Positions 1 to 64,000 of a stretch of 64,000 nt of DNA are shown one piece after another. The DNA lies in assembly GCA_028688995.1 (NCBI GenBank), contig JAQTXB010000001.1, positions 62,001-126,000 of the forward strand. The letters are read 5' to 3'. The translations under genes were made by a program, and so were the position numbers. The stretch comes from Aliarcobacter sp. Its GTDB lineage: Bacteria; Campylobacterota; Campylobacteria; Campylobacterales; Arcobacteraceae. The notes below the pieces were generated by a model that worked only from the letters and a program-made list of their open reading frames with translations, searched no databases and had not been told where the DNA came from. Positions within the stretch are counted from its first letter, which is position 1. Every line of letters begins with the position of its first letter.

Positions 1-518
1 ATCTTGATATAAAACTAAATATCTTTTCACCTGAACTTGATGGTAATCTTGTAAAATCTCTTGAAAATTTTGAGTTTCCAAAAGAGTTTGAAAATATTAA
101 ACATATCATAAAAGCAGTTGCACAAACTGGAAAATATGAAGATGAAAAAATCAAAATAGAGGTTTTTATAGGTGATGCAAGAGAGTATATAAAATCTTTA
201 GATAAAAACTCTTTTGACATAATCTATCAAGATGCTTTTTCAAGTGATGTGAATTTTGAGCTTTGGACAAAAGAGTATTTTGATGATATTTTTAGACTTT
301 GTAAAAGTGATTGTGTTATGAGTTCTTATGCAATTGCAACACCTATTCGATTATCTATGAATGAAGCTGGATTTTATATTTATGAACATCGACCAGTTAA
401 AAGAAAAATTACTTTAGCATTTAAACAAAAACAAGAATTAATTGGAAAATTTGTGGATATGGAGTTGAAAAAACAAAGAAACACGCAAGCGGTTGCTTTG
501 TATGATAAAGTAGTTTAG
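1..518 (+). CDS. mnmD: MnmD-like tRNA methyltransferase, 3' part
   Basis: The gene enters from the left edge; the reading frame is open from base 3 and ends at TAA 516-518. The visible 171 residues match the C-terminal half of the Methyltransf_30 (DUF752) domain. This is the methyltransferase half of MnmC, which uses SAM to convert 5-aminomethyl-2-thiouridine at tRNA wobble position 34 to the methylaminomethyl form. The family signature is seen as YQDAFS followed by ELWT, then the SYAIATPIRL stretch that corresponds to the usual SSYS-A-VRR region. The frame stops right after this domain, so no FAD oxidase domain is fused; this is a stand-alone MnmD type rather than full MnmC. The SAM-binding N-terminus lies outside the window. 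Confidence 0.8.
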   Translation, partial: LDIKLNIFSPELDGNLVKSLENFEFPKEFENIKHIIKAVAQTGKYEDEKIKIEVFIGDAREYIKSLDKNSFDIIYQDAFSSDVNFELWTKEYFDDIFRLCKSDCVMSSYAIATPIRLSMNEAGFYIYEHRPVKRKITLAFKQKQELIGKFVDMELKKQRNTQAVALYDKVV

Positions 519-537
519 AATACTACTTTACTACTTG

Positions 538-1032
538 TTACTTCGAAAGATTATCTAAAATATATTTTTCTAAATCTCTTTTTGAAATCTCTTCTTTCAT
601 AGCTTTTTCGAATATTTCATCTATTTTCTCAGAATACTCTTCATATGAGAAAAATGGAAAATGTAACTTCCAAGATCTAATAATTAACTCTTTAGTCATT
701 GTATCTCTCATCTTATCTCTAAAAAAGTTAAAACCAATAAAAATAATAGCTGTAATAAACATTGAAGCCAATATTGAAATATGTGGATTTAATTTTTCCA
801 TCTCTTTATGTGTTAAAAATGAAATTGGAACTAAAACAATCAAAACTCCAACAATATAAACAATATAAGCCCGAATAAGTCTTAACCTAAAACCAAGTTT
901 TGCAGGGTCAACATGCATTCCATCATTATGTTGTCTATTTGCAACTAATAAGTCTTTTAATAAAATTGGTTGCTTTGAAATTGTATAAACATACTCTAAA
1001 ATTTTATTTCTAATTGTTTTTTCTTTAGACAT
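538..1032 (-). CDS. Hypothetical two-helix membrane protein
   Basis: This 164-residue protein is not recognised. The N-terminal 50 residues are polar and basic. Two hydrophobic segments follow, near residues 54-73 and 86-103, each flanked by charged residues, and the C-terminal 60 residues are charged and helical. It is probably an inner-membrane protein with two spans and both ends in the cytoplasm. The ATG is preceded by an AGGA-type ribosome binding site at suitable distance. It is divergent from the sensor kinase gene that starts near 1118, so the two share the 1033-1117 control region, and it converges with the MnmD-like gene. No function can be assigned. Confidence 0.6.
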   Translation of the reverse strand: MSKEKTIRNKILEYVYTISKQPILLKDLLVANRQHNDGMHVDPAKLGFRLRLIRAYIVYIVGVLIVLVPISFLTHKEMEKLNPHISILASMFITAIIFIGFNFFRDKMRDTMTKELIIRSWKLHFPFFSYEEYSEKIDEIFEKAMKEEISKRDLEKYILDNLSK

Positions 1033-1051
1033 AATATATTCCTAAATTTAA

Positions 1052-1081
1052 TTGATATATTTTATCTTACTTTGTTATAAT
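1052..1081 (+). promoter_or_regulatory. Sigma70-type promoter of the sensor kinase gene
   Basis: TTGATA (1052-1057) and TATAAT (1076-1081) are separated by 18 bases. The -10 box is preceded by TGT, which makes it an extended -10. Transcription would begin near 1088, downstream of the TTG at 1052 that could otherwise serve as start codon of the next gene. Confidence 0.6.
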
Positions 1082-1117
1082 ATTGCGTTAATTAGGTATA
1101 AAAAAAAAGGTTCTCTA

Positions 1118-3661
1118 ATAAAAAAAATAATATTAATACTTTTAATTGTTTTTAACTATATTTTAAATGCATCAGAATTAAAAAAAACATCTATACAGCT
1201 GATGTGGTTAGACCAATTTGAATTTGCAGGTTTTTATGTTGCAAAAGAAAAAGGGTTTTATCAAGAGTTAGGCTTGGATGTTGATATTAAAAAATTCGAT
1301 AGTAATTTAGATTTAACAAAAGAAGTTTTAGATAGAAAATCTGATTTTGGATTAAACTCTTCTTCTTTGATTGTCGATAAATCAGAAGGTAAAGACCTTT
1401 TTATTTTAGGGACAATATTCCAATCTTCTCCATTGGTATTAATTGCATTAGAAAAGTCTAATATCAAAACTCCTGCTGATTTAAAAGATAAAAGAATTAT
1501 GATTACTAATAATCAAGAAAATTTTGCACCTTTACAATCTATGCTAAAAAGCCAAAATTTACAAATGAGTGATTTTAAATTCATTCCTCACACTTTTAAT
1601 GTTGATGATTTAATAAATAATAAAACAGACCTAATGTCAGCATACACAACAAATGAGCTATTCACTCTAAAAGAAAAAGGCTACAAAATAAAAGTTTTTA
1701 ATCCTACAGATTATGGTTTTAATTTCTATGAAGATTTAATTTTTACATCAAAAGAGTTTGCACAAGAAAATCCCGAAACAGTTAGAAATTTTTATACAGC
1801 AACGATGAAAGGTTATTATTATGCTTTTGAGCATATTGACGAAGTTACAAAATTAATATACAAAAAATATAATCCACAAAATAAAAGTTTAGAAAATCTA
1901 ATTTTTGAAGCAAATGAGATGAAAAAATTAGTTTTTGATAAACAAGGAAGAATTGGAACAGTAAATCCTGAAAAAATTAATCTTATTGTAAATACATATC
2001 GAGTAATGGGATTAATTAAAAATGAATTAAAAGCTGAGGATATTATCTATACTAGACATCTTGTTGATAATTTTCTTTTAAATCCAGAAGAAAAATCTTA
2101 TTTAGAAAAGAAAGGAACTCTCACTATGTGTGTAGACCCTGACTGGATGCCTTTTGAAAAAATAGAGAAAAATGAACATGTAGGAATTGCGGCTGATTAT
2201 ATAAAATTAATAGAAAAGAAAATCAAAAAACCTATAGTTTTAGTTCCTACAAAAACATGGAGTGAATCTTTAGAATACGGGGAAAAAAGAGCTTGTGATA
2301 TATTTTCTCTTATTATGAAAACTCCTCAAAGGGAAAGATACCTTAATTTCACTAAACCATATTTAGAGATTCCATTAGTTGTTGCAGCTGATGTAAATAC
2401 ACCTTTTGTTGATAATATTTTGCAAATCAAAAATAAAAAACTTGCTATGGTAAAAGATTACGCCTTTGCTGAAACATTAAAAATCAAATATCCAGATATT
2501 CAATTTATATATGTAGAAAACATACAAGAGGGATTAAAACTTGTTCAAAAAGGTGAAGTATTTGGACTAATAGATACTTTGGCTTCAATTGGTTATAACA
2601 TTCAAAAAGATTATATTGGTCAGTTAAAAATTGCAGGAAAATTTGACGATACTTGGAGACTAGGAGTTGGTTCAAGAAACGATGAACCAATTTTAAATGA
2701 TATTTTAGATAAAGCAATAGGTGATATAACTCTTAGTCAAAAGCAAGAAATTCTAAATAAATGGATTTCTGTAAATTATCAAGAAGAACTTAATTATTCT
2801 TTTTTTTATAAAGCTTTGGCTTTTTTTGTTATTTTTGCTTGCGTAACTCTTCTAATCTATCGGCACTATTTATTAAAAAAATTAAATACCCAATTAAATG
2901 AAAAAATAAAACTTGAAATCCAAAAAAATGAAGAAAAGAATAGAATTCTAATTCAACAATCAAGAATGGCTTCAATGGGTGAAATGTTAGAAAATATTGC
3001 CCACCAATGGAGACAACCACTTTCAACAATAAGTATTGCAGCATCTGGAATGGAAGTAAAAAAAGAGTTTAGTACCTTAAGTGATAAAGAGTTTTATGAT
3101 TCAATCAATCACATAAAAAAAGCAACTATGTATTTGTCTCATACAATTGAAGATTTTAGAAATTTTTTTAATAAAAAGAAAACTCTATCAAAAATAAATT
3201 CAAAAAAAGTTATTGATAAAACCTTGGAATTAATGGGTAATACCTTTATTCAAAATAGAATTACTCTAATAAATAATACTCAAGAAATAGAAATTTCTTC
3301 CCTTGAAAATGAACTTATTCAAGTTTTAATGAATATCTTTGCAAATGCAAAAGATGCTTTAAAACAATTATCAGGAGATAATAAATATATTTTTATTGAT
3401 GTTTTTAAAGAAGAAAATAACTTAGTTATTCAAATAAAAGATAGTGCTGGTGGAATAAATGATGAAATCATAGATAAAATATTTGAACCATATTTCACTA
3501 CAAAACATCAATTTAATGGAACTGGAATTGGTCTTTATATGAGTAAACTTATTGTTGAAAGACATTTAAAAGGAACATTAAGTGCTAAAAATGTAGAGTT
3601 TACCTTTATGGAGGTTATCCATAAAGGAGCTTTATTTGAGATAGTTTTACCTATTTCATAG
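1118..3661 (+). CDS. Orphan sensor histidine kinase with two substrate-binding domains
   Basis: This membrane histidine kinase has an unusual double periplasmic sensor. Counting from base 1118, a signal or anchor helix covers about residues 2-17. An NMT1/THI5-like ABC binding-protein domain covers 20-300, opening with the family phrase WLDQFEFAGFYVAKEKG. A family-3 solute-binding domain follows at 328-560 (TMCVDPDWMPFE). A membrane span lies at about 562-582. The kinase core has the H-box histidine at residue 629 in AHQWRQPLS, an N box (NIFANAKDAL), G1 (DSAGGI) and G2 (GTGIGLY). No response regulator is adjacent. The only upstream NTG codon is TTG 1052, which coincides with a -35 box; the ribosome site AAAAAAGG at 1103-1110 instead points to ATA 1118, a non-standard codon, so the start is uncertain. 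The 3' end overlaps the convergent yqhD by 11 bases. Confidence 0.85.
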   Translation: MKKIILILLIVFNYILNASELKKTSIQLMWLDQFEFAGFYVAKEKGFYQELGLDVDIKKFDSNLDLTKEVLDRKSDFGLNSSSLIVDKSEGKDLFILGTIFQSSPLVLIALEKSNIKTPADLKDKRIMITNNQENFAPLQSMLKSQNLQMSDFKFIPHTFNVDDLINNKTDLMSAYTTNELFTLKEKGYKIKVFNPTDYGFNFYEDLIFTSKEFAQENPETVRNFYTATMKGYYYAFEHIDEVTKLIYKKYNPQNKSLENLIFEANEMKKLVFDKQGRIGTVNPEKINLIVNTYRVMGLIKNELKAEDIIYTRHLVDNFLLNPEEKSYLEKKGTLTMCVDPDWMPFEKIEKNEHVGIAADYIKLIEKKIKKPIVLVPTKTWSESLEYGEKRACDIFSLIMKTPQRERYLNFTKPYLEIPLVVAADVNTPFVDNILQIKNKKLAMVKDYAFAETLKIKYPDIQFIYVENIQEGLKLVQKGEVFGLIDTLASIGYNIQKDYIGQLKIAGKFDDTWRLGVGSRNDEPILNDILDKAIGDITLSQKQEILNKWISVNYQEELNYSFFYKALAFFVIFACVTLLIYRHYLLKKLNTQLNEKIKLEIQKNEEKNRILIQQSRMASMGEMLENIAHQWRQPLSTISIAASGMEVKKEFSTLSDKEFYDSINHIKKATMYLSHTIEDFRNFFNKKKTLSKINSKKVIDKTLELMGNTFIQNRITLINNTQEIEISSLENELIQVLMNIFANAKDALKQLSGDNKYIFIDVFKEENNLVIQIKDSAGGINDEIIDKIFEPYFTTKHQFNGTGIGLYMSKLIVERHLKGTLSAKNVEFTFMEVIHKGALFEIVLPIS

Positions 3662-4784
3662 CCATATTTAAAATTTGTGCAACTTTTTCTAAAGTTACTG
3701 TTCCGTTTTCACCAATATTTGTCATTCCATGTTTTTTAAGTGCTGATGTAATATTTTCTACAACTTTATCATCAATATTATAATCATTTAAATTTGTTGT
3801 AACACCAATACTTTGATACATATATTCTAACGCTTCAAGAACTATCTCTTTATTGTGAAGAACTCCAAAAACTTCTCTTCCCATTAACTCAAATTTCTCT
3901 TTTTTCTCTTCCATCATAACTCTAATAAGTTGTGGTTGTACAACTGCTAAACTTCTTGCATGGTCAAGTCCATAAAATGCTGTTAATTCATGACCAATCA
4001 TGTGAGTTGCCCAGTCTTGTGGAACTCCTGAACCAATAAAACCATTTAAAGCTTGGTTTGCTAAAAGCATAAGATTCTCTTGCCATTGGATTTCGTGTCT
4101 ATTTTTCCAATCAACTGCAAGTGTTTTTAAACCTTTTAAAATTGTTAAAGAGTAACCATCATGTAAAAGTGAAGATGTAGGATAAGTTAAATACTGCTCA
4201 CAAGTATGAACAAATGCATCAACTAAACCATTTGCTAATTGTCTATCATCAAGTGAACTCATAACACTTGGGTCTAAAACTGCAAATTTTGGATAAACCA
4301 AAGGTGAACCAAAATATCTTTTTTCATTTGTTGAAACCCTTGAAATTACAGCTGTTGTATTTGATTCACTTCCTGTTGCTGGAAGTGTTAAAATAGCACC
4401 TATTGGAAGAGCTTTTTCTACAGTTTTACCTTCTAAAAAATCCCAACCATCACCATCATAAAGTGCAGCTGCTGCTAAATATTTACTTCCATCAATAACA
4501 GAACCACCACCAACAGCTAAAATGAAATCTATTTTTTCATCTTTTATGATTTTTACGGCTTTATTTAAAGTTTCAATAGCTGGATTTGGTTCAATTCCAC
4601 TAAACTCTAACCAAGTATAACCCTCAAGCGCTGTTTTTACTTGTTCATAAACTCCATTTTTTTTAATACTTCCACCACCATAAACAACTAATACTTTTAG
4701 TTTTTTATCAATGTAATTAACAATTGATTTTATTTTGCCTGTTCCAAACTCTATTGCAGTTGGATTAAAATATGTATAATTCAT
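3651..4784 (-). CDS. yqhD: YqhD-type iron-containing alcohol dehydrogenase
   Basis: This 377-residue protein is a group III, metal-dependent alcohol dehydrogenase of the YqhD/BdhA branch, expected to reduce aldehydes with NADPH in the cytoplasm. The dinucleotide-binding GGGSVIDGSK motif lies near residues 95-104. Metal ligands are visible as the Asp in ANGLVDAFVH, the His in MIGHELTA and the His in GLDHARSL. The length is typical for YqhD. It is flanked by genes on the other strand and is probably transcribed alone. Its stop codon overlaps the end of the convergent sensor kinase. In relatives this enzyme detoxifies short-chain aldehydes formed by lipid peroxidation; the exact substrate here is inference. 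Confidence 0.88.
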   Translation of the reverse strand: MNYTYFNPTAIEFGTGKIKSIVNYIDKKLKVLVVYGGGSIKKNGVYEQVKTALEGYTWLEFSGIEPNPAIETLNKAVKIIKDEKIDFILAVGGGSVIDGSKYLAAAALYDGDGWDFLEGKTVEKALPIGAILTLPATGSESNTTAVISRVSTNEKRYFGSPLVYPKFAVLDPSVMSSLDDRQLANGLVDAFVHTCEQYLTYPTSSLLHDGYSLTILKGLKTLAVDWKNRHEIQWQENLMLLANQALNGFIGSGVPQDWATHMIGHELTAFYGLDHARSLAVVQPQLIRVMMEEKKEKFELMGREVFGVLHNKEIVLEALEYMYQSIGVTTNLNDYNIDDKVVENITSALKKHGMTNIGENGTVTLEKVAQILNMAMK

Positions 4785-4848
4785 GAGAAGCCTTTATAAT
4801 AATTTTGAAGCTTTATTATAGGATAATTATCATTTCTAAAGGATTACA

Positions 4849-5448
4849 ATGATTAGAACTTGGTTGTTTATTTATTTTTCTGTTTTTATTTGGTCACTTA
4901 TAAATCCAAAAGATTTATTTACATGGGTTTTAGAAGTATTTCCTGCAATCATCGCTTTGATTGTTTTGGCCTTTACTTATAACAAATTTAGACTCACGCC
5001 TTTAGTTTATTCACTTATTTTAATTCATTGTATTATTTTAATGGTTGGTGGGCACTATACTTATGCCCAAGTTCCTCTTTTTGACGTTATAAAAGAGTTT
5101 TTTCATCAAGAAAGAAACGACTACGATAAAGTAGGACATTTTGCCCAAGGTTTTGTTCCTGCAATGGTTGCAAGAGAAATTATTATTAGAAAAAGTATCA
5201 TCACAATTGAGTCATGGAGAAACTTCTTTATTGTTTGTTTTTGTTTAGCATTTTCTGCATTTTATGAACTTGTAGAGTGGTGGGTTGCCATTTATTCAGG
5301 TGAAGGAGCAAACGACTTTTTAGGAACTCAAGGTTATATTTGGGATACTCAAAGTGATATGTTTTGGGCTTTAGTTGGCTCAATATTTGCACTTGCAATC
5401 TTACGAAAATATCATACTAAACAATTACTAAATATTAAAAAGGTATAA
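4849..5448 (+). CDS. DUF2238 (YjdF family) membrane protein
   Basis: This 199-residue polytopic inner-membrane protein belongs to DUF2238. Five to six hydrophobic segments are visible. Family signatures are DKVGHFAQGF in the middle, ELVEWW near residue 142 and the C-terminal WDTQSDMFWALVGS. A ribosome site (AAAGGATT) precedes the ATG. It runs in the same direction as the DoxX gene 28 bases downstream and is probably cotranscribed with it. The biochemical function of the family is unknown. Confidence 0.8.
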   Translation: MIRTWLFIYFSVFIWSLINPKDLFTWVLEVFPAIIALIVLAFTYNKFRLTPLVYSLILIHCIILMVGGHYTYAQVPLFDVIKEFFHQERNDYDKVGHFAQGFVPAMVAREIIIRKSIITIESWRNFFIVCFCLAFSAFYELVEWWVAIYSGEGANDFLGTQGYIWDTQSDMFWALVGSIFALAILRKYHTKQLLNIKKV

Positions 5449-5476
5449 ACCCGAGATTAAAAATTAAGGAATTATT

Positions 5477-5917
5477 ATGACTTGTTGTGAAAACAAATTA
5501 GAATCTGTTTTAAATGAAGATATTGGAAAACTAATTTTAAGATTTTCAATAGCAGCGCTTATGTTATTTCATGGTTTTACTAAACTATTTAATGGAATTG
5601 ATGGAATAAAATTTTTAGTAACAAAAGCTGGTCTTCCAGAATTTGTGGCTTATGGTGTTTATATGGGAGAAGTTGTTTTTCCAATTTTAATTATTTTTGG
5701 TTTATTTACTAGAATTTCATCACTATTTTTTGCTCTAACAATGCTTTTTGCAATATTTTTAGCTCACAGTAGTGAACTTTTTGTTTTAGGTGAAACTGGT
5801 GGTTTAGTAATTGAATTACCATTACTTTATCTATTAGCTTCTATTTCACTTATGTTTATTGGAGCTGGGAAATATAGTCTTGATGCAAGATGTAAGAAGT
5901 GCGAGATTAAAGCATAA
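5477..5917 (+). CDS. DoxX family membrane protein
   Basis: This 146-residue protein has four predicted membrane helices and the DoxX-type pattern: ILRFSIAALMLFHG at the start, the central GEVVFPILIIFGLFTR, and a long third hydrophobic stretch. The extreme N-terminus carries two adjacent Cys (TCCEN) and the C-terminus carries C-x2-C (CKKC), so a redox or metal link is possible but not shown. DoxX-family proteins are membrane components loosely associated with respiration and thiol stress. The gene follows the DUF2238 gene and ends at a strong hairpin terminator. Confidence 0.8.
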   Translation: MTCCENKLESVLNEDIGKLILRFSIAALMLFHGFTKLFNGIDGIKFLVTKAGLPEFVAYGVYMGEVVFPILIIFGLFTRISSLFFALTMLFAIFLAHSSELFVLGETGGLVIELPLLYLLASISLMFIGAGKYSLDARCKKCEIKA

Positions 5918-5918
5918 A

Positions 5919-5949
5919 AAATCTTTCCAAACTTTTGTTTGGAAAGATT
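5919..5949. terminator. Bidirectional hairpin terminator
   Basis: A perfect 13-bp stem (5920-5932 with 5937-5949) closes a TTTT loop. It lies between the convergent DoxX and EamA genes. A-rich sequence on its left supplies a T-run for the minus-strand transcript, and the T-rich right side serves the plus strand. Confidence 0.8.
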
Positions 5950-5952
5950 CTC

Positions 5953-6807
5953 TTATTCCCCTCTTTTTAAAGTATATATTGAGTTTACAATCAAAGTAGC
6001 TATTATTATACTTCCACCAATAAAAGTGTAAGAGCTAGGAACTTCATTTAAAAAAATCCAAACCCAAATAGGTGCCATAATAGTCTCTATAATCATCAAT
6101 AAACTTACTTCACTTGCACTTATATACTTTGCACCATTTCCCAATAAAACCCTTGAAAATGGGCTTATTATTAAACCCATAACCATTACAATGATTAGAG
6201 TCTTAAAATCAATAACTAATTCATCACAAAAGAAAAATGCAATCACACTTAAAGAAATCCCACTAAAGGCTGTTAAAATAACTCTATCCATCTCTTTATA
6301 ACGTGACAATAAAACAAATGAGATTGAAAATAAAGCTGTACATAAAAGTGCGTATATATTTCCTTCAAAACTTCCAATATCTAACTGGTCATTAAAAATT
6401 ATATATAAACCTAAAAACATAAAAAATGAAGCATAAAAGATATTTTTTGTGATTTTCTCTTTAAAAAACAAATAAGCAAAAAGTGCTGAAAAAAGCGCTG
6501 CTGTACTAAAAATAATTACCACATTTGCAACTGTTGTTGTTTTTACAGCAGTTATAAAAAATATATTTGATGTTCCCATTAAAATAGAGCAAACTATTAA
6601 AATAGGTAAAGAGCTTTTTAGTGCATTTTTCACAAAACCCTTTTCTTTAAATAAAAGAGTTGAAGCCATTGAAACAAACATAAATATTCCAATATAAAAA
6701 GAAAAAAGAAATGAAGATACAGTAGTAAATTTAATAAATAATGATTCTAAACTCATTATTAAAACACCTAAAGAGGTGAGTATTAAGCCTTTGGCATTGT
6801 TAGTCAA
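5953..6807 (-). CDS. EamA/DMT family transporter
   Basis: This is an inner-membrane carrier of the drug/metabolite transporter superfamily with ten predicted helices arranged as two EamA repeats. The start was set at TTG 6807, giving 284 residues beginning MTNNAKGLILTS, because AGGATT lies seven bases upstream. A longer ORF starts at ATG 6849, but that codon sits inside the metH terminator hairpin, and its extra 14 residues are polar and lie ahead of the first helix. The substrate cannot be told from sequence. The gene ends against the convergent DoxX gene and its terminator. Confidence 0.8.
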   Translation of the reverse strand: MTNNAKGLILTSLGVLIMSLESLFIKFTTVSSFLFSFYIGIFMFVSMASTLLFKEKGFVKNALKSSLPILIVCSILMGTSNIFFITAVKTTTVANVVIIFSTAALFSALFAYLFFKEKITKNIFYASFFMFLGLYIIFNDQLDIGSFEGNIYALLCTALFSISFVLLSRYKEMDRVILTAFSGISLSVIAFFFCDELVIDFKTLIIVMVMGLIISPFSRVLLGNGAKYISASEVSLLMIIETIMAPIWVWIFLNEVPSSYTFIGGSIIIATLIVNSIYTLKRGE

Positions 6808-6822
6808 AATTGTAATCCTATG

Positions 6823-6853
6823 AAAAATATAAAAGGATGCAAAATGCATCCTT
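6823..6853 (-). terminator. Terminator of metH
   Basis: On the minus strand a 9-bp stem (AAGGATGCA pairing with TGCATCCTT, plus-strand 6833-6853) is followed at once by a T-rich tract. It lies 13 bases after the metH stop codon and before the EamA start. Confidence 0.7.
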
Positions 6854-6865
6854 AGTTTTTAAGTG

Positions 6866-9800
6866 TTAGATATTATAGTAGTTCGCTTCTTTGTGAGTAA
6901 CCACAATAGCGCAAGTTGTTTGTTCTGGGTGCATTTGGAATGTTTCAGATAATTCTATTCCAAACTCTTCAGGATTTAGTAAATCAAAAATATCTCTGTT
7001 CATTGCTAAATCAGGGCAAGCTGCGTATCCTGGAGAATATCTACAACCTACATATTGTTTCATTTGAACATCATTTAAAGTGTGTCCCTCTTTTGGCACA
7101 ATATCTAAATCAAGTCTAATTTGTTTATGTAAAACCTCAGCTAAAGCTTCAGCAAGTTCAACTCCAAGTCCATGAACTTGGTAATATTTTGTAAACTCAC
7201 CCTTATCGTATAAACCTCTTTCATAATCTGTGATTTTAAGCCCAGCACTAGCAAGTGTAAAGGCAACCACATCAAGTCTATCATTTGCAAAAAAATCAGG
7301 AATACATCTAAAAGGTTTTCTTTTTTGTCTTGGAAATTCCAACACTTTTATAGCTTCACTCAAACTTGGCACATTTTTTGACTCTTCTAACGTATTAAAC
7401 AGATATTTTTTATCAAAAATATAAAGTTTATTATCATGTGAGATACAAGGATAATAAGCATAAATAGCAATTGGGTCAAAAATATTTTTGTCTAATAATT
7501 CAGCTTTTAATGCTTGATAAGTTGGTTCAACTACCTCTTCTTCATATTTTAAGAACTTAGCTGCGTCTTGTTTTCCTCTTTTGTATCCCCATCTTTGTCT
7601 AAATAAAACTCTATGATTTATCCATTTGAAAATTAACTCTTTATCTAGTTTAACACCTGTTTTTGCAACTCTATCCCAAATTGGAGGGAAAGTAAAAGTT
7701 CCTTTTTCAGGTAATGGAATCTCTTCATAAGGAGGAATTACAACAGCTTCTTCTTCAACTCTATCACTTGTGTCAATAATTTGAATCAAATCAGCTGCAA
7801 GGGCAGTATTATTTTCATCACCCTTTTCAATTCTTTGCATAGAAACAACACCATCAAAAGCATCTCTACAATAAAAAATTGGTCCATCATAATATGGTCG
7901 GCAATATTCATCAATAAAGTTTTTAGTTAAGGCTGCACCTCCAAGAAGAACTGGAATCTTTATTCCCATTCTTTGAAGCTCTTCAAGGTTCTCTTTCATA
8001 ACAGCTGTTGATTTTACAAGTAATCCACTCATTCCAATTGCATGGGCATTGTGCTCTTGAAGTTTTTCAACAAAAGTATCTAAACCTGCTTTTATACCAA
8101 CATTTACAACTTTAAATCCATTATTTGAAAGAATAATATCTACTAGATTTTTACCAACATCATGAACATCACCTTTTACTGTTCCTAAAATTAGTGTAGT
8201 TTCACTTGACTTTTCTTGTTTTGGTAAATATGGATTTAAAGCATCAACTGTTGCTTTCATAGTTTCAGCACTTTGAAGAACAAATGGTAACTGCATTTGC
8301 CCTGAACCAAAAAGCTCTCCAATAATTTTCATACCATCAATTAGCCACTCATTTACAATTATTTCAGGTTTTATTGTATGTCTTAACTCTTCAACAAGTG
8401 GAAGTAATCTATCTTTATCACCATCAAGTAATAGTTTTTGCACTTTTTCAAGTGGTGGCATATTTTGATACTCTTCATCTGTTTGCTCTTCATGGGCTTC
8501 AACATTTGAGAAATGTTCAATAAAAGCAAATAATGGGTCACCATTTTCATGATTGTTAAAGATTAAATTATCACAAGCAATTCTATCTTCTTCACTTATT
8601 TTATTTAGTGGAATAATATGTTTAACATTTACAATAGCAGATGTTAATCCAGCTTTTACACAATGGTCTAAATAAATAGAGTTTAGATAAATTCTAGCTT
8701 TTATATCAAGTCCAAAAGAGATATTCGAAAGCCCTAATGTAGTTCCAACTTCAGGATGTAAAATCTGGAACTCACGAATTGCTTCCATTGTTTCCATTCC
8801 AGCAGTTCTATACTCATCATCACCACTCCCAATAGTAAATGTAAGCATATCAAATACTAAATCATGTGGGTCAAAGCCATGTCTATTTACACATAAATCA
8901 AAGATTCTCTCAGCAATCCTGATTTTATCCTCTTTTGTTTTTGCCATTCCAACTTCATCAATAACAAGACAAACTAATGCAGCTCCAAATTTTTTAGCTA
9001 ATTTACAAACTGCATCAAATTTTTCTTCACCGTCTTCTAGGTTAACAGAATTGATAATAGCACGTCCACCAATTTGTTTAAGTGCAGCTTCAAGGGCATA
9101 AATTTGAGTTGAATCAGGCATTAAAGGAAGAGCAACTTTTTGTGAATAAAGTGCAGTTACCTCATCCATATCTTTTCGTTCATCTCGACCAGCAAATCCA
9201 ACAGAAACATCAATTACGTGAGCACCAGCTCTAACTTGTTGTTGTCCAACACTCAATGTTCCCTCATAATCATTTGCTTTTAATAACTCTCTAAAAGCTT
9301 TTGAACCAGTTGCATTTGAACGCTCACCAATTAAAAGTGGCGCTGGTTCTTGTTTTAGAGGAACTGTTCCAAAAAGTGAAGCTAAAGATGCTTTTAAAAA
9401 TCCACAAGATTTTAAAGGAATAGCGCCCTCAACAGCTTTTGATAAAGCTTCAATATGTTCAGGTGTAGTTCCACAACAACCACCTAAAAATGAAACTCCA
9501 TTAATTTTTAAAAACTCAACTTGTAAAGCTGTGAATTCATCTGGTTGCATTGGGTAATAAGTTTTTCCACCTCTATTTTGAGGAAGTCCAGCATTTGAGT
9601 GAACTGAAATTGGGAACTTACAAACTTCACTTAAAGTTTTAACATGTTTATGAACTTGCTTAGGTCCAGTTCCACAGTTAAAGCCTAAAGATAAAATATT
9701 AAATGGTGCCATAATTGCAGCAATTGTCATAGCATCAGTTCCAATAAGCATTGTTCCACTTAACTCAATAGTAACTGATACCATAATTGGGATTTGAGGT

Positions 9801-10342
9801 GCAGTGTCAGTTAAAGCATGAAGTGCAGCTTTTATTTGAAGTGGATCTTGACAAGTTTCAAGTAAAAAAATGTCACATCCTCCATCTACTAAACCTTGTG
9901 CCATGATTTTGTAACCATCATACATTTCATCATATTTGATGTGTCCAAGTGATGGGAGTTTTGTTCCAGGACCAATAGAACCTAAAACATATCTTGGTTT
10001 TTCAGGCGTACTGTATTTTTCACAAGATTTTTTTACAAGGGCAGCTCCCAATTTTGAAAGTTCATAAGATGTTTGACCAATACCATATTCATCTAAAACC
10101 CAAGGCATAGAACCAAAAGTATTTGTACTTATTAAATCAGCACCTGCAATCGCGTAAGCATCATGAATAGTTTCAAGAACATGGGGAGCTGTTAAATTTA
10201 AAAGTTCATTACAACCCTCTAAATCAGCACCTGCATAAATCCATTCCTCTTTTTTTATGTCTGCTAATTGAAGCTGTGTTCCCATAGCTCCATCGATTAT
10301 TAAAACTCTATTTTTTATTAAATCTTTTATTGTTTCTAACAT
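6866..10342 (-). CDS. metH: Cobalamin-dependent methionine synthase
   Basis: MetH transfers a methyl group from methyltetrahydrofolate through cobalamin to homocysteine. All modules are present in 1158 residues. The homocysteine-binding domain has zinc Cys289-Cys290 in GGCCGT plus an upstream Cys in GFNCGTG. The pterin-binding domain begins near residue 335 (IGERSNATGSK). Next come the helical cap and the B12-binding domain with the cobalt-ligand histidine at 727 in DVHDVGKN. The C-terminal reactivation domain carries the SAM-site motif YSPGYAACPD. ATG 10342 fits the family start. It appears monocistronic, with a terminator just downstream. The cell therefore depends on imported or self-made B12 for this route. 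No SAM or cobalamin riboswitch is evident upstream. Confidence 0.97.
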   Translation of the reverse strand: MLETIKDLIKNRVLIIDGAMGTQLQLADIKKEEWIYAGADLEGCNELLNLTAPHVLETIHDAYAIAGADLISTNTFGSMPWVLDEYGIGQTSYELSKLGAALVKKSCEKYSTPEKPRYVLGSIGPGTKLPSLGHIKYDEMYDGYKIMAQGLVDGGCDIFLLETCQDPLQIKAALHALTDTAPQIPIMVSVTIELSGTMLIGTDAMTIAAIMAPFNILSLGFNCGTGPKQVHKHVKTLSEVCKFPISVHSNAGLPQNRGGKTYYPMQPDEFTALQVEFLKINGVSFLGGCCGTTPEHIEALSKAVEGAIPLKSCGFLKASLASLFGTVPLKQEPAPLLIGERSNATGSKAFRELLKANDYEGTLSVGQQQVRAGAHVIDVSVGFAGRDERKDMDEVTALYSQKVALPLMPDSTQIYALEAALKQIGGRAIINSVNLEDGEEKFDAVCKLAKKFGAALVCLVIDEVGMAKTKEDKIRIAERIFDLCVNRHGFDPHDLVFDMLTFTIGSGDDEYRTAGMETMEAIREFQILHPEVGTTLGLSNISFGLDIKARIYLNSIYLDHCVKAGLTSAIVNVKHIIPLNKISEEDRIACDNLIFNNHENGDPLFAFIEHFSNVEAHEEQTDEEYQNMPPLEKVQKLLLDGDKDRLLPLVEELRHTIKPEIIVNEWLIDGMKIIGELFGSGQMQLPFVLQSAETMKATVDALNPYLPKQEKSSETTLILGTVKGDVHDVGKNLVDIILSNNGFKVVNVGIKAGLDTFVEKLQEHNAHAIGMSGLLVKSTAVMKENLEELQRMGIKIPVLLGGAALTKNFIDEYCRPYYDGPIFYCRDAFDGVVSMQRIEKGDENNTALAADLIQIIDTSDRVEEEAVVIPPYEEIPLPEKGTFTFPPIWDRVAKTGVKLDKELIFKWINHRVLFRQRWGYKRGKQDAAKFLKYEEEVVEPTYQALKAELLDKNIFDPIAIYAYYPCISHDNKLYIFDKKYLFNTLEESKNVPSLSEAIKVLEFPRQKRKPFRCIPDFFANDRLDVVAFTLASAGLKITDYERGLYDKGEFTKYYQVHGLGVELAEALAEVLHKQIRLDLDIVPKEGHTLNDVQMKQYVGCRYSPGYAACPDLAMNRDIFDLLNPEEFGIELSETFQMHPEQTTCAIVVTHKEANYYNI

Positions 10343-10361
10343 TTTTTTCTCTGTATTGTTT

Positions 10362-10367
10362 ATTATA
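10362..10367 (-). promoter_or_regulatory. Likely -10 box of metH
   Basis: Read on the minus strand this is TATAAT, 19 bases before the metH ATG. No convincing -35 box is seen, which is usual for sigma70 promoters in this phylum. Confidence 0.4.
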
Positions 10368-10435
10368 ATTGTTTTTGATATTTATTATTAGATAGTGTAC
10401 TTAAATCGTAGTTAAAAAGCTGTTAAACAAAAAAT

Positions 10436-11035
10436 CTAAATCTTTTGAATAACAACTCTAATTACACAAGCAACACCCTGATGACCTATTCCTTCATCTA
10501 AAGTTACAATCTCTTCTGAGATATTTTTTTTACATAAAGTAAAATGATTTGCGAAATCCTCAACAGTGTAAAGCAAATCCAAATCTTTTGGTCCACCACT
10601 GTTATAAGTTAATTGTTTTGTTGAAAAAAATTCTCCAACAAAGTAACCATTTGAATTTAAAGAGTTCTCTATTTTTTCAAATAATTTTTCCCGTTCATCT
10701 TTATACATATGTAAATATGAAGCTACTATTACATCATATTTTTCATCTGCTTTCCAATGATTTAAGTCCATACAAAAAGTTTTTATTTCTAAATTCTCTT
10801 CTTTACTTCTTGAATCTAATTTTGCTAAACCCACATCAGAAGCATCAATTGCACTAACTTCAAAACCATTTTGGGCAAAAAATATTGCATTTCTTCCTTC
10901 TCCCTCACCTAAACATAAAAATTTTTTATGATTTTTAAATAACTCTATTTTTGATGCTAAAAATTGATTTGGTTTTGTTCCATAAAAATAATCAGCCTTT
11001 GAAAATTTACCATTCCAAAATATTTGTTGACTCAT
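10436..11035 (-). CDS. Class I SAM-dependent methyltransferase (TehB-like)
   Basis: This 199-residue Rossmann-fold methyltransferase has motif I as LGEGEGRNAIFFAQ near residues 41-54, an acidic motif II (AIDAS) and a motif IV region (YDVIVASYLHM). The N-terminal YFYGTKPNQFL phrase is common in the TehB/thiopurine-methyltransferase-like group. The acceptor substrate is unknown. The gene is divergent from znuA, and the two starts are separated by 128 bases that contain the paired palindromes described below, so it could share zinc-responsive control; that is inference. Confidence 0.75.
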   Translation of the reverse strand: MSQQIFWNGKFSKADYFYGTKPNQFLASKIELFKNHKKFLCLGEGEGRNAIFFAQNGFEVSAIDASDVGLAKLDSRSKEENLEIKTFCMDLNHWKADEKYDVIVASYLHMYKDEREKLFEKIENSLNSNGYFVGEFFSTKQLTYNSGGPKDLDLLYTVEDFANHFTLCKKNISEEIVTLDEGIGHQGVACVIRVVIQKI

Positions 11036-11083
11036 ATTTTTATCCTCTAATTTTTTATTTGATTATACCATTATTTCTTTAAA

Positions 11084-11098
11084 TGCGACTAAGTTGCA
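11084..11098. promoter_or_regulatory. Zur/Fur-like operator, copy 1
   Basis: TGCGACTAAGTTGCA is a near-palindrome of form TGCRACTNAGTTGCA with one mismatch between arms. Its right half overlaps the predicted -35 box of znuA. Its centre lies 44 bases, about four helical turns, from copy 2. Confidence 0.6.
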
Positions 11099-11121
11099 CT
11101 TAAGATGCTTAAGCATATACT
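11094..11121 (+). promoter_or_regulatory. Predicted znuA promoter
   Basis: TTGCAC (11094-11099) and TATACT (11116-11121) are 16 bases apart. Initiation would fall near 11128, so the two operators cover the -35 box and the start site. The palindrome ATGCTTAAGCAT (11105-11116) fills the spacer. Confidence 0.45.
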
Positions 11122-11127
11122 TTCATT

Positions 11128-11142
11128 TGCAACTAAGTTGCA
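11128..11142. promoter_or_regulatory. Zur/Fur-like operator, copy 2
   Basis: TGCAACTAAGTTGCA has perfectly complementary 7-base arms around one central base. It lies at the predicted transcription start of znuA. The repeat of the same motif in front of a zinc-uptake operon suggests zinc-responsive repression. Confidence 0.65.
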
Positions 11143-11163
11143 CATATAAATTAAAGGATTTTA

Positions 11164-12081
11164 ATGTTAAAAAAAATAGGTTTCTCTACAATGTTAATTC
11201 TAGCAAGTAATGCTCTTGCAGATATTAAAGTTACAACATCAATTTATCCCCTATACAGTATTGCTAAAGAAATAGGTGGCGATAAAATTAAATTAGATAA
11301 TCTTATTCCATTTGGTGTTGAAGCCCATGGATTTGATCCAAGCCCAGCGGATATGGCAAAACTATCAAAAAGTGATTTATTTATTACAAGTGGTGATAAT
11401 ATGGAGCCATGGAAAGATAAAATTGTAAAATCATTACATATTGAAAATAAAGTTTTTGATATGAGTGAACATGTAAAATTAAGAGAAATATCAGAAGATG
11501 CTCAACACGAAGAGGATAAACATGATCATCATGGAGATGAACATAACCATTCAAATATTGACCCACACTATTGGGTTAGTTTAAATAACTACATTTTAAT
11601 GACCCAAGCAATAACTAATTTATTCATTGAAAAAGATAGTGCTAACAAAGATTTTTATACACAAAATGCAAATAATTATCTTGAAAAAATAAATACTTTA
11701 AAAGCAAAATATGATTTAAGTATGGCAACTTGTACTAATAAAAAAATTTTAGTAAATCATGATGCATTTGGTTATTTTGCAGATGATTATGGAGTTAAAC
11801 AATATAGTGTTTCAGGTATGTCACCAGAAGATAAACCTTCTGCCAAACAAATAAGTGAATTAATAAATCTAGTAAAAAATGAAAAAATTAATACTGTATT
11901 TTTTGAAGAGTTTGCAAGTCCAAAGGTAGCCAAAACTATCGCAAAAGAAGCAAATGTAAAAACAGATGCGCTAAGACCTGCTGAAAATATTACAAAAGAT
12001 GAAAATAAAAAAGGTTATGGTTATCTTCAAATAATGGAAGATAATTTAGAAAAATTAAAATCTGCAATGGGTTGTAAATAA
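11164..12081 (+). CDS. znuA: Zinc ABC transporter substrate-binding protein
   Basis: This periplasmic zinc receptor of the cluster A-I (ZnuA/TroA) family has 305 residues. The signal peptide ends near residue 19 (NALA before DIKV). Metal ligands expected for the family are the His in EAHGFDPS, the His in IDPHYWVS, the His in LVNHDAFGY and an acidic residue in FFEEFASP. A His/Asp/Glu-rich loop around residues 116-130 (DKHDHHGDEHNH) is the flexible loop typical of zinc, rather than manganese, receptors. It is first in a tight operon with znuC and znuB, and two matching operators precede it. Confidence 0.92.
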   Translation: MLKKIGFSTMLILASNALADIKVTTSIYPLYSIAKEIGGDKIKLDNLIPFGVEAHGFDPSPADMAKLSKSDLFITSGDNMEPWKDKIVKSLHIENKVFDMSEHVKLREISEDAQHEEDKHDHHGDEHNHSNIDPHYWVSLNNYILMTQAITNLFIEKDSANKDFYTQNANNYLEKINTLKAKYDLSMATCTNKKILVNHDAFGYFADDYGVKQYSVSGMSPEDKPSAKQISELINLVKNEKINTVFFEEFASPKVAKTIAKEANVKTDALRPAENITKDENKKGYGYLQIMEDNLEKLKSAMGCK

Positions 12082-12084
12082 TCG

Positions 12085-12711
12085 ATGAAAAACAGAGTTA
12101 TTGAAGTTTCTAACTTAAGTTTTGAAAATGTTTTAAAAGATATTTCATTAGATATTTTTGAAGGTGATTTTGTGGCAATTTTAGGTCCAAATGGTGGAGG
12201 AAAAAGCACTTTTATAAAACTTCTTTTAGGAATTTATGAAATTAGTAGCGGTTATATCAAACTTCTTGATAAAAAATCAATTGCTTATGTTCCTCAAAAT
12301 GTGACAAATATTGATATTATTTTTCCAGCAACAGTTGATGAAATAATTAAAACAGCTTTTGCATATAGAAACTCTTTTTTTAAAAAGATTTCTATAGAAG
12401 AGAATGACTACATCACTTATTTGATGGAACAATTTGATATTTCAAATCTGCAAAATAAACTTATAGCAGAGCTTTCAGGTGGTCAAAAACAAAGAGTTAT
12501 GATAGTAAGAGCATTGGCAAATAAACCAAAACTTTTAATTCTAGATGAACCAGATATTGGTCTTGATACAATCTCTCAAGAAAAATTTATCTCTTGTTTA
12601 AAGGAAATAAATGAAAAAGACAAAACTACTATTTTATTTGTAACTCACCATTTAGAGCCATTAAAAGGCTATTTAACAAAAACATTTACTATTAATCAGG
12701 TTTTACAATGA
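12085..12711 (+). CDS. znuC: Zinc ABC transporter ATP-binding protein
   Basis: This 208-residue cytoplasmic ATPase powers zinc import. Walker A is GPNGGGKST (about residues 34-42), the signature is LSGGQKQR and Walker B is LLILDEPDIGLD. It begins three bases after znuA and overlaps znuB by four, so translation is probably coupled. No long C-terminal extension is present, so it is a minimal ABC subunit. Confidence 0.92.
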   Translation: MKNRVIEVSNLSFENVLKDISLDIFEGDFVAILGPNGGGKSTFIKLLLGIYEISSGYIKLLDKKSIAYVPQNVTNIDIIFPATVDEIIKTAFAYRNSFFKKISIEENDYITYLMEQFDISNLQNKLIAELSGGQKQRVMIVRALANKPKLLILDEPDIGLDTISQEKFISCLKEINEKDKTTILFVTHHLEPLKGYLTKTFTINQVLQ

Positions 12712-13511
12712 TAGAAATTTTTCAATATGACTTTATGATAAAAGCTTTTATTGCAGGAATTTTAATTGCAATAATTGCATCTATGCTTAGTATTTTTGTT
12801 GTTGTAAAAAGATATGCTATGTTATCAGATACCCTAGCACATATCTCATTATTAGGTGTTGCTATTGGATTTTTACTTAATATTTCTTCTATTTATATGG
12901 CTATTATTATTTCTTGTATTGCTGCTATTTCTATTGAATATGTTAAAAGTTATAAAAAATTATACTCAGATTCAATATTGTCAATATTCTTATCAGGTTC
13001 TTTGGCAATTTCAATAATAATAGTATCTTTATCACATAGTTTTACAAACTCTTTATTTGATTATTTATTTGGTTCTATTGTTGCAGTAACAAATGAAGAT
13101 ATTATAACTATCATACTATTTTCGCTTATATCAATGATTTTTATTGCTATTTTTTATCAAAAATTATTACTTATCTCTTTCAATGAAGATTTAGCAATTT
13201 CAAGTGGTATAAATGTAAAACTAATAAATCTACTATTTACAACTCTTATTGGCGCACTTGTAGCAATTTCTATAAAAATAATTGGTGCTTTACTTATTGG
13301 TGCACTTATGATAATTCCAGTAATTAGTGCTATTTGTCTAAAAATGAGTTTTGTGAATACTTGGATTTTATCTTCAATTTTTGGAATTTCAAGTGTAATA
13401 ATTGGGTTGTTTTTATCTTTTTATATCTCAATTCCAAGTGGAGCAACCATTGTAATAGTTCTACTTTTGATATTTTTATCAACTCTTATTATCTCTAAAA
13501 AAGCAAGATGA
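12708..13511 (+). CDS. znuB: Zinc ABC transporter permease
   Basis: This 267-residue integral membrane protein of the ABC-3 family has about eight hydrophobic segments. Family features include YAMLSDTLAHISLLGVA near residue 38 and the late IGALLIGALMIIP segment. It overlaps znuC by ATGA and closes the znuACB operon. Its stop codon lies inside the stem of a bidirectional terminator. Confidence 0.92.
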   Translation: MIEIFQYDFMIKAFIAGILIAIIASMLSIFVVVKRYAMLSDTLAHISLLGVAIGFLLNISSIYMAIIISCIAAISIEYVKSYKKLYSDSILSIFLSGSLAISIIIVSLSHSFTNSLFDYLFGSIVAVTNEDIITIILFSLISMIFIAIFYQKLLLISFNEDLAISSGINVKLINLLFTTLIGALVAISIKIIGALLIGALMIIPVISAICLKMSFVNTWILSSIFGISSVIIGLFLSFYISIPSGATIVIVLLLIFLSTLIISKKAR

Positions 13512-13535
13512 AATATATTTTCAACTTGCTTTTTT
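13496..13535. terminator. Bidirectional terminator after znuB
   Basis: AAAAAGCAAG and CTTGCTTTTT pair around an A/T loop, with a further TGAAA/TTTCA segment inside. It contains the znuB stop and separates znuB from the convergent lipoprotein gene. Confidence 0.7.
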
Positions 13536-13560
13536 AAATTTTAAAAATCTTAATTTATAA

Positions 13561-14178
13561 TTATCTACTACAATCAGTTGTTATATTATCAATCAAAGTT
13601 ATGTACCAGTTATTTTCTACTTTTGTTAAATAAAATATTGCATTGTAAGGAATTGTAATTTCATAACTTGTTTGTTCTATAAAATCAGCTCTATCAACCT
13701 CTTCTTTTTTAAAGCTATTTGCTTGTAAAAGATTTGCTTCTTCCATAATATGTGTAAGATATGGTTTTGTTTGAGAATCTAAATAAACTCCCTCTTTATC
13801 CCAACCATATAAACTATCATCATATGGACTGCAATCAAATGTCGCTTTTTCAATTTTTATATCAAAGGTATCAACTTCATTGGTAAATTCTGTAGTAATA
13901 CTTTTTTTCACTTCGAAAATATTTCTATTTTCAAACTTTGTTACTTCATAAAATCCATTAACTGGATCAATATATTTACTATTTAATAATGCTATATTAT
14001 TTTGTTTTATTGATAAAAGAATTTGACTTATTTCATTTAGTAAAATAGGTGTTATAGGCTCTTTTTTATAAACAATTTTTCCATTAACCATCAGTTGATT
14101 GTCATTCACTGCACAAGCTGCTAAAAAAAGTGAAAAGAATAATAAAGAGATTAAATGAAGAAACTTTTTAAAAAGCAT
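13561..14178 (-). CDS. Hypothetical lipoprotein
   Basis: This 205-residue exported protein has a clear lipobox, LAAC, with Cys22 as the acylated residue after a basic and hydrophobic signal peptide. The mature part shows no domain that I recognise. It has mixed strand-like composition and two further Cys residues (FDCSP and the near-terminal TDCSR) that could form a disulfide. It is probably anchored in a membrane facing the periplasm. It is transcribed alone, convergent to znuB and divergent from ilvE. Confidence 0.7.
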   Translation of the reverse strand: MLFKKFLHLISLLFFSLFLAACAVNDNQLMVNGKIVYKKEPITPILLNEISQILLSIKQNNIALLNSKYIDPVNGFYEVTKFENRNIFEVKKSITTEFTNEVDTFDIKIEKATFDCSPYDDSLYGWDKEGVYLDSQTKPYLTHIMEEANLLQANSFKKEEVDRADFIEQTSYEITIPYNAIFYLTKVENNWYITLIDNITTDCSR

Positions 14179-14318
14179 ATTTTTTTTCTTACCTATTTTT
14201 TTCTTTTATATTACATTTAAATATCTTAAATACTTACTAAGCCATAGCCTAAGAGTTTATTTTAATAATATCTTAGATAAAATAATTGTTAAAAATTTAA
14301 TCATTAGGAATTAATAAA

Positions 14319-15239
14319 ATGACTGAATCAAAATATATTTGGATGGATGGAGAATTTGTAAATTGGCATGATGCAAAAGTACATGTTCTTAGTCACACAC
14401 TTCATTATGGAAATGGTGCAATTGAAGGTACAAAAGCGTATAAAACTGTAGATGGTAGATGTGCAATTTTTAAACTTAATGAGCATACAAAAAGATTATT
14501 AAACTCTTCAAAAATGACACTTATGAATGTACCTTTTACACTTGAAGAATTAAATAAAGCTCAAATTGAATTATTACAAAAAAATGAATTATTTGAAGGT
14601 GCTTATATTAGACCTTTAGTATATTTAGGTTACGGTGTTATGGGTCTATATCACAAAGATGCACCTGTAAAAGTTTCAGTTTCTGCTTGGGAATGGGGAG
14701 CTTATTTAGGAGAAGAAGGTCTTAAAAAAGGTGTTAGAGTAAAAATATCTTCAATGACAAGAACTCCAAATACTTCAGGAATGGGAAAAGCAAAAGCAGT
14801 AGCAAATTACTTAAATTCTCAAATGGCAAAATATGAAGCTGTTGAAGCTGGATATGATGAAGCACTATTAAGAGATGACCAAGGTTATATTGCTGAAGCA
14901 TCAGGTGCTTGTTTCTTTATCGTTAGAGATGGGAAATTAATCACTCCTCCAAATGACAATTCACTTGAGTCTATAACTCAAGCAACAGTAATTGAACTTG
15001 CTGCTGATATGGGAATTGAAGTTGTTAGAAGAAGAATCTCTAGGGAAGAAGTTTATATAGCAGACGAAGCATTCTTTACAGGTACTGCTGCTGAAATTAC
15101 TCCAATTAGAGATGTAGATGCAAGGGTTATCGGATGTGGCTCAAGAGGTCCAATTACAGAAAAAATACAATCAGCATACTTCGATGTGGTAGCTGGTAAA
15201 AATGAGAAATATATTAAATATTTAACATACGTTAACTAA
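14319..15239 (+). CDS. ilvE: Branched-chain amino acid aminotransferase
   Basis: This class IV PLP aminotransferase of 306 residues interconverts leucine, isoleucine and valine with their 2-oxo acids. The family hallmarks are HYGNGAIEGTKAY near the N-terminus, the PLP-binding Lys in the GMGKAKAVANYLNSQ region, EASGACFFIVRDG and the phosphate-binding FFTGTAAEITPI. A ribosome site (TTAGGA) precedes the ATG. No other branched-chain genes lie beside it. Confidence 0.93.
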   Translation: MTESKYIWMDGEFVNWHDAKVHVLSHTLHYGNGAIEGTKAYKTVDGRCAIFKLNEHTKRLLNSSKMTLMNVPFTLEELNKAQIELLQKNELFEGAYIRPLVYLGYGVMGLYHKDAPVKVSVSAWEWGAYLGEEGLKKGVRVKISSMTRTPNTSGMGKAKAVANYLNSQMAKYEAVEAGYDEALLRDDQGYIAEASGACFFIVRDGKLITPPNDNSLESITQATVIELAADMGIEVVRRRISREEVYIADEAFFTGTAAEITPIRDVDARVIGCGSRGPITEKIQSAYFDVVAGKNEKYIKYLTYVN

Positions 15240-15282
15240 AGTTAATTAATATACGTCATAAATATTTAAATTAAGGAAAAAT

Positions 15283-16365
15283 ATGCCTATAGACAACGAC
15301 TATTTTAAAAACAGACAACAGAATAATAACAATGGTGGTGGAAACAATAACGGTGGTGGAAATTTCCAACCTCCATTTGAAACACCTGAATTTTTCAAAA
15401 ACTTTGGAAAAAAAGCTGGAATGATTTATGTGGTTATCATAATCATTGGTGCACTTTTTATTTTTAAACCATTTGTAATTATTGAATCAGGACAAGTTGG
15501 TATTAAAGCAACAACTGGTAAATATGATGAAACTCCTTTAAATCCAGGTTTTCACTTATATATTCCAGTTTTCCAAAAAATTATAATAGTTGATACAAAA
15601 GTTAGATTATTAAACTACAGAAGTGTTGAAGAGATGAGTGGATTTGATGCGGGTATTAAAATAAATCCGGCAATTAGCGTTCTTGATTCAAGGGGTTTAC
15701 CTGTTTCTATTGAACTTACAGTTCAATATAAACTTACTGCTTCAGGAGCTCCTGCAACTATTGCAACATGGGGACTTTCATGGGAAGATAAAATCGTAAA
15801 TCCAGTTGTTAGAAATGTTGTTAGAAATGTTATTGGAGGATTTAATGCTGAAGAACTTCCAATGAAAAGAAATGAAATTGCTACTAATCTTGATACATTA
15901 ATAAAAACACAGGTTACTGATTTAGCTTTAGGTTCAGTTACTATTGAATCTGTTCAATTAAGAGAAATTGTTCTTCCTGAAAAAATTAAAGAGCAAATTG
16001 AAAGAGTTCAAATAGCAAACCAAGAATCAGAAAGAGTAAGATATGAAGTTTTAAGAGCTAAACAAGAAGCTGAGAAAAGAGCTGCACAAGCAACTGGTGA
16101 AGCTGAAGCTAAAAGAATTGAAGCACAAGGAAGAGCTGATGCTGTAACTATTGAAGCAAAAGCACAAGCTTTAGCAAATAAAGAGATAGCTGAATCTTTA
16201 ACTTCAAATTTATTAAATATGCAACAAATTGAAGTTCAAGGTAGATTCAATGATGCACTAAGAGAAAACAAAGATGCTAAGATTTTCTTAACACCTGGTG
16301 GTTCAACTCCAAATATTTGGGTTGATACTAAAGATAAATCTCGAGATGCGGCAATAAACAAATAA
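15283..16365 (+). CDS. SPFH/prohibitin-family membrane protein
   Basis: This 360-residue protein starts with a low-complexity Asn/Gly stretch (about residues 10-27), followed by one membrane helix near 46-65 and a Band 7/SPFH domain (about 66-260). A Glu/Ala/Lys-rich coiled coil (EAEKRAAQATGEAEAKR) and a polar tail complete it. The layout resembles HflK and prohibitins, which form large inner-membrane rings controlling FtsH-type proteases or membrane microdomains. No hflC partner is adjacent, so a homo-oligomer is likely. It is probably anchored with most of the chain in the periplasm; that is inference. Confidence 0.85.
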   Translation: MPIDNDYFKNRQQNNNNGGGNNNGGGNFQPPFETPEFFKNFGKKAGMIYVVIIIIGALFIFKPFVIIESGQVGIKATTGKYDETPLNPGFHLYIPVFQKIIIVDTKVRLLNYRSVEEMSGFDAGIKINPAISVLDSRGLPVSIELTVQYKLTASGAPATIATWGLSWEDKIVNPVVRNVVRNVIGGFNAEELPMKRNEIATNLDTLIKTQVTDLALGSVTIESVQLREIVLPEKIKEQIERVQIANQESERVRYEVLRAKQEAEKRAAQATGEAEAKRIEAQGRADAVTIEAKAQALANKEIAESLTSNLLNMQQIEVQGRFNDALRENKDAKIFLTPGGSTPNIWVDTKDKSRDAAINK

Positions 16366-16391
16366 AAAGAAGTAGGAAACTACTTCTTTTA
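16365..16391 (+). terminator. Terminator after SPFH gene
   Basis: A 7-bp stem, GAAGTAG with CTACTTC (16369-16375 and 16380-16386), closes a GAAA tetraloop and is followed by TTTT. Confidence 0.65.
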
Positions 16392-16396
16392 AAACT

Positions 16397-16654
16397 ATGA
16401 AAAAAATATCTTTTTTATTAATATTCAACTCTTTTGTTATTCTAACAACTTATGCAAAAGATATAAAATCTGTTGTAATAGTTAAACCAGAAATGAAATA
16501 TGATGAAAATATCAAATATGAAAAAACTCAAGAGTTTACACAAGAAGAAAAAAAAGCATATAAAGAAAAATATGATTTTGGATTTGATTTGAATATTAAT
16601 AAAGAAGAAAGAACCATCGATTATTGGAAAGTCGATGTTAAAACAAACTTTTAG
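16397..16654 (+). CDS. Small secreted hypothetical protein
   Basis: This 85-residue protein has a signal peptide (KK, then a hydrophobic run, with cleavage likely after TYA at about residue 20) and a Lys/Glu/Tyr-rich mature part of about 65 residues without Cys. No domain is recognised. The start has only a weak ribosome site, because the SPFH terminator lies directly upstream. The hisIE start is 12 bases downstream, so it may be cotranscribed with hisIE by proximity only. Confidence 0.55.
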   Translation: MKKISFLLIFNSFVILTTYAKDIKSVVIVKPEMKYDENIKYEKTQEFTQEEKKAYKEKYDFGFDLNINKEERTIDYWKVDVKTNF

Positions 16655-16665
16655 AGGAAAAGATT

Positions 16666-17349
16666 ATGGAACAACTAAATAAAATAGATTGGGCAAAGAT
16701 GGATAATCTTATCCCTGTTATTACTCAAGATGCAACAACAAATGAAGTTTTGATGCTAGCATACATGAATCCTGAAGCACTAGAATTAACAATCAAAACA
16801 AACTATGCTCACTATTTTAGTAGAAGTAAACAAAGAATTTGGAAAAAGGGTGAAAGCTCAAACCACCTTCAAGAAATAGTGGAAATTTTAATCGATTGTG
16901 ATAATGACACACTACTTCTAAAAGTAAATCAAGAAGGTGTTGCTTGTCATACAGGAAGAAAATCTTGTTTCTTCACAAATCTATCTACTAATGAGACAAT
17001 AAGTGAGGTTCAAGTTGATACAACATCTGCTTATGGAGTAATTGATACTTTATATCACACTATCCAAGAGAAGAAAAATGATGACCCAACAAAATCATAC
17101 ACAGCTAAACTTTTACAAGGTAAACAAAATTCAATGTTGAAAAAAATTGTTGAAGAATCAGGTGAATTTACTTTTGCTATAAAAGATAATGATACTGAAG
17201 AGATCATCTATGAAGCAGCTGATATTACTTATCATGTTTTAGTTGCACTTGCATCTAAAAATATAAGTCCAGATAGAGTTAAACAAGAGTTAGCAAGAAG
17301 ATTCGGAATGTCAGGAATTGAAGAAAAAAACTCAAGAACAGATAAATAA
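16666..17349 (+). CDS. hisIE: Bifunctional PR-AMP cyclohydrolase / PR-ATP pyrophosphatase
   Basis: This cytoplasmic enzyme carries out steps two and three of histidine synthesis. The N-terminal HisI domain (about residues 1-115) shows VLMLAYMNPEAL, the RSKQRIWKKGESSNH segment, and metal Cys in DCDNDTLLL and GVACHTGRKSCFF. The C-terminal HisE domain (about 125-220) shows the helical MazG-like LLQGKQNSMLKKIVEESGE region and the EAADITYH acidic metal site. Length 227 is normal for the fusion. GAGGAAAAG is a good ribosome site. Confidence 0.95.
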   Translation: MEQLNKIDWAKMDNLIPVITQDATTNEVLMLAYMNPEALELTIKTNYAHYFSRSKQRIWKKGESSNHLQEIVEILIDCDNDTLLLKVNQEGVACHTGRKSCFFTNLSTNETISEVQVDTTSAYGVIDTLYHTIQEKKNDDPTKSYTAKLLQGKQNSMLKKIVEESGEFTFAIKDNDTEEIIYEAADITYHVLVALASKNISPDRVKQELARRFGMSGIEEKNSRTDK

Positions 17350-17355
17350 ATTTAT

Positions 17356-17380
17356 AAAAAGAGTTTAAAAACTCTTTTTA
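17356..17380. terminator. Bidirectional terminator hisIE/mrp
   Basis: AAAAAGAGTTT (17356-17366) pairs with AAACTCTTTTT (17369-17379). It sits between the convergent hisIE and mrp genes. Confidence 0.7.
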
Positions 17381-17393
17381 TCTTTTATGCTTT

Positions 17394-18584
17394 TTAGTGG
17401 CAACCACATCCAGTTCCACAACTTTCACCACTTTTAGCTTTTTGAGCTTTTTCATGCTCTGCTTTTATTTTTTGACCTTCAGTTGAACAAGCACTTACAC
17501 CAGCTGGCATAATTGGTTGAATTGCAGAGTTATCAATATTGTCATCAATATTTGCTAAGAATTGAATTAATTTATCCGCTGCAATCATATATCTTTTTGC
17601 TGAAACTGATTCAGGATTGAAATAAACTACAGGTTTTCCACTATCACCACCTTCTCTAATAGCTGGCTCAATTGGTAAATTTGCTAATACTTGAGTATTA
17701 TATTGAACTGCAAGTTCTTCACAAGTTCCCATTCCAAAAATATCAGATTCTACGTTACATGATGGACAAACAAATCCACTCATATTTTCAACAATTCCAG
17801 CAACTGGAATATGAAGCTTTTTGAACATATCTAAAGATCTTCTTGAATCATCAAGTGCAACATGTTGAGGAGTTGTTACATTAATTCCAGCACTTACAGG
17901 AACACTTTGAGCTAAAGTTAATTGAGCATCACCAGTTCCTGGAGGCATATCAATAAATAAAATATCTAACTCTTCCCATAAAATATCTCTTAAAAGTTGT
18001 TGGATTGCTTTCATAATCATAGCACCTCTCCAAATAAGAGCTTGCCCCTCTTCCATTAACATACCCATTGACATAACATCAACGCCATAAGCATTTAAAG
18101 GTTTTGCTTTATCTCCAACAATTTCTACTTCTTTACCTTGTAAACCCATCATACGAGGAATATTTGGCCCATAAATATCAGCATCAAGAATACCAACTCT
18201 TTTACCTTGCATTGCAGCTGCAACTGCTAAGTTTACAGTTGTTGTTGATTTACCAACTCCACCTTTTCCTGAACTTACCATTACAACTTTTTTGATTTGC
18301 GGTGCAATATTTTTACCACTTACACTATTACTTGATTGAACTTGTTCTTTTGGTTTATTAAAATTCAGTGTAACATTCATTCCAATAGCACTTAATGCTG
18401 CCGTAATTTCTTTTCTTAGTTGATCTTCAACTTCTGGAGCAGTTGAAGTAATATCAAGTGCAACTACACAATTTGTTCCATTTACTTGAATATCTTTTAC
18501 AAATCCAAACTCTACTATTGATTTTGCGAAACCTGGATATTTAATATTTTCTAATTCTTTTTTAATATTTTCTACATTTGCCAT
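17394..18584 (-). CDS. mrp: Mrp/ApbC-type Fe-S cluster carrier ATPase
   Basis: This 396-residue P-loop protein is thought to bind and hand over iron-sulfur clusters. An N-terminal DUF59/MIP18-like domain (about residues 1-80) is followed by a MinD-type ATPase with the deviant Walker A GKGGVGKST near residue 105, DADIYGPNIP, and the dimer-interface CxxC (CPSC) that holds the cluster. An additional C-terminal tail ends with CGTGCGCH after a Lys-rich linker. That tail is an extra cysteine cluster beyond the standard Mrp core and may act in metal binding. The next gene upstream is thiC, whose product needs a 4Fe-4S cluster. Confidence 0.93.
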   Translation of the reverse strand: MANVENIKKELENIKYPGFAKSIVEFGFVKDIQVNGTNCVVALDITSTAPEVEDQLRKEITAALSAIGMNVTLNFNKPKEQVQSSNSVSGKNIAPQIKKVVMVSSGKGGVGKSTTTVNLAVAAAMQGKRVGILDADIYGPNIPRMMGLQGKEVEIVGDKAKPLNAYGVDVMSMGMLMEEGQALIWRGAMIMKAIQQLLRDILWEELDILFIDMPPGTGDAQLTLAQSVPVSAGINVTTPQHVALDDSRRSLDMFKKLHIPVAGIVENMSGFVCPSCNVESDIFGMGTCEELAVQYNTQVLANLPIEPAIREGGDSGKPVVYFNPESVSAKRYMIAADKLIQFLANIDDNIDNSAIQPIMPAGVSACSTEGQKIKAEHEKAQKAKSGESCGTGCGCH

Positions 18585-18724
18585 ATAAAAATTCCTTTAA
18601 TATTTACTAATGTTTGCATTATAATTTAAATAGGATAATTACTATCTTAATTAACTATAGTATAAGGTATTTTAGCAAAAGAATAAAAAGATTAGGGAAT
18701 AAATTTGATAAGAAAGTAAAGAAT

Positions 18725-18763
18725 TTAAAAAAAGAGTAGATACAAAACTGTATCTACTCTTTT
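18725..18763 (-). terminator. Terminator of thiC
   Basis: A perfect 15-bp stem (18730-18744 with 18749-18763) closes a 4-base loop. Read on the minus strand it is followed by seven T. It lies ten bases after the thiC stop. Confidence 0.85.
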
Positions 18764-18772
18764 AAAGAAGAG

Positions 18773-20167
<1,395 letters not shown>

Positions 20168-20244
20168 TTATAGCTAAATATGTTTAGAGAACCTTAATTA
20201 CTTCCATTAATTACAAATTATTATTCATGTAAGTTTCTTTTCTA

Positions 20245-20250
20245 TATAAT
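20245..20250 (+). promoter_or_regulatory. Likely -10 box upstream of the helical-protein gene
   Basis: TATAAT lies 27 bases before ATG 20278 in the region shared with the divergent thiC. The -35 region is weak. Confidence 0.4.
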
Positions 20251-20277
20251 TAACACAAATATACAATAGGTGTAGTG

Positions 20278-22266
20278 ATGATGATTAATGAAGATTCTAC
20301 AAACTCTCCAACTTTTTCTTTTTTTACAAATAAAGAATTAGAACAAAAAGATTGTATAAAACAAATAGATAAAGTGCTAGAAAAATATAATATTCTAGAA
20401 AATGACAACCAACTAATAAGTTCACTTGAAAAGAATATTCTATATACAATAAATTATATAGAAACCTTATCTATCAAAAAAGAAAAAATTCCAAAAGAAG
20501 TAGAAGATTTATTTCAAAATAATTTTACTTTTAAAGAACAAATAAATCTTTTTATTGAAAAAAAGCTTTTAAACATTACACAAAAAGACTCAATCTATTT
20601 TTTTAAAGATGTAAATATTATGTTACATCTTTTATCAATTGGAACAAAAGAGAAAATTATAGAGTCTTATAATATCTACAACTTTAACTCACTCTCAAAT
20701 CTTTTTAGATTTTATGAAGCAAAACTAAAATTCCTATTTTTAGACAATACAAAACTCTTTAATCTGACATTTGATTCATATATTGTTTTATTAAGAACTA
20801 TTACTCAACTATGTAGCTTTAACTCAATTGATATAATTGCCAAAAAAAATATAAGATTTTTTCTTGAATTGATGACAGAAAGTATAAATCTTTTAAAATT
20901 TAGTGTTTTATTAGATGAAGAGAAATTAAATAAATTGAATAATATCCAAGGAAAATATTTATATTACTTTTCACATATTGATGAAATAAAATTTGAATTA
21001 AATGATTTAAATACAACTTTTAAAAACTATTTATTAACCCTTGAAAGACATGAAGATGGTTATATTCTATCAAAAGAGAGTAATTTCGGGAATGAAACTG
21101 AAAACCTAGATTCTCAAGAGTTCCTAATATTTAAAATGAACTCTTCTATTTTAATATTAAAATTAATAAAAGAGTTAAAAAAATCTTTAGATGAAGTTTT
21201 ATATTTTGAGTCTGAACATTTTCAAAGAATATTAAGATTTTATTATAAAAAATTTAGTTTATACCTTCCAAGTGAAGATATTGTTTTTAACTTAGCAGAT
21301 TTTCAAAATGATTTATTAAATGCACTTTTGACAAATTATCAACTGAACCAAGATTTCTTGAAAAAACTTGATTACCATTTAATTATAGATGATTTTGTAT
21401 TTTCTCAACAAAATACAAGTAATACAAATTTAGAAATTATTTATAAACTTTTATATTTTGCAGATGATATTCCTATCTATAAATATCATCAGATTACTCA
21501 AATTCTAGCTGATTATAAACCTATTAAAAATGATTACCATGAATTTTTTAAATTAGAAATATTCGATTTAACTGTAAATAAATCTATGGAATATAAATAC
21601 TCTACAGAAATTGAAGAGCTATTAAATAAAATTTATCTCTATGTAAATAATTACAAAATTGCATCTCATCTTTTATCTGTGTACTCAAAAATCTATTTAA
21701 GTCTTAGTCTTTTTTATTCTACAAATCAAGTAGATTTAGAAAAAGCAAAAAATTTATATTCAACATTTATACAAATTAATGGTTTAGAGATTTTACAAAA
21801 AGAGTATAGTGATATAAATTTGTCTATTTTAGATAATCTTAAAACTAGTTCTGAGCTTATTTTAAAAGAGTTTTTAAGAAATAAAAACATTGCATTGGAA
21901 TATGAACTTTTAGATATTAAAGACAAAATCAATAAAAATATATCCTCAGATGAAATTAAAATATCTATTAGAAATTTCATTTCTAATACTATTTTTCACG
22001 GATTAAGTGTAACATATATTTTAGAAATTAATCAAGAATTGGACAGTTTAGATGCAGGTTTTGAAGATTATAAAATAGTATTGCCAAAATATATCATTAG
22101 ATTGATTTTTACATCCGTTTATAAAACAAACTTTTTATCTATTTTTGATGAAAATAGAACTTTGATAGAAAATAACATCTGTAATATTCTTAATAATTTA
22201 AAAGAAGAAAATAAAAAAATCAATATTCTTATAGATGATGAAGATGAAATAGAGATAAATTACTAA
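20278..22266 (+). CDS. Large alpha-helical protein of unknown function
   Basis: This roughly 662-residue soluble protein is rich in Leu, Ile, Asn, Lys and Glu and is almost entirely helical in appearance. It has no signal peptide, membrane span or motif that I recognise. The start is one of three consecutive codons (GTG 20275, ATG 20278, ATG 20281); ATG 20278 is best spaced from the AATAGG ribosome site. The HDOD gene begins 15 bases downstream, so the two probably form one unit and may act together, for example as a scaffold or output partner for the HDOD protein. That is only a context argument. The tail is acidic (DDEDEIEINY). Confidence 0.65.
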   Translation: MMINEDSTNSPTFSFFTNKELEQKDCIKQIDKVLEKYNILENDNQLISSLEKNILYTINYIETLSIKKEKIPKEVEDLFQNNFTFKEQINLFIEKKLLNITQKDSIYFFKDVNIMLHLLSIGTKEKIIESYNIYNFNSLSNLFRFYEAKLKFLFLDNTKLFNLTFDSYIVLLRTITQLCSFNSIDIIAKKNIRFFLELMTESINLLKFSVLLDEEKLNKLNNIQGKYLYYFSHIDEIKFELNDLNTTFKNYLLTLERHEDGYILSKESNFGNETENLDSQEFLIFKMNSSILILKLIKELKKSLDEVLYFESEHFQRILRFYYKKFSLYLPSEDIVFNLADFQNDLLNALLTNYQLNQDFLKKLDYHLIIDDFVFSQQNTSNTNLEIIYKLLYFADDIPIYKYHQITQILADYKPIKNDYHEFFKLEIFDLTVNKSMEYKYSTEIEELLNKIYLYVNNYKIASHLLSVYSKIYLSLSLFYSTNQVDLEKAKNLYSTFIQINGLEILQKEYSDINLSILDNLKTSSELILKEFLRNKNIALEYELLDIKDKINKNISSDEIKISIRNFISNTIFHGLSVTYILEINQELDSLDAGFEDYKIVLPKYIIRLIFTSVYKTNFLSIFDENRTLIENNICNILNNLKEENKKINILIDDEDEIEINY

Positions 22267-22281
22267 TTTTTTAGGAAAATA

Positions 22282-23103
22282 ATGAAAAAAGATTTAATTG
22301 AAGAGATAAATTCGTTACCTCCTCTTCCTGCAAGTGTAATTGAACTTGAGAAATACAAAAAACTTGATAATACAGATATTAAAAAACTAACTTCTATTAT
22401 TGAAAAAGATCCTTTAATGGTTGTAACCATTTTAAAAATTGCAAATTCAAGTATGTTTGGATTTAAAAGTAAAGTTGAAACCTTAAATAGAGCTATTAAT
22501 TTACTTGGCATAAATTTTACTATTTCTATTGCTATTGGTTCTGCTGTACAAAATACAATTAATAGTAATTTATTAGCCTATGCTGTTAAAAATGATGATT
22601 TTCTTTTTATTAGTTCTTTAGCTTCAAATATTGTTAATACTTGGGTTTCAACTATAAATTTTGATTTAAAAAATGAACTTTTATTACCGGCATTTTTGCA
22701 AGAAGTAGGAAAATTCATTATTTCACAAGTAATTCAAAAAAATAGAAAATCTGAAGAATTCTTAATGGAATTAGAAGAGACAAAAGATACAACTTATTGT
22801 GAAAAAAAATACACAGGTTATAGTTGTGCAAGAATTACAGCAAATGTATTTAAACAATGGGATATAAGTCCAAACATTATTATTCCTATTGCTTTTACAG
22901 ATGATATAGAATCTTGTCCATATGAATTTAAAACAAAAGCACAAATTTTAGAAATAATAAAAATTTTATGTGATATTCGTTATCCACTAAGTGATGATAA
23001 TATTCATAAAGCTTTGGAGAAAGTATCTTCATATAATTTTGATGTAGAAAACTTTTTAAATTCTATTGATGTTATAAAAGAGGTAATTAATCAAAATTCT
23101 TAA
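22282..23103 (+). CDS. HDOD domain protein
   Basis: This 273-residue protein consists of an HDOD domain, a degenerate HD-hydrolase fold used in signalling. Visible family features are LPPLPASVIELEK, IIEKDPLMVVTILKIANSSMFG and the helix NRAINLLGINFTISIAIG. The His-Asp dyad needed for phosphohydrolase activity is not seen, as expected for HDOD. The domain in relatives takes part in c-di-GMP, motility or stress signalling by protein contacts. It lies between an unknown helical protein and ispDF in a plus-strand run. Confidence 0.8.
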   Translation: MKKDLIEEINSLPPLPASVIELEKYKKLDNTDIKKLTSIIEKDPLMVVTILKIANSSMFGFKSKVETLNRAINLLGINFTISIAIGSAVQNTINSNLLAYAVKNDDFLFISSLASNIVNTWVSTINFDLKNELLLPAFLQEVGKFIISQVIQKNRKSEEFLMELEETKDTTYCEKKYTGYSCARITANVFKQWDISPNIIIPIAFTDDIESCPYEFKTKAQILEIIKILCDIRYPLSDDNIHKALEKVSSYNFDVENFLNSIDVIKEVINQNS

Positions 23104-23159
23104 CTTAAGCATAAGTAAAGTTCTACTATAATTTGTAACTTTTTTACACAAAGGGGTTT

Positions 23160-24287
23160 TTGTTGTTAGATGTTACACTCATAGTTTTATGTGCTGGGAA
23201 TTCTTCGAGATTTGAGCATAAAACAAAAAAGCAATGGATTAGAATAGAAAATGAACCTTTATGGCTAAATGTCACAAAAAGATTAGCTTCATTTTCAAAA
23301 TTTAATAACATCATTGTGGCTTCCCATGAAGATGAATTAAATTATATGAAAAACTTCACAGACGATTTTACTTTTGTAAAAGGTGGAGATACAAGACAAA
23401 AATCTATTTTAAATTGCTTAGAATTTGTTACAACAAAATTTGTAATGATAAGTGATGTAGCACGTGCATGCATTCCCCAAAGTGTAATTAAAAATCTTTT
23501 GGATGAAAAAGAAAATGCAGATTGTATTGTTCCTGTTTTAAATGTGACAGACACTGTTATTTATGAAACTAATACAATAAATAGAGATAGTGTAAAACTA
23601 ATTCAAACTCCACAACTTTCCCTAACTCAAACTTTAAAAAAAGCCTTAGATACTCAAATTGAATTTACAGATGAAAGTTCTGCTATTAAAGCAATGAATG
23701 GAACAATCAAATATATTCAAGGAAGTAATGAAAGTAAAAAATTAACACTTGGAAATGAACTAGATGAACTACCTTGTTTAAAAGCTCCATCAAATAACTT
23801 TTTTACAGGAACTGGCTTTGATATACATGCTTTTGAAGATAATAAAGAGATGTTTTTAGGTGGAGTAAAACTTCCTTATGAGTTTGGATTTAAAGCTCAC
23901 AGTGATGGTGACGTTTTAATTCACTCTATAATTGATGCACTTTTAGGAGCTTGTGGAGCGGGAGATATTGGGGAGTTTTTCCCTGACACTGATGAAAAAT
24001 ATAAAGGTATTGACTCAAAACTTTTATTAGAGCATATTGTTAGATTTATTTATAATGTTGGATATGAAATTGTAAATATTGATACAACAATAATTGCTCA
24101 AAAACCAAAAATAAATCCATTTAAACATGGAATAAAAAATTCTTTAGCTGCGTTATTGAATATTGAAAAACAGTTTATAAATGTAAAAGCAACAACTGCT
24201 GAGAAAATGGGATTTATTGGTCGAGCAGAGGGTGTGGCTGTTCAAAGTATAGCTACATTGAAATATTATAATTGGAAACAAAAATGA
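23160..24287 (+). CDS. ispDF: Bifunctional IspD/IspF enzyme of isoprenoid synthesis
   Basis: This fusion catalyses two steps of the MEP pathway. The N-terminal IspD part (about residues 1-210) transfers CMP to methylerythritol phosphate, with the nucleotide-binding LCAGNSSRFEHKTKKQW. The C-terminal IspF part (about 218-375) makes the cyclodiphosphate, with metal ligands in GTGFDIHAF and AHSDGDVLIHS and the ending GRAEGVAVQSIATL. The start is one of two adjacent TTG codons; 23163 has the better spacing (six bases) from AAGGGG. The gene overlaps the following regulator gene by ATGA. Fused ispDF is the normal arrangement in Campylobacterota. Confidence 0.94.
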   Translation: MLLDVTLIVLCAGNSSRFEHKTKKQWIRIENEPLWLNVTKRLASFSKFNNIIVASHEDELNYMKNFTDDFTFVKGGDTRQKSILNCLEFVTTKFVMISDVARACIPQSVIKNLLDEKENADCIVPVLNVTDTVIYETNTINRDSVKLIQTPQLSLTQTLKKALDTQIEFTDESSAIKAMNGTIKYIQGSNESKKLTLGNELDELPCLKAPSNNFFTGTGFDIHAFEDNKEMFLGGVKLPYEFGFKAHSDGDVLIHSIIDALLGACGAGDIGEFFPDTDEKYKGIDSKLLLEHIVRFIYNVGYEIVNIDTTIIAQKPKINPFKHGIKNSLAALLNIEKQFINVKATTAEKMGFIGRAEGVAVQSIATLKYYNWKQK

Positions 24288-25174
24288 ATATATTAATTAT
24301 TGAAAATGAGATTTATCTAGCACAAAAAGTTGTGTCAAGATTACTAGATGATGGACACAGTTGTGATTATATCGAATCACCAAATATTGATAATCTCACA
24401 AAAGATTATGACACAATACTTTTATCAACATCTTTACCCTCAGCTTTGTGTAAAAATATTATAAAAAAATACTCTGAAAATTCAATCATTCTTCTTTTAG
24501 TCTCATATATTTCTGATGAAACTGTAACAAATCCTATTAAAGATGGTGCAAAAGATTATATTATGAAACCATTTATAATGGATGAATTAATTAGAAAAAT
24601 TTATCATTATAAAGATTGTAGAAGTTTAAAAAGAGAATTACAAACTTTAAGAGAATATTTTGAATTTACAATGGCTGACATTGATACGACTGATGTTTTA
24701 TTACCTCCTTCATTTCCAACTTTAATTGAATCAAACTCTCAAAAATGTGCAGATAAGTTAGTTTTTGAACTTTCTAGAAAAATGGATTTACCAATTAATT
24801 TTATCTCTTTAACATCAACTTCATGGCAAAAACAGATAAATGCAATACAAGGAAAATCAATTATTTATTTAACAGAATTTCATACTTTAAAAAAGAATGT
24901 TAAAGAAAATCTAATTAAATTTATTGAAGATAAAAACTGTGTAATTTCCACGTTAGAAACAGAAATAGAATTCCCATATAGAAAAATTGAATTTAATAAT
25001 GAAAACCAACTAATCGGTAATTCAAATATCATGACTATAAATGATTATGTAAAAATGATGGTTGTTTCTTATCAAAATAAATATCCAGATACTGAATTAT
25101 CAAAAAAACTAGGGATTTCAAGAAAATCTCTTTGGGAAAAAAGAAAAAAACTAGATATTGAAAAGAAAAAATAA
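24284..25174 (+). CDS. cemR: Atypical response regulator CemR/HP1021 family
   Basis: This 296-residue orphan regulator has a receiver-like N-terminal domain (about 1-115) and a C-terminal Fis-like DNA-binding helix-turn-helix (LSKKLGISRKSLWEKRKKL). The phosphoacceptor Asp is replaced by Ser48 in the segment ILLSTSLP, while Lys95-Pro96 (MKPF) is kept, so it should not work by phosphorylation. This matches the HP1021/CemR family, in which relatives respond to redox state and control metabolism and, in Helicobacter, replication initiation. Several Cys residues (27, 56 and others) could serve as redox sensors. The start is ATG 24284, overlapping the ispDF stop as ATGA, rather than the earlier TTG 24272. 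The order ispDF-regulator-pgpA supports the assignment. Confidence 0.88.
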   Translation: MNILIIENEIYLAQKVVSRLLDDGHSCDYIESPNIDNLTKDYDTILLSTSLPSALCKNIIKKYSENSIILLLVSYISDETVTNPIKDGAKDYIMKPFIMDELIRKIYHYKDCRSLKRELQTLREYFEFTMADIDTTDVLLPPSFPTLIESNSQKCADKLVFELSRKMDLPINFISLTSTSWQKQINAIQGKSIIYLTEFHTLKKNVKENLIKFIEDKNCVISTLETEIEFPYRKIEFNNENQLIGNSNIMTINDYVKMMVVSYQNKYPDTELSKKLGISRKSLWEKRKKLDIEKKK

Positions 25175-25183
25175 GGACCTATT

Positions 25184-25663
25184 TTGAATTTAAGAAAATT
25201 TTTTTTAACAGTTGGTTTTAGTGGTTTAAGTCCAAAAGCTCCAGGAACTGTAGGTTCTTTTGTTTCTTTGTTTATTGGTTTATTTTTACTTGAATTTCTT
25301 CATGTATCAACTCTATTTTTACTATCTTTATTAATTACAGTAATTGCTATAAAACAAATAGACATTTACGAAAAAGAAGTTGGAATGCATGATGGAAAAG
25401 AAATTGTAATTGATGAATTAGCTGGAATGTGGATTACACTATCAATTTGTGGAATTAACAGTTCGAACATCTTATACATGGCACCAATTGCGTTTATTTT
25501 CTTTAGATTATTTGATATTTGGAAACCTTCATTTATTGGAAAAATTGATAGAGATGTAAAAGGTGGATTAGGCGTAATGGGAGATGATGTTTTAGCAGGA
25601 ATTGCTGCTGGAATTGCAAGTGCAGGAGTTTATCAACTGATTGAAAGATTTATTCTTTCATAA
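25184..25663 (+). CDS. pgpA: Phosphatidylglycerophosphatase A
   Basis: This inner-membrane phosphatase of 159 residues makes phosphatidylglycerol from its phosphate precursor. Family motifs are SPKAPGTVGS near residue 17, the acidic catalytic region HDGKEIVIDELAGMW and the C-terminal GVMGDDVLAGI. Four hydrophobic segments are visible. The start codon is TTG, six bases after AAGGA. The stop overlaps the next gene by one base, so the two are coupled. Confidence 0.9.
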   Translation: MNLRKFFLTVGFSGLSPKAPGTVGSFVSLFIGLFLLEFLHVSTLFLLSLLITVIAIKQIDIYEKEVGMHDGKEIVIDELAGMWITLSICGINSSNILYMAPIAFIFFRLFDIWKPSFIGKIDRDVKGGLGVMGDDVLAGIAAGIASAGVYQLIERFILS

Positions 25664-26262
25664 TGTACAATATTCTAATTATTGACCTGTCACATAAAAC
25701 AGTTAGTCTTTTAAATCTCATTGTTACTGAATTCACAAATTATCAAACAACAGTTGAAACAAAAAAAAGTAATGTTATTAATCTTATAGATAATACTGTT
25801 TTTGAATATATTATAATTGACCATATTATTGAATATTCTGATGAAATAATTGCTTATATCTTAAATAAAAATCCTAAACAAAAAGTAATATTATTAAGTG
25901 ACCATATTAAATGTCCTGTTTCTTGTGATGAATGTTTTAATTTATTTCAATTTGTTAGAATTATTAAACCAGTTAAACCAAGAACTATTTTAAATTATTT
26001 AAATGGTACAAATGATTTTATTTGTCCTAATAAAGACAAATTAAAATCAGTTAATACTTTAGAAACTCTTTTTGATTTTATTAATTTAGAAGATTATTCA
26101 TTCTATAAAAATAAAGAATTAATTGTTAATAAAATCATTATAAAATCAATAACAAATAATATGAATATAAATGAAATTCTAAAAATTGAGAACTTAGTAA
26201 ATGAAAGCTTTTTTAAAATGGAAGTAAATGAAAATAATGAAATTGAGATTACTGTAAAATAA
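25663..26262 (+). CDS. Receiver-like protein of unknown function
   Basis: This 199-residue protein starts like a CheY-type receiver: NILIID at residues 3-8, the possible phosphoacceptor Asp53 in EYIIIDHI, and a Lys-Pro near residue 104 (VRIIKPVKP). Only one acidic residue is found in the first strand, and the region between has Cys residues (KCPVSCDEC). The C-terminal 80 residues contain no recognisable output domain. It may be a diverged response regulator. Its start overlaps the pgpA stop, so it belongs to the same transcript as the atypical regulator CemR two genes upstream. Confidence 0.6.
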   Translation: MYNILIIDLSHKTVSLLNLIVTEFTNYQTTVETKKSNVINLIDNTVFEYIIIDHIIEYSDEIIAYILNKNPKQKVILLSDHIKCPVSCDECFNLFQFVRIIKPVKPRTILNYLNGTNDFICPNKDKLKSVNTLETLFDFINLEDYSFYKNKELIVNKIIIKSITNNMNINEILKIENLVNESFFKMEVNENNEIEITVK

Positions 26263-26272
26263 GGAGATAACC

Positions 26273-27391
26273 TTATTTTACAATCTTTGCAAATTCAGCG
26301 AAGATATATTTTGATTCATGTGGACCTGGACTTGCTTCTGGGTGATGTTGAACAGAGAATATCTCTTTATTTTTATATTTAACACCTTCAATTGTATTAT
26401 CAAATAAATTTTGGTGAGTTACATCTGCAATCTCTATAATATTATCAGGAACATTATAGTTATGATTTTGTGCAGTAATTTCTACAACACCATTATTTGC
26501 AACAGGATGGTTACCACCATGTTGTCCAAATTTAAGTTTATATGTATCATAACCATGAGCAATTGATAACATTTGGTGTCCTAAACAAATAGCAAAAATC
26601 GGAATATCAGTTTTTACTAATTTTTGAACTTGCTCTTTTTCAGCAATTAATGTTAATGGATCACCTGGACCATTTGATAGGAAAACTCCACCTATCTCTT
26701 TTGCCTCAAATCTTGCAATTAAATCATCTGCTTTAAAAGTTGATGGTACAACTTCTACTTCAAGACCTGATTCTACAAGCTCATTTAAGATATTTCTTTT
26801 AACACCAAAATCTATAACAACAACTTTTTTATCACTCATTACAGCTTTATTATAAGCTTTAATATTGTGATTCCAAGCTCCTGATTTGTGAACATAAGAC
26901 TCTTTTGTTGATACTATTTCTATGTAGTTTATATCTTCAATTCTAGGACTTGCAGCTAATTGTTTTGCTAATTCATCTTTGTTAGAGATTTCTGTTGATG
27001 CAATCATCATCATAGCACCTTCATCTCTAATCATTTTTGTTAAATATCTTGTATCAATTTCACAAATTCCTAAAACACCATGTTCTTTTAATAAAGAATC
27101 TAAATCATTTTGCGCTCTATAATTTGAATATTCAGCATGATAATTTCTAACTAATACACCTTTACAATGGCACTTTCTACTCTCCATGTCATTGTCATTA
27201 ACACCAACATTACCAATTTCTGGCATTGTAAAAGTAATAAATTGACCAGCATAAGAAGGATCTGAAATAATTTCTTGGTATCCAGTTAATGAAGTATTAA
27301 AAACTATTTCTCCAACAGATGTTCCTGTTGCACCAAAAGATTTCGCTTCTAAAAAAGTCCCATTTTCTAAATATATCCATACTTTTTGCAT
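26273..27391 (-). CDS. carA: Carbamoyl-phosphate synthase small subunit
   Basis: This glutamine-hydrolysing subunit supplies ammonia to CarB for pyrimidine and arginine synthesis. The N-terminal CPSase domain (about 1-170) begins VWIYLENGTFLEA and includes FNTSLTGYQEIISDPSY. The class I amidotransferase domain has catalytic Cys269 in ICLGHQ and the HHPEASPGP motif with the catalytic His and Glu near residue 350. The 372 residues are normal. It is the last gene of the minus-strand operon and abuts the DUF507 gene with no gap. carB is not in the window. Confidence 0.95.
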   Translation of the reverse strand: MQKVWIYLENGTFLEAKSFGATGTSVGEIVFNTSLTGYQEIISDPSYAGQFITFTMPEIGNVGVNDNDMESRKCHCKGVLVRNYHAEYSNYRAQNDLDSLLKEHGVLGICEIDTRYLTKMIRDEGAMMMIASTEISNKDELAKQLAASPRIEDINYIEIVSTKESYVHKSGAWNHNIKAYNKAVMSDKKVVVIDFGVKRNILNELVESGLEVEVVPSTFKADDLIARFEAKEIGGVFLSNGPGDPLTLIAEKEQVQKLVKTDIPIFAICLGHQMLSIAHGYDTYKLKFGQHGGNHPVANNGVVEITAQNHNYNVPDNIIEIADVTHQNLFDNTIEGVKYKNKEIFSVQHHPEASPGPHESKYIFAEFAKIVK

Positions 27392-27943
27392 TTATATCAA
27401 TCCTCTTTTTGTTAATTCCTCTTCATATAATCTGTGATAAACAAGATCATAATCATCAGTTCCTGGTATTAATTTTCTTTTATAATTTTTTAATTTTGCC
27501 ATTACTTCGCTGTCAGCTTTTTCAAAACCTTTTATGAAATCATCTAAAGAAGCAAAGATTACATTTTTTATTTGGTTATCAGAACATGTATAGTGAATAA
27601 AATCTTCTTCCCATAAATAATCTAATATTTTATGAGCAATGTCAGAAAATCTATCTTCATTATTTAAAATAACTCCAAAATCATTAGCTAATCTTTTTTT
27701 AGTCATCCAAAAAAGTTGTCTTCTATCTGCATTTAGATACTCGATTTCTTCCTCTTGAGCCTCTAAAATTTCTTGAACTTTTTCATCTAAAGAAAACTCT
27801 TTTTCTAAATCTTCATCCAATATTCTTTCAACTTCTGCTTCAATACTATGTTTCTCTTTTCTAACCTCAACAAATTCACAATTAAGTAAATCTCTTGTAA
27901 TTCTTCTTGAGACATACGGTGTATGATGTAATTTCATTCTCAT
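27392..27943 (-). CDS. DUF507 family protein
   Basis: This 183-residue soluble protein has the DUF507 pattern: an N-terminal VSRRITRDLL segment, a long charged helical centre (about residues 30-75, Glu-rich) and a conserved LWEEDFIHY region. The function of the family is unknown. The gene lies between purA and carA, touching carA directly, an order also found in other Campylobacterota, so a link to nucleotide synthesis or simple operon conservation is possible. Confidence 0.75.
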   Translation of the reverse strand: MRMKLHHTPYVSRRITRDLLNCEFVEVRKEKHSIEAEVERILDEDLEKEFSLDEKVQEILEAQEEEIEYLNADRRQLFWMTKKRLANDFGVILNNEDRFSDIAHKILDYLWEEDFIHYTCSDNQIKNVIFASLDDFIKGFEKADSEVMAKLKNYKRKLIPGTDDYDLVYHRLYEEELTKRGLI

Positions 27944-27949
27944 GCGTTT

Positions 27950-30048
<2,099 letters not shown>

Positions 30049-30053
30049 TCTTA

Positions 30054-31160
30054 TTAATTCCCTTTAAACATATTTGATGCAAAAACTTTGTTTGCAGTTC
30101 CATCAAATGTTCTAATACCTAAATCATCTAATGCTAATTCAACAGCATTTACAGCCCATGAAGCTTCATAATCTTCAACTAATCCCATATGATTAATTCT
30201 AAAAATTTTACCAGCTAAATGGTCTTGTCCACCTGCGATATTTACATTATATTTATTTTTTAAAATTTTTCTAATTGCACTTGATTGTTCAGTATAAACA
30301 GTTGTCATTGCATCTGCAGGAGATTTTGGATAAATATCAAATCCAATTGCTTTTAAAGCTTCTCTTGTAGCATTTGCTCTTAATGCTGTTTGTTTATATA
30401 AATTATCAAATCCATCAGCTTTTAATTTTTCTAAAATCGCACCTAAACCAATAATTAGTGTAGTTGCTGCTGTCCAAGCTGTTGTATTTGTTCTTTGTTT
30501 TTTAATTTCTGTAGCTAAATTAAAATAGTAACCTTTTGGTTTTAACTCAATTTTCGCAACTGCAGCATTTGAAAATCCAATCATTGCAAGACCTGGTGGT
30601 AACATTAAAGCTTTTTGGCTTCCAGTTACAACGGCATCAAGATTTGTTGTATCAATTTTTTCAACACCAACTGCTGTAATTCCATCTGCAACAATTGTAA
30701 TATCTTTATTAATTTTTTTAATTTCAGCAGCAATTTGTTCAACTGGATGTCTTAATCCTCCAGCACTTTCACAAATTTGAATAAATACAGCATCTATTGA
30801 AGAATCCGCTTTTATTGCATTTACTACAGCTTCAACACTAACAGGAGTATCCCATTCATTTTTAATTTCAGTATATTCAATACCAAAAGCTGCACAAATT
30901 TTTCCGAATCTCTCACCAAATTTTCCTGAATTAATTGTAAGTGCTTTTTTATGTGTTAAATTTGTAACACATGCTTCCATAGCACCTGTACCACTTGAAG
31001 CTAACATTACAACTTCAGGCATATCGTATAATTCTATTAATAATTCTCTAGTATTTTTAAAAATCGCTTCAAACTCTTCAGTTCTATGATGAATCGTAAT
31101 ATCAGACATTGCCTTTCTTACAAATTCTGGTACTGGAGTTGGACCTGGCGTCAATAGCAT
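30054..31160 (-). CDS. Class V aminotransferase, alanine-glyoxylate/serine-pyruvate type
   Basis: This PLP enzyme of 368 residues falls in the alanine-glyoxylate / serine-pyruvate aminotransferase group. It begins LLTPGPTPVP, and shows the HHRTEEFEAIF segment, SSGTGAMEA for phosphate binding, VADGITAVGV, and the PLP Lys in TGSQKALMLPPGL near residue 190. The donor and acceptor cannot be fixed from sequence; glyoxylate, serine or phosphoserine-related roles are possible. It is first in the operon with hisZ, purA, DUF507 and carA. Confidence 0.88.
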   Translation of the reverse strand: MLLTPGPTPVPEFVRKAMSDITIHHRTEEFEAIFKNTRELLIELYDMPEVVMLASSGTGAMEACVTNLTHKKALTINSGKFGERFGKICAAFGIEYTEIKNEWDTPVSVEAVVNAIKADSSIDAVFIQICESAGGLRHPVEQIAAEIKKINKDITIVADGITAVGVEKIDTTNLDAVVTGSQKALMLPPGLAMIGFSNAAVAKIELKPKGYYFNLATEIKKQRTNTTAWTAATTLIIGLGAILEKLKADGFDNLYKQTALRANATREALKAIGFDIYPKSPADAMTTVYTEQSSAIRKILKNKYNVNIAGGQDHLAGKIFRINHMGLVEDYEASWAVNAVELALDDLGIRTFDGTANKVFASNMFKGN

Positions 31161-31184
31161 TTTAGTATCCTTATTTTTTCATTC

Positions 31185-31193
31185 TTTATAGCA
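31185..31193 (-). promoter_or_regulatory. Extended -10 promoter of the aminotransferase-hisZ-purA-carA operon
   Basis: On the minus strand this reads TGC TATAAA, an extended -10 box 24 bases before the ATG at 31160. It probably drives the whole five-gene run, whose gaps are five bases or fewer apart from six before DUF507. Confidence 0.6.
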
Positions 31194-31295
31194 AAACGAA
31201 ATATTTTATCTAAAAATTCATTATGAAAAGGTTAAGTATTTATTTAGACTTTTTTTTTGAAAAATAGTTTTTTAGAAAAATTTTATAAAAAACTC

Positions 31296-31324
31296 TTGAC
31301 ATTATTACTAATTAGTAATATAAT
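31296..31324 (+). promoter_or_regulatory. Consensus promoter with MarR operator in its spacer
   Basis: TTGACA (31296-31301), a 17-base spacer and TATAAT (31319-31324) form a perfect sigma70 promoter. The spacer is occupied by the 18-base perfect palindrome TATTACTAATTAGTAATA (31303-31320), so a bound regulator would block polymerase. The marR ATG lies 18 bases downstream of the upstream edge of the start region at 31337 or 31343, supporting autorepression. Confidence 0.85.
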
Positions 31325-31336
31325 TTCAGCAGGAGT

Positions 31337-31795
31337 ATGAAAATGAATAAAAAATCGTTAAAAACTTATGGTACTAGAACTGATAAATCTATGAAAACAG
31401 TTGTTAGATTAGAGAAAGCAAGTTTGAAAATCACTAATTTAACTGTTAATTATTTATCAAAACATAATCTAACGTTTAATCAATTTAAAGTATTAGAAGT
31501 ATTATATCATTTAGGTGATTTGAACATTGGTTCAATTACAAAATTGACTATGAGTACACCTGGGAATATCACTGTTGTTGTAAAAAATTTAAAAAGAGAC
31601 GAATGGATTACTTCAATAAAAGACCCAAATGATAGCAGAGCTTCAATTTTATCAATTACACAAAAAGGTAAAGATATTATAGAAGAAGTATTTCCAAATC
31701 ACGCAAAAAATTTAGAAAAAGTTATGGAAGTTTTAAGTGATGAGGAACTAGATACTTTATATGATTTGTTGAATAAGGTTTACAAAGCAAACTAA
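31337..31795 (+). CDS. MarR family transcriptional regulator
   Basis: This 152-residue winged-helix regulator shows a MarR pattern: an N-terminal dimerisation helix, the helix-turn-helix LNIGSITKLTMSTPGNITVVVKNL split over about residues 74-97, and the wing DPNDSRASILSITQKG with the conserved Asp-Arg pair. The C-terminal helix (DELDTLYDLLNKV) completes the dimer interface. The start may be ATG 31337 or the second ATG at 31343. A palindrome in its own promoter recurs ahead of the following YceI gene, so it probably represses both. The ligand is unknown; the target genes suggest quinones or aromatic electrophiles. Confidence 0.88.
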   Translation: MKMNKKSLKTYGTRTDKSMKTVVRLEKASLKITNLTVNYLSKHNLTFNQFKVLEVLYHLGDLNIGSITKLTMSTPGNITVVVKNLKRDEWITSIKDPNDSRASILSITQKGKDIIEEVFPNHAKNLEKVMEVLSDEELDTLYDLLNKVYKAN

Positions 31796-31815
31796 ATATT
31801 TTTTTGCTTTAAAAG

Positions 31816-31827
31816 TACTAATTAGTA
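31816..31827. promoter_or_regulatory. MarR operator upstream of the YceI operon
   Basis: TACTAATTAGTA repeats the 12-base core of the palindrome in the marR promoter. A -10-like TATTAT (31831-31836) follows at once, so binding here should repress the YceI-to-pirin run. Confidence 0.75.
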
Positions 31828-31858
31828 ATATATTATAGAGAATAAAAGGAAATAAAAA

Positions 31859-32425
31859 ATGAAATTTTTAAAATTAGGATTGGCTTCTTTAGCTGTATCA
31901 ACAGCTTTATTTGCAGGAAATTACAACATTGATGCTAGCCATACAAATGCAGGTTTTACTGTAAAACATATGATGATTACAAATGTAACTGGAAAATTTA
32001 ATGACATTGCAGGAACTTTTGAATTTGATGAAAAAACAAAAAAATTAAAATCAATTAATGGAGAAATTATTACTGCATCTATTGATACAGCAAATGAAAA
32101 AAGAGATGAACATTTAAAATCTGATGAGCTTTTTGGTGTTGAAAAATTCCCAAAAATAACTTTTAAATCTACAAAAATAGAAAAAGATAAAGTTCAAGGT
32201 GAATTAACAATCAAAGGTGTTACAAAAACTGTATCTCTTGATTTAGAAACAAGTGATATTATTACAGATCCATGGGGAAAACAAAGAACAGGATTCTCTT
32301 TAAACGGTAAAATCAAAAGAAGTGATTTTGGAATTACATGGAATAAAGCTTTAGAAACTGGTGGAGTTGCTGTTTCTGATGAAGTTAAATTAAATGTTGA
32401 TATCGAAGGGATTTTAGCTAATTAA
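31859..32425 (+). CDS. YceI family periplasmic protein
   Basis: This 188-residue exported protein has a signal peptide (cleavage near residue 19, ALFA before GNYNID) and a YceI lipocalin-like barrel. Family phrases are IDASHTNAGFTVKHM, KFPKITFKST, and GELTIKGVTKTVSL. YceI proteins bind isoprenoid lipids such as quinones in a hydrophobic pocket. It heads a five-gene run of redox and aromatic-ring proteins under a MarR operator. Ribosome site AAAAGGAA is well placed. Confidence 0.88.
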   Translation: MKFLKLGLASLAVSTALFAGNYNIDASHTNAGFTVKHMMITNVTGKFNDIAGTFEFDEKTKKLKSINGEIITASIDTANEKRDEHLKSDELFGVEKFPKITFKSTKIEKDKVQGELTIKGVTKTVSLDLETSDIITDPWGKQRTGFSLNGKIKRSDFGITWNKALETGGVAVSDEVKLNVDIEGILAN

Positions 32426-32466
32426 TTAGCTAAATCCAAAATAGTTTCAAATTAAAAGGATAAATT

Positions 32467-32670
32467 ATGACAACGCTATTAGAAGCAAACAAAGAGTATT
32501 ACTACTGTACATGTGGTAAAAGTGAAGATGGAATTTTCTGTAATGGGTCACACAAAGGAACTGAGTTCGTACCAAAAGTTTTTACAGTAACAGAAACAAA
32601 AGAGTATCATATTTGTGGTTGTAAAAAAACATTAAATGCACCATTTTGTGATGGTTCACACGCTAAATAA
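32467..32670 (+). CDS. Double CDGSH-type [2Fe-2S] protein
   Basis: This 67-residue protein consists of two CDGSH-like iron-sulfur motifs. The first is YCTCGKSEDGIFCNGSH (C-x-C-x8-C-x3-H, with Asn replacing Asp), and the second ends FCDGSH after CGCKK. Each would hold a [2Fe-2S] cluster with three Cys and one His. Such clusters are redox-active and labile and serve in electron transfer or sensing. It lies 41 bases after the YceI gene and 9 before the dioxygenase gene. Confidence 0.88.
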   Translation: MTTLLEANKEYYYCTCGKSEDGIFCNGSHKGTEFVPKVFTVTETKEYHICGCKKTLNAPFCDGSHAK

Positions 32671-32679
32671 GTATAAACT

Positions 32680-33468
32680 ATGAATCCAACACTATTTATT
32701 TCACATGGCGCACCAAATATAATTCTAAGCGATATAAAATCAAAAAGAAGTATAAAAAAATTAGCTGAAAATTTAGAGATGCCAAAATATATTATCATAT
32801 TTTCAGCACATTATTTGACAAAAGATTTAAAAATTATTTCTCCAAATACAAATAAAATAATGTACGATTTTTATGGTTTTGAAGATGCATTATATAAAGT
32901 AAAATATGAAATAAATAGTGATGAGAAATTAACACTAGAATTAATTGAAAGATTAAAAAAAAGTAATATAGATATTTCAATAGATGAAAATAGAAAAAGT
33001 TATGACCATGGTGTTTGGAATGTATTAGCATTAATGTATGAACACCTTAAAATTCCAGTATTACAAATAAGTATTCCTAGTTCTTATAGTATTGAACAAT
33101 TAATTAATCTAGGAGCTGTACTTCAACAATTTAAAGATGAAGCTTTGATTATTTGTAGTGGTGGAATTACTCATAACTTAGGTGATACAAGTATGAATTT
33201 AAATATAAAAGATTATGCAAAGAAATTTAATAGTGATATTATTGATATTATAGAAAACAACAGAGTTGATGATTTAAAAAACATTCAGAAAAATATAAAC
33301 TTTTATAAAAATCATCCATCTACAGAGCATTTTTTGCCACTATTTATTGCCTATGGAAATGCAATAAATAAAAAAGGAAAGTCGTTTAATAGTGAGATGA
33401 TTTATTCAAATATCTCAATGGAAAGTTTTATTTTTGATGAAAATAGAACTCATAATATAAACAATTAA
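32680..33468 (+). CDS. ygiD: DODA-type extradiol aromatic ring-opening dioxygenase
   Basis: This 262-residue protein belongs to the LigB/DODA family, of which E. coli YgiD is a member. Expected metal-binding and catalytic residues are the His in LFISHGAPN (residue 7), the His in IFSAHYL and the His in SYDHGVWN. The conserved VLQISIPSS segment follows. Such enzymes open catechol-type rings, for example that of DOPA. Together with FMN reductase and pirin downstream it suggests removal of catechols and quinones. The start overlaps no neighbour, and the gap to the next gene is five bases. Confidence 0.85.
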   Translation: MNPTLFISHGAPNIILSDIKSKRSIKKLAENLEMPKYIIIFSAHYLTKDLKIISPNTNKIMYDFYGFEDALYKVKYEINSDEKLTLELIERLKKSNIDISIDENRKSYDHGVWNVLALMYEHLKIPVLQISIPSSYSIEQLINLGAVLQQFKDEALIICSGGITHNLGDTSMNLNIKDYAKKFNSDIIDIIENNRVDDLKNIQKNINFYKNHPSTEHFLPLFIAYGNAINKKGKSFNSEMIYSNISMESFIFDENRTHNINN

Positions 33469-33473
33469 AAGGA

Positions 33474-33983
33474 TTGAAAATGACATTAATTTTTGTAGCA
33501 AGTTTAAATGAAAATATGAATCTTGCAAATACCATTAAAAGTAAACTAGATAAACAAAATATAGAATCAAGAATAATAAATTTAGTAGATTTAAATCTAC
33601 CAATGTATGATACTTTCAAAGAACAAAATGATGGAATTCCTCAAATTGCTTTAGACTTAGCAAAACAAATGGAAGAAGCAACAGCATATATTTTTGTATC
33701 TCCTGAATACAATTTTGGTGTTCCACCTGTTCTTGTAAATGCAATTGCTTGGATTTCAAGAATTGGAGATAATTTTAGAAAATTATTTACAATGAAAAAG
33801 ATTCAATTAGCAACACATTCAGGAAGTAATGGTCAAGATTTATTAAACTCGTTAAGAAGTCAATTTACAAGACTTGGAGCAGTTGTAATGCCAAGAGAGA
33901 TTATCACAACTTACGAAAAAAAATGCAATGAAGATAGTTTAGAAAGAATTTTACAACAGTATATAAACTTTATAAAGGAGTAA
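33474..33983 (+). CDS. NAD(P)H-dependent FMN reductase
   Basis: This 169-residue flavodoxin-fold protein of the FMN_red family has an N-terminal strand (LIFVASLNENMN), the family hallmark SPEYNFGVPPVLVNAIAW near residue 74, and a MKKIQLATHSGSNGQ segment. It is expected to use NAD(P)H to reduce flavin, quinones or chromate. It lies between the dioxygenase and pirin genes with gaps of five and two bases, so it is part of the same transcript. Confidence 0.85.
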   Translation: MKMTLIFVASLNENMNLANTIKSKLDKQNIESRIINLVDLNLPMYDTFKEQNDGIPQIALDLAKQMEEATAYIFVSPEYNFGVPPVLVNAIAWISRIGDNFRKLFTMKKIQLATHSGSNGQDLLNSLRSQFTRLGAVVMPREIITTYEKKCNEDSLERILQQYINFIKE

Positions 33984-33985
33984 AT

Positions 33986-34693
33986 ATGTTAAGAAAACTA
34001 CCAAAAGAAAATATGGGAACATCAAATCTTGGTTGGTTAGAGAGCCGTTTTCATTTTAGTTTTGCAGAATATAGAAATCCAAATAATATAAATTTTGGAG
34101 TTTTGCGAGTTTTAAACGATGATATTGTTCATGCAAATTCAGGTTTTGACACGCATCCTCACTCAAATATGGAAATTATCTCTTATATTGTAAATGGAGA
34201 AATTACACACAAAGACTCAATGGGAAATTCTGAGACTTTAAAAAGAGGTGAAGTTCAATATCTAAGTGCTGGTGATGGAATTTACCATAGTGAACATAAT
34301 TGGCATAAAACTCTTGATTTAAGACTTTTACAAATTTGGATAATTCCTCCAAAAGCTGGACTTCCAAGACTTTATGGTTCAAAAAGATTTGAAGAAATTG
34401 ATAGAAAAAATAAATTATTAAACATAGTTTCAAGCCAAGAAGGAAGTGCAGATATAAAAATCTATCAAGATATAAATATTTTTGTTAGTGAATTAGAAGC
34501 AGATAAAACTATAGATTTTGATATTAAAAAAGATAGACAAGTATATTTTGTACAAATAGAGGGAAGTTCACAAATAAATGACATCATTTTATCTAATGGC
34601 GATGCATTAGAAATTGTTGATATTGATAAACTAGAAATCAAAGCTTTAGAAAATTCTCATTTTCTATTTATAGAGATGAAAAAAACTAATTAA
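33986..34693 (+). CDS. Pirin family (YhhW-like) bicupin
   Basis: This 235-residue pirin-type bicupin has the length of E. coli YhhW, a quercetin 2,3-dioxygenase. The metal site in the first cupin is visible as the His residues of FDTHPHSNMEI and the His/Glu of GDGIYHSEHN. The second cupin (about 140-230) is diverged. It begins with the usual substrate-loop phrase ESRFHFSFAEYRNP. It closes the YceI-CDGSH-DODA-FMN reductase-pirin run. Related pirins open flavonoid rings or act as redox-sensing partners. Confidence 0.88.
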   Translation: MLRKLPKENMGTSNLGWLESRFHFSFAEYRNPNNINFGVLRVLNDDIVHANSGFDTHPHSNMEIISYIVNGEITHKDSMGNSETLKRGEVQYLSAGDGIYHSEHNWHKTLDLRLLQIWIIPPKAGLPRLYGSKRFEEIDRKNKLLNIVSSQEGSADIKIYQDINIFVSELEADKTIDFDIKKDRQVYFVQIEGSSQINDIILSNGDALEIVDIDKLEIKALENSHFLFIEMKKTN

Positions 34694-34752
34694 TTAAATT
34701 TTTCTTTTATGATACAATGAGAACTTAAAAATTAGTTTAGGTCTTATAAATA

Positions 34753-35784
34753 ATGAAAATAAAAGTTCTGTTAAATGGTGTAGGTCGTATTGGTAAAGCT
34801 ATTTTAAAAATAATGCTTGAAAATAAGAACTTTGAAATAGTTGCAATTAATGAAATAAATCCATATCTTGAAAACATAGTTTATTCAATAAACCATGATT
34901 CAACATATGGAAATATTTCCGATAAATTCAAGGTTATAGAGAATAGTTTTATAGAGAATAGTAGCTCTAAAATCAAAATATTAAATCATAAAAATTTAGC
35001 TGATGTTGATTTATCAAACATTGATATAATAATTGATGCAAGTGGAGTAAAAGAAGATATTAATCTTTTAAAAAATCTTCCAGTAAAAGCTATTTTTCTA
35101 ACTCATCCAAGCTCACATGCTGATATAAATGTCATTTTGGGTGTAAATGAACAAAACCTTGATACAAATCTTCATAAAATTATTTCAACAAGTTCATGTA
35201 ATGCAACAGCCTTACTTCCAGCACTTAAAATCATTGATGAAAATTATGAAATATTATGTGGTGATATAGTAACCATTCATCCTCTTTTAAATCATCAAAG
35301 GGTTTTAGATGGTAACTTTGTTTCTAGTCAAACAAGAGACGTTGAGTATAACTTTGAATTTGGAAGATCATCTACTCAAAATATAATTCCAAATAAAACA
35401 ACTACTATAAATGCCTGCTCTTACGTATTACCTAAAATTAATGCAGAACTTATTTCATCAAGTTCATTAAGAGTTCCTACAGATACGGTTGGAGTTATAA
35501 ATGTAACTTTAATGACAAAAAAAGAGTGTTCAAAAAATAAAGTTATAAAACTTTTTGAAGAATATGAAAAAAATCAGAAATTCCCAATTGTATTAAATAA
35601 TCATGAACCACTTGTTTCAAGTGATTTTAAAAAAGAGAATAAAACTACCATTATAGACCATAGATACACGGATGTTAAAAATAATCAAATGATAAAACTT
35701 TTGGTTTGGTATGATAATGAATGGGGATATGCTTCAAAAGTTGTAGAAATTTTGAACTATTATAAAGACATAAAAAAAGGGTAA
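34753..35784 (+). CDS. Divergent glyceraldehyde-3-phosphate dehydrogenase family protein
   Basis: This 343-residue protein has the GAPDH layout: NAD-binding NGVGRIGKAIL at the N-terminus, SSLRVPTDTVGVINV in the catalytic domain and WYDNEWGYASKVVE near the end. Catalytic Cys149 and His176 fall at the canonical positions. The surroundings are unusual: SSCNAT replaces the near-universal SCTTN, HPLLNHQ replaces the HSYTNDQ-type loop, and NE replaces ND in the adenosine-binding strand. It may be a gap paralogue acting in another direction, or on erythrose 4-phosphate or a different phosphorylated aldehyde. No glycolytic gene is adjacent. It ends at a hairpin shared with convergent purM. Confidence 0.8.
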   Translation: MKIKVLLNGVGRIGKAILKIMLENKNFEIVAINEINPYLENIVYSINHDSTYGNISDKFKVIENSFIENSSSKIKILNHKNLADVDLSNIDIIIDASGVKEDINLLKNLPVKAIFLTHPSSHADINVILGVNEQNLDTNLHKIISTSSCNATALLPALKIIDENYEILCGDIVTIHPLLNHQRVLDGNFVSSQTRDVEYNFEFGRSSTQNIIPNKTTTINACSYVLPKINAELISSSSLRVPTDTVGVINVTLMTKKECSKNKVIKLFEEYEKNQKFPIVLNNHEPLVSSDFKKENKTTIIDHRYTDVKNNQMIKLLVWYDNEWGYASKVVEILNYYKDIKKG

Positions 35785-35806
35785 GTTTTTAGACTCACCC
35801 TTTTTT
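35773..35806. terminator. Bidirectional terminator gap/purM
   Basis: AAAAAAGGGT and ACCCTTTTTT-type arms pair, with AGT/ACT inside, around a T-rich loop. It overlaps the stop of the GAPDH-like gene and precedes the purM stop on the other strand. Confidence 0.7.
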
Positions 35807-35824
35807 CTTTTTATCTAAAAAATA

Positions 35825-36820
35825 CTAGATAAATTCAACACATTTAGCACCATCAGCGATATGACCAATTACATATCCATCAGTGTTCGCTAAAACTGCA
35901 TCTACATTTTCTGCGCTTACAACTAAAACCATACCAACACCCATATTAAATGTTCTGTACATTTCTTCTAGTTCTACATGTTGTCCCATAAATTCAAAAA
36001 TTGGTAAAACTCTTACGTCTGATCTTTTTACAACTGCTTTTAAATTATCTGGTAAAACTCTTGGTAAGTTTTCTGTAATTCCACCACCTGTAATATGTGC
36101 TAAAGCGTTGATTTTGCTTTTATTAGCTTTGAACTCTTTTACATAAATTCTAGTTGGTTCTAATAATACATCTTTAAGTGGTTTTCCTTGGAAATCATCA
36201 TCTAAAGACATTCCTAATTTTTCAAGTAAAAGTTTTCTAACTAATGAAAAACCATTTGAATGAACACCAGAAGATGGCAATGCAATTAATGTGTCCCCCG
36301 CTTTGATTTTATCAAGTCTATTTAATTCATCTTTTTCTGCAATTCCAACACAAAAACCAGCTAAATCGAAATCGCCCTCTTTATACATTCCTGGCATTTC
36401 AGCAGTTTCTCCACCAACAAGTGCACATTCACTTCTAATGCACCCTTCAGCAATACCTTTAACAACTTGTGTAGCTTCATTTACATCAAGTTTTGCAGTT
36501 GCATAATAATCTAGGAAAAATAATGGTTCTCCAAAGTTACATAATAAATCGTTTGAACACATAGCAACTAAGTCAATTCCAACTGTGTCAAATTTTTTTG
36601 CATCAATTGCAAGTTTTAGTTTTGTACCAACTCCATCTGTTCCAGATAGAATTACAGGTTTTTTGTAACCACTTGGTAATTCAAATGCACCAGCAAATGA
36701 ACCTATTCCACCTAGAACTCCAGGAATCATTGTTGATTTTACATAAGGTTTGATATTTTCTACAAACTGATTTCCAGCATCAATATCAACTCCAGCATCT
36801 TTGTAACTAACTGTTGCCAT
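35825..36820 (-). CDS. purM: Phosphoribosylformylglycinamidine cyclo-ligase
   Basis: PurM closes the imidazole ring of AIR in purine synthesis, using ATP. The 331 residues show [14 protein letters not shown] at the start, [34 protein letters not shown] and [12 protein letters not shown], all standard. It appears to be transcribed alone, divergent from the SpeE-like gene. Confidence 0.96.
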
Positions 36821-36920
36821 TATTCACCTTTTTTTTATTCTATTTTCCAAATCTTGCGATTACTTTAAAAATTTTTGGGTATTATAGCAAAATGTTTATA
36901 AATATTAAGGACTATATATA

Positions 36921-37469
36921 ATGAAAGATAATAACGCATTTAATGAAATGATGGTACATTTACCATTGTGTACACACAAAGAAGCTTCTAACGTTCTGAT
37001 TATTGGAACTGCTGATGCAGATATGAAAGATCAAGCCGCTAAACATTCTAAAGTTTCAAATATCGAGTTTGGAGATACTTCTCTTTTAACATCAAAAAAT
37101 GAAAAAAATATTGATGTAATAATTTTAACTGATGTAAAAATTGATGAACTTCTACTTGCAAATATTGAAAGAATTTTAAAAGCTGATGGTTTAATTGCTT
37201 TTGCTTCAAAAGCAATTTCTAAAGATAAAGAGCAATTATTTGCTGATTTAAAACTTGTTGGAACAAAATTCTGGATTGCTATGCCATTTAAATTTGGACA
37301 TAACACTTCAATCTTAGCTTCTAAAAAATATCACCCAACTGCAGATATAAATTTACAAAGAGCTGATTTATTAGATGGGTTAGATTACTACTCTTCTGAA
37401 ATTCAATTAGCTTCTTTTGTATTCCCAGCAGCAGAACACAGAGAATTAACTGGTATCGCAAAAAGATAA
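36921..37469 (+). CDS. Degenerate spermidine synthase-like protein
   Basis: This 182-residue protein resembles SpeE but is short and altered. It starts NAFNEMMVHLPLCTHKEASNVLIIG, corresponding to the family YxEMLxHxPL...VLIIGGGDG, yet the glycine-rich loop reads IGTADAD, and the acidic residues that bind the aminopropyl donor are not clear. The C-terminal YYSSEIQLASFVFP matches the family YYN...H.aaFalP. It is probably not a normal spermidine synthase. It precedes coaE and dapF, an order in which related bacteria carry an atypical speE. Full-length SpeE would be about 260-290 residues. Confidence 0.7.
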   Translation: MKDNNAFNEMMVHLPLCTHKEASNVLIIGTADADMKDQAAKHSKVSNIEFGDTSLLTSKNEKNIDVIILTDVKIDELLLANIERILKADGLIAFASKAISKDKEQLFADLKLVGTKFWIAMPFKFGHNTSILASKKYHPTADINLQRADLLDGLDYYSSEIQLASFVFPAAEHRELTGIAKR

Positions 37470-37517
37470 CTCTTCTATTAAATATAAATAAATCATTATT
37501 ATTGTAGAATCCATCTC

Positions 37518-38108
37518 ATGAGTAATGATTTATTTAAAAATGCAATCGCCTTAACTGGCGGAATTTCAACAGGCAAAAGCACTGTTTGTAACCTCTTCAA
37601 ACTTCACGGTTTTTTAACAATTGATGCTGATTTAATAGCACATAGACTATTGGATGAAAATTCAAATAAAATTGCTACTATGTTTGGTGAACAATATGTG
37701 GAAAATGGAAAAGTTTTAAGAAAAGAGTTGGGAAAAATTATCTTCTCAAATGAAGAGAATAAACTAAAATTAGAAGCCCTACTTCACCCATTAATAAAAG
37801 ATGAAATCATTAAAGAATCAAAAATATTTGAAGAACAGAATAAACCATATTTTGTGGATATTCCACTTTTCTTTGAGAAAATGCACTATCCAATTTCTAA
37901 ATCTTTAGTAATTTATACTCCAAAAGAGTTACAAATACAAAGACTTATGAAAAGAGATAATATTGATGAAGATGAAGCAAAACTAAAAATCTCAAATCAA
38001 ATGGATATTGAAGAAAAAAGAAAATTAGCCAATATGGTAATTGATAATTCACAAAATTTAAAACATCTTCAAAATGAAGTTGAAAGAATCATCGGAGAAA
38101 TTATATGA
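37518..38108 (+). CDS. coaE: Dephospho-CoA kinase
   Basis: CoaE catalyses the last step of coenzyme A synthesis. The 196-residue P-loop kinase shows TGGISTGKSTV (about residues 13-23), the FLTIDADLIAHRLL segment with the dephospho-CoA contact Asp, and DIPLFFE followed by RDNIDEDEAKLKISNQ in the LID region. It overlaps dapF by four bases (ATGA), so translation is coupled. Confidence 0.94.
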   Translation: MSNDLFKNAIALTGGISTGKSTVCNLFKLHGFLTIDADLIAHRLLDENSNKIATMFGEQYVENGKVLRKELGKIIFSNEENKLKLEALLHPLIKDEIIKESKIFEEQNKPYFVDIPLFFEKMHYPISKSLVIYTPKELQIQRLMKRDNIDEDEAKLKISNQMDIEEKRKLANMVIDNSQNLKHLQNEVERIIGEII

Positions 38109-38845
38109 CATATACAAAATATAGTGCAAGTGGAAATGACTTTGTAATTTTTCACACTTTTTTAGAAAAAGATTATGCTAATGATGCTATAAAATTATGT
38201 AATAGAACAGAAGGAATTGGTGCAGATGGATTAGTTGTAATAATCCCATCAAATGAAGCTGATTTTAAATGGCAATTTTACAATAGTGATGGAAGTTATG
38301 CTTCTATGTGCGGAAATGCAACAAGAGCAGTTTCACATTATGCTTTTGCTAATAATTTAGTGCCATCAAATGAAATGCAATTTTTAACAGGTGCTGGTCT
38401 TATTAAATCATATGTTGAAAATGATATTGTTGAAACACAATTAACTGCACCAAAAGTTATTAAAGAAGAGTTTATTCAAGATGGATTCACTTGGTATTTA
38501 GTTGATACAGGTGTTCCACATTTAGTAACCATTGTAGATGATTTAGACTCTTTTAACCATGATTTATGTGCAAAAATGAGATATGAACATAATGCAAATG
38601 TAAATTTTGCAAAAATAGAAAATGGAGTTATAAAAGTAAGAACCTATGAAAGAGGTGTTGAAGGTGAAACACTTGCTTGTGGAACTGGAATGGCTGCTTG
38701 TTTTTTAAGAGCAAACCAATTAAAACTTGTAGAAGATTGTACTTTTGTTTATCCAAAGAGTGGTGAACAATTAACACTTTCAAGAAAAAACGGCACTATT
38801 TATTTCAAAGGTGCTGTAAAAAAAGTTTTTGTAACAACAATTTAA
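38105..38845 (+). CDS. dapF: Diaminopimelate epimerase
   Basis: DapF converts LL- to meso-diaminopimelate for lysine and peptidoglycan. The 246 residues show YTKYSASGNDFVIF at the start and two active-site cysteines, one in SMCGNATRA and one in ETLACGTGMAA. It is shorter than the E. coli enzyme (274) but complete at both ends. It is coupled to coaE upstream, with purT 27 bases downstream. Confidence 0.95.
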   Translation: MTYTKYSASGNDFVIFHTFLEKDYANDAIKLCNRTEGIGADGLVVIIPSNEADFKWQFYNSDGSYASMCGNATRAVSHYAFANNLVPSNEMQFLTGAGLIKSYVENDIVETQLTAPKVIKEEFIQDGFTWYLVDTGVPHLVTIVDDLDSFNHDLCAKMRYEHNANVNFAKIENGVIKVRTYERGVEGETLACGTGMAACFLRANQLKLVEDCTFVYPKSGEQLTLSRKNGTIYFKGAVKKVFVTTI

Positions 38846-38872
38846 TAAAATCAATAATTAAGGATAATAAAT

Positions 38873-40042
38873 ATGAAATTCCCTGCGCCTTTAAAATCTG
38901 ACTCTATAAAAATTATGCTTCTTGGAAGCGGTGAACTTGGTAAAGAAGTTATAATCGAAGCTCAAAGATTAGGAATAGAAACAATTGCTGTTGATAGTTA
39001 TAATAATGCACCAGCTCAACTTGTAGCTAATAAATCATATACAATCAATATGAAAAATAAAAATGAGATTCTTGATGTAATAAGAAGAGAAAAACCTACT
39101 TATATTTTACCTGAAGTTGAAGCTATAAATATTCAAGCACTTTTTGAAGCAGAAAAAGAAGGATTTCATGTAATTCCAAATGCTGATGCTGTTAATAAAA
39201 CTATGAATAGAAAAAATATTAGAGAGTTTGCAGCAGTTGATTTAAAACTTCCAACAAGTAAATTTGAGTTTGTTACAACTTTCGAAGCTTTACAAAAAGC
39301 TGCTTCAAATATTGGTTTCCCTTGTGTTATTAAACCTGTTATGAGTTCTTCAGGACATGGACAAAGTATTGCAAGAAGTGAAACTGATTTAGAGAAATCT
39401 TGGGAATTAGCTAAAGAAGCAAGAGGAGATGCTAGTGAATTAATAGTTGAAGAGTTTATTAGATTTGACTATGAAATTACGATGTTAACTATTAGAAATG
39501 GGAAAGACACAGTATTTTGTGAACCAATAGGACATATTCAACAAGATGGTGATTATATTTTCTCATGGCAACCTATGAATATGAGTGAAGTAGCAATTGC
39601 AAAATCTCAAGAAATTGCTAAAAAAATCACTGATGGTTTAGGTGGACGAGGAATTTTTGGAGTTGAGCTATTTGTAAAAGGTGATGATGTTTATTTCTCA
39701 GAAGTAAGTCCAAGACCACACGATACGGGAATGGTTACTATGATTACTCAAAGTGCTAGTGAATTTGCACTACATGTAAGAGCTGTTTTAGGTCTTCCAA
39801 TTGATTATGTAACTTATGGAGCAGGTGCAAGTGCTGCTTATAAAGCAAGTGGTGATAGTTTTAATCCTCAAATTGATATATATGATTCTTCATTTACAAA
39901 AGATTCAATTATTAGAGTATTTGGAAAACCTCAAAGTCATGTTGGAAGAAGAATGGCTGTTGCTTTAACTTTTGATAAAAATTCAAGTGATATTGCTTTA
40001 CAAAAAGCAAAAGAAATTATTGGGAATTTTAAAGATAATTAG
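38873..40042 (+). CDS. purT: Formate-dependent GAR transformylase
   Basis: PurT adds formate directly to glycinamide ribonucleotide using ATP, bypassing the folate-dependent PurN. The 389-residue ATP-grasp enzyme shows [20 protein letters not shown], the [12 protein letters not shown] grasp loop, [24 protein letters not shown], and the late GRRMAVAL. It is last in the speE-like, coaE, dapF, purT run and ends at a hairpin shared with the convergent pilus-like operon. Confidence 0.95.
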
Positions 40043-40049
40043 AAAATAT

Positions 40050-40090
40050 AAAACTCAAGTAAAATAACATTTTTACTTGGGTTATATTTT
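40050..40090. terminator. Bidirectional terminator purT / pilus-like operon
   Basis: CAAGTAAAA (40056-40064) pairs with TTTTACTTG (40071-40079) around a 6-base loop. A-rich and T-rich flanks serve both strands. It marks the end of the long minus-strand operon. Confidence 0.6.
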
Positions 40091-41149
40091 TATGTTTAAA
40101 GAGTACTGCATTCCTTCATTTTCTATATTAGTAACTTCAAACTTTGCATTTAGCATGTTTGCTAAATTTTTTGCTTCAAGAATAACTTTATTATCATCAT
40201 CTGCAACAAATAAGCTATTAATATTCTTAATTTCAAACCCATTATTTCGTACAATTAGTTGAATATTTGATTTTGATATTGAAACTGTTACATCTATTTG
40301 TTTTTGAATTTTTCCTTTTTTTAGCTCTTTTTTTATTAAATCTATACAAGACTGCTCAATAAAACAAGATAAAATATTTTCTAAATAAGCATTATTTAAA
40401 TAGATTGGTTTAACTAAAGCTGTATCTACAGTATAATCTATAAAAATTTTATATCTTACATTTGCATAAGTAAAGTTATCTGTTCTTCTTTTATGTAATT
40501 CTAAAAGGTAATTCAAATTATTTAGATTTGAGATTTTTTCAATGGGATGATTTAAATTATCTATTTCATACTCGAATTTCTTTAATTCCTCATACTGTAA
40601 AGCATAAGAATCTATTGTTTCAAAAATAATTGTACTATTAATTAAATCTTCAACACCCATTTTATTAATATTTTTATCAAATATATCTGTATTAAACATC
40701 TCAAGAAAATATTTAAGATTATAAAGTCTATTTTTTAAAATTAGAAGATTCTTTGTATCATTTAAATACTTATCTTTTAAATCTTTTGATAAATTAGTAT
40801 GCTTTAGATTTACTTCTAATAGTTGTAAGAAATTTTGATCATCAAAAATTAGATTTGTTACTTCAAACTTTTGCTCTTGAGAGCATAAAACCAAGACTTC
40901 TTTTAATTTATCTTTTACTATGGCTAAAGATTCATCCAAACATAGATTTATTGCTAATATTGATGGTTGAATATCTTCGTGTGTTTCATTAAAAACTTGC
41001 CGATTTAATCTTGTTTTCCCACCATTTTCACTTGAAAAGATCTCTGCAATATTAAAAAATCTATTGTATTTTGGTATTAATATCTTTAATTCATTTGATA
41101 TTTTCTGTAAATCAAATAAAACAGCCGATATATTTTCATTATTATTCAA
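40082..41149 (-). CDS. Degenerate HATPase-like protein at the end of the pilus-like operon
   Basis: This 355-residue cytoplasmic protein has a long helical N-terminal region and a C-terminal part that resembles a GHKL ATP-binding domain. Its NNAYLENILSCFIEQ corresponds to the N-box helix of a histidine kinase, and VRNNGFEI (Arg301-Gly304 region) to the G1 box, but the key Asn and Asp residues are missing and there is no clear H box. It is probably a non-catalytic relative used for protein contacts. Its ATG lies nine bases after the PilP-like gene stop, so it is the last gene of the operon. A regulatory role is only inference. Confidence 0.55.
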   Translation of the reverse strand: MNNNENISAVLFDLQKISNELKILIPKYNRFFNIAEIFSSENGGKTRLNRQVFNETHEDIQPSILAINLCLDESLAIVKDKLKEVLVLCSQEQKFEVTNLIFDDQNFLQLLEVNLKHTNLSKDLKDKYLNDTKNLLILKNRLYNLKYFLEMFNTDIFDKNINKMGVEDLINSTIIFETIDSYALQYEELKKFEYEIDNLNHPIEKISNLNNLNYLLELHKRRTDNFTYANVRYKIFIDYTVDTALVKPIYLNNAYLENILSCFIEQSCIDLIKKELKKGKIQKQIDVTVSISKSNIQLIVRNNGFEIKNINSLFVADDDNKVILEAKNLANMLNAKFEVTNIENEGMQYSLNIKI

Positions 41150-41158
41150 TTTTATGTC

Positions 41159-42187
41159 CTACATACAATTTTTATCAGAACTTACACTATCATCAATAAT
41201 TTGCACCCAATTGTTTTGCGTTGATACTTTCATCACATCACCTGATATTTTTTTATAAATGGTATCAATTTGAACCCAATCTTCAGCTTTTTGTTTTACG
41301 CTAAACTTATCATCTATTTTTAATACTCTAAGTATTTTTCCATTTAAATTACTATTATCTCTAACATTTAGATTTTGTTTTTTTACTGTATATAAACAGT
41401 TAGAGTTTGATTCATTAGCCTTTGCAATTTCTTTAGTTGGAACTTGCTCAAAAGCTTTTTTTATAGGATACTCTTCTTTTATTAAAGCTTTTACTTCTTC
41501 TTTTTTGATAGTTTTAGGTGTATCTTTTTTCTCTTCGGGTTTTTGTGTTTTAATTAAATCACTTACAGAAATTCCATAATTACTTAGATAAATTGTATAA
41601 CCATGCTCATCATCAAGTTTTTTATATAACTCTATACTTTTTGTTCTTGTATTTATACTTACTATTTTATGCTCAAGAATTGAATCACCCTCAATATATC
41701 GACCCTCTATATTAGCACTTAATTCAGCTCCATCTTTCTTTGTTTTAGCAGTTTTTGTAGTCTCATCTTCAAGTTTTAACACAACATAATCTTTTCCATT
41801 AAAAGAGTACATACTTTTAATTTTTAAATCTTTTAACTTTTTTGTTCTAGTGAAATCTGTTGTAAGTTTTGCCATATCATTTTGGTGTGTAAATACATAT
41901 TTTTCATAATCTTCTTGGGAAAGTTTTGGCTCTTCTTTTATTAATGCTTTATTCTGATTATTTACAATTCCTGCTGTTTGGTTAAGATCTTTTTTATTTT
42001 TTATTGCACTTACTTGTTCTTCTAAATAATCCTTTTCAAGGCCAGTAATTGCATTAAAAAACTCTTTTGATTGTTTATCTAAAACATCTAATTTATCAGC
42101 ATTTTGCATCTGATTTGAAATTGATTCTTCTGCTTGTAAATTAAGTGCTACAAAAAATAGAAATGTAAGTATCTTTATTTTTTTCAT
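41159..42187 (-). CDS. PilP/GspC-like periplasmic protein with SH3b tail
   Basis: This 342-residue exported protein has a signal peptide cleaved near residue 19 (LQA before EESI). The region to about 100 is helical and polar. A central beta-rich stretch (about 120-215) includes SMYSFNGKDYVVL, GRYIEGDSILEHKIVSI and IELYKK, which resembles the GspC/PilP domain that links the inner-membrane platform to the secretin. A Lys/Glu linker follows, then a C-terminal bacterial SH3 domain (LYTVKKQNLNVRDNSNLNGKI) that could bind peptidoglycan. It lies between the RCC1 protein and the HATPase-like gene. The PilP/GspC assignment rests on pattern and context. Confidence 0.55.
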   Translation of the reverse strand: MKKIKILTFLFFVALNLQAEESISNQMQNADKLDVLDKQSKEFFNAITGLEKDYLEEQVSAIKNKKDLNQTAGIVNNQNKALIKEEPKLSQEDYEKYVFTHQNDMAKLTTDFTRTKKLKDLKIKSMYSFNGKDYVVLKLEDETTKTAKTKKDGAELSANIEGRYIEGDSILEHKIVSINTRTKSIELYKKLDDEHGYTIYLSNYGISVSDLIKTQKPEEKKDTPKTIKKEEVKALIKEEYPIKKAFEQVPTKEIAKANESNSNCLYTVKKQNLNVRDNSNLNGKILRVLKIDDKFSVKQKAEDWVQIDTIYKKISGDVMKVSTQNNWVQIIDDSVSSDKNCM

Positions 42188-42205
42188 TTTTTCCCTTTTA
42201 ACTTT

Positions 42206-44350
42206 TTATTTAAATATAAATTCATAATTAAATCCACCAATATATGTAGGATATTTTATATAAAACTTACTATTATTTAACCATGTACCTGATGTCATTG
42301 TTGTAATAGACCCAGATTTTTTTTCCACTAAAAGAAAATCTTTGTTTTCATCATGTAAATTTGCGTTAAAAAGTGGTAATATCCACCCCGTTCCTGAAGG
42401 ATTAACCATATTCCCCCAACAATACATTTGGTCATTTACATCTATTCCACACATTGCATTATCATCTGATATAACTCTTATATCTTTCCACTTTATTTGT
42501 GAAATTGCATTCTCAAAAAGGGCATCATAGATTGAAGATATTTTATAATTACCTTTTAATTGATTATTACTATTTACCCAAACTATCCCATCACTACTAT
42601 CAGTAATATCTTTTGAAAAATCTACTGATAATATTCTTGCATCATTTGTTTCATCATAAGTAGCAGCATACTTATTTTCTTTTATAATTGATTCAACACT
42701 TGTTATTACTCCACTTGTTGAAATTCTATAAAAGTTTCCACTATTATCAACTGCCTTAAAATATTTTCTTCCTCCAACAATAGAACTAAAGTTTACTGTT
42801 GAATCTATTTTTATTGGGTTACAATAAGAATTTACTGAAGTTTCAGAACAATCTCCCCCGTTTGATAATCCCCATATATAAAGATTTCCCACAGTATTTA
42901 AACCTAAAATCTTTCTAAATGAAGAAGATTCAGTATAAGTAATATCTTTAAATCTAATTTCACTGCTTTTGGTTGGTACAAAAATATTTGTTTCTGTTTT
43001 ATTTCCTGTTCCAGCCCAACCACTTAAATTATCTTTACCCCAGAAATAAAGAATATATCCATCAACTGTATCAGTATCAACTCTACTAAGAACTAAATAA
43101 GTATTATCAATAGCTATTATTGTTTTTGCTTTATTTGTAATGCCGTTAAAGAATGTACTTCTATATAAATATTCCATATTATTTTTAGTACCTTTTAAAT
43201 AATTACTAAATTCAATATAATTATTTTCTAATACATCTTCTCCACCACAATATAGTTCTCCTTTAATAGTTATTCCACAAGTACTATGTGTATCTTCTGA
43301 AAAGAAATCTATAAAATTTGCTCTAAGAGGAGATGAATGGAAATGCTTATTATTAAAATTATTAGTATATGGAACTTCTTTACTATCATCATATACTATT
43401 GCTTTTGCATTAATCATTGTATTAACTATTAGATTGCCTGTGCCACTATTTCCTGTTGTATCTGTGTATGAATTATTTCCAATAGAAACTGTTTTATTTG
43501 TATTATTCCCCCATGTAAATATATCTCCATTAATAATTAATCCTCCACCTGAATTAGAAAATCTCATTAATGTTTTACCAACACTTTTAGTTGGATTCAA
43601 ATCAACTAGATTCTTTTCTGTATTTAAATACTGTTCTACAGAATTATTATTACCTTCTCGCAATATTTTCTGTCCAGCATACATAAAATTTTTACTTTTG
43701 ATTAACTCTAAAAAAATAGATGAAATAGTGCCGTTATCATTTAAAACACTGACATTTTTATCTACTATTAAATCATTTCCTAAAGAAAATTTATAATTAC
43801 CTTTTTCATACCAGTGTAATACAGCCTTATCATCTAAATAATACCCTGTAAATTCTCCTAAATTATTTTTATCAGTTGTTATATCATCCTCAAATTCCAT
43901 TTTATATTTTTCATCAGAAGATAATAATATTTCTACTTCATCATAATCATCATTATTATTTTTATTAAATTTTAATGGTGCTTTTGTATATGTTCTATAT
44001 TTATTTGAATAATAATAATCATATAAATTTGATTTTAGAACTCTATCACTAGAGGTAAAAGAACTTATTTTATGATTTGTCAAAATTTGAGTTTCTCTAC
44101 CAAAAGGATCAATTAGATTAAATCCCCTTGGTAAATAATTTAAATCTCTTAGGTTTGATACTGTAATTAAATTATTTGTTACTTTATTTGTTCCTTTTTC
44201 AGAAATATATTTTTTATAAGCAACTGCAATTTCTTCTTCTTTTTCTACAAGTTTTTTTACTTTTGCTAAAGTTAAAGAGTTAATATACTCATCATTAGCA
44301 AAAATATTTAAAGCTAAAGAGATTAAAATTAGCAACCTTAATAGAAACAT
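42206..44350 (-). CDS. Secreted RCC1-repeat protein, 714 residues
   Basis: This protein has a signal peptide (cleavage near residue 18, IFA before NDEY) and an N-terminal helical module (VKKLVEKEEEIAVAYKKYI) shared with three other proteins of the operon. The remainder has RCC1-type repeat phrases: GDIFTWGNN, GELYCGGED, YFWGKDN, GNLYIWGL and QMYCWGN. These suggest a beta-propeller. The last residues, KYPTYIGGFNYEFIFK, nearly repeat the end of the 1130-residue protein at 49991-53383. No membrane anchor follows the signal peptide. It is a good candidate for a surface or pilus-tip protein exported by the adjacent machine; that is inference. Confidence 0.7.
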   Translation of the reverse strand: MFLLRLLILISLALNIFANDEYINSLTLAKVKKLVEKEEEIAVAYKKYISEKGTNKVTNNLITVSNLRDLNYLPRGFNLIDPFGRETQILTNHKISSFTSSDRVLKSNLYDYYYSNKYRTYTKAPLKFNKNNNDDYDEVEILLSSDEKYKMEFEDDITTDKNNLGEFTGYYLDDKAVLHWYEKGNYKFSLGNDLIVDKNVSVLNDNGTISSIFLELIKSKNFMYAGQKILREGNNNSVEQYLNTEKNLVDLNPTKSVGKTLMRFSNSGGGLIINGDIFTWGNNTNKTVSIGNNSYTDTTGNSGTGNLIVNTMINAKAIVYDDSKEVPYTNNFNNKHFHSSPLRANFIDFFSEDTHSTCGITIKGELYCGGEDVLENNYIEFSNYLKGTKNNMEYLYRSTFFNGITNKAKTIIAIDNTYLVLSRVDTDTVDGYILYFWGKDNLSGWAGTGNKTETNIFVPTKSSEIRFKDITYTESSSFRKILGLNTVGNLYIWGLSNGGDCSETSVNSYCNPIKIDSTVNFSSIVGGRKYFKAVDNSGNFYRISTSGVITSVESIIKENKYAATYDETNDARILSVDFSKDITDSSDGIVWVNSNNQLKGNYKISSIYDALFENAISQIKWKDIRVISDDNAMCGIDVNDQMYCWGNMVNPSGTGWILPLFNANLHDENKDFLLVEKKSGSITTMTSGTWLNNSKFYIKYPTYIGGFNYEFIFK

Positions 44351-44841
44351 TATTTTATTTCCCTAGCCTTTGATACATAATCTACAAAATAAATGCTCTC
44401 ATTCTTTTCACTTTTTTTGATATTCCCAATATATGATAAAATTCCTTCTGCTGCTTGTAAGCCTTTTTCACTTTGGGCACTAACTTGAGTAACAATCAAA
44501 TATCTATCAAGACACATTTTTTTTGAATCTAAATATTTTATTTCATAATCTAAAACTGACATTCTTTCGAATATATCTTTTACCTTTGTTTCAAGTTCTT
44601 CTTTAGATATATATTGTTTTTCAACTGCTTCTATTTTATTTTTAGAGGCTTCAACTTTACTTTTTAAATTGTTAGTTTCGACTCTTTTTTCTTGTAAAAC
44701 AATTTCTAATTGCTCTTTTTCAATTGCTATTTTGTAATAAATAATAGTTTTATATGCTAAAAATAATATTGTATATCCAACAAGTATTGTTAATCCAATT
44801 TTACTAATGTATGAAACGGTTTTATTTGCAATACTAATCAT
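44350..44841 (-). CDS. PilO/GspM-like inner-membrane protein
   Basis: This 163-residue protein has a short cytoplasmic N-terminus, one membrane helix (about residues 14-33), a coiled coil (about 38-90) and a small C-terminal globular part. This is the shape of PilO and GspM, which pair with PilN/GspL in the assembly platform. It overlaps the preceding PilN/GspL-like gene by four bases and shares one base with the RCC1 gene after it, so it belongs to the core operon. Sequence signatures of the family are weak, and the call depends on order and topology. Confidence 0.55.
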   Translation of the reverse strand: MISIANKTVSYISKIGLTILVGYTILFLAYKTIIYYKIAIEKEQLEIVLQEKRVETNNLKSKVEASKNKIEAVEKQYISKEELETKVKDIFERMSVLDYEIKYLDSKKMCLDRYLIVTQVSAQSEKGLQAAEGILSYIGNIKKSEKNESIYFVDYVSKAREIK

Positions 44842-45593
44842 TTTGAAACCTCTTTATTAGTGCTAATACAATCAGTTAACTCTTTATATTTTTTTTCACT
44901 ATTATCAAGTAAGGTTTGCTGTCTTTTGGCTAATTGGGTCTCAATTTTTATCTCTTGATTTACATTATCTAAAGATTGTTGTTCAAATAATTTTGCAGTA
45001 GCAAAGTCTAAACCAAAAAATATTGTCCATAAAATGAATCCTATTAAAAATATTGAATAAAACATTTTTGTTGTGTGAGATTTAAAAGTATCTAATTCAT
45101 TAAGTGGTTTTACTAAATCATTAATTTCCCCCAATGATTTAGCAACTACTTCATTTTTCTCATTTTTTGTATTTTGTTTTAGAATATTTTCAATAGCACT
45201 TTTGTATTTTGAATTTATTACATAATAGATATTTTCTATAGCTCCACCACTTGAAAGCATTGCAATATGTTTTGTTATTAAAATCGATTTAATCATATCA
45301 TCTGTAATAAAATTCTGATTAATTTTTGCAGAATATACTGTTTTATGATTAAATAAAATTACATACTCATTTTCAGCTATATGTATCAAAAACTGATTTT
45401 TTTCTAAATACTTTTTTGATAAAAGATTTAAAGAAAAAACCTCTTCTGTTGTTTCATATCTTGAAAGAAAAACACTATACTTCTTAAAAGAGTTGTATGT
45501 GAACATATTTTGAGAAGAGGCAAACTCGTCATTTAAATAAAATGTTTCATTTTGCTCTTTTGTTGCAAAATCTGTTATTACTAATCGTACCAT
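44838..45593 (-). CDS. PilN/GspL-like inner-membrane protein
   Basis: This 251-residue protein has a cytoplasmic N-terminal domain of about 170 residues, a single membrane helix at about 177-197 (MFYSIFLIGFILWTIFFGL) and a short periplasmic coiled coil. GspL and PilM-PilN fusions have this layout: a cytoplasmic actin-like part that contacts the ATPase, then a bitopic part that pairs with GspM/PilO. The cytoplasmic domain is smaller than that of GspL, and I see no ATP-binding motif. It overlaps the ATPase gene by 13 bases. Confidence 0.55.
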   Translation of the reverse strand: MVRLVITDFATKEQNETFYLNDEFASSQNMFTYNSFKKYSVFLSRYETTEEVFSLNLLSKKYLEKNQFLIHIAENEYVILFNHKTVYSAKINQNFITDDMIKSILITKHIAMLSSGGAIENIYYVINSKYKSAIENILKQNTKNEKNEVVAKSLGEINDLVKPLNELDTFKSHTTKMFYSIFLIGFILWTIFFGLDFATAKLFEQQSLDNVNQEIKIETQLAKRQQTLLDNSEKKYKELTDCISTNKEVSK

Positions 45594-47272
45594 ACTTCCT
45601 CCCCTCTAATAATCGCCATAGCATCTTCTTTAGTGATTAAACCTTCATGATATTGAGCCATACAAGCCTTTTCAACAGTCATGTATTCCGCAGGATTTTC
45701 AAAATCTCCACCATGCCCTATTTTAAACCTTACAACCTCAGCAATCGGAACCCTATCTTTGAATCCAGTATTATTACACTCATCACAACCAACCTTTTTA
45801 AATCCACCCTCACCATCTTCTTCTTTACAGAATTTACATAATTTTCTAACTAATCTTTGAGATACAATCCCTCTTAAGTTATCGATTATATCCCCTTCAT
45901 TAATTCCAAGTGAACTTGTCATCCTTGAAACAGTAGCAGGTGCAGAGTTGGTATGCATTGTAGAGAAAACTAACTGACCTAAGTTAGATGCATTTACAAG
46001 TTGTGCTGCCGTTTGTGGTTCCCTTGTTTCCCCAATTAGGATGATATTTGAATCTTGTCTTAAAATATCAACAACTGCTTCTGGGTAACCATATTTAAAC
46101 TCTTCACTTGCACTTGCAAATTCAGATAAATCGATTTGGAAGAACGATTCATCAACATACTCAACTGGGTCTTCAATGGTAATAACATACTGTTGTTGTT
46201 TTGCCAATTGTTGTAAAAGAGCATACATCAAGTGTGTTTTTCCAGAACCTACTTGCCCTGTAATTAATATCATTCCATTTGCATATTTTGTTAAATTTGA
46301 CAAAATATCAACTGTTTCCTGCGGATAATTTAATCCTCTTAAATTATGAGAAACAACTCCTCGTCCACCAATCATCCTCATAACTAATGAGAAGTTTAAT
46401 TTTGAATTTATAAGCCCAAGTCTGAATTTAATACTTTTTTTACCATATTCATAATTTATAACCCCATTGATAGATTCGTAATCTGAATCCTCTTGGTCAG
46501 CCATAGTTACAAGTCTTCTTTTTAAAGTTTTTGCAATTGTAATTGGCATTGTTCCCATATCAACTTTAATACCATCAATTCTAAACCATAAGGTTGCATA
46601 TCTACTTGTTTTTTGAATATGTATATCTGATGCCCCAAGAAGGATAGCTTGTCCCATCATTTTGTCAAAATATTTATTTATCTCTTCATCATTTTCAGTG
46701 TCACTATTTGAATTAAAAATAATCTCTCTATCTTCTCCAAAAACAGAAGATAAAACACCCTCTCCTAAAACAACTATTTTTGTAAAATAGAATTTACTTA
46801 AAACATCAAAATCTAAGTTTACAACATCCCTAATACCTAAAACTTTATTTTTGATTTTTTTATCTTCCAAAGTTATGATATACATTGTTGTACATAACTC
46901 TAATTTTTTCTCATCTAATTGAAATGAAGTATCTTGGTAATATTTTGACAATTCACTATAACTTGCATAATATTCATACCCAAGTGTTCGAACAAACTCA
47001 GCATATTTCTCTTCATTGGCAATTAAATCTCCATATCCACCTTTTAATTGGAATTTGTCTTTAATCATATCTTCGATTAATATACCCAACTGAGTATCAA
47101 TATCTTCACTTTTACCTAAAAACTCAAGGAATTTATTTTTTTGTTTCTCAAAAATAGCCATATAATCTATTTTCTTTAATTCAACTCTTTTCTTTTTATT
47201 CTCTTTTTTTCCTTTTTTTAAAAAAGAGAATTTTGGAACATTTTGAAAGGTTGTAAGAATTTTTTTAATCAT
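45581..47272 (-). CDS. GspE/PilB-type assembly ATPase
   Basis: This 563-residue hexameric motor ATPase of the type II secretion/type IV pilus superfamily has Walker A GQVGSGKTH with Lys345, the Asp box VITIEDPVEY, Walker B LIGETREPQTA, the His box STMHTNSAPATVSRM, and the metal-binding tetracysteine (CKFC, then CDEC about 17 residues later) that marks extension ATPases rather than PilT. The N-terminal 180 residues are diverged, and I see no MshEN c-di-GMP motif. It is followed by GspL/M-like genes and preceded by a GspF-like gene. It would drive assembly of the pilin-like proteins of this operon. Confidence 0.9.
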   Translation of the reverse strand: MIKKILTTFQNVPKFSFLKKGKKENKKKRVELKKIDYMAIFEKQKNKFLEFLGKSEDIDTQLGILIEDMIKDKFQLKGGYGDLIANEEKYAEFVRTLGYEYYASYSELSKYYQDTSFQLDEKKLELCTTMYIITLEDKKIKNKVLGIRDVVNLDFDVLSKFYFTKIVVLGEGVLSSVFGEDREIIFNSNSDTENDEEINKYFDKMMGQAILLGASDIHIQKTSRYATLWFRIDGIKVDMGTMPITIAKTLKRRLVTMADQEDSDYESINGVINYEYGKKSIKFRLGLINSKLNFSLVMRMIGGRGVVSHNLRGLNYPQETVDILSNLTKYANGMILITGQVGSGKTHLMYALLQQLAKQQQYVITIEDPVEYVDESFFQIDLSEFASASEEFKYGYPEAVVDILRQDSNIILIGETREPQTAAQLVNASNLGQLVFSTMHTNSAPATVSRMTSSLGINEGDIIDNLRGIVSQRLVRKLCKFCKEEDGEGGFKKVGCDECNNTGFKDRVPIAEVVRFKIGHGGDFENPAEYMTVEKACMAQYHEGLITKEDAMAIIRGEEVWYD

Positions 47273-47283
47273 ATTTTATCTTC

Positions 47284-48300
47284 TTACTTATATAAAGTTT
47301 TAAAGGTAAATGTACTAATTACTAAATTAATAATATCAGAACCAATAATAACTGTAACAACCATTGCAATCATCCAGAACATAAATTTCCACTGTAAAAC
47401 CATATAATTAATATTTTTTTCATACATAGTATCACAAGTTTGATATAAGGCTTTTGTAACTTCTGAGAAACTTGTTTTACTAAGTTCTGATAGTTTAATA
47501 TCAGCTGTTATAATTGTAGGAAAGTTATATTTCTCAAAAACAATAAATAACTTCTTATTTCTATTTATAATATCTGCTAACTCAGCAAAAAATGGTCTTA
47601 GCCCTTGTTTAAAATAATCTTTTGATAAGATTAATGATGTTTTATGAAATGAAATACCAGCACTTAACATACCATTTAAAATTCTAAACATAAATCTTCC
47701 ATCTGAAAAAGCTTGTGTTTTAAAAACTTTATAAAGCCATGCTGGTTTATATTTTTCACAATATACATATCCAAAAAAAAGAAACGCTGTCACCAGTATA
47801 GATAAACCTAATCCACTATATGCAAAGTTATAAGTAAAATATTTTGGTATTCCTAAAAACTGTTCCACATCTGGATTCATTTTTTTCAATTGAATTAAAT
47901 CCTTTTGTAACATATCAAGATATAAAATGAGTCCATAAAAAGTAGATATTACGATACCTAGAGGTACAAATATTGGATTTATCATTTTTAATAATAGATT
48001 TGAGTTTGCTTTTTTAAATGATAATACAAGTTTTAATCCATCAATTGTACTTGTACTATTTACAACCAAACTAAATTGAAAATTATTTAGAAATTTATGT
48101 TTATGTAAAATTGCTTCAAGTTTATGTTTTCCCATTTCCATATCTTTTATCGCAGCAACTAATCTTTTTTTAAAATTTGTTTCCCTTGTAATTTGTTCAC
48201 TATATAATAATAGAGCTCTTCTTGTATTAGAACCATTTTCTAATTTTGTAACAAGATAATCCAATAAAAACTGCTCATATGGATCAGCGAACATACTCAT
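47284..48300 (-). CDS. GspF/PilC-type platform protein
   Basis: This 338-residue polytopic inner-membrane protein of the T2SS-F family has two cytoplasmic helical bundles separated by membrane helices at about 100-120, 155-177 and near the C-terminus (about 302-325). MFRILNGMLSAGISFHKTSLIL corresponds to the conserved Gly-rich LA-LL-aGl-l--aL motif of the second bundle. It forms the rotor-like base that the ATPase turns. It lies between the ATPase and secretin genes with gaps of 11 and 2 bases. Confidence 0.85.
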   Translation of the reverse strand: MSMFADPYEQFLLDYLVTKLENGSNTRRALLLYSEQITRETNFKKRLVAAIKDMEMGKHKLEAILHKHKFLNNFQFSLVVNSTSTIDGLKLVLSFKKANSNLLLKMINPIFVPLGIVISTFYGLILYLDMLQKDLIQLKKMNPDVEQFLGIPKYFTYNFAYSGLGLSILVTAFLFFGYVYCEKYKPAWLYKVFKTQAFSDGRFMFRILNGMLSAGISFHKTSLILSKDYFKQGLRPFFAELADIINRNKKLFIVFEKYNFPTIITADIKLSELSKTSFSEVTKALYQTCDTMYEKNINYMVLQWKFMFWMIAMVVTVIIGSDIINLVISTFTFKTLYK

Positions 48301-48302
48301 AA

Positions 48303-49982
48303 TTAAAAGCCTTTAATATTTCTAAGAGTAACCACATAAATGATTTCTCTTCTAACATAAGATTTTGAATCTGTTCCACCTATTGCAAAGCCTTCAATAG
48401 GAAGAACTCCTTGATAATTTTTTACATCATCATGAACAATAATAGAACCAACAATTGATGTTTCACCTAGTCTTACTTCCCTTGAAATATTATAACTTTG
48501 GTCATTGTATTGAGGAAGTTTTATCATTGTGCCATCTACACTTACTTCACCAAATTCTATAAGTTTTTTAATACTTGGAGCTATATTTAAGAATATTTTA
48601 TCCCTAGATATTTTTGCCATAGCAGTTATTGATGTTCCCTCTTTTAGAGTATTTACTGTTACATCTGATGTTCTTACATTTGTGTCTGCATCAATTGTTG
48701 TTTCAATTTTTTCTACATAATCAGTATTATCTGTAATTGATTGAACAGTTGGTATATTATTTTTTAGAACTAACGTATTTTTGCTATAATTTAATATCTT
48801 ACCTATTTCATTGTTTGCAGTTGCAGTTACTTCTAATAATCTTGTAGCATTATCACTTGCAAAACTAAATGTACCACCAGTTCCCAGACTTTTTGCTACA
48901 CCTGTTCCTGCATTTGTTTGTCTATCATCTGATATTGTTCCTATTCCATATTGTCTATTTTTATTTAAGATAAGTTCAATTCTTTCAAACTCTACAACTG
49001 CCTCTTTTGCAAAAGATGATTCATAAGCTTTTGCAATTGCTCTTACAGCATTTTCAACAGATGTTGTTGATTTTAAGAATATTAATCCACTTGATTTATC
49101 TATATGATATGTTGATATTTTATCTGTTGATATTATATTTTTTAACATTTTATCTAGCTCATCATAGAGTATGATTTGTGAATTATTTTCTACTTTACTT
49201 TCACCTGAAGATGATGATGAAGAGTTTGATGAAGAGGCAGTTGATTGATTTGATGATTTCATATCTAATAATGGAATATTTAATTCAATAACCATATCTT
49301 TATATCTTGAAATATTTATAGCTTCTTGATCATAATCTATATCTACAAATACATCTTTTGCATGAGATAGAGCATTTAAGGCATCTTTTAAATTTTTTGA
49401 ACTAATACTAATAACACTATTTTGGAAATCATCTCTATCATCAATATAACTTCCAATATTTACTGCATATCCAGATTCAGCAGTAATAAGTTTTATTAAC
49501 TCCTCAACTGAAATTTGACCATCAAGTTTAAAAGGAATATGTTCAATTGATTGTTTTTTTGTTTCACTTGCATTTAAAAGTTGAACTAAATAAATTGAAC
49601 CGCTTTTTTTAATAAAAAGTTCTTTATCTAAAACAGCATTTAAATATTGATTTAACTCTGTAATATTGTGTATTTTAATTCTACTTTTTGGTATTAGAAG
49701 ATCACTACTTTTCAAATAATAGAAATTACCATCAAGTATCTCCATCTCTTTTAAAATATCTCCTAATGATTTATCTTCTAAAATACTTATAAACTCTTTT
49801 TTAACATTTTTTTCATCAACTAATGTACCAGCATAAGATTCTTTTATGCCTTTATAGTCTTTTTTATCCAGAGAGTTCTTTGTACTATCAATCATCTCTT
49901 CATGATAACTTTTTGAACTGCAGCCTCCAAAAAGTATTACAAATAAGATTAATAGCAATTTTATATTTAATTTTCTTAGCAT
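48303..49982 (-). CDS. Lipoprotein secretin, PilN (type IVb) / GspD family
   Basis: This outer-membrane secretin of 559 residues has a lipobox with Cys21 (LFGGC), so it is a lipoprotein that can insert without a separate pilotin. N-terminal N-domains (about 60-330) contain a Ser/Asn-rich low-complexity linker at about 243-262. The C-terminal secretin core (about 330-555) shows VPTVQSITDNTDYV, LKEGTSITAMAKIS and REVRLGETSIVGS, a pattern close to R64-type PilN secretins. Length and lipidation also fit that type IVb group. It forms the exit pore for the filament or secreted proteins of this operon. Confidence 0.88.
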   Translation of the reverse strand: MLRKLNIKLLLILFVILFGGCSSKSYHEEMIDSTKNSLDKKDYKGIKESYAGTLVDEKNVKKEFISILEDKSLGDILKEMEILDGNFYYLKSSDLLIPKSRIKIHNITELNQYLNAVLDKELFIKKSGSIYLVQLLNASETKKQSIEHIPFKLDGQISVEELIKLITAESGYAVNIGSYIDDRDDFQNSVISISSKNLKDALNALSHAKDVFVDIDYDQEAINISRYKDMVIELNIPLLDMKSSNQSTASSSNSSSSSSGESKVENNSQIILYDELDKMLKNIISTDKISTYHIDKSSGLIFLKSTTSVENAVRAIAKAYESSFAKEAVVEFERIELILNKNRQYGIGTISDDRQTNAGTGVAKSLGTGGTFSFASDNATRLLEVTATANNEIGKILNYSKNTLVLKNNIPTVQSITDNTDYVEKIETTIDADTNVRTSDVTVNTLKEGTSITAMAKISRDKIFLNIAPSIKKLIEFGEVSVDGTMIKLPQYNDQSYNISREVRLGETSIVGSIIVHDDVKNYQGVLPIEGFAIGGTDSKSYVRREIIYVVTLRNIKGF

Positions 49983-49990
49983 CTGTTTCC

Positions 49991-52900
49991 TTATCTAAAA
50001 TAAAATGGATAATTAAATCCACCTATGTATGTTGGATATTTTAAAAATAATTTCCCATCATTGTAATATTCATCAAAAGACAATTGATTTGATTTTTCTC
50101 CATCTTGAGTAATAAATAACTTATTAATTGATGATATTTTATCTACATCATATAAAGAAGTACTTAAAATAGGCACACTTCTAGCCACATTTCCCCAGCA
50201 ATACATTTGTGAGGCATCTTCTATTCCTGTCATTGCACAAACAAATTTTTTATATGTCTCTTTCAATTTTACTTTCACATTATCTATTCCCCAAGATTCA
50301 TCATCTAGCGATTGACCATAATACCAAATATTTCCATTAGAATCAGATAAAGCCCCATACTCTCCTGCAACTAAATCTCTTACTCTCATTAAAATATGGA
50401 GTTTTCCATTATTATCAAGTTTTGTTCTTAATTTATATACATATTTTTCATCATTATTTTTTGAATATTTTTGACCTGTTTGATTACATGTCGATACATC
50501 TTGATTATAACTTTTCCCTAAATTTAATGTATAAACACCCGAATCATTTGTATCTCTTACTGCATCATGGCAATCATGAATAAAGCCATCTTCAGCAACC
50601 AATTCACTATTTAAAAAAACTTGAAATCTCTCCATATCCCATGAATCAATTTCATAGAAATCTAATTCAACTTCAACTTCATAATTTGCATAGCTTGTTC
50701 CAAAATCATAAGTTTTTTCAATACTTTCTTGCCCTAAAAGTAATCTTCCTAAAATTCTAGTAGGGTCAACTCTCTCTGTTATAGGCAATTTAGATGTATC
50801 TGCAGTTGTTTCAGTTGCTGTTGTAGTAGGAGGGATCCCAGTGCTAATAAGATTTCCCGGATTAAAATTTCTTCTTGCCGTGTAAGTTTTTAATGTCCAA
50901 GTTGATGCATCATTTTCAAAATTACTAAATGATAAAATTTTTCCATCACTTCTTGAAATTTTTATATTATCAACTCCCCATGATTCATTTGAAACTCCGT
51001 CATTTAAAGTACTTGAAAAACCTAATCTTACACGACCATTTGAATCTAAAGTTGTATCAATACTTATCTCATGTTTCTCTTCATTCCCACTCCAACCAGA
51101 ACCATCAACAATTAAAGATGTACCACCATCATTTCTATTAAGTTTATATTTTTTCTCAAATTTTTTAACTCCATTTATATATACTCTAAAATACTCATCA
51201 TCCCAAGAATCAATCTCATAAAAATTAAATGTAATATTTATACTTTTATTTGCATTCTCACTACCTAAATCAAATGTTTTATTCAAATAATCAACAGAAC
51301 TAGAACTAGAAGCAAACCTTCCTAAAAATGTTGTAGCATCTGTTCCTCCATTATAACTATTTGTTCTATTCCAACCTACGGTATCATCTTCAAAATCATT
51401 AATAATTTCTTCTATTTCATGATCCAATTTAAATATTGATACATTAGTAAAATTTGCTAGTTTATTACTTATCTCATTATTCGCAGTATTTAAATAATTT
51501 ATAGAACTATCAAAAATTTCATTTGAATTATTATCACATAATGAAGTTTCATTTGATTCTTTACAAGATAATAAAGTACTTGAACCTTTTAATTTTAAAT
51601 TTTCATCAATATATAGTAAGTATTCATTATTCTTGTTATCTTTATAATATGAAAGACTTATTGGTGTTCCTTCTAAAGAAGAATTAATAGATTCTATTTC
51701 TAAGTTTCCTTTAGTTTTATAATATGTACCATCTATTCCTTTTAATACAAATTCATTTGTATTTACAAATATTGCATCAGGATTAAATTGTTTTGAATTT
51801 GCAATTGCGGTAGGCTTTGTAATTACACTATCACCTCTTTCTCCCCAAATGTAAAAAATATTATTTGAATCTATCGCTCCAAAAGTTCTGCTATCTCTTA
51901 ATGCAAATATTTTTTTAAAAACTATATCTGAATTTACAGAAACTAAAGTTGGTGAATAAACAAAATAGAAATAATCACTAGAATCTATCCCTAAAGAACC
52001 CTTATAATTTTTCCCAATTACATAAATTTTTCCATTATCTGATAATAATGCAGTTACATCTTCTATCATTGCAATATCTTTTAAATATATTGCATTACTA
52101 TTTTTTATTTTTGATGATTTCCCTGTATAAATTGATATATTTCTTTTTAAAATATTACTTTCAACAGCTGTACTAGATAAATCTTCATAATATCTAGAAG
52201 TTATATTTCCATCACAATATAAATCTCCACCAAACTTGTAAGTGTCTGTTCCTTCTACATATTCAAAAATTTTAGTAATAGCACAAACATTACTTCTATT
52301 CATTGCCATCTTGTCAAACTTCACTCTATATGGGTTGTTATACCATTTTATTCCATTTAAATCATAAGTTGTTGTACCAATTTTTATATTATCAATCTGG
52401 GTTTTTAGCATCACTGGAGTGTTAATATAAGATGGAGATAATGTTGTATCTAATTGTCCATAAGAAGAAATTCCAGCTTTTTTATAATCATTATTTCCCC
52501 AACAAAATATATCTCCACTTGCAAGCATACATCCACCACTTTGTCTTATAAATAAATCTTTTGCATTTGGAATATAACTTGATATTTTTTCAGCATATAC
52601 AATTTCTTCTTCTTGCTGACTAGCAAGTTTTTCACCTTCTCCTATGGGAATCCAAGGGATTCCTAAATTCCCTTGATAATAGTATTCAAACCATTCCCCA
52701 TTTTTTTGTACATAAGCTGAAGCACCAATATTTGCTCTAATATACTGTAAGTCATTCCAGTCTTCTACATAAATTGGAGACTCTTGATAAATAGTTAAAG
52801 AAGTTCCATCTGTTTTGCAATATTTATATGTTAATTTTTCATTTCTTAACTCATAAAAATATTTCTCACTTGTACAATTTTGATTAGGTAACAATAACAA

Positions 52901-53383
52901 ATTAGCACTATCTTTTCTTAGTAAAGCTATCTCTTTTTGAACATCATTATATAAAACTTGAGTACCTTTTACTAATTCACTTTTTAAAGTATTTTTAGGA
53001 GGAATAGTATTTACTCTAAATACTTTATTTACATAGAAGTTGTATAAATATTTATATTCATCTTTATAATTCACTTCTGTTTCAATAGCTCCTTTTATAT
53101 AAGCATTATTATTTGCATCAAAGGTCACAACTATATCATTTGAAGTGATAGGATTCTTTTTATTAAAATCAACTCCTAAATAATCGTCAACCATAAGTTT
53201 TGTCCAATCTAAAGATTCAACATTTTTAGGTATTGTTCCTGTTTGCAAAATATATTTATTTAATGCAAGTGATATATATTCTTCCTTTTGAATAAGTAAT
53301 TTAACATCATTCATCAAAGATATATTTTCATTTGATGCGAAAACAAAGTTAAATAGTATTAGTATAGAAATTAGAGTTTTGAT
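49991..53383 (-). CDS. Large secreted RCC1-repeat protein with tandem adhesin-like domains
   Basis: Counted from base 53383 this protein has 1130 residues. The frame upstream of the first NTG codon (TTG 53317) encodes a good signal peptide (IKTLISILILFNFVFA, then SNEN), and AAGGTG lies six bases before the ATC at 53383, so a non-standard ATC start is likely. The helical N-terminal module shared with three neighbours follows (KLLIQKEEYISLALNKYIL). RCC1-like phrases include GDIFCWGNN, GDLYCDGN, IYVIGKN and FYIWGERG. Two beta-sandwich-like domains carry FYEIDSWD and ESWGxDN pairs. The end, LKYPTYIGGFNYPFYFR, matches the 714-residue protein. It is probably a surface or filament-tip adhesin. Confidence 0.7.
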   Translation of the reverse strand: MKTLISILILFNFVFASNENISLMNDVKLLIQKEEYISLALNKYILQTGTIPKNVESLDWTKLMVDDYLGVDFNKKNPITSNDIVVTFDANNNAYIKGAIETEVNYKDEYKYLYNFYVNKVFRVNTIPPKNTLKSELVKGTQVLYNDVQKEIALLRKDSANLLLLPNQNCTSEKYFYELRNEKLTYKYCKTDGTSLTIYQESPIYVEDWNDLQYIRANIGASAYVQKNGEWFEYYYQGNLGIPWIPIGEGEKLASQQEEEIVYAEKISSYIPNAKDLFIRQSGGCMLASGDIFCWGNNDYKKAGISSYGQLDTTLSPSYINTPVMLKTQIDNIKIGTTTYDLNGIKWYNNPYRVKFDKMAMNRSNVCAITKIFEYVEGTDTYKFGGDLYCDGNITSRYYEDLSSTAVESNILKRNISIYTGKSSKIKNSNAIYLKDIAMIEDVTALLSDNGKIYVIGKNYKGSLGIDSSDYFYFVYSPTLVSVNSDIVFKKIFALRDSRTFGAIDSNNIFYIWGERGDSVITKPTAIANSKQFNPDAIFVNTNEFVLKGIDGTYYKTKGNLEIESINSSLEGTPISLSYYKDNKNNEYLLYIDENLKLKGSSTLLSCKESNETSLCDNNSNEIFDSSINYLNTANNEISNKLANFTNVSIFKLDHEIEEIINDFEDDTVGWNRTNSYNGGTDATTFLGRFASSSSSVDYLNKTFDLGSENANKSINITFNFYEIDSWDDEYFRVYINGVKKFEKKYKLNRNDGGTSLIVDGSGWSGNEEKHEISIDTTLDSNGRVRLGFSSTLNDGVSNESWGVDNIKISRSDGKILSFSNFENDASTWTLKTYTARRNFNPGNLISTGIPPTTTATETTADTSKLPITERVDPTRILGRLLLGQESIEKTYDFGTSYANYEVEVELDFYEIDSWDMERFQVFLNSELVAEDGFIHDCHDAVRDTNDSGVYTLNLGKSYNQDVSTCNQTGQKYSKNNDEKYVYKLRTKLDNNGKLHILMRVRDLVAGEYGALSDSNGNIWYYGQSLDDESWGIDNVKVKLKETYKKFVCAMTGIEDASQMYCWGNVARSVPILSTSLYDVDKISSINKLFITQDGEKSNQLSFDEYYNDGKLFLKYPTYIGGFNYPFYFR

Positions 53384-54124
53384 TTAATTCACCTTTAAAA
53401 TTTTATTATCTATCAATTTTACATATCTTGAACTATTTTGTATAAAAATATAAGAGCCAACTTTCAAGTTTCTTAATTTTATATCATCTATTACAGATGA
53501 ACTCACTATTGTCACATTACCATCTTCGAAATCTTGCTTATTATATTCTATCCAGTTTGAAGCACTGTTATACCATCTAATAGAATTTTTATCATAATTG
53601 CAATATGTATTTTTTAAAGAACTTGAACAAGTTTTTGAAATATTTTGGCCTGAGCTTAGAATTTTAAAAACTGTTTTTGCTTCTGCTGATTTTAACTTAA
53701 ACTCTGTATAAGAATCAGCCAAAGCATTTGCAACATAAACATATGTGGAATTTCTGTATAAATCTCTATTATAAAGTTGTACTAGATAGTTTTCAATATC
53801 AAGATTTACATCTCTTTTTTTTCTATATTCATCTTTTGTGATTGCATATTTTAGTTGTAATTTACTATTGTCTTTAAAACCTATATTTTCGCCCATTCTA
53901 TTAACAACAGAAAAATTACTTCCTAAATAATCATCACTTATCAAATTGTCAATACTTGGTATTCTAAATTCTGTTAGAATGTATTTTTCAAAATTTTTAG
54001 CTATGTTTTCTTCAATCTCTATCATATTTTGTACATATAATGTATCTTGTTTTTGAGCTGTTAAATTATCAGTTGCAAAAGATGATATTATAAGAATAAA
54101 TAAAAATAGTATATTTCTAATCAT
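53384..54124 (-). CDS. Secreted module protein, 246 residues
   Basis: This protein has a signal peptide (cleavage near residue 17, SSFA before TDNL) and consists only of the N-terminal module found in the two RCC1 proteins: VQNMIEIEENIAKNFEKYIL, a DDYLGSNF phrase, an LYNRDLYRNST phrase and a Cys pair (TCSS and TYC) in the second half that could form a disulfide. Its stop codon is followed directly by the ATC that may start the large RCC1 protein. It overlaps the preceding gene by four bases. The function is unknown; it may be a minor structural subunit of the machine. Confidence 0.6.
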   Translation of the reverse strand: MIRNILFLFILIISSFATDNLTAQKQDTLYVQNMIEIEENIAKNFEKYILTEFRIPSIDNLISDDYLGSNFSVVNRMGENIGFKDNSKLQLKYAITKDEYRKKRDVNLDIENYLVQLYNRDLYRNSTYVYVANALADSYTEFKLKSAEAKTVFKILSSGQNISKTCSSSLKNTYCNYDKNSIRWYNSASNWIEYNKQDFEDGNVTIVSSSVIDDIKLRNLKVGSYIFIQNSSRYVKLIDNKILKVN

Positions 54125-54843
54125 TTTAATACCTTAATTCCATTAAGTGTTTTTACATATTTTATTCCATCAATATCATAAAGTAAAGCACCTTTTGGAA
54201 TAGAATCAAATTCACTTTTTGTATGATCAGCAATAACATTAGTAATTACAATGGGACCTGTTTTAAACTTATCAATGTGATAAACTATTAGATATGTATC
54301 TGGAACATAATCTATTCCTTCAAGTTTTTTTGTAAGTTGAATATAAATATGATTATTCTCTTTACAATTTATTGGTGTAGTAAAAACACTATTTGGACAA
54401 TTAATAATTGCTCCATTTTGTTTTATTAAATCATACAAATGTTTTGCGAATTCATCTTCAAGAAGAAAATTTATTTTTCCATTCCTAAAATAAGTTCTTT
54501 TTCTAAAAGTATTACTTTCATATAAAGCTTTTATTGAACTATCTGCTTTTACATCATCACTTATACCATAAGAAATTATTGTCAAACTACTATCTAAAGT
54601 AAGAGTTGAAGTAACACCAGTAACTGTTGTAGTAACATCTCCTATTAAACTTTTTATTTGAGTTAAATTAGGAATAGCATAATTTGTCAAAATATACTCT
54701 TCATATGCTTTTGCAATTGACTCTTCGTATAGAACAATTGATTTTACATCTAGTAGAACTTTTTGTCTATCATCAAAATTATTTAAATCAAAAGAAAAGG
54801 ATATATTTATTAAAATAAAAAACAAGACAACTACTATTTTCAT
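54121..54843 (-). CDS. Secreted module protein, 240 residues
   Basis: This paralogue of the next gene has a signal peptide (about residues 1-17, ISFS before FDLN) and then the shared helical segment (VKSIVLYEESIAKAYEEYIL), the LYESNTFRKRTYF phrase and a Cys pair (NCPN and INC). The C-terminal half is beta-rich. It overlaps both neighbours by four bases, so it is translated in series with them. No family is recognised. Confidence 0.6.
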   Translation of the reverse strand: MKIVVVLFFILINISFSFDLNNFDDRQKVLLDVKSIVLYEESIAKAYEEYILTNYAIPNLTQIKSLIGDVTTTVTGVTSTLTLDSSLTIISYGISDDVKADSSIKALYESNTFRKRTYFRNGKINFLLEDEFAKHLYDLIKQNGAIINCPNSVFTTPINCKENNHIYIQLTKKLEGIDYVPDTYLIVYHIDKFKTGPIVITNVIADHTKSEFDSIPKGALLYDIDGIKYVKTLNGIKVLK

Positions 54844-55574
54844 AATAAACTTTCCAATTCTTTATATAATCTTGTCTCCATTGCAGAATCATTTAAATAT
54901 AATCTTTCTTTTATTTTTGATTTAAAATAATCTTTTTGTCTACTTTTTAAGGTATCTGTATCAATTGATGTTTCACTACTTGTTAAAAAATTAAAGTAAA
55001 ATTTATCATAAGGTGTAAATTCAGTTAATATGCTTTCTAATACTTCTGTTTTATCTGGATTTGTAGTATATAAAATTCTTTCTGATAAAGATTGTATAGC
55101 TCTATTTATACTATTTTCAATATCTATATCTTTTATTGCACTATTTTTTTCTTCTTTCCCTACTGCAAAGATATATTTACCATTCGTAGGAGTTATATTA
55201 TTCATATTCGTTATATCTTTTAATTTTGCTTTTAAAGCTAAAAGTTTTAATTTCTCATCTTTACTTATTTCAATATTTCCAGCACTATTTACAAGCTCTT
55301 TATTTGTTAAATTACTATCTTTATTTCTATCTAATAATAAAACTTTCTCCCAATTTTCACCTTTTGGTAAATGGACAATTATTTCATCTCTTGTGATATC
55401 TTGTGGATTTTTGTTGTATTGTTTGGCTAGTAGGGTTTTGATTTCTGAGATTATTTCATAATTTTCTTGGATTTGTTTTGCTTCTTGAACATCACTGTAA
55501 GATTTGTACATTGCAGATGCTGAAAATATAGCTGTAACAATAAGAGCAGACGATAGCCATATATTTCCAAACAT
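54840..55574 (-). CDS. Membrane-anchored protein, possible minor pilin
   Basis: This 244-residue protein begins MFGNIW and has a hydrophobic helix at once (about residues 5-22), then a long polar helix (SDVQEAKQIQENYEIISEIKTLL) and a mixed C-terminal domain. The shape recalls a pseudopilin, but there is no basic leader, and Glu5 is absent after the only Gly (residue 3). It lies between the two pilin-like genes and the module proteins. It may be a minor pilin or a bitopic assembly protein; the sequence does not decide. Confidence 0.5.
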   Translation of the reverse strand: MFGNIWLSSALIVTAIFSASAMYKSYSDVQEAKQIQENYEIISEIKTLLAKQYNKNPQDITRDEIIVHLPKGENWEKVLLLDRNKDSNLTNKELVNSAGNIEISKDEKLKLLALKAKLKDITNMNNITPTNGKYIFAVGKEEKNSAIKDIDIENSINRAIQSLSERILYTTNPDKTEVLESILTEFTPYDKFYFNFLTSSETSIDTDTLKSRQKDYFKSKIKERLYLNDSAMETRLYKELESLL

Positions 55575-55696
55575 TAATAAAAACCCTTCAAAAAAAGAAA
55601 CTCAAAATAAAAAGTAAATACTATGAAATTTTTAGTACTTAGTTTTTAGTTTATAAAAATAAACACTTAGGCAAAAAAGCCTAAATGTATTTAAAA

Positions 55697-56383
55697 TTAT
55701 TGAACCACGCTTGCTGGCATATCTTTAAAATAAATAGTAAAAATTCCATCATCAAGACCTGTAGTAGCAGTCCCATTTTGTGCAGCTGCTCTATTTCCAT
55801 CAGGTACATCTCCGTTTAAAGTCAACTCTACTGCAGTTCCATCTGTCGTAGTTCTATCAATTGATGCTACAGATGCTAAATCACTTGCAATTTGAGACTC
55901 AAGAAATCCTGCATTGCCTGCTAACTGACCCAAAAATTGAACTCTTATTCCTGGTCTTTGTGTAATAGTTGTTGTTGATGGGCTAGTTGAACTACTTACT
56001 AAACTAATAATCATTCCTGGATTATCTTCTCCACCAAAAGATATAGCACTATATGCATTAGAACCTCTATTTGCAATACCTGCTGTAGTATTATTTCTTA
56101 CTTCTTGATTTATTTGATCAGCAAAGTATTCTCTTGTTGCTAAATCTGCTAATACTGTCACTGTAGCAGGAACTGCAGGTGTCACTGTAGCATCACCTGG
56201 AGTATTAAATACATCTCCTGCTCTTAAAGCTAATTGCAAACCATTTTTAATGTTGTTAATCTCTGTAATAACACTCGTTTTTTGAGCTATTCCCTCAATT
56301 TTATCACCAGTTCCACCAAATGTTTGGAACATATAAATCATTGCTGCAACTACTACGATTACCATCGCTATCAACTGTGGCAT
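55697..56383 (-). CDS. Leaderless pilin-like protein, 228 residues
   Basis: The start is fixed by AAAAAGGAT six bases upstream. The protein opens MPQLIAMVIVVVAAMIYMF, a hydrophobic helix beginning at residue 4, followed by a polar helical spine (EINNIKNGLQLALRAG) and a Thr/Ala/Gly-rich globular region. This is the layout of a mature type IV pilin, yet there is no charged leader, no Gly before the helix and no Glu5. Removal of Met before Pro would leave an N-terminal proline. Position ahead of the secretin, ATPase and platform genes makes it a candidate major subunit. There are no cysteines. Confidence 0.55.
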   Translation of the reverse strand: MPQLIAMVIVVVAAMIYMFQTFGGTGDKIEGIAQKTSVITEINNIKNGLQLALRAGDVFNTPGDATVTPAVPATVTVLADLATREYFADQINQEVRNNTTAGIANRGSNAYSAISFGGEDNPGMIISLVSSSTSPSTTTITQRPGIRVQFLGQLAGNAGFLESQIASDLASVASIDRTTTDGTAVELTLNGDVPDGNRAAAQNGTATTGLDDGIFTIYFKDMPASVVQ

Positions 56384-56467
56384 TTTTCTATCCTTTTTGT
56401 TAAATTTAACTTTTTTGACCTAAAGGTCATTATTATACAACAACTATTGTTCAGTTGCACCAATTTT

Positions 56468-57079
56468 CTATTTAAATATTATACAAACAAAAAGTCCATC
56501 ACTTTTGTTTGTACTTGCTCCAGTAAAATTTTTAGCTGAGGAATCATAAGATGTACGATTTAACTCTAATGTGCCAAATAACATCTTTTCACAAAATTCC
56601 CTACCTGAGAAACTCTCTGCAAAAACTGCTTTACTCATCAAAGTATTATTCCCTCTCATATCAACTAAAAGTTTATATCCACTTCCTGAAGATGTACCAT
56701 AAGTAGTATCTGTACTAGGAATAGGTATTAACTGCCATATAACTGAGTTAGACGGAAAAGTTAACTTTGAAGCATTAAAACTACCTGTTACATTATCAGT
56801 TGCACCATCAGCTGTAGCTGTTGTGTCACAATTTGTTGCAGATAAAGTATCTTTTATATTACCTGACAATATTCCTGAACATGACAATTTTTGAAAATTC
56901 ACATCTGTCAAATCCCCACCAGATTGAACAAAAGTATTCACAAACCCATCAACCATAGAAAACATTGACTTCGTGCTATCAAGTTCAGTTGAGATTGCAC
57001 TATCATCTGCTTCATATCTTGTTAATAAAATAATTGTTGCAGCAACAACAGCTATTATTGATGATACAAGATATGGCAT
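56468..57079 (-). CDS. Leaderless pilin-like protein, 203 residues
   Basis: This first gene of the operon has AAGGAACAAA directly before the ATG. It starts MPYLVSSIIAVVAATIILL, like the next gene, and continues with a polar helix and a Ser/Thr/Gly-rich domain that contains four cysteines (LSCSG, TNCDT, REFCEK, FVCII) in the second half; they could form two disulfides as in many pilins. It has no prepilin leader. It is probably a filament subunit, either major or minor relative to its neighbour. Confidence 0.55.
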   Translation of the reverse strand: MPYLVSSIIAVVAATIILLTRYEADDSAISTELDSTKSMFSMVDGFVNTFVQSGGDLTDVNFQKLSCSGILSGNIKDTLSATNCDTTATADGATDNVTGSFNASKLTFPSNSVIWQLIPIPSTDTTYGTSSGSGYKLLVDMRGNNTLMSKAVFAESFSGREFCEKMLFGTLELNRTSYDSSAKNFTGASTNKSDGLFVCIIFK

Positions 57080-57118
57080 TTTGTTCCTTAAATAGTGGAT
57101 ATTCTGACTTGAATTTTT

Positions 57119-57127
57119 ATTCTAACA
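57119..57127 (-). promoter_or_regulatory. Extended -10 promoter of the pilus-like operon
   Basis: On the minus strand this reads TGT TAGAAT, about 40 bases before the first pilin-like ATG. The gaps of the 14 following genes are small, apart from about 85 and 122 bases around the second pilin-like gene, so this promoter could drive most of the operon. Confidence 0.5.
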
Positions 57128-57177
57128 TATTAAATACTAAATATAAACTTAAAATAAAAATTATCATTTAATTATTT

Positions 57178-57206
57178 TTGCTAATAACAAATTATTTAGC
57201 TATAAT
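57178..57206 (+). promoter_or_regulatory. Promoter of the PAS-GGDEF gene
   Basis: TTGCTA (57178-57183) and TATAAT (57201-57206) are 17 bases apart. Initiation near 57213 excludes the TTG at 57178 as start codon. Confidence 0.6.
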
Positions 57207-57234
57207 CAACGATTATTTAATAGGATTTATTATT

Positions 57235-59889
57235 TTGAAGAAAAAAATCATTTTTATATTATCTTTTTTTATTCTTGCCTTTTCTTTTACCTATGCGATT
57301 TTTTCACTCATTGAAAATAGGAAAAAAGAGCATTTGGATGCTGAAAAGAAAATAATTGAAGTTACTTACAACACAATTATCGATGCTTACAAAGTTTATT
57401 CTAATATTATCTATTTTAACAAACTAAATACAAAAGATACAAAAAGTATTTTAGAAAATCTATACACCTCATCAAATGAGGAACAAAATCAAATAAGAAC
57501 AAAACTATATACTCATCTTGTTGATATGTATAATAATATGGAAGATTACAAACTAAAGCAACTACATTTTCATCTAAAAGACAATAAAAGTTTTCTTAGA
57601 TTTCACAGACCTGATAAATATGGGGATGATTTATCAAATATAAGACTAACTGTCGCTTACGTAAACGAACATCATAAATCAATAAGTGGATTTGAAGAAG
57701 GTAGAATTTACAATGGTTATAGATTTGTTTATCCTTTAGAATATAATGGCACTTATTTAGGTAGTGTTGAAACTTCTGTATCGATGAAATCTATAATCAA
57801 TGACATAAAAAAAGAGTTAGATAGTGAAGTAGATTTTATTATCAAAAAGTCTGTAGTTGAAAACAAAGTATTTGAAGAAGAAAAAAACAACTATTTTCCA
57901 TGTACAACAGATAACTATTTTTATCATGAAAGAACTATTACTAATAGTGAAAATCCATATATTGAACCTATTTTAAAAAACTATTATAAAGAAAATCCAA
58001 TAGAAATAAGAAATAATCTCAATTCAAATGAAATTTTTAACTTTTATAGTAAATATAATGATAACTATTACATTACAACTTATTTGCCAATAAAAAATGT
58101 TATTTCAAATCAAACTGTAGCTTATATACTAATTTCAACAAAACATAATGACTTACAAGCTTATATTAACCAGTATCTTCTTTTCTTAGTTTTGCTTATA
58201 ATATTAACTTTGTGTATGCTCTATTTTATTTATAGAATAGATAAAACAAAAAGCTTACTCTCTCAAAAAGATAAAGTTCTAAATGAAGTACAAAAGATTG
58301 CAAAACTTGGATATTGGGAATTAGATATTTTAGAAAATAGACTAAAATGGAGTGATGAAGTTTATCATATCTTTGGATTAGCCCCACAAGAGTTTGAAGC
58401 AACTTATGAAGCTTTTTTAAAATATGTACATCCTGATGATGTGGATATTGTAAATAAAGCTTACACTGATTCAATAAAAAATAAATCAACTTATCAAGTT
58501 GAACATAGAGTTGTTACAAAAACAGGTGAAATAAAATATGTTGAAGAGGAGTGTAGACATACTTTTGATGAATATGGAGATGTTATTCAATCTTTAGGAA
58601 CAATCCATGACCTTACAAGTATTAAACTTTATCAACAAAAAATCAAGAAATCAAAAGAACAATTTGAATCATTGGTTTCTCATATTCCTGATATGATTTA
58701 TAGATGTGAAATAGATAAAGAATTTACAATGCTTTATGTAAATAATGCTTTAGAAACTATTACAGGTTATAAAATAGATGAAATAAAATTCAATAAAATT
58801 TTATCTTTTGCAAGTATTATTCATCCAAATGATTTAAATATGGTTTATAAAAAAACAGATGAAATGATAAAAAACAATGTAGAAAATATTGATTTAGAAT
58901 ATAGAATTATTTCAAAAGATGGAAGAGTTATATGGGTAAATGATAATCTTCAATTAATAAATGATAATAACCATATTTATTTAGAGGGAGTAATAAGTGA
59001 TGTAACTTCTCAAAAAGTTGCTTATGATAAACTCTATAAATTCATAGATACACAAGATAATATTGTAATACTTACAACTGGTAAAAATATAGAATTTGCA
59101 AATAAAAAGTTTTTCCATTTTTTAGGATTTGAAAATTTAGATGAGTTTAAAATAAATCACAAATGTATTAGCGATTTATTCATACAAAATGAAAAATTTT
59201 TTGATTTATCCTTAGTAAATGAAAGTGAAAATTGGGTTAATGTAATTCAAACTCTAAGCTACAGAAAAAGAGTTGTTGCCATAAAAGGAGTAACAGGGAC
59301 AACTCACGCATTTTCTGTAACAATTAATAAATTTGAAGATGCAATCTATATAGTTAGTTTCACAGATATAAGCGAAACAATGCTTGAAAATATTCAATTA
59401 GAAGAAAAAACATTAAGAGATAAATTAACAAATGCCTATAACAGAGAATTTTTTGAAAATAATTACAAAAGATTAATAGCAACTTACAAAGATGAAGATA
59501 TGTTCTTTGCCTTGGCAATGTTAGATATTGATAATTTTAAAAAAATCAATGATAATTTTGGACATAACATTGGAGATCAGATTTTAATAAATCTTGTTTC
59601 AAAAATCGGAAAAACTTTAAGAAGTGATGATGTCTTAATTCGTTGGGGAGGAGAAGAGTTTATTATCTTATTAAAAGTTTCTTCAAAAGAAGCCCTTGAG
59701 CTTGTACTTGAAAAATTAAGAGAGACTATTGAAAATAGTAAATTTAAAAATCTTCCAAAAATTACTTGTAGTTTTGGTGGAACTCTTTATGAAAATGATG
59801 AAAATATTATTGAGACTATAAAAAGGGCTGATATGGCACTTTATAGCGCAAAAGAGTCAGGTAAAAATAAAGTAGAAATTAAATTGTAA
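57235..59889 (+). CDS. Membrane PAS-GGDEF diguanylate cyclase
   Basis: This 884-residue inner-membrane enzyme is expected to make c-di-GMP. A membrane helix at about 3-25 is followed by a periplasmic sensor domain of about 300 residues with a Cache-like pattern (GYRFVYPLEYNGTYLGSVETSV), then a second helix at about 324-345. PAS domains follow: LGYWELDILENRLKWSDEVY with a PAC tail, a second at about 475-595, and a weaker third at about 600-700. The GGDEF domain (about 720-880) has the active motif GGEEF at 805-809 and an inhibitory site RSDD at 796-799. The start is TTG 57235, nine bases after TAGGA. It is divergent from the pilus-like operon and could control it or its filament by c-di-GMP. 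Confidence 0.9.
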   Translation: MKKKIIFILSFFILAFSFTYAIFSLIENRKKEHLDAEKKIIEVTYNTIIDAYKVYSNIIYFNKLNTKDTKSILENLYTSSNEEQNQIRTKLYTHLVDMYNNMEDYKLKQLHFHLKDNKSFLRFHRPDKYGDDLSNIRLTVAYVNEHHKSISGFEEGRIYNGYRFVYPLEYNGTYLGSVETSVSMKSIINDIKKELDSEVDFIIKKSVVENKVFEEEKNNYFPCTTDNYFYHERTITNSENPYIEPILKNYYKENPIEIRNNLNSNEIFNFYSKYNDNYYITTYLPIKNVISNQTVAYILISTKHNDLQAYINQYLLFLVLLIILTLCMLYFIYRIDKTKSLLSQKDKVLNEVQKIAKLGYWELDILENRLKWSDEVYHIFGLAPQEFEATYEAFLKYVHPDDVDIVNKAYTDSIKNKSTYQVEHRVVTKTGEIKYVEEECRHTFDEYGDVIQSLGTIHDLTSIKLYQQKIKKSKEQFESLVSHIPDMIYRCEIDKEFTMLYVNNALETITGYKIDEIKFNKILSFASIIHPNDLNMVYKKTDEMIKNNVENIDLEYRIISKDGRVIWVNDNLQLINDNNHIYLEGVISDVTSQKVAYDKLYKFIDTQDNIVILTTGKNIEFANKKFFHFLGFENLDEFKINHKCISDLFIQNEKFFDLSLVNESENWVNVIQTLSYRKRVVAIKGVTGTTHAFSVTINKFEDAIYIVSFTDISETMLENIQLEEKTLRDKLTNAYNREFFENNYKRLIATYKDEDMFFALAMLDIDNFKKINDNFGHNIGDQILINLVSKIGKTLRSDDVLIRWGGEEFIILLKVSSKEALELVLEKLRETIENSKFKNLPKITCSFGGTLYENDENIIETIKRADMALYSAKESGKNKVEIKL

Positions 59890-59965
59890 AGTTACTTTAT
59901 ATTAATTTTTCGATACTATAAATCTACAAAAATATAAAATTGAGTCTATTTTGAGTCATTTTACT

Positions 59966-59974
59966 TGATATAAT
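59966..59974 (+). promoter_or_regulatory. Extended -10 promoter of galE
   Basis: TGA TATAAT lies 32 bases before the galE ATG. Two TTGAGTC repeats (59940-59946 and 59951-59957), 11 bases apart, stand just upstream and may be a regulator site. Confidence 0.5.
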
Positions 59975-60006
59975 CTAAACTATAAATAGTTAAATAAGGC
60001 AATCTA

Positions 60007-61023
60007 ATGAACATTTTGATAACTGGAGCGGCTGGATATATTGGCTCTCATGTTGCAAAGCAACTTTTAGAATCAACAAAATACAATATTTTTATCTTAG
60101 ATAATTTAAGTACAGGAAGTATAGAAACTCTAAATACACTAAAAACTATCAGAGATTTTAAATTTATAGAATTGGATTTAAAAGAGTTTGATAAGGTAAA
60201 TGCTGTATTAAAAGAGAATAAAATCAATACAATTTTACATTTTGCAGCAAGTATTGTAGTTCCTGAATCTGTTGAAAATCCTTTGAAATACTATATTAAC
60301 AATACAGTAAATACTACAAATTTGATTAAATGTGCAGTTGAAAATAATATAAGTAAATTTATATTTTCAAGTACAGCAGCAACCTATGGAGAACCAACAA
60401 ACTTGCCAAAATCAGGTATCGATGAAACTTACCCTACAAATCCAATAAATCCTTATGGGATGAGTAAACTAATGAGTGAAAGAGTTATCCAAGATACAGC
60501 ACTTGCAAATCCTAATTTTAAATATGTAATATTTAGATACTTTAATGTTGCTGGTGCTGATATAAATTTTAATGATAAAATATTAACTCCAAGAATCGGC
60601 CAATCTTTTCCAAATGCAACTCATTTGATAAAAATTGCTTCTGAATGTGCGACAAAAAAAAGAGAAAAAATGGCCATATTTGGAGAAGATTTTCCAACTA
60701 TTGATGGTACGGGAGTAAGAGATTATATTCATGTGGATGATTTAGCAGATGCCCATGTAAAAGCTATAGATTACCTAGAATCAAACTCTAGTGACATTTT
60801 CAATGCAGGATATGGAAAAGGTTACTCTGTAAAAGAGGTTATTGAAACTATGAAAAAAGTTACAAATACAAATTTTCAAGTAGATATTGCACCCCGAAGA
60901 GCAGGTGATCCAGCTGCACTTATTTCAGATAATAAAAAAATAAAAGAAAAAATGAACTGGACTCCTAAATATGATGATTTAGCTTTGATTTGTCAAAGTG
61001 CTTTTGAGTGGGAGAATAAATGA
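60007..61023 (+). CDS. galE: UDP-glucose 4-epimerase
   Basis: This 338-residue extended short-chain dehydrogenase interconverts UDP-glucose and UDP-galactose, or the N-acetyl forms, for surface polysaccharides. It shows TGAAGYIGSHVAKQL at the N-terminus, FAASIVVPESV, the catalytic SSTAATYG with the downstream YGMSK Tyr-Lys pair, and GTGVRDYIHVDDLADAH. The C-terminus INWTPKY-type motif reads MNWTPKYDDL and ends in FEWENK. The last 81 bases recur, diverged, at 61761-61841. The stop codon overlaps the antitoxin start as ATGA. Confidence 0.93.
   Translation: MNILITGAAGYIGSHVAKQLLESTKYNIFILDNLSTGSIETLNTLKTIRDFKFIELDLKEFDKVNAVLKENKINTILHFAASIVVPESVENPLKYYINNTVNTTNLIKCAVENNISKFIFSSTAATYGEPTNLPKSGIDETYPTNPINPYGMSKLMSERVIQDTALANPNFKYVIFRYFNVAGADINFNDKILTPRIGQSFPNATHLIKIASECATKKREKMAIFGEDFPTIDGTGVRDYIHVDDLADAHVKAIDYLESNSSDIFNAGYGKGYSVKEVIETMKKVTNTNFQVDIAPRRAGDPAALISDNKKIKEKMNWTPKYDDLALICQSAFEWENK
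60940..61020 (+). repeat. galE 3'-end direct repeat, copy 1
   Basis: This is the functional end of galE. It matches 61761-61841 at 75 of 81 positions without gaps. The two copies bracket the MntA/HepT pair. Confidence 0.9.
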
Positions 61024-61304
61024 GACTTTATCAAGAACAAATAAAAGTATTAAAAGATAAACTAAAAACGATTTCATCAACTGCACAGTTATATTTATTT
61101 GGAAGTCGTGTAGATGACACTAAAAAAGGTGGAGATATTGATTTATTAGTTGTTTCTAAAGAGATAACAAAAAAAGATTTAAGATATTTACGAATAGAAT
61201 TTTTTAAACATTTTGGTGAACAAAAAATTGATATTATTCTTGATGATGGAGAGTTTAAGAATCCATTTACAAAACATATTATAAAAAAGGCTGTTTTATT
61301 ATGA
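61020..61304 (+). CDS. mntA: MntA-type antitoxin, minimal nucleotidyltransferase
   Basis: This 94-residue MNT-fold protein has Gly28-Ser29 followed after nine residues by Asp39 and Asp41 (GDIDLLV), the GSx9DxD motif of MntA adenylyltransferases. In characterised pairs MntA adds AMP to a Tyr of the HepT toxin and so neutralises it. The start ATG overlaps the galE stop, and the stop overlaps the HepT start by four bases, so all three are translationally coupled. The short length is normal. Confidence 0.88.
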   Translation: MRLYQEQIKVLKDKLKTISSTAQLYLFGSRVDDTKKGGDIDLLVVSKEITKKDLRYLRIEFFKHFGEQKIDIILDDGEFKNPFTKHIIKKAVLL

Positions 61305-61750
61305 TGATAGATAAAATAAAACAAGATAAAAAACTTCTTGAGAAACAATTGTTTTGGGTAGAAACTTCGTTTAATGAGTGTAAAAGCATAGGTATAAAAT
61401 CAGAGTATTCAGTAGACGAGTTTGGTAAATTTGAAACTTTATGTAGCAGATATAGTAGAGGAATAGATTTTTTAATACGAAAATTATTTAGAAGTATTGA
61501 TGAATATGAATTTGAAAATCAAGGAACATTGATAGATGTAGTAAACAATGCTCATAAAAGAGGATTATTTGAAAATATAGAAGAATTACGAATAATGAAA
61601 GATATTAGAAATACAATAGTTCATGAATATATAGAAGATGAATTAGTTGATATTTTTGATGAAGTTTTAGAATATACAGAAAAATTGATAGTGATTATAC
61701 AAAATACCTTAGTTTATATAAATAAGAAATGTTTAACAGATGAAAAATAA
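61301..61750 (+). CDS. hepT: HepT-type toxin, HEPN ribonuclease
   Basis: This 149-residue helical protein has the HEPN active-site motif as Arg103-x4-His108 followed by x-Tyr110 (RNTIVHEY), the Rx4HxY form found in HepT toxins, where the Tyr is the AMPylation target of MntA. HepT enzymes cut RNA. The order antitoxin-toxin with a four-base overlap is standard for the module. Being placed in a polysaccharide locus suggests recent mobility or a defence role. Confidence 0.85.
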   Translation: MMIDKIKQDKKLLEKQLFWVETSFNECKSIGIKSEYSVDEFGKFETLCSRYSRGIDFLIRKLFRSIDEYEFENQGTLIDVVNNAHKRGLFENIEELRIMKDIRNTIVHEYIEDELVDIFDEVLEYTEKLIVIIQNTLVYINKKCLTDEK

Positions 61751-61864
61751 TTTGGAAAGAATAAAAGAAAAAATGAACTGGACGCCTAAATATAATAATT
61801 TAGCTCTAATTTGTCAAAGTGCTTTTGAGTGGGAGAGTAAAACAATAAGGAAGATTAATAAATG
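61748..61864 (+). pseudogene. galE C-terminal remnant
   Basis: The reading frame after the HepT gene encodes NNLERIKEKMNWTPKY and so on to FEWESK, the end of a GalE protein, and then a short tail. Nothing of the Rossmann or catalytic parts is present. It is not expected to be functional. Confidence 0.7.
61761..61841 (+). repeat. galE 3'-end direct repeat, copy 2
   Basis: This diverged copy matches 60940-61020 with six substitutions. In frame it still encodes the galE C-terminal sequence (MNWTPKYNNLALICQ) and continues to a stop at 61862-61866 in the next gene's region. It has no epimerase domain upstream, so it is a remnant of a displaced or second galE. Confidence 0.9.
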
Positions 61865-62038
61865 AATAAAATTTGTATAATAGGATTAGAATACATAGGA
61901 CTTCCTTTATCACATGTATTCTCTTTTAAATATGTAGTATCCTATAGGAAATTTAAAAAACATAGTATTAAACAAACAAATGAAACTTTAGTTTATAATA
62001 TTAAAAGAATTTTCAGTGATTCAGAGGGGAAATTATGA
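61862..62038 (+). pseudogene. Remnant of a nucleotide-sugar dehydrogenase (TviB/WecC type)
   Basis: This 58-codon open frame begins MNKICIIGLEYIGLPLSHVF, which matches the N-terminal Rossmann motif of UDP-GlcNAc/UDP-ManNAc dehydrogenases (expected [10 protein letters not shown]), with Glu in place of the second conserved Gly. Similarity fades after about residue 27, and the frame stops at TGA, overlapping the wecB ATG as ATGA. The other 350 or so residues of the enzyme are missing. It is probably a decayed gene fragment that still couples translation to wecB. Confidence 0.7.
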
Positions 62039-63189
62039 ATCAAAAAAAAATATTATTAGTATTCGGGACAAGACCTGAAGCCATAAAGATGGCACCCTTA
62101 GTAAAAGCTTTCGAGAAAGAAGAAAGTATTATTTCAAAAGTATGTGTAACAGCACAACATAGAGAGATGTTAGACCAAGTTCTTGATATGTTTGATATAA
62201 AACCTGATTATGATTTAAATATTATGAAAGCAGGTCAAGATTTATTTGATGTAACTACAAATGTTCTTTTAGGATTAAAAGATGTATTAAATGATTTTAA
62301 TCCAGATGTTGTTTTGGTTCATGGTGATACTACAACTACAAGTGCATCTAGTTTAGCTGCTTTTTATAATAAAATAAAAGTAGGACATGTTGAAGCGGGT
62401 TTACGAACTGGTGATATTTATAGTCCTTGGCCAGAAGAAGCAAATAGGCAAATAACAGGTGTATTGGCAAATTATCATTTTGCTCCAACTACTACTTCTG
62501 AAAAAAATCTTTTAAAAGAAAATAAAAATCCAAATGATATTATCGTAACTGGTAATACTGTTATTGATGCTTTGTTTTTAGCATTAGATAAAATAGAAAG
62601 AAATGATAATCTTAAATCTAAAATCGTAGATACAATAAACTCACAATATAAACTTCAAGATAATAAAAAAATTATACTTGTAACTGGACATCGAAGAGAA
62701 AATTTTGGACAAGGATTTATAAATATCTGTGAAGCTTTAAAAACTCTTGCAATTAATAATCCTGATGTTGATATAGTTTATCCAGTACATTTAAACCCAA
62801 ATGTTCAAAAACCAGTAAATGAAATACTTTCAAATACACCAAATATATACCTAATAGAACCTCTTCAATATGAACAATTTATTTATATGATGAATAAATC
62901 ATATTTTATAATAACTGACTCAGGTGGAGTTCAAGAAGAAGCTCCATCTCTTGGTAAACCAGTTCTTGTGATGCGAGATACAACTGAGCGACCAGAAGCA
63001 GTTGATGCTGGAACAGTAAAATTGGTTGGAACAAATAAAGAATCTATTATCAAAGAAGCACAAAAACTTTTAGATAATAAAGAAAAATATGAGAAAATGA
63101 GTAAAGCACATAATCCTTATGGGGATGGTAAGGCTTGTGAAAAAATTGTAAAATTTATAAAGGAAACAAAATATCATGAATCAAACTAG
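62035..63189 (+). CDS. wecB: UDP-N-acetylglucosamine 2-epimerase
   Basis: This non-hydrolysing epimerase of 384 residues converts UDP-GlcNAc to UDP-ManNAc. It shows [18 protein letters not shown] at the start, [38 protein letters not shown], the [10 protein letters not shown] loop, and [32 protein letters not shown] is a good ribosome site. It overlaps the following wecC by 14 bases, and the two form the UDP-ManNAcA pathway for surface glycans. Confidence 0.96.
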
Positions 63190-64000
63190 AAAAATATGTG
63201 TAATAGGACTTGGATATATAGGTCTACCAACAGCGGCACTTCTTGCAAATAGAGGTTATCAAGTGCATGGAGTTGATGTTGTTCAAAGTACTGTTGATAC
63301 TATTAATCAAGGCAAAATACATATTGTTGAGCCAGAACTTGATACTTTTGTGCAAAGTGCAGTAAATAGTGGGAAATTAAAAGCTAGTTTAACTCCTGAT
63401 ATTGCTGATGTTTTTATTATTGCAGTTCCCACTCCTTTTCACGAAGGTTATGTACCTAATGTTGATTATGTAGTATCTGCCACGAAAGCAATAGCACCAT
63501 TTGTTAAAGAAGGTGATATTGTAATACTTGAATCCACATCTCCGGTGGGAACTACTGATTTAGTAGGTGAGACACTAAAAATAGAAAATATTGACATTTC
63601 AAAATTATTTATAGCTCATTGTCCTGAGAGAGTGCTACCTGGTCATATCATGAGAGAACTAGTAGAAAATGATAGAATTGTAGGTGGTCTTACATCAGAA
63701 TCTACAGCAAAAACTGTAGAATTTTATAAGACATTTGTAAGTGGTGAAGTTCTTTCAACAGATGCAAGAACAGCAGAAATGGCAAAATTAACTGAAAATT
63801 CATTTAGAGATACAAATATTGCATTTGCAAATGAGTTATCAATTCTTTGTGATAAATTTGGTATTGATGTATGGGAACTAATCAAACTAACAAATAGACA
63901 TCCAAGAGTAAATGTACTACAACCAGGTGCAGGTGTTGGTGGACATTGTATTGCTGTTGATCCTTGGTTTATAGTACATGCAGGTGGAGATGATGCAAAA
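63176..64000 (+). CDS. wecC: UDP-N-acetyl-D-mannosaminuronate dehydrogenase, 5' part
   Basis: The gene starts at ATG 63176 inside the end of wecB and is open to the right edge, giving 275 residues. It oxidises UDP-ManNAc to UDP-ManNAcA with NAD. The Rossmann motif is [19 protein letters not shown], followed by [18 protein letters not shown], the CPERVLPG segment, the [21 protein letters not shown] helix split over the domain linker, and the catalytic Cys in [11 protein letters not shown]. The fragment at 61862 is a decayed relative. The C-terminal part lies outside the window. Confidence 0.94.

What the first reader, a model, noticed from the sequence alone, without database searches (positions are those of the whole stretch)
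40082..57079. Self-contained type IVb-pilus/T2SS-like locus with RCC1 cargo
Fourteen minus-strand genes combine core assembly proteins (lipoprotein secretin, GspE-like ATPase with tetracysteine, GspF-like platform, GspL/M-like and GspC/PilP-like proteins) with pilin-like proteins and four large or medium secreted proteins. I know of no described system that combines this core with RCC1-repeat exoproteins. No retraction ATPase or prepilin peptidase is present in the window. The machine may make an adhesive filament or export the RCC1 proteins.
Basis: partly seen in the sequence, partly recalled or inferred. Interest (0 to 1): 0.85.

Follow-up and report, generated by a model that had tools for sequence, protein, structure and literature searches.

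The report
Leaderless type IVb-like pilus with RCC1 adhesins
This is a conserved 14-gene machine of Arcobacter-like bacteria that probably builds a sticky surface thread tipped with propeller-shaped proteins, and its thread subunits start directly at the position where all textbook pilins must first be cut, which would be a new way to make such threads.

Summary
In detail: fourteen co-directional genes (40082-57079, minus strand) form one conserved locus. It occurs in 25 of 104 Arcobacteraceae genomes; gene order was intact in all 14 I read in full. The core is a lipoprotein secretin (MshL/BfpB-like), a tetracysteine GspE/PilB-type ATPase and a GspF/PilC-type platform. The AlphaFold model of the pilin at 55697-56383 matches type IV pilins ahead of everything else (TcpA Z 7.5, CofA 6.8; first non-pilin 3.2).

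In all 23 genomes read, the first encodes MP-x-LIA at its start codon, behind a Shine-Dalgarno site, with no upstream start. The host's own T2SS pseudopilins keep canonical leaders. The most likely reading is a type IVb-like pilus whose subunits skip prepilin-peptidase processing.

The two RCC1 proteins are better read as pilus-tip adhesins than as free cargo. They have Sec signals, share an N-terminal domain with two smaller secreted proteins, and carry RCC1 repeats. The larger has a hypervariable, swappable (once lectin-type) insert; full-length copies occur only with the core. RCC1 pilus adhesins have a precedent (Saccharibacteria PilX2). Filament formation and processing are untested.

The parts
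56468..57079 (-). Leaderless pilin-like protein N (203 aa, MPYLVSS...), conserved Cys pair C163/C199; minor or second pilin
   Evidence: Alignment A3; start-site check in 23 genomes; profile match to the 55697-56383 pilin, hhalign E 5e-7
55697..56383 (-). Leaderless type IVb-like pilin M (228 aa, MPQLIAM...), probable major pilin
   Evidence: AlphaFold model pLDDT 65, VIA-align top 11 rows all type IV pilins; start-site check; alignment A2
55663..55688 (-). Terminator-like hairpin just after the pilin gene, possible partial terminator giving more pilin than downstream product
   Evidence: consensus match only; 5 found, 3.0 expected over the region
54840..55574 (-). Protein L (244 aa): N-terminal hydrophobic helix MFGNIWLSS..., no charged leader; possible minor pilin
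   Evidence: alignment A11 and start-site check; no profile match to pilin M
54121..54843 (-). Secreted protein K (240 aa), Sec-type signal, shares a domain with J, I and C
   Evidence: hhalign J vs K E 2.9e-33
53384..54124 (-). Secreted protein J (246 aa), Sec-type signal, shares a domain with K, I and C
   Evidence: hhalign J vs C E 3.7e-21; J vs K; BLAST J vs I E 4e-4
49991..53383 (-). Large RCC1 protein I (1130 aa from an ATC start; 1108 aa from TTG): signal, shared N-terminal domain, RCC1 repeats, hypervariable insert about residues 650-1000 of the 1108-aa form, conserved C-terminus
48303..49982 (-). Lipoprotein secretin H (559 aa)
   Evidence: MshL TIGR02519 E 3.6e-12; BfpB E 1.4e-4; invariant Cys21
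47284..48300 (-). Platform protein G (GspF/PilC type, 338 aa)
   Evidence: T2SSF in 11 of 12 orthologues
45581..47272 (-). Extension ATPase F (563 aa, Walker A, tetracysteine)
   Evidence: PF00437 E 2.6e-65; GspE/PilB structures E 2e-43; motif
44838..45593 (-). GspL/PilM-N-like bitopic protein E (251 aa), inferred from position and topology
   Evidence: alignment A8; no profile hit
44350..44841 (-). GspM/PilO-like protein D (163 aa), inferred from position and topology
   Evidence: alignment A7; no profile hit
42206..44350 (-). RCC1 protein C (714 aa): signal, long helix 20-52, RCC1 beta-propeller 256-671, C-terminus shared with I
   Evidence: C-terminal 87 aa match to I, E 2e-11
41159..42187 (-). 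Signal-bearing PilP/GspC-like periplasmic protein B with C-terminal SH3_3 domain (342 aa); PilP likeness by eye
   Evidence: SH3_3 in 10 of 12 orthologues, best 9.9e-8
40082..41149 (-). Conserved protein A (355 aa), no known family
   Evidence: alignment A13, no Pfam family

Best explanation
The locus builds a type IVb-like pilus through a lipoprotein secretin. Shown: the secretin, ATPase, platform and a protein with a predicted type IVb pilin fold are encoded together and inherited together. Shown: the pilin genes begin at or within a few residues of the mature N-terminus, with no positively charged leader and no Glu5. Inferred: the pilins insert into the inner membrane with the N-terminus inside, are not cut by prepilin peptidase (at most the initiator Met is removed, since residue 2 is Pro, Ala or Gly in both pilins), and are polymerised by the ATPase and platform. 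Inferred: proteins J, K, I and C enter the periplasm by their Sec signals, meet the growing filament through their shared N-terminal domain, and are carried through the secretin at the tip. There the RCC1 propellers, with the variable insert of the large one, bind surfaces or cells. With no PilT-type ATPase seen in the genome, retraction, if any, is motor-independent.
For: Pilin fold: VIA-align of the model of 55697-56383 ranks type IV pilins in all top 11 rows (TcpA 8uhf Z 7.5 over 153 residues, CofA 6.8, C. difficile PilA1/PilW 6.8, PilS 5.3), first non-pilin 3.2. Leaderless: in all 23 genomes read there is no upstream ATG/GTG/TTG in frame for pilin M and an AAGGA/AGGGG-type site lies just upstream of the start. 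The same genome's T2SS pseudopilins begin MKKAFSLMELMVV, MKKSFTLLELL and so on. Register: model residue 3 aligns with residue 2 of the TcpA chain; the first charged residue is D27, near K27 of the host's mature GspG. Machine. Linkage: secretin and platform searches return the same 27 of 104 genomes, and full-length large RCC1 homologues occur only in core-positive genomes. Adhesin features: insert region 13-26% identical in most blocks with many gaps, against 58-66% in the C-terminus; one species carries a Laminin_G_3 lectin-type domain (E 1.2e-17) at that site; median identity to the window is 38-44% for RCC1 proteins against 83-84% for ATPase and platform. No PilT. Precedent: PMC12206443.
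Against: The pilin model is only moderately confident (pLDDT 65); plain Foldseek gave no significant hit, and Z 7.5 lies inside the range the tool calls common. All but three of the family's genomes, including those with the locus, have a prepilin peptidase elsewhere, so processing in trans is not excluded: position 6 of pilin M is always Ala, and protein L has Gly or Ala at position 3 in most species, both possible minus-1 residues. No filament has been seen. The role of RCC1 proteins at the tip is by analogy.
Confidence: 0.62

Rival explanations
1. A type IVb-like pilus whose pilins are processed by the host's general prepilin peptidase, cutting after a small residue at position 6 (or 3) of a very short uncharged leader.
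For: Ala6 is invariant in pilin M; position 6 of pilin N is Ser, Ala or Gly; the host peptidase is present; in this genome T2SS pseudopilins have four-residue leaders ending in Ala or apparently Ser (MKKA, MKKS).
Against: The supposed leader (PQLI, PYLV) is hydrophobic and uncharged and runs into the membrane helix; cutting there would leave pilin N about 15 residues before its first charge; the M model's helix 2-54 and its TcpA alignment begin at the start codon.
Confidence: 0.2
2. A type II secretion-like exporter: a short pseudopilus pushes the four Sec-exported proteins out as free exoproteins.
For: Sec signals on J, K, I, C; the ATPase matches GspE structures best by sequence; no retraction ATPase found.
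Against: The host already has a T2SS locus elsewhere; the secretin matches pilus secretins MshL and BfpB; the pilin model fits TcpA/CofA first; the secreted proteins share a domain with each other and stay in the locus, like pilus-associated proteins.
Confidence: 0.2
3. A TcpF/CofJ-like arrangement: a real type IVb pilus that carries the RCC1 proteins out at its tip and then releases them.
For: TcpF and CofJ are signal-bearing secreted proteins of type IVb operons that bind a tip minor pilin by an N-terminal segment (PMC9565799); here too the N-terminal domain is shared.
Against: TcpF and CofJ are not RCC1 proteins; the lectin-type variable insert suggests binding while attached. Not excluded by any test here.
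Confidence: 0.25
4. A DNA-uptake (competence) pilus.
For: Related machines serve competence in Campylobacterota (own knowledge of the Cts system).
Against: A separate Cts-like locus (ATPase plus platform) is present in the genome, and this locus is patchy (25 of 104 genomes).
Confidence: 0.04

Closest known systems
Type IVb pili (TCP, CFA/III, Bfp)
   Same: Lipoprotein secretin related to BfpB, clustered genes, pilin fold closest to TcpA/CofA, signal-bearing partner proteins in the same operon
   Different: Type IVb pilins have leader peptides (typically long) and are cut by prepilin peptidase; here there is no leader, no Glu5 and no peptidase in the locus; partners are RCC1 propellers, not TcpF/CofJ
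MSHA pilus
   Same: Secretin hits MshL (E 3.6e-12), no PilT
   Different: Score 45.9 against a cut-off of 250.2; leaderless pilins; no MSHA-type pilin profile hit
Saccharibacterial T4P-2 with PilX2 (PMC12206443)
   Same: Seven-bladed RCC1 propeller as putative pilus adhesin, non-canonical signal on that protein
   Different: A type IVa-type system in which most other pilins are ordinary; there the RCC1 domain is fused to a pilin, not on a separate Sec-exported protein
PilY1/PilC tip proteins of type IVa pili
   Same: Large Sec-exported proteins with a beta-propeller, encoded with pilins, variable between species
   Different: No Pfam hit to that family; different propeller family (RCC1), no sequence relation detected
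Type II secretion system
   Same: GspE/GspF-type ATPase and platform, GspL/M-like gene positions
   Different: No canonical pseudopilins; secretin not matched to GspD; host has a separate T2SS

Membership tests
Type 4 filament superfamily (T4F) | Pilins with class III signal peptide: hydrophilic leader ending in Gly/Ala, then hydrophobic stretch (PMC10191384) | tested here: not met
   No leader in pilins M and N in 23 genomes; L likewise lacks a charged leader
Type 4 filament superfamily (T4F) | Lollipop pilin fold | tested here: met
   Model of 55697-56383, top 11 VIA-align rows are type IV pilins, Z 4.2-7.5; moderate confidence
Type 4 filament superfamily (T4F) | Extension ATPase | tested here: met
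   PF00437 E 2.6e-65, tetracysteine
Type 4 filament superfamily (T4F) | Platform protein | tested here: met
   T2SSF in 11 of 12 orthologues
Type 4 filament superfamily (T4F) | Secretin (diderms) | tested here: met
   TIGR02519 E 3.6e-12, BfpB E 1.4e-4
Type 4 filament superfamily (T4F) | Prepilin peptidase acting on the pilins | tested here: inconclusive
   None in the locus; two in the genome; action on these pilins not testable here
Type 4 filament superfamily (T4F) | Assembled helical filament | not testable with these tools
   Needs electron microscopy
MSHA pilus | MshL equivalog score at or above 250.2 | tested here: not met
   45.9 bits
Type II secretion system | GspE equivalog score at or above 630.25 | tested here: not met
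   194.2 bits
Type II secretion system | Canonical pseudopilins in the locus | tested here: not met
   No prepilin motif in M, N or L
RCC1 superfamily (proteins I and C) | RCC1 repeats / seven-bladed propeller | tested here: met
   C: UVR8 profile E 4.7e-17, structure Z 17.3; I: RCC1 over cut-off in most orthologues; I itself was not modelled
PilY1/PilC family | Pfam match to the PilC/PilY1 domain | tested here: not met
   No such family among Pfam hits for I and C

The most novel reading that the evidence does not exclude
A type IV-family filament that has dispensed with prepilin processing altogether: its pilins are translated from their mature N-terminus, replace Glu5 by a small residue, and need at most methionine aminopeptidase; the tip carries RCC1-propeller adhesins with swappable binding modules.
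Probability: 0.5. Interest if true: 0.86.

Novelty: new variant of a known kind. Interest (0 to 1): 0.7.

Why it matters
Prepilins are defined by their cleavable leader, and prepilin peptidase is counted among the five ancestral components of the superfamily (PMC10191384). A natural system with pilin fold, ATPase, platform and secretin but leaderless pilins makes a long-standing question directly testable: what the leader, its cleavage, N-methylation and Glu5 are needed for. It also shows, if the tip model holds, a separate route to propeller-bearing pilus adhesins, and gives Arcobacteraceae a candidate attachment organelle for which I found no description in the library searched.

Tried and rejected
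Upstream start codons that would restore a leader: none for pilin M in any genome; for N only in a few (L043, L045, L051), where the conserved start with its Shine-Dalgarno site remains the better one. Sequence-profile search of solved structures with pilins M and N: no pilin hit, so the fold claim rests on the model. Plain Foldseek with M: nothing significant. Profile hits for the GspL-, GspM- and PilP-like proteins: none beyond an SH3 domain. Using co-loss of prepilin peptidase as a test: it is present in 101 of 104 family genomes, so uninformative. RCC1L hits in genomes lacking the core (G088, G089): only the insert module, not the protein; G093: remnant of a broken locus. Protein L as homologue of pilin M: no. 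Literature on Arcobacter type IV pili: nothing describing this locus in the titles and abstracts returned from the open-access library.
Full report
OBSERVATION. I label them by gene order from the promoter end: N, M (pilins), L, K, J, I (large RCC1), H (secretin), G (platform), F (ATPase), E, D, C (small RCC1), B, A. F is a GspE/PilB-family ATPase (PF00437 E 2.6e-65; GspE structure E 2.4e-43) with CxxC...CxxC in every orthologue of the locus. G is T2SSF, weak alone but hit in 11 of 12 orthologues. H carries an invariant lipobox Cys21 and matches the MSHA secretin MshL (E 3.6e-12, under its curated cut-off) and, by profile, the bundle-forming pilus secretin BfpB (E 1.4e-4). E, D and B have the position and topology of GspL/PilM-N, GspM/PilO and PilP/GspC, but only an SH3_3 domain in B was confirmed by profile, so those three names are inference.

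CONSERVATION. Searching 104 Arcobacteraceae genomes with the secretin found 27, and the platform alignment found exactly the same 27. Two of these (G042, G043) are distant loci with canonical prepilins (MKKGITLIEIILAIV), leaving 25 genomes with the locus. In the 14 I read in full (window and G010, G015, G019, G021, G028, G029, G035, G075, G083, G090, G092, G099, G102) the order is the same, although G075's contig ends near the first pilin and G015 has an insertion inside the platform gene. One relative (G049) has a reduced form with both pilins and the machine but no RCC1, J, K or L, and one (G051) a rearranged form with both leaderless pilins and an 896-aa protein with clear RCC1 repeats. The pilin profile finds nothing outside this family in 397 genomes of the phylum. 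Named relatives include Aliarcobacter sp., Arcobacter vandammei and Poseidonibacter lekithochrous.

THE PILINS. M was modelled with AlphaFold2 from eight sequences (pLDDT 65, pTM 0.67; helices 2-22 and 25-54, then a sheet). Foldseek alone found nothing significant. The second aligner, on Foldseek's own candidates, put type IV pilins in the first eleven rows: TcpA Z 7.5, C. difficile PilA1 and PilW 6.8, CofA 6.8, PilS 5.3, TcpB, CofB, FimA 4.2; the next row is unrelated at 3.2. Z values below 8 can mean little by themselves; it is the unbroken run of pilins that is telling. N is related to M by profile (hhalign E 5e-7, mainly the N-terminal half) and has an invariant Cys pair, as in many pilin D-regions (own knowledge).

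NO LEADER. Prepilins are defined by a class III signal: a hydrophilic leader ending in Gly or Ala, cut by prepilin peptidase (PMC10191384). M begins MPQLIAMVIVVVAAMIYMFQTFGGTGDK and N begins MPYLVSSIIAVV in the window, and the same pattern holds in every genome read. For M no upstream in-frame start exists in any of 23 genomes, the upstream frame closes within 1-18 codons, and a purine-rich ribosome site sits just ahead of the ATG. The T2SS pseudopilins of this genome are ordinary (MKKAFSLMELMVV, MNKAFSLMEVIIA, MKKSFTLLELLIS), so the contrast is within one cell. The M model aligns from residue 3 with residue 2 of the TcpA chain, and its first charged residue (27) sits at the place expected for a mature pilin (27 in the host GspG). 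Residue 2 is Pro in every M and Pro, Ala or Gly in every N, all substrates of methionine aminopeptidase (own knowledge). The escape route is cleavage after position 6, always Ala in M and Ser, Ala or Gly in N; I judge it less likely because it falls inside the hydrophobic helix. I put prepilin-peptidase independence at about 0.5-0.6 overall.

THE SECRETED PROTEINS. J, K, I and C all have Sec-type signals (read by eye) and share an N-terminal domain: J with K (hhalign E 2.9e-33), J with C (E 3.7e-21), J with I (BLAST 4e-4). I and C also share their last 87 residues (E 2e-11). C is an RCC1 protein by profile (UVR8 E 4.7e-17) and by model: residues 256-671 superpose on UVR8 and RCC1 at Z 17, with propeller lectins at Z 13-14; its N-terminal part is a long helix 20-52 followed by a mixed domain (model pLDDT 66). 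I has the same plan plus an insert of about 124-395 residues. Around the insert the scaffold is 37-66% identical to the window protein; most blocks inside it are 13-26% with many gaps. In many species the insert contains a DESWGxDN/FYExDSWD-type module (once or twice), in G075 a Laminin_G_3 lectin-type domain (E 1.2e-17) and an AFP_2 repeat. A stable scaffold with a swappable binding module is what a tip adhesin would look like, and median identities (RCC1 38-44%, pilins 47-48%, secretin, platform and ATPase 70-84%) fit surface exposure.

MECHANISM. The best model is a type IVb-like pilus: leaderless pilins in the inner membrane, F and G polymerise them, H lets the filament out, and J, K, I, C travel out at the tip, as PilY1 with minor pilins or TcpF/CofJ with TcpB/CofB do in other pili (PMC9565799). 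Shown here are the gene set, linkage, folds of M and C (by prediction) and the missing leaders. Filament formation, tip position, adhesion and lack of processing are inferred. The whole genome shows four clear PF00437 ATPases (T2SS, Cts-like, Tad and this one) and no PilT, so powered retraction by PilT is unlikely.

KNOWN AND NEW. RCC1 on a type IV pilus is not new in kind: PilX2 of saccharibacterial T4P-2 (PMC12206443). What has no precedent I could find in the papers searched is a set of pilins without leaders. By the membership rule this cannot be filed as a standard type 4 filament, because the class III signal was tested and not met; it works like one. I call it a new variant of a known kind.

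Noticed in passing
window 53383-53381; L043, L044, L046, L058, L089, L091, L092: The large RCC1 gene starts with ATC (or ATT) directly after the in-frame stop codon of J, behind a conserved AAAGGT(G)GA(A/T)TAA-like stretch; close relatives have ATG at the same spot. A conserved non-AUG start in several species, perhaps to keep a tip protein scarce.
   Followed up: partly
L062:2647-6021: In G075 the insert of the large RCC1 protein is a Laminin_G_3 lectin-type domain plus a bacterial antifreeze-protein repeat (AFP_2), instead of the DESWGxDN modules.
   Followed up: partly
L049:7166-8368: A gene for a 400-aa transposase-like protein interrupts the platform gene in G015, so that locus is probably dead.
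   Followed up: no
L085:10492-16485: G093 keeps A, B, C, D and the end of E, then runs into unrelated sequence: a decaying or broken copy of the locus without secretin, platform or ATPase.
   Followed up: yes
window 57178-59889: A GGDEF/PAS diguanylate cyclase is divergently transcribed next to the first pilin; a similar gene lies there in the nearest relative (L057).
   Followed up: no
window 38873-40042: The ATP-grasp (PurT-like) gene borders the locus at the same side in several genera (L046, L056, L057, L058, L060, L085), suggesting one ancestral site with repeated loss.
   Followed up: partly
window 40082-41149: Protein A (355 aa) is conserved with the locus but matches no family; its C-terminal third looks to the eye like a degenerate GHKL ATPase fold (untested).
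   Followed up: partly
L064:16286-17407: The reduced locus of G049 has an extra 373-aa leaderless N-type pilin (MPFLIAVILA...) on the opposite strand.
   Followed up: no
L087 (G083:C1 near 2381636-2382250): The insert module of the large RCC1 protein also occurs in an open frame of 8268 aa, apparently a giant adhesin-like protein.
   Followed up: no

Follow-up and report, generated by a model that had tools for sequence, protein, structure and literature searches.

Can a type IV filament be built from subunits that never carry a prepilin leader? Type IV pilins are made as precursors whose class III signal peptide, a leader whose last residue is invariably Gly or Ala, is removed by prepilin peptidase before assembly (PMC10191384, PMC4471445). 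A Glu at mature position 5 (Glu5) is often but not always present (PMC10191384); in the systems studied, Glu5 mutants fail to homopolymerize, while the role of pilin N-methylation has been called enigmatic (PMC4471445). The question is raised by two adjacent genes, pil1 and pil2, in the window (the whole stretch of 64,000 nucleotides that was analyzed), whose products begin MPYL and MPQL. Our reading, which we regard as probable, is that both serve as spine subunits in a type IV filament-like machine and lack a prepilin leader, the filament itself and the N-termini being unproven.

The two genes stand at the head of a conserved 14-gene operon (Table 1). The gene order common to most of the 14 relatives that were fetched is pil1, pil2, g3, g4, g5, rccA, secretin, platform protein and ATPase, followed by the genes for the GspL-like protein, the PilN/PilO-like protein, rccB, the SH3-like protein and the last conserved protein. 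Three components of a type IV machine are found. The ATPase matches T2SSE (2.6e-65) and, in the Protein Data Bank (PDB), PilB/GspE. The platform protein matches T2SSF at 0.0011, below the Pfam cut-off, and has homologues among the platform genes of loci that encode canonical prepilins. The secretin matches the MshL model at 3.6e-12, below the equivalog cut-off, and BfpB at 8.4e-5. Judged from its sequence, the locus encodes a full type IV filament-type machine. Searched against the PDB, profiles of g3, pil1, pil2, the g4/g5/rcc family and the PilN/PilO-like protein gave chance matches only, and the profile of the GspL-like protein found only noise outside its own family.

Table 1. Positions of the conserved operon genes in the window, in operon order
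Feature	Position	Strand	Description
pil1 (MPYL)	56468..57079	minus	Leaderless pilin-like protein, MPYLVSSIIAVVAATIILLTRYEADDS..., 203 aa; 51-residue N-terminal helix and alpha/beta head; conserved Cys163/Cys199
pil2 (MPQL)	55697..56383	minus	Leaderless pilin-like protein, MPQLIAMVIVVVAAMIYMFQTFGGTGDKIEG..., 228 aa; N-terminal helix nearly invariant
g3	54840..55574	minus	244 aa, third leaderless N-terminal-helix protein; minor-pilin-like (inference)
g4	54121..54843	minus	Secreted, type I signal peptide (by eye); helix motif common to g5, rccA and rccB
g5	53384..54124	minus	Secreted protein, g4 family
rccA	49991..53383	minus	Large secreted protein, RCC1-type repeats; candidate tip adhesin (inference)
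Secretin	48303..49982	minus	Outer-membrane secretin lipoprotein, MshL/BfpB-like
Platform	47284..48300	minus	Inner-membrane platform protein, T2SSF/PilC-like
Extension ATPase	45581..47272	minus	GspE/PilB family
Bitopic assembly protein	44838..45593	minus	Cytoplasmic domain, one helix, coiled coil; GspL/BfpC-like layout (inference)
PilN/PilO-like membrane protein	44350..44841	minus	Assigned by layout (inference)
rccB	42206..44350	minus	Second large secreted RCC1-repeat protein
Periplasmic protein	41159..42187	minus	SH3-like end (weak Pfam match); conserved in operon
Last conserved operon gene	40082..41149	minus	No family found

As for the N-termini, an AAGGA Shine-Dalgarno sequence lies close 5' of the ATG of both pil1 and pil2 in the window, and no in-frame ATG, GTG or TTG is found 5' of either ATG before a stop. 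Translation of the DNA 5' of each orthologue showed that the same ATG and a close Shine-Dalgarno sequence are kept. The 25 distinct MPQL orthologue sequences all start with MP and none has an alternative upstream start. In the 22 distinct MPYL sequences, residue 2 is Pro (16 sequences), Ala (5) or Gly (1), and an alternative start is absent in 19. There is no Glu anywhere in residues 1 to 12 of these 25 MPQL and 22 MPYL orthologues; residue 5 is Ile in every MPQL sequence and Val, Leu or Ile in MPYL. Two features of type IV pilins, a class III signal peptide with Gly or Ala at the cleavage site and a Glu at mature position 5, are consequently missing from pil1, pil2 and all of their orthologues examined. 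The initial annotation had claimed clear ribosome sites for MPQL and MPYL starts and the lack of a basic leader, Gly cleavage site and Glu5, and the orthologues bear it out on each count. Since the class III signal peptide test is not met, pil1 and pil2 are not classed as strict type IV pilins; we describe them as pilin-like proteins without a leader that belong to a type IV filament-type machine. The third protein of the operon, g3, likewise begins directly with a hydrophobic helix.

Could the two nevertheless be ordinary prepilins whose leader is translated from an unusual upstream start codon and cleaved after a residue other than Gly? The window frames are open for 12 to 14 codons upstream, with a few basic residues, and rccA of the same operon seems to use an ATC start. 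Against this, in-frame stops occur in orthologues as near as 2 codons before the same ATG, the Shine-Dalgarno sequence is spaced for that ATG, and the residue before the Met is not consistently Gly or Ala, which leaves this explanation with almost no credit. Such stops often lie 2 to 8 codons upstream (2 in loci L010 and L014, 4 to 6 in many others) and fall within six codons in 10 of the 25 MPQL orthologues; a hidden leader is therefore impossible. An upstream start with a cleaved leader, one outcome that would have refuted the initial annotation, is thus excluded by the conserved starts and in-frame stops, and a rare start codon as the source of such a leader is ruled out by the same stops.

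The start of rccA is itself unusual. It seems to be an ATC at 53383-53381 (minus strand), directly after the g5 stop, with a full signal peptide in frame and a AAGGTGGAT-like Shine-Dalgarno sequence. Such an apparent non-standard start is seen in 8 of 12 loci (the window, L050, L051, L053, L054, L056, where it is ATT, L059 and L062), and the others have ATG. The ATC is conserved and is probably the start codon of rccA. In addition, g4, g5, rccA and rccB (54843-49991 and 44350-42206) share a motif, KEExIAxAxExYIL...IP, that comes after a type I-like signal peptide and looks like the latter half of a pilin helix with the loop that follows. These four proteins might be pilin-like domains exported via ordinary signal peptidase.

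Conservation within pil1 and pil2 is as expected of pilins, in which the head varies much more than the N-terminal helix. Pairwise identity over the first 25 residues of pil2 is 88%, against 43% for residues 55 to 228; for pil1, the N-terminal helix is 64% and the head 44% identical. The plain membrane anchors of two other operon proteins reach only 24 to 27%, and with such a disparity the leaderless N-terminus of pil2 is not a matter of chance. We infer from these identities that the pil2 helix may be under a polymer-like constraint, as a mere anchor helix need not be so conserved; pil2 is probably, again by inference, the major subunit. The two proteins are paralogous (hhalign E 8.5e-7, with residue 1 aligned to residue 1), and in the most divergent system, L038, the N-termini are alike (MPLLIAMIFG and MPLLIAAVVG). 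The two Cys residues of pil1 are invariant, which would fit a disulfide formed outside the cytoplasm.

The predicted structures point the same way. AlphaFold models were obtained for pil1 (10 sequences, pLDDT 76.8) and pil2 (9 sequences, pLDDT 66.1), with moderate confidence for both. The pil1 model has a helix spanning residues 2 to 52 and an alpha/beta head, and that of pil2 has helices at 2 to 22 and 26 to 54, plus strands and a head. Both proteins therefore have, by prediction only, the lollipop fold of pilins, i.e., a long N-terminal helix and an alpha/beta head. Foldseek alone found no significant match for either model, and pilins surfaced only after its candidates were realigned with VIA-align. 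For pil2, the top seven matches are then all type IV pilins, with no unrelated chain above them: TcpA (8uhf; Z 7.4, 158 residues aligned, 4.3 Å), followed by PilA1 (Z 7.2), PilW (7.0), PilA1 (6.2), TcpB (4.8, two entries) and FimA (4.1). For pil1, only two matches exceed Z 5, both of them type IVb pilins, TcpA (Z 7.7, 146 residues aligned, 6.1 Å) and PilS (3fhu; Z 7.6, 124 residues aligned, 4.3 Å), and the next is unrelated (Z 4.2). A Z of 7 to 8 is in the range where the tool warns of a common arrangement, and a Z below 8 is no proof alone. What gives the assignment weight is that two proteins of a pilus locus, modeled separately, both came out in one fold family. The structure prediction proposed with the initial annotation has thus found a pilin-like fold, its best structural matches being type IVb and other type IV pilins, and pil1 and pil2 are predicted to have a pilin fold that is nearest to that of type IVb pilins.

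Neither protein has a sequence match in Pfam, NCBIfam or the PDB. This lack of a sequence family, together with the silence of Foldseek alone and the moderate model confidence, is what keeps alive the view that pil1 and pil2 are some other signal-anchored membrane proteins sharing the operon, whose match in helix and sheet is coincidental. We find this improbable: realignment puts type IV pilins in the top seven places for pil2 and the top two for pil1, the operon has no other pilin candidate, and in related systems a canonical prepilin gene lies near those for the secretin and platform protein.

If the pilin fold is accepted, pil1 and pil2 could still be membrane-anchored, pseudopilin-like parts of a secretion machine that makes no stable fiber or surface pilus. 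Type II secretion systems work with short pseudopili, and the operon encodes two very large secreted RCC1 proteins that are possible substrates. It also has a single ATPase gene, so no retraction motor is encoded at the locus. However, the near-invariant N-terminal helix of pil2 fits packing in a polymer core, and the nearest folds are those of pilus-forming type IVb pilins. We consider a secretion machine of this kind unlikely, though less easily dismissed than a coincidental fold, and retain the interpretation of pil1 and pil2 as leaderless spine subunits of a filament.

What, then, of prepilin peptidase? The operon contains no gene for it, and no ORF with a class III signal peptide was found in this genome's operon or on the coding strand of the 14 fetched relatives; the identical scan recovers prepilins elsewhere in the source genome. 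Two A24 prepilin peptidases are encoded on another contig of that genome, and 101 of the family's 104 genomes encode one or more, irrespective of the operon. Because nearly all family genomes have an A24 peptidase, its presence is uninformative for the leaderless system, and the counts across these 104 genomes showed neither dependence nor independence. Independence from A24 peptidases would follow from there being nothing to cleave, not from an absence of peptidases.

The source genome (2.95 Mb) is Arcobacteraceae-like, with Aliarcobacter, Arcobacter and Poseidonibacter as named relatives. A search with pil2 found it in 25 of the 104 family genomes, a distribution confined to this one family in all samples searched, and a plasmid search yielded no relative. 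Among the carriers of the operon is an environmental isolate, Poseidonibacter lekithochrous A1R12 (locus L031). One metagenome-assembled genome (locus L036), titled Helicobacter pylori PMSS1, carries an Arcobacteraceae-type operon, and its title is probably wrong. In another genome (locus L106, G015:C1:755286-757618), which retains pil2, some 1.3 kb interrupts the platform gene, probably as an insertion.

More distant relatives of the machine, found with platform-protein profiles, are five systems in other Campylobacterales (L100 to L104). They have homologous secretin and platform genes and, on contigs of sufficient length, genes for an ATPase and a PilN/O-like protein as well, in a similar order. 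The secretins of the leaderless and related systems can be aligned from end to end (E 1e-39 to 1e-61). Unlike pil1 and pil2, the pilins encoded near these genes are ordinary prepilins, with basic leaders that end in Gly or Ala and with Glu5. With the cleavage position marked by a slash, they are MRKA/ISMVEVILV (L100), MKKG/ITLIEIILA and MKKG/FTILEVILA (L101), MKKG/FSLVELVIV and KKA/FTMVELVVT (L102), KRLRGG/FTSLE (RGG/FTSLELILT; L103), and MRKG/MTLVELTFV and MRKG/MTLIETTFV (L104). They have no significant sequence similarity to the leaderless proteins, including by hhalign, and descent of one kind of pilin from the other cannot be demonstrated by sequence because the pilins are too diverged. 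L101 also has secreted proteins similar to the g4/g5/rcc set.

In the secretin and platform trees, the leaderless systems fall into a single clade (support 100/99). A first ATPase tree did not place the related systems firmly; in a second, the leaderless systems again form one clade (90/92), and two paralogues of the source genome are nearer to it than are the canonical relatives. We claim from these trees only that the leaderless systems form a single clade. The simplest reading is that the leader was probably lost once, in an ancestor within the Arcobacteraceae. One genome, G051, has both a leaderless version (L038/L060, divergent) and a canonical one (L102), with one A24 peptidase detected.

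We propose, with less assurance than for the identity of the subunits but still on balance in its favor, a type IV filament in which the major and second subunits are born mature, with no leader, peptidase, N-methylation or Glu5, a Pro exposed by methionine aminopeptidase taking the place of the methylated end. It agrees with the initial annotation, whose interpretation is supported, with Met removal and filament assembly being inferences. Sec would insert pil1 and pil2 as uncleaved signal anchors, N-in/C-out. An N-tail that is short and uncharged, followed beyond the helix by acidic residues, favors that orientation, and it is expected here from the charge balance, with only the N-terminal amine before the helix and net acidic residues after it. 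The topology is not guaranteed, as no positively charged residue precedes the helix. Deformylase and methionine aminopeptidase would then remove the initiator Met. The aminopeptidase acts on Met-Pro, Met-Ala and Met-Gly, and its action is expected because residue 2 is always one of these three; Pro itself is not required in pil1, which has Ala or Gly in 6 of 22 sequences. Like the N-methylated residue that prepilin peptidase leaves, Pro at the N-terminus is a secondary amine, and the mature end (the Pro of MPQL) would occupy roughly the place of residue 1 in a processed pilin. When the leaderless proteins are aligned together with the canonical relatives, Pro2 lies opposite about mature residue 1 and Ala6 opposite Glu5, a register that is only suggestive because structural alignments shift by one or two residues. 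The ATPase and platform protein would polymerize the helices into a filament without any prepilin peptidase, and the filament would exit via the secretin, the RCC1 proteins probably serving as its tip or adhesive subunits. The loss of Glu5 in both subunits would need compensation, since Glu5 is required for homopolymers in the type IV pili studied (PMC4471445).

Among known systems, type IVb pili (TcpA of the toxin-coregulated pilus, PilS of Salmonella Typhi and Bfp) share with this locus the predicted head fold, a BfpB-like secretin lipoprotein and a single clustered operon. The mature N-terminus of TcpA starts with Met, a further likeness to the leaderless proteins. In contrast to type IVb pili, the system described here has no leader, Gly/Ala cleavage site, Glu5 or operon prepilin peptidase gene. 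The secretin matches MshL of MSHA pili; MSH loci also lack a peptidase gene and are thought to borrow one from another system (PMC6668835), whereas the leaderless system has no leader to cut. The Sulfolobus thread is likewise a prokaryotic surface filament made without class III signal peptidase, although the filament here is inferred; the thread subunit is cut by signal peptidase I and is described as separate from the filaments of the type IV pilus superfamily in the same cell (PMC9715654). In the leaderless system, by contrast, a type IV machine is present. We found no report of leaderless type IV pilins or of this operon in the literature searched, from which most subscription journals were outside the scope.

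Programs for pilin detection rely on the class III motif, so motif-based searches miss leaderless systems, which have no Pfam or NCBIfam match for their pilins either. Leaderless subunits alongside leader-bearing relatives, both kinds being present in G051, would allow the function of the leader, its cleavage, methylation and Glu5 to be asked.
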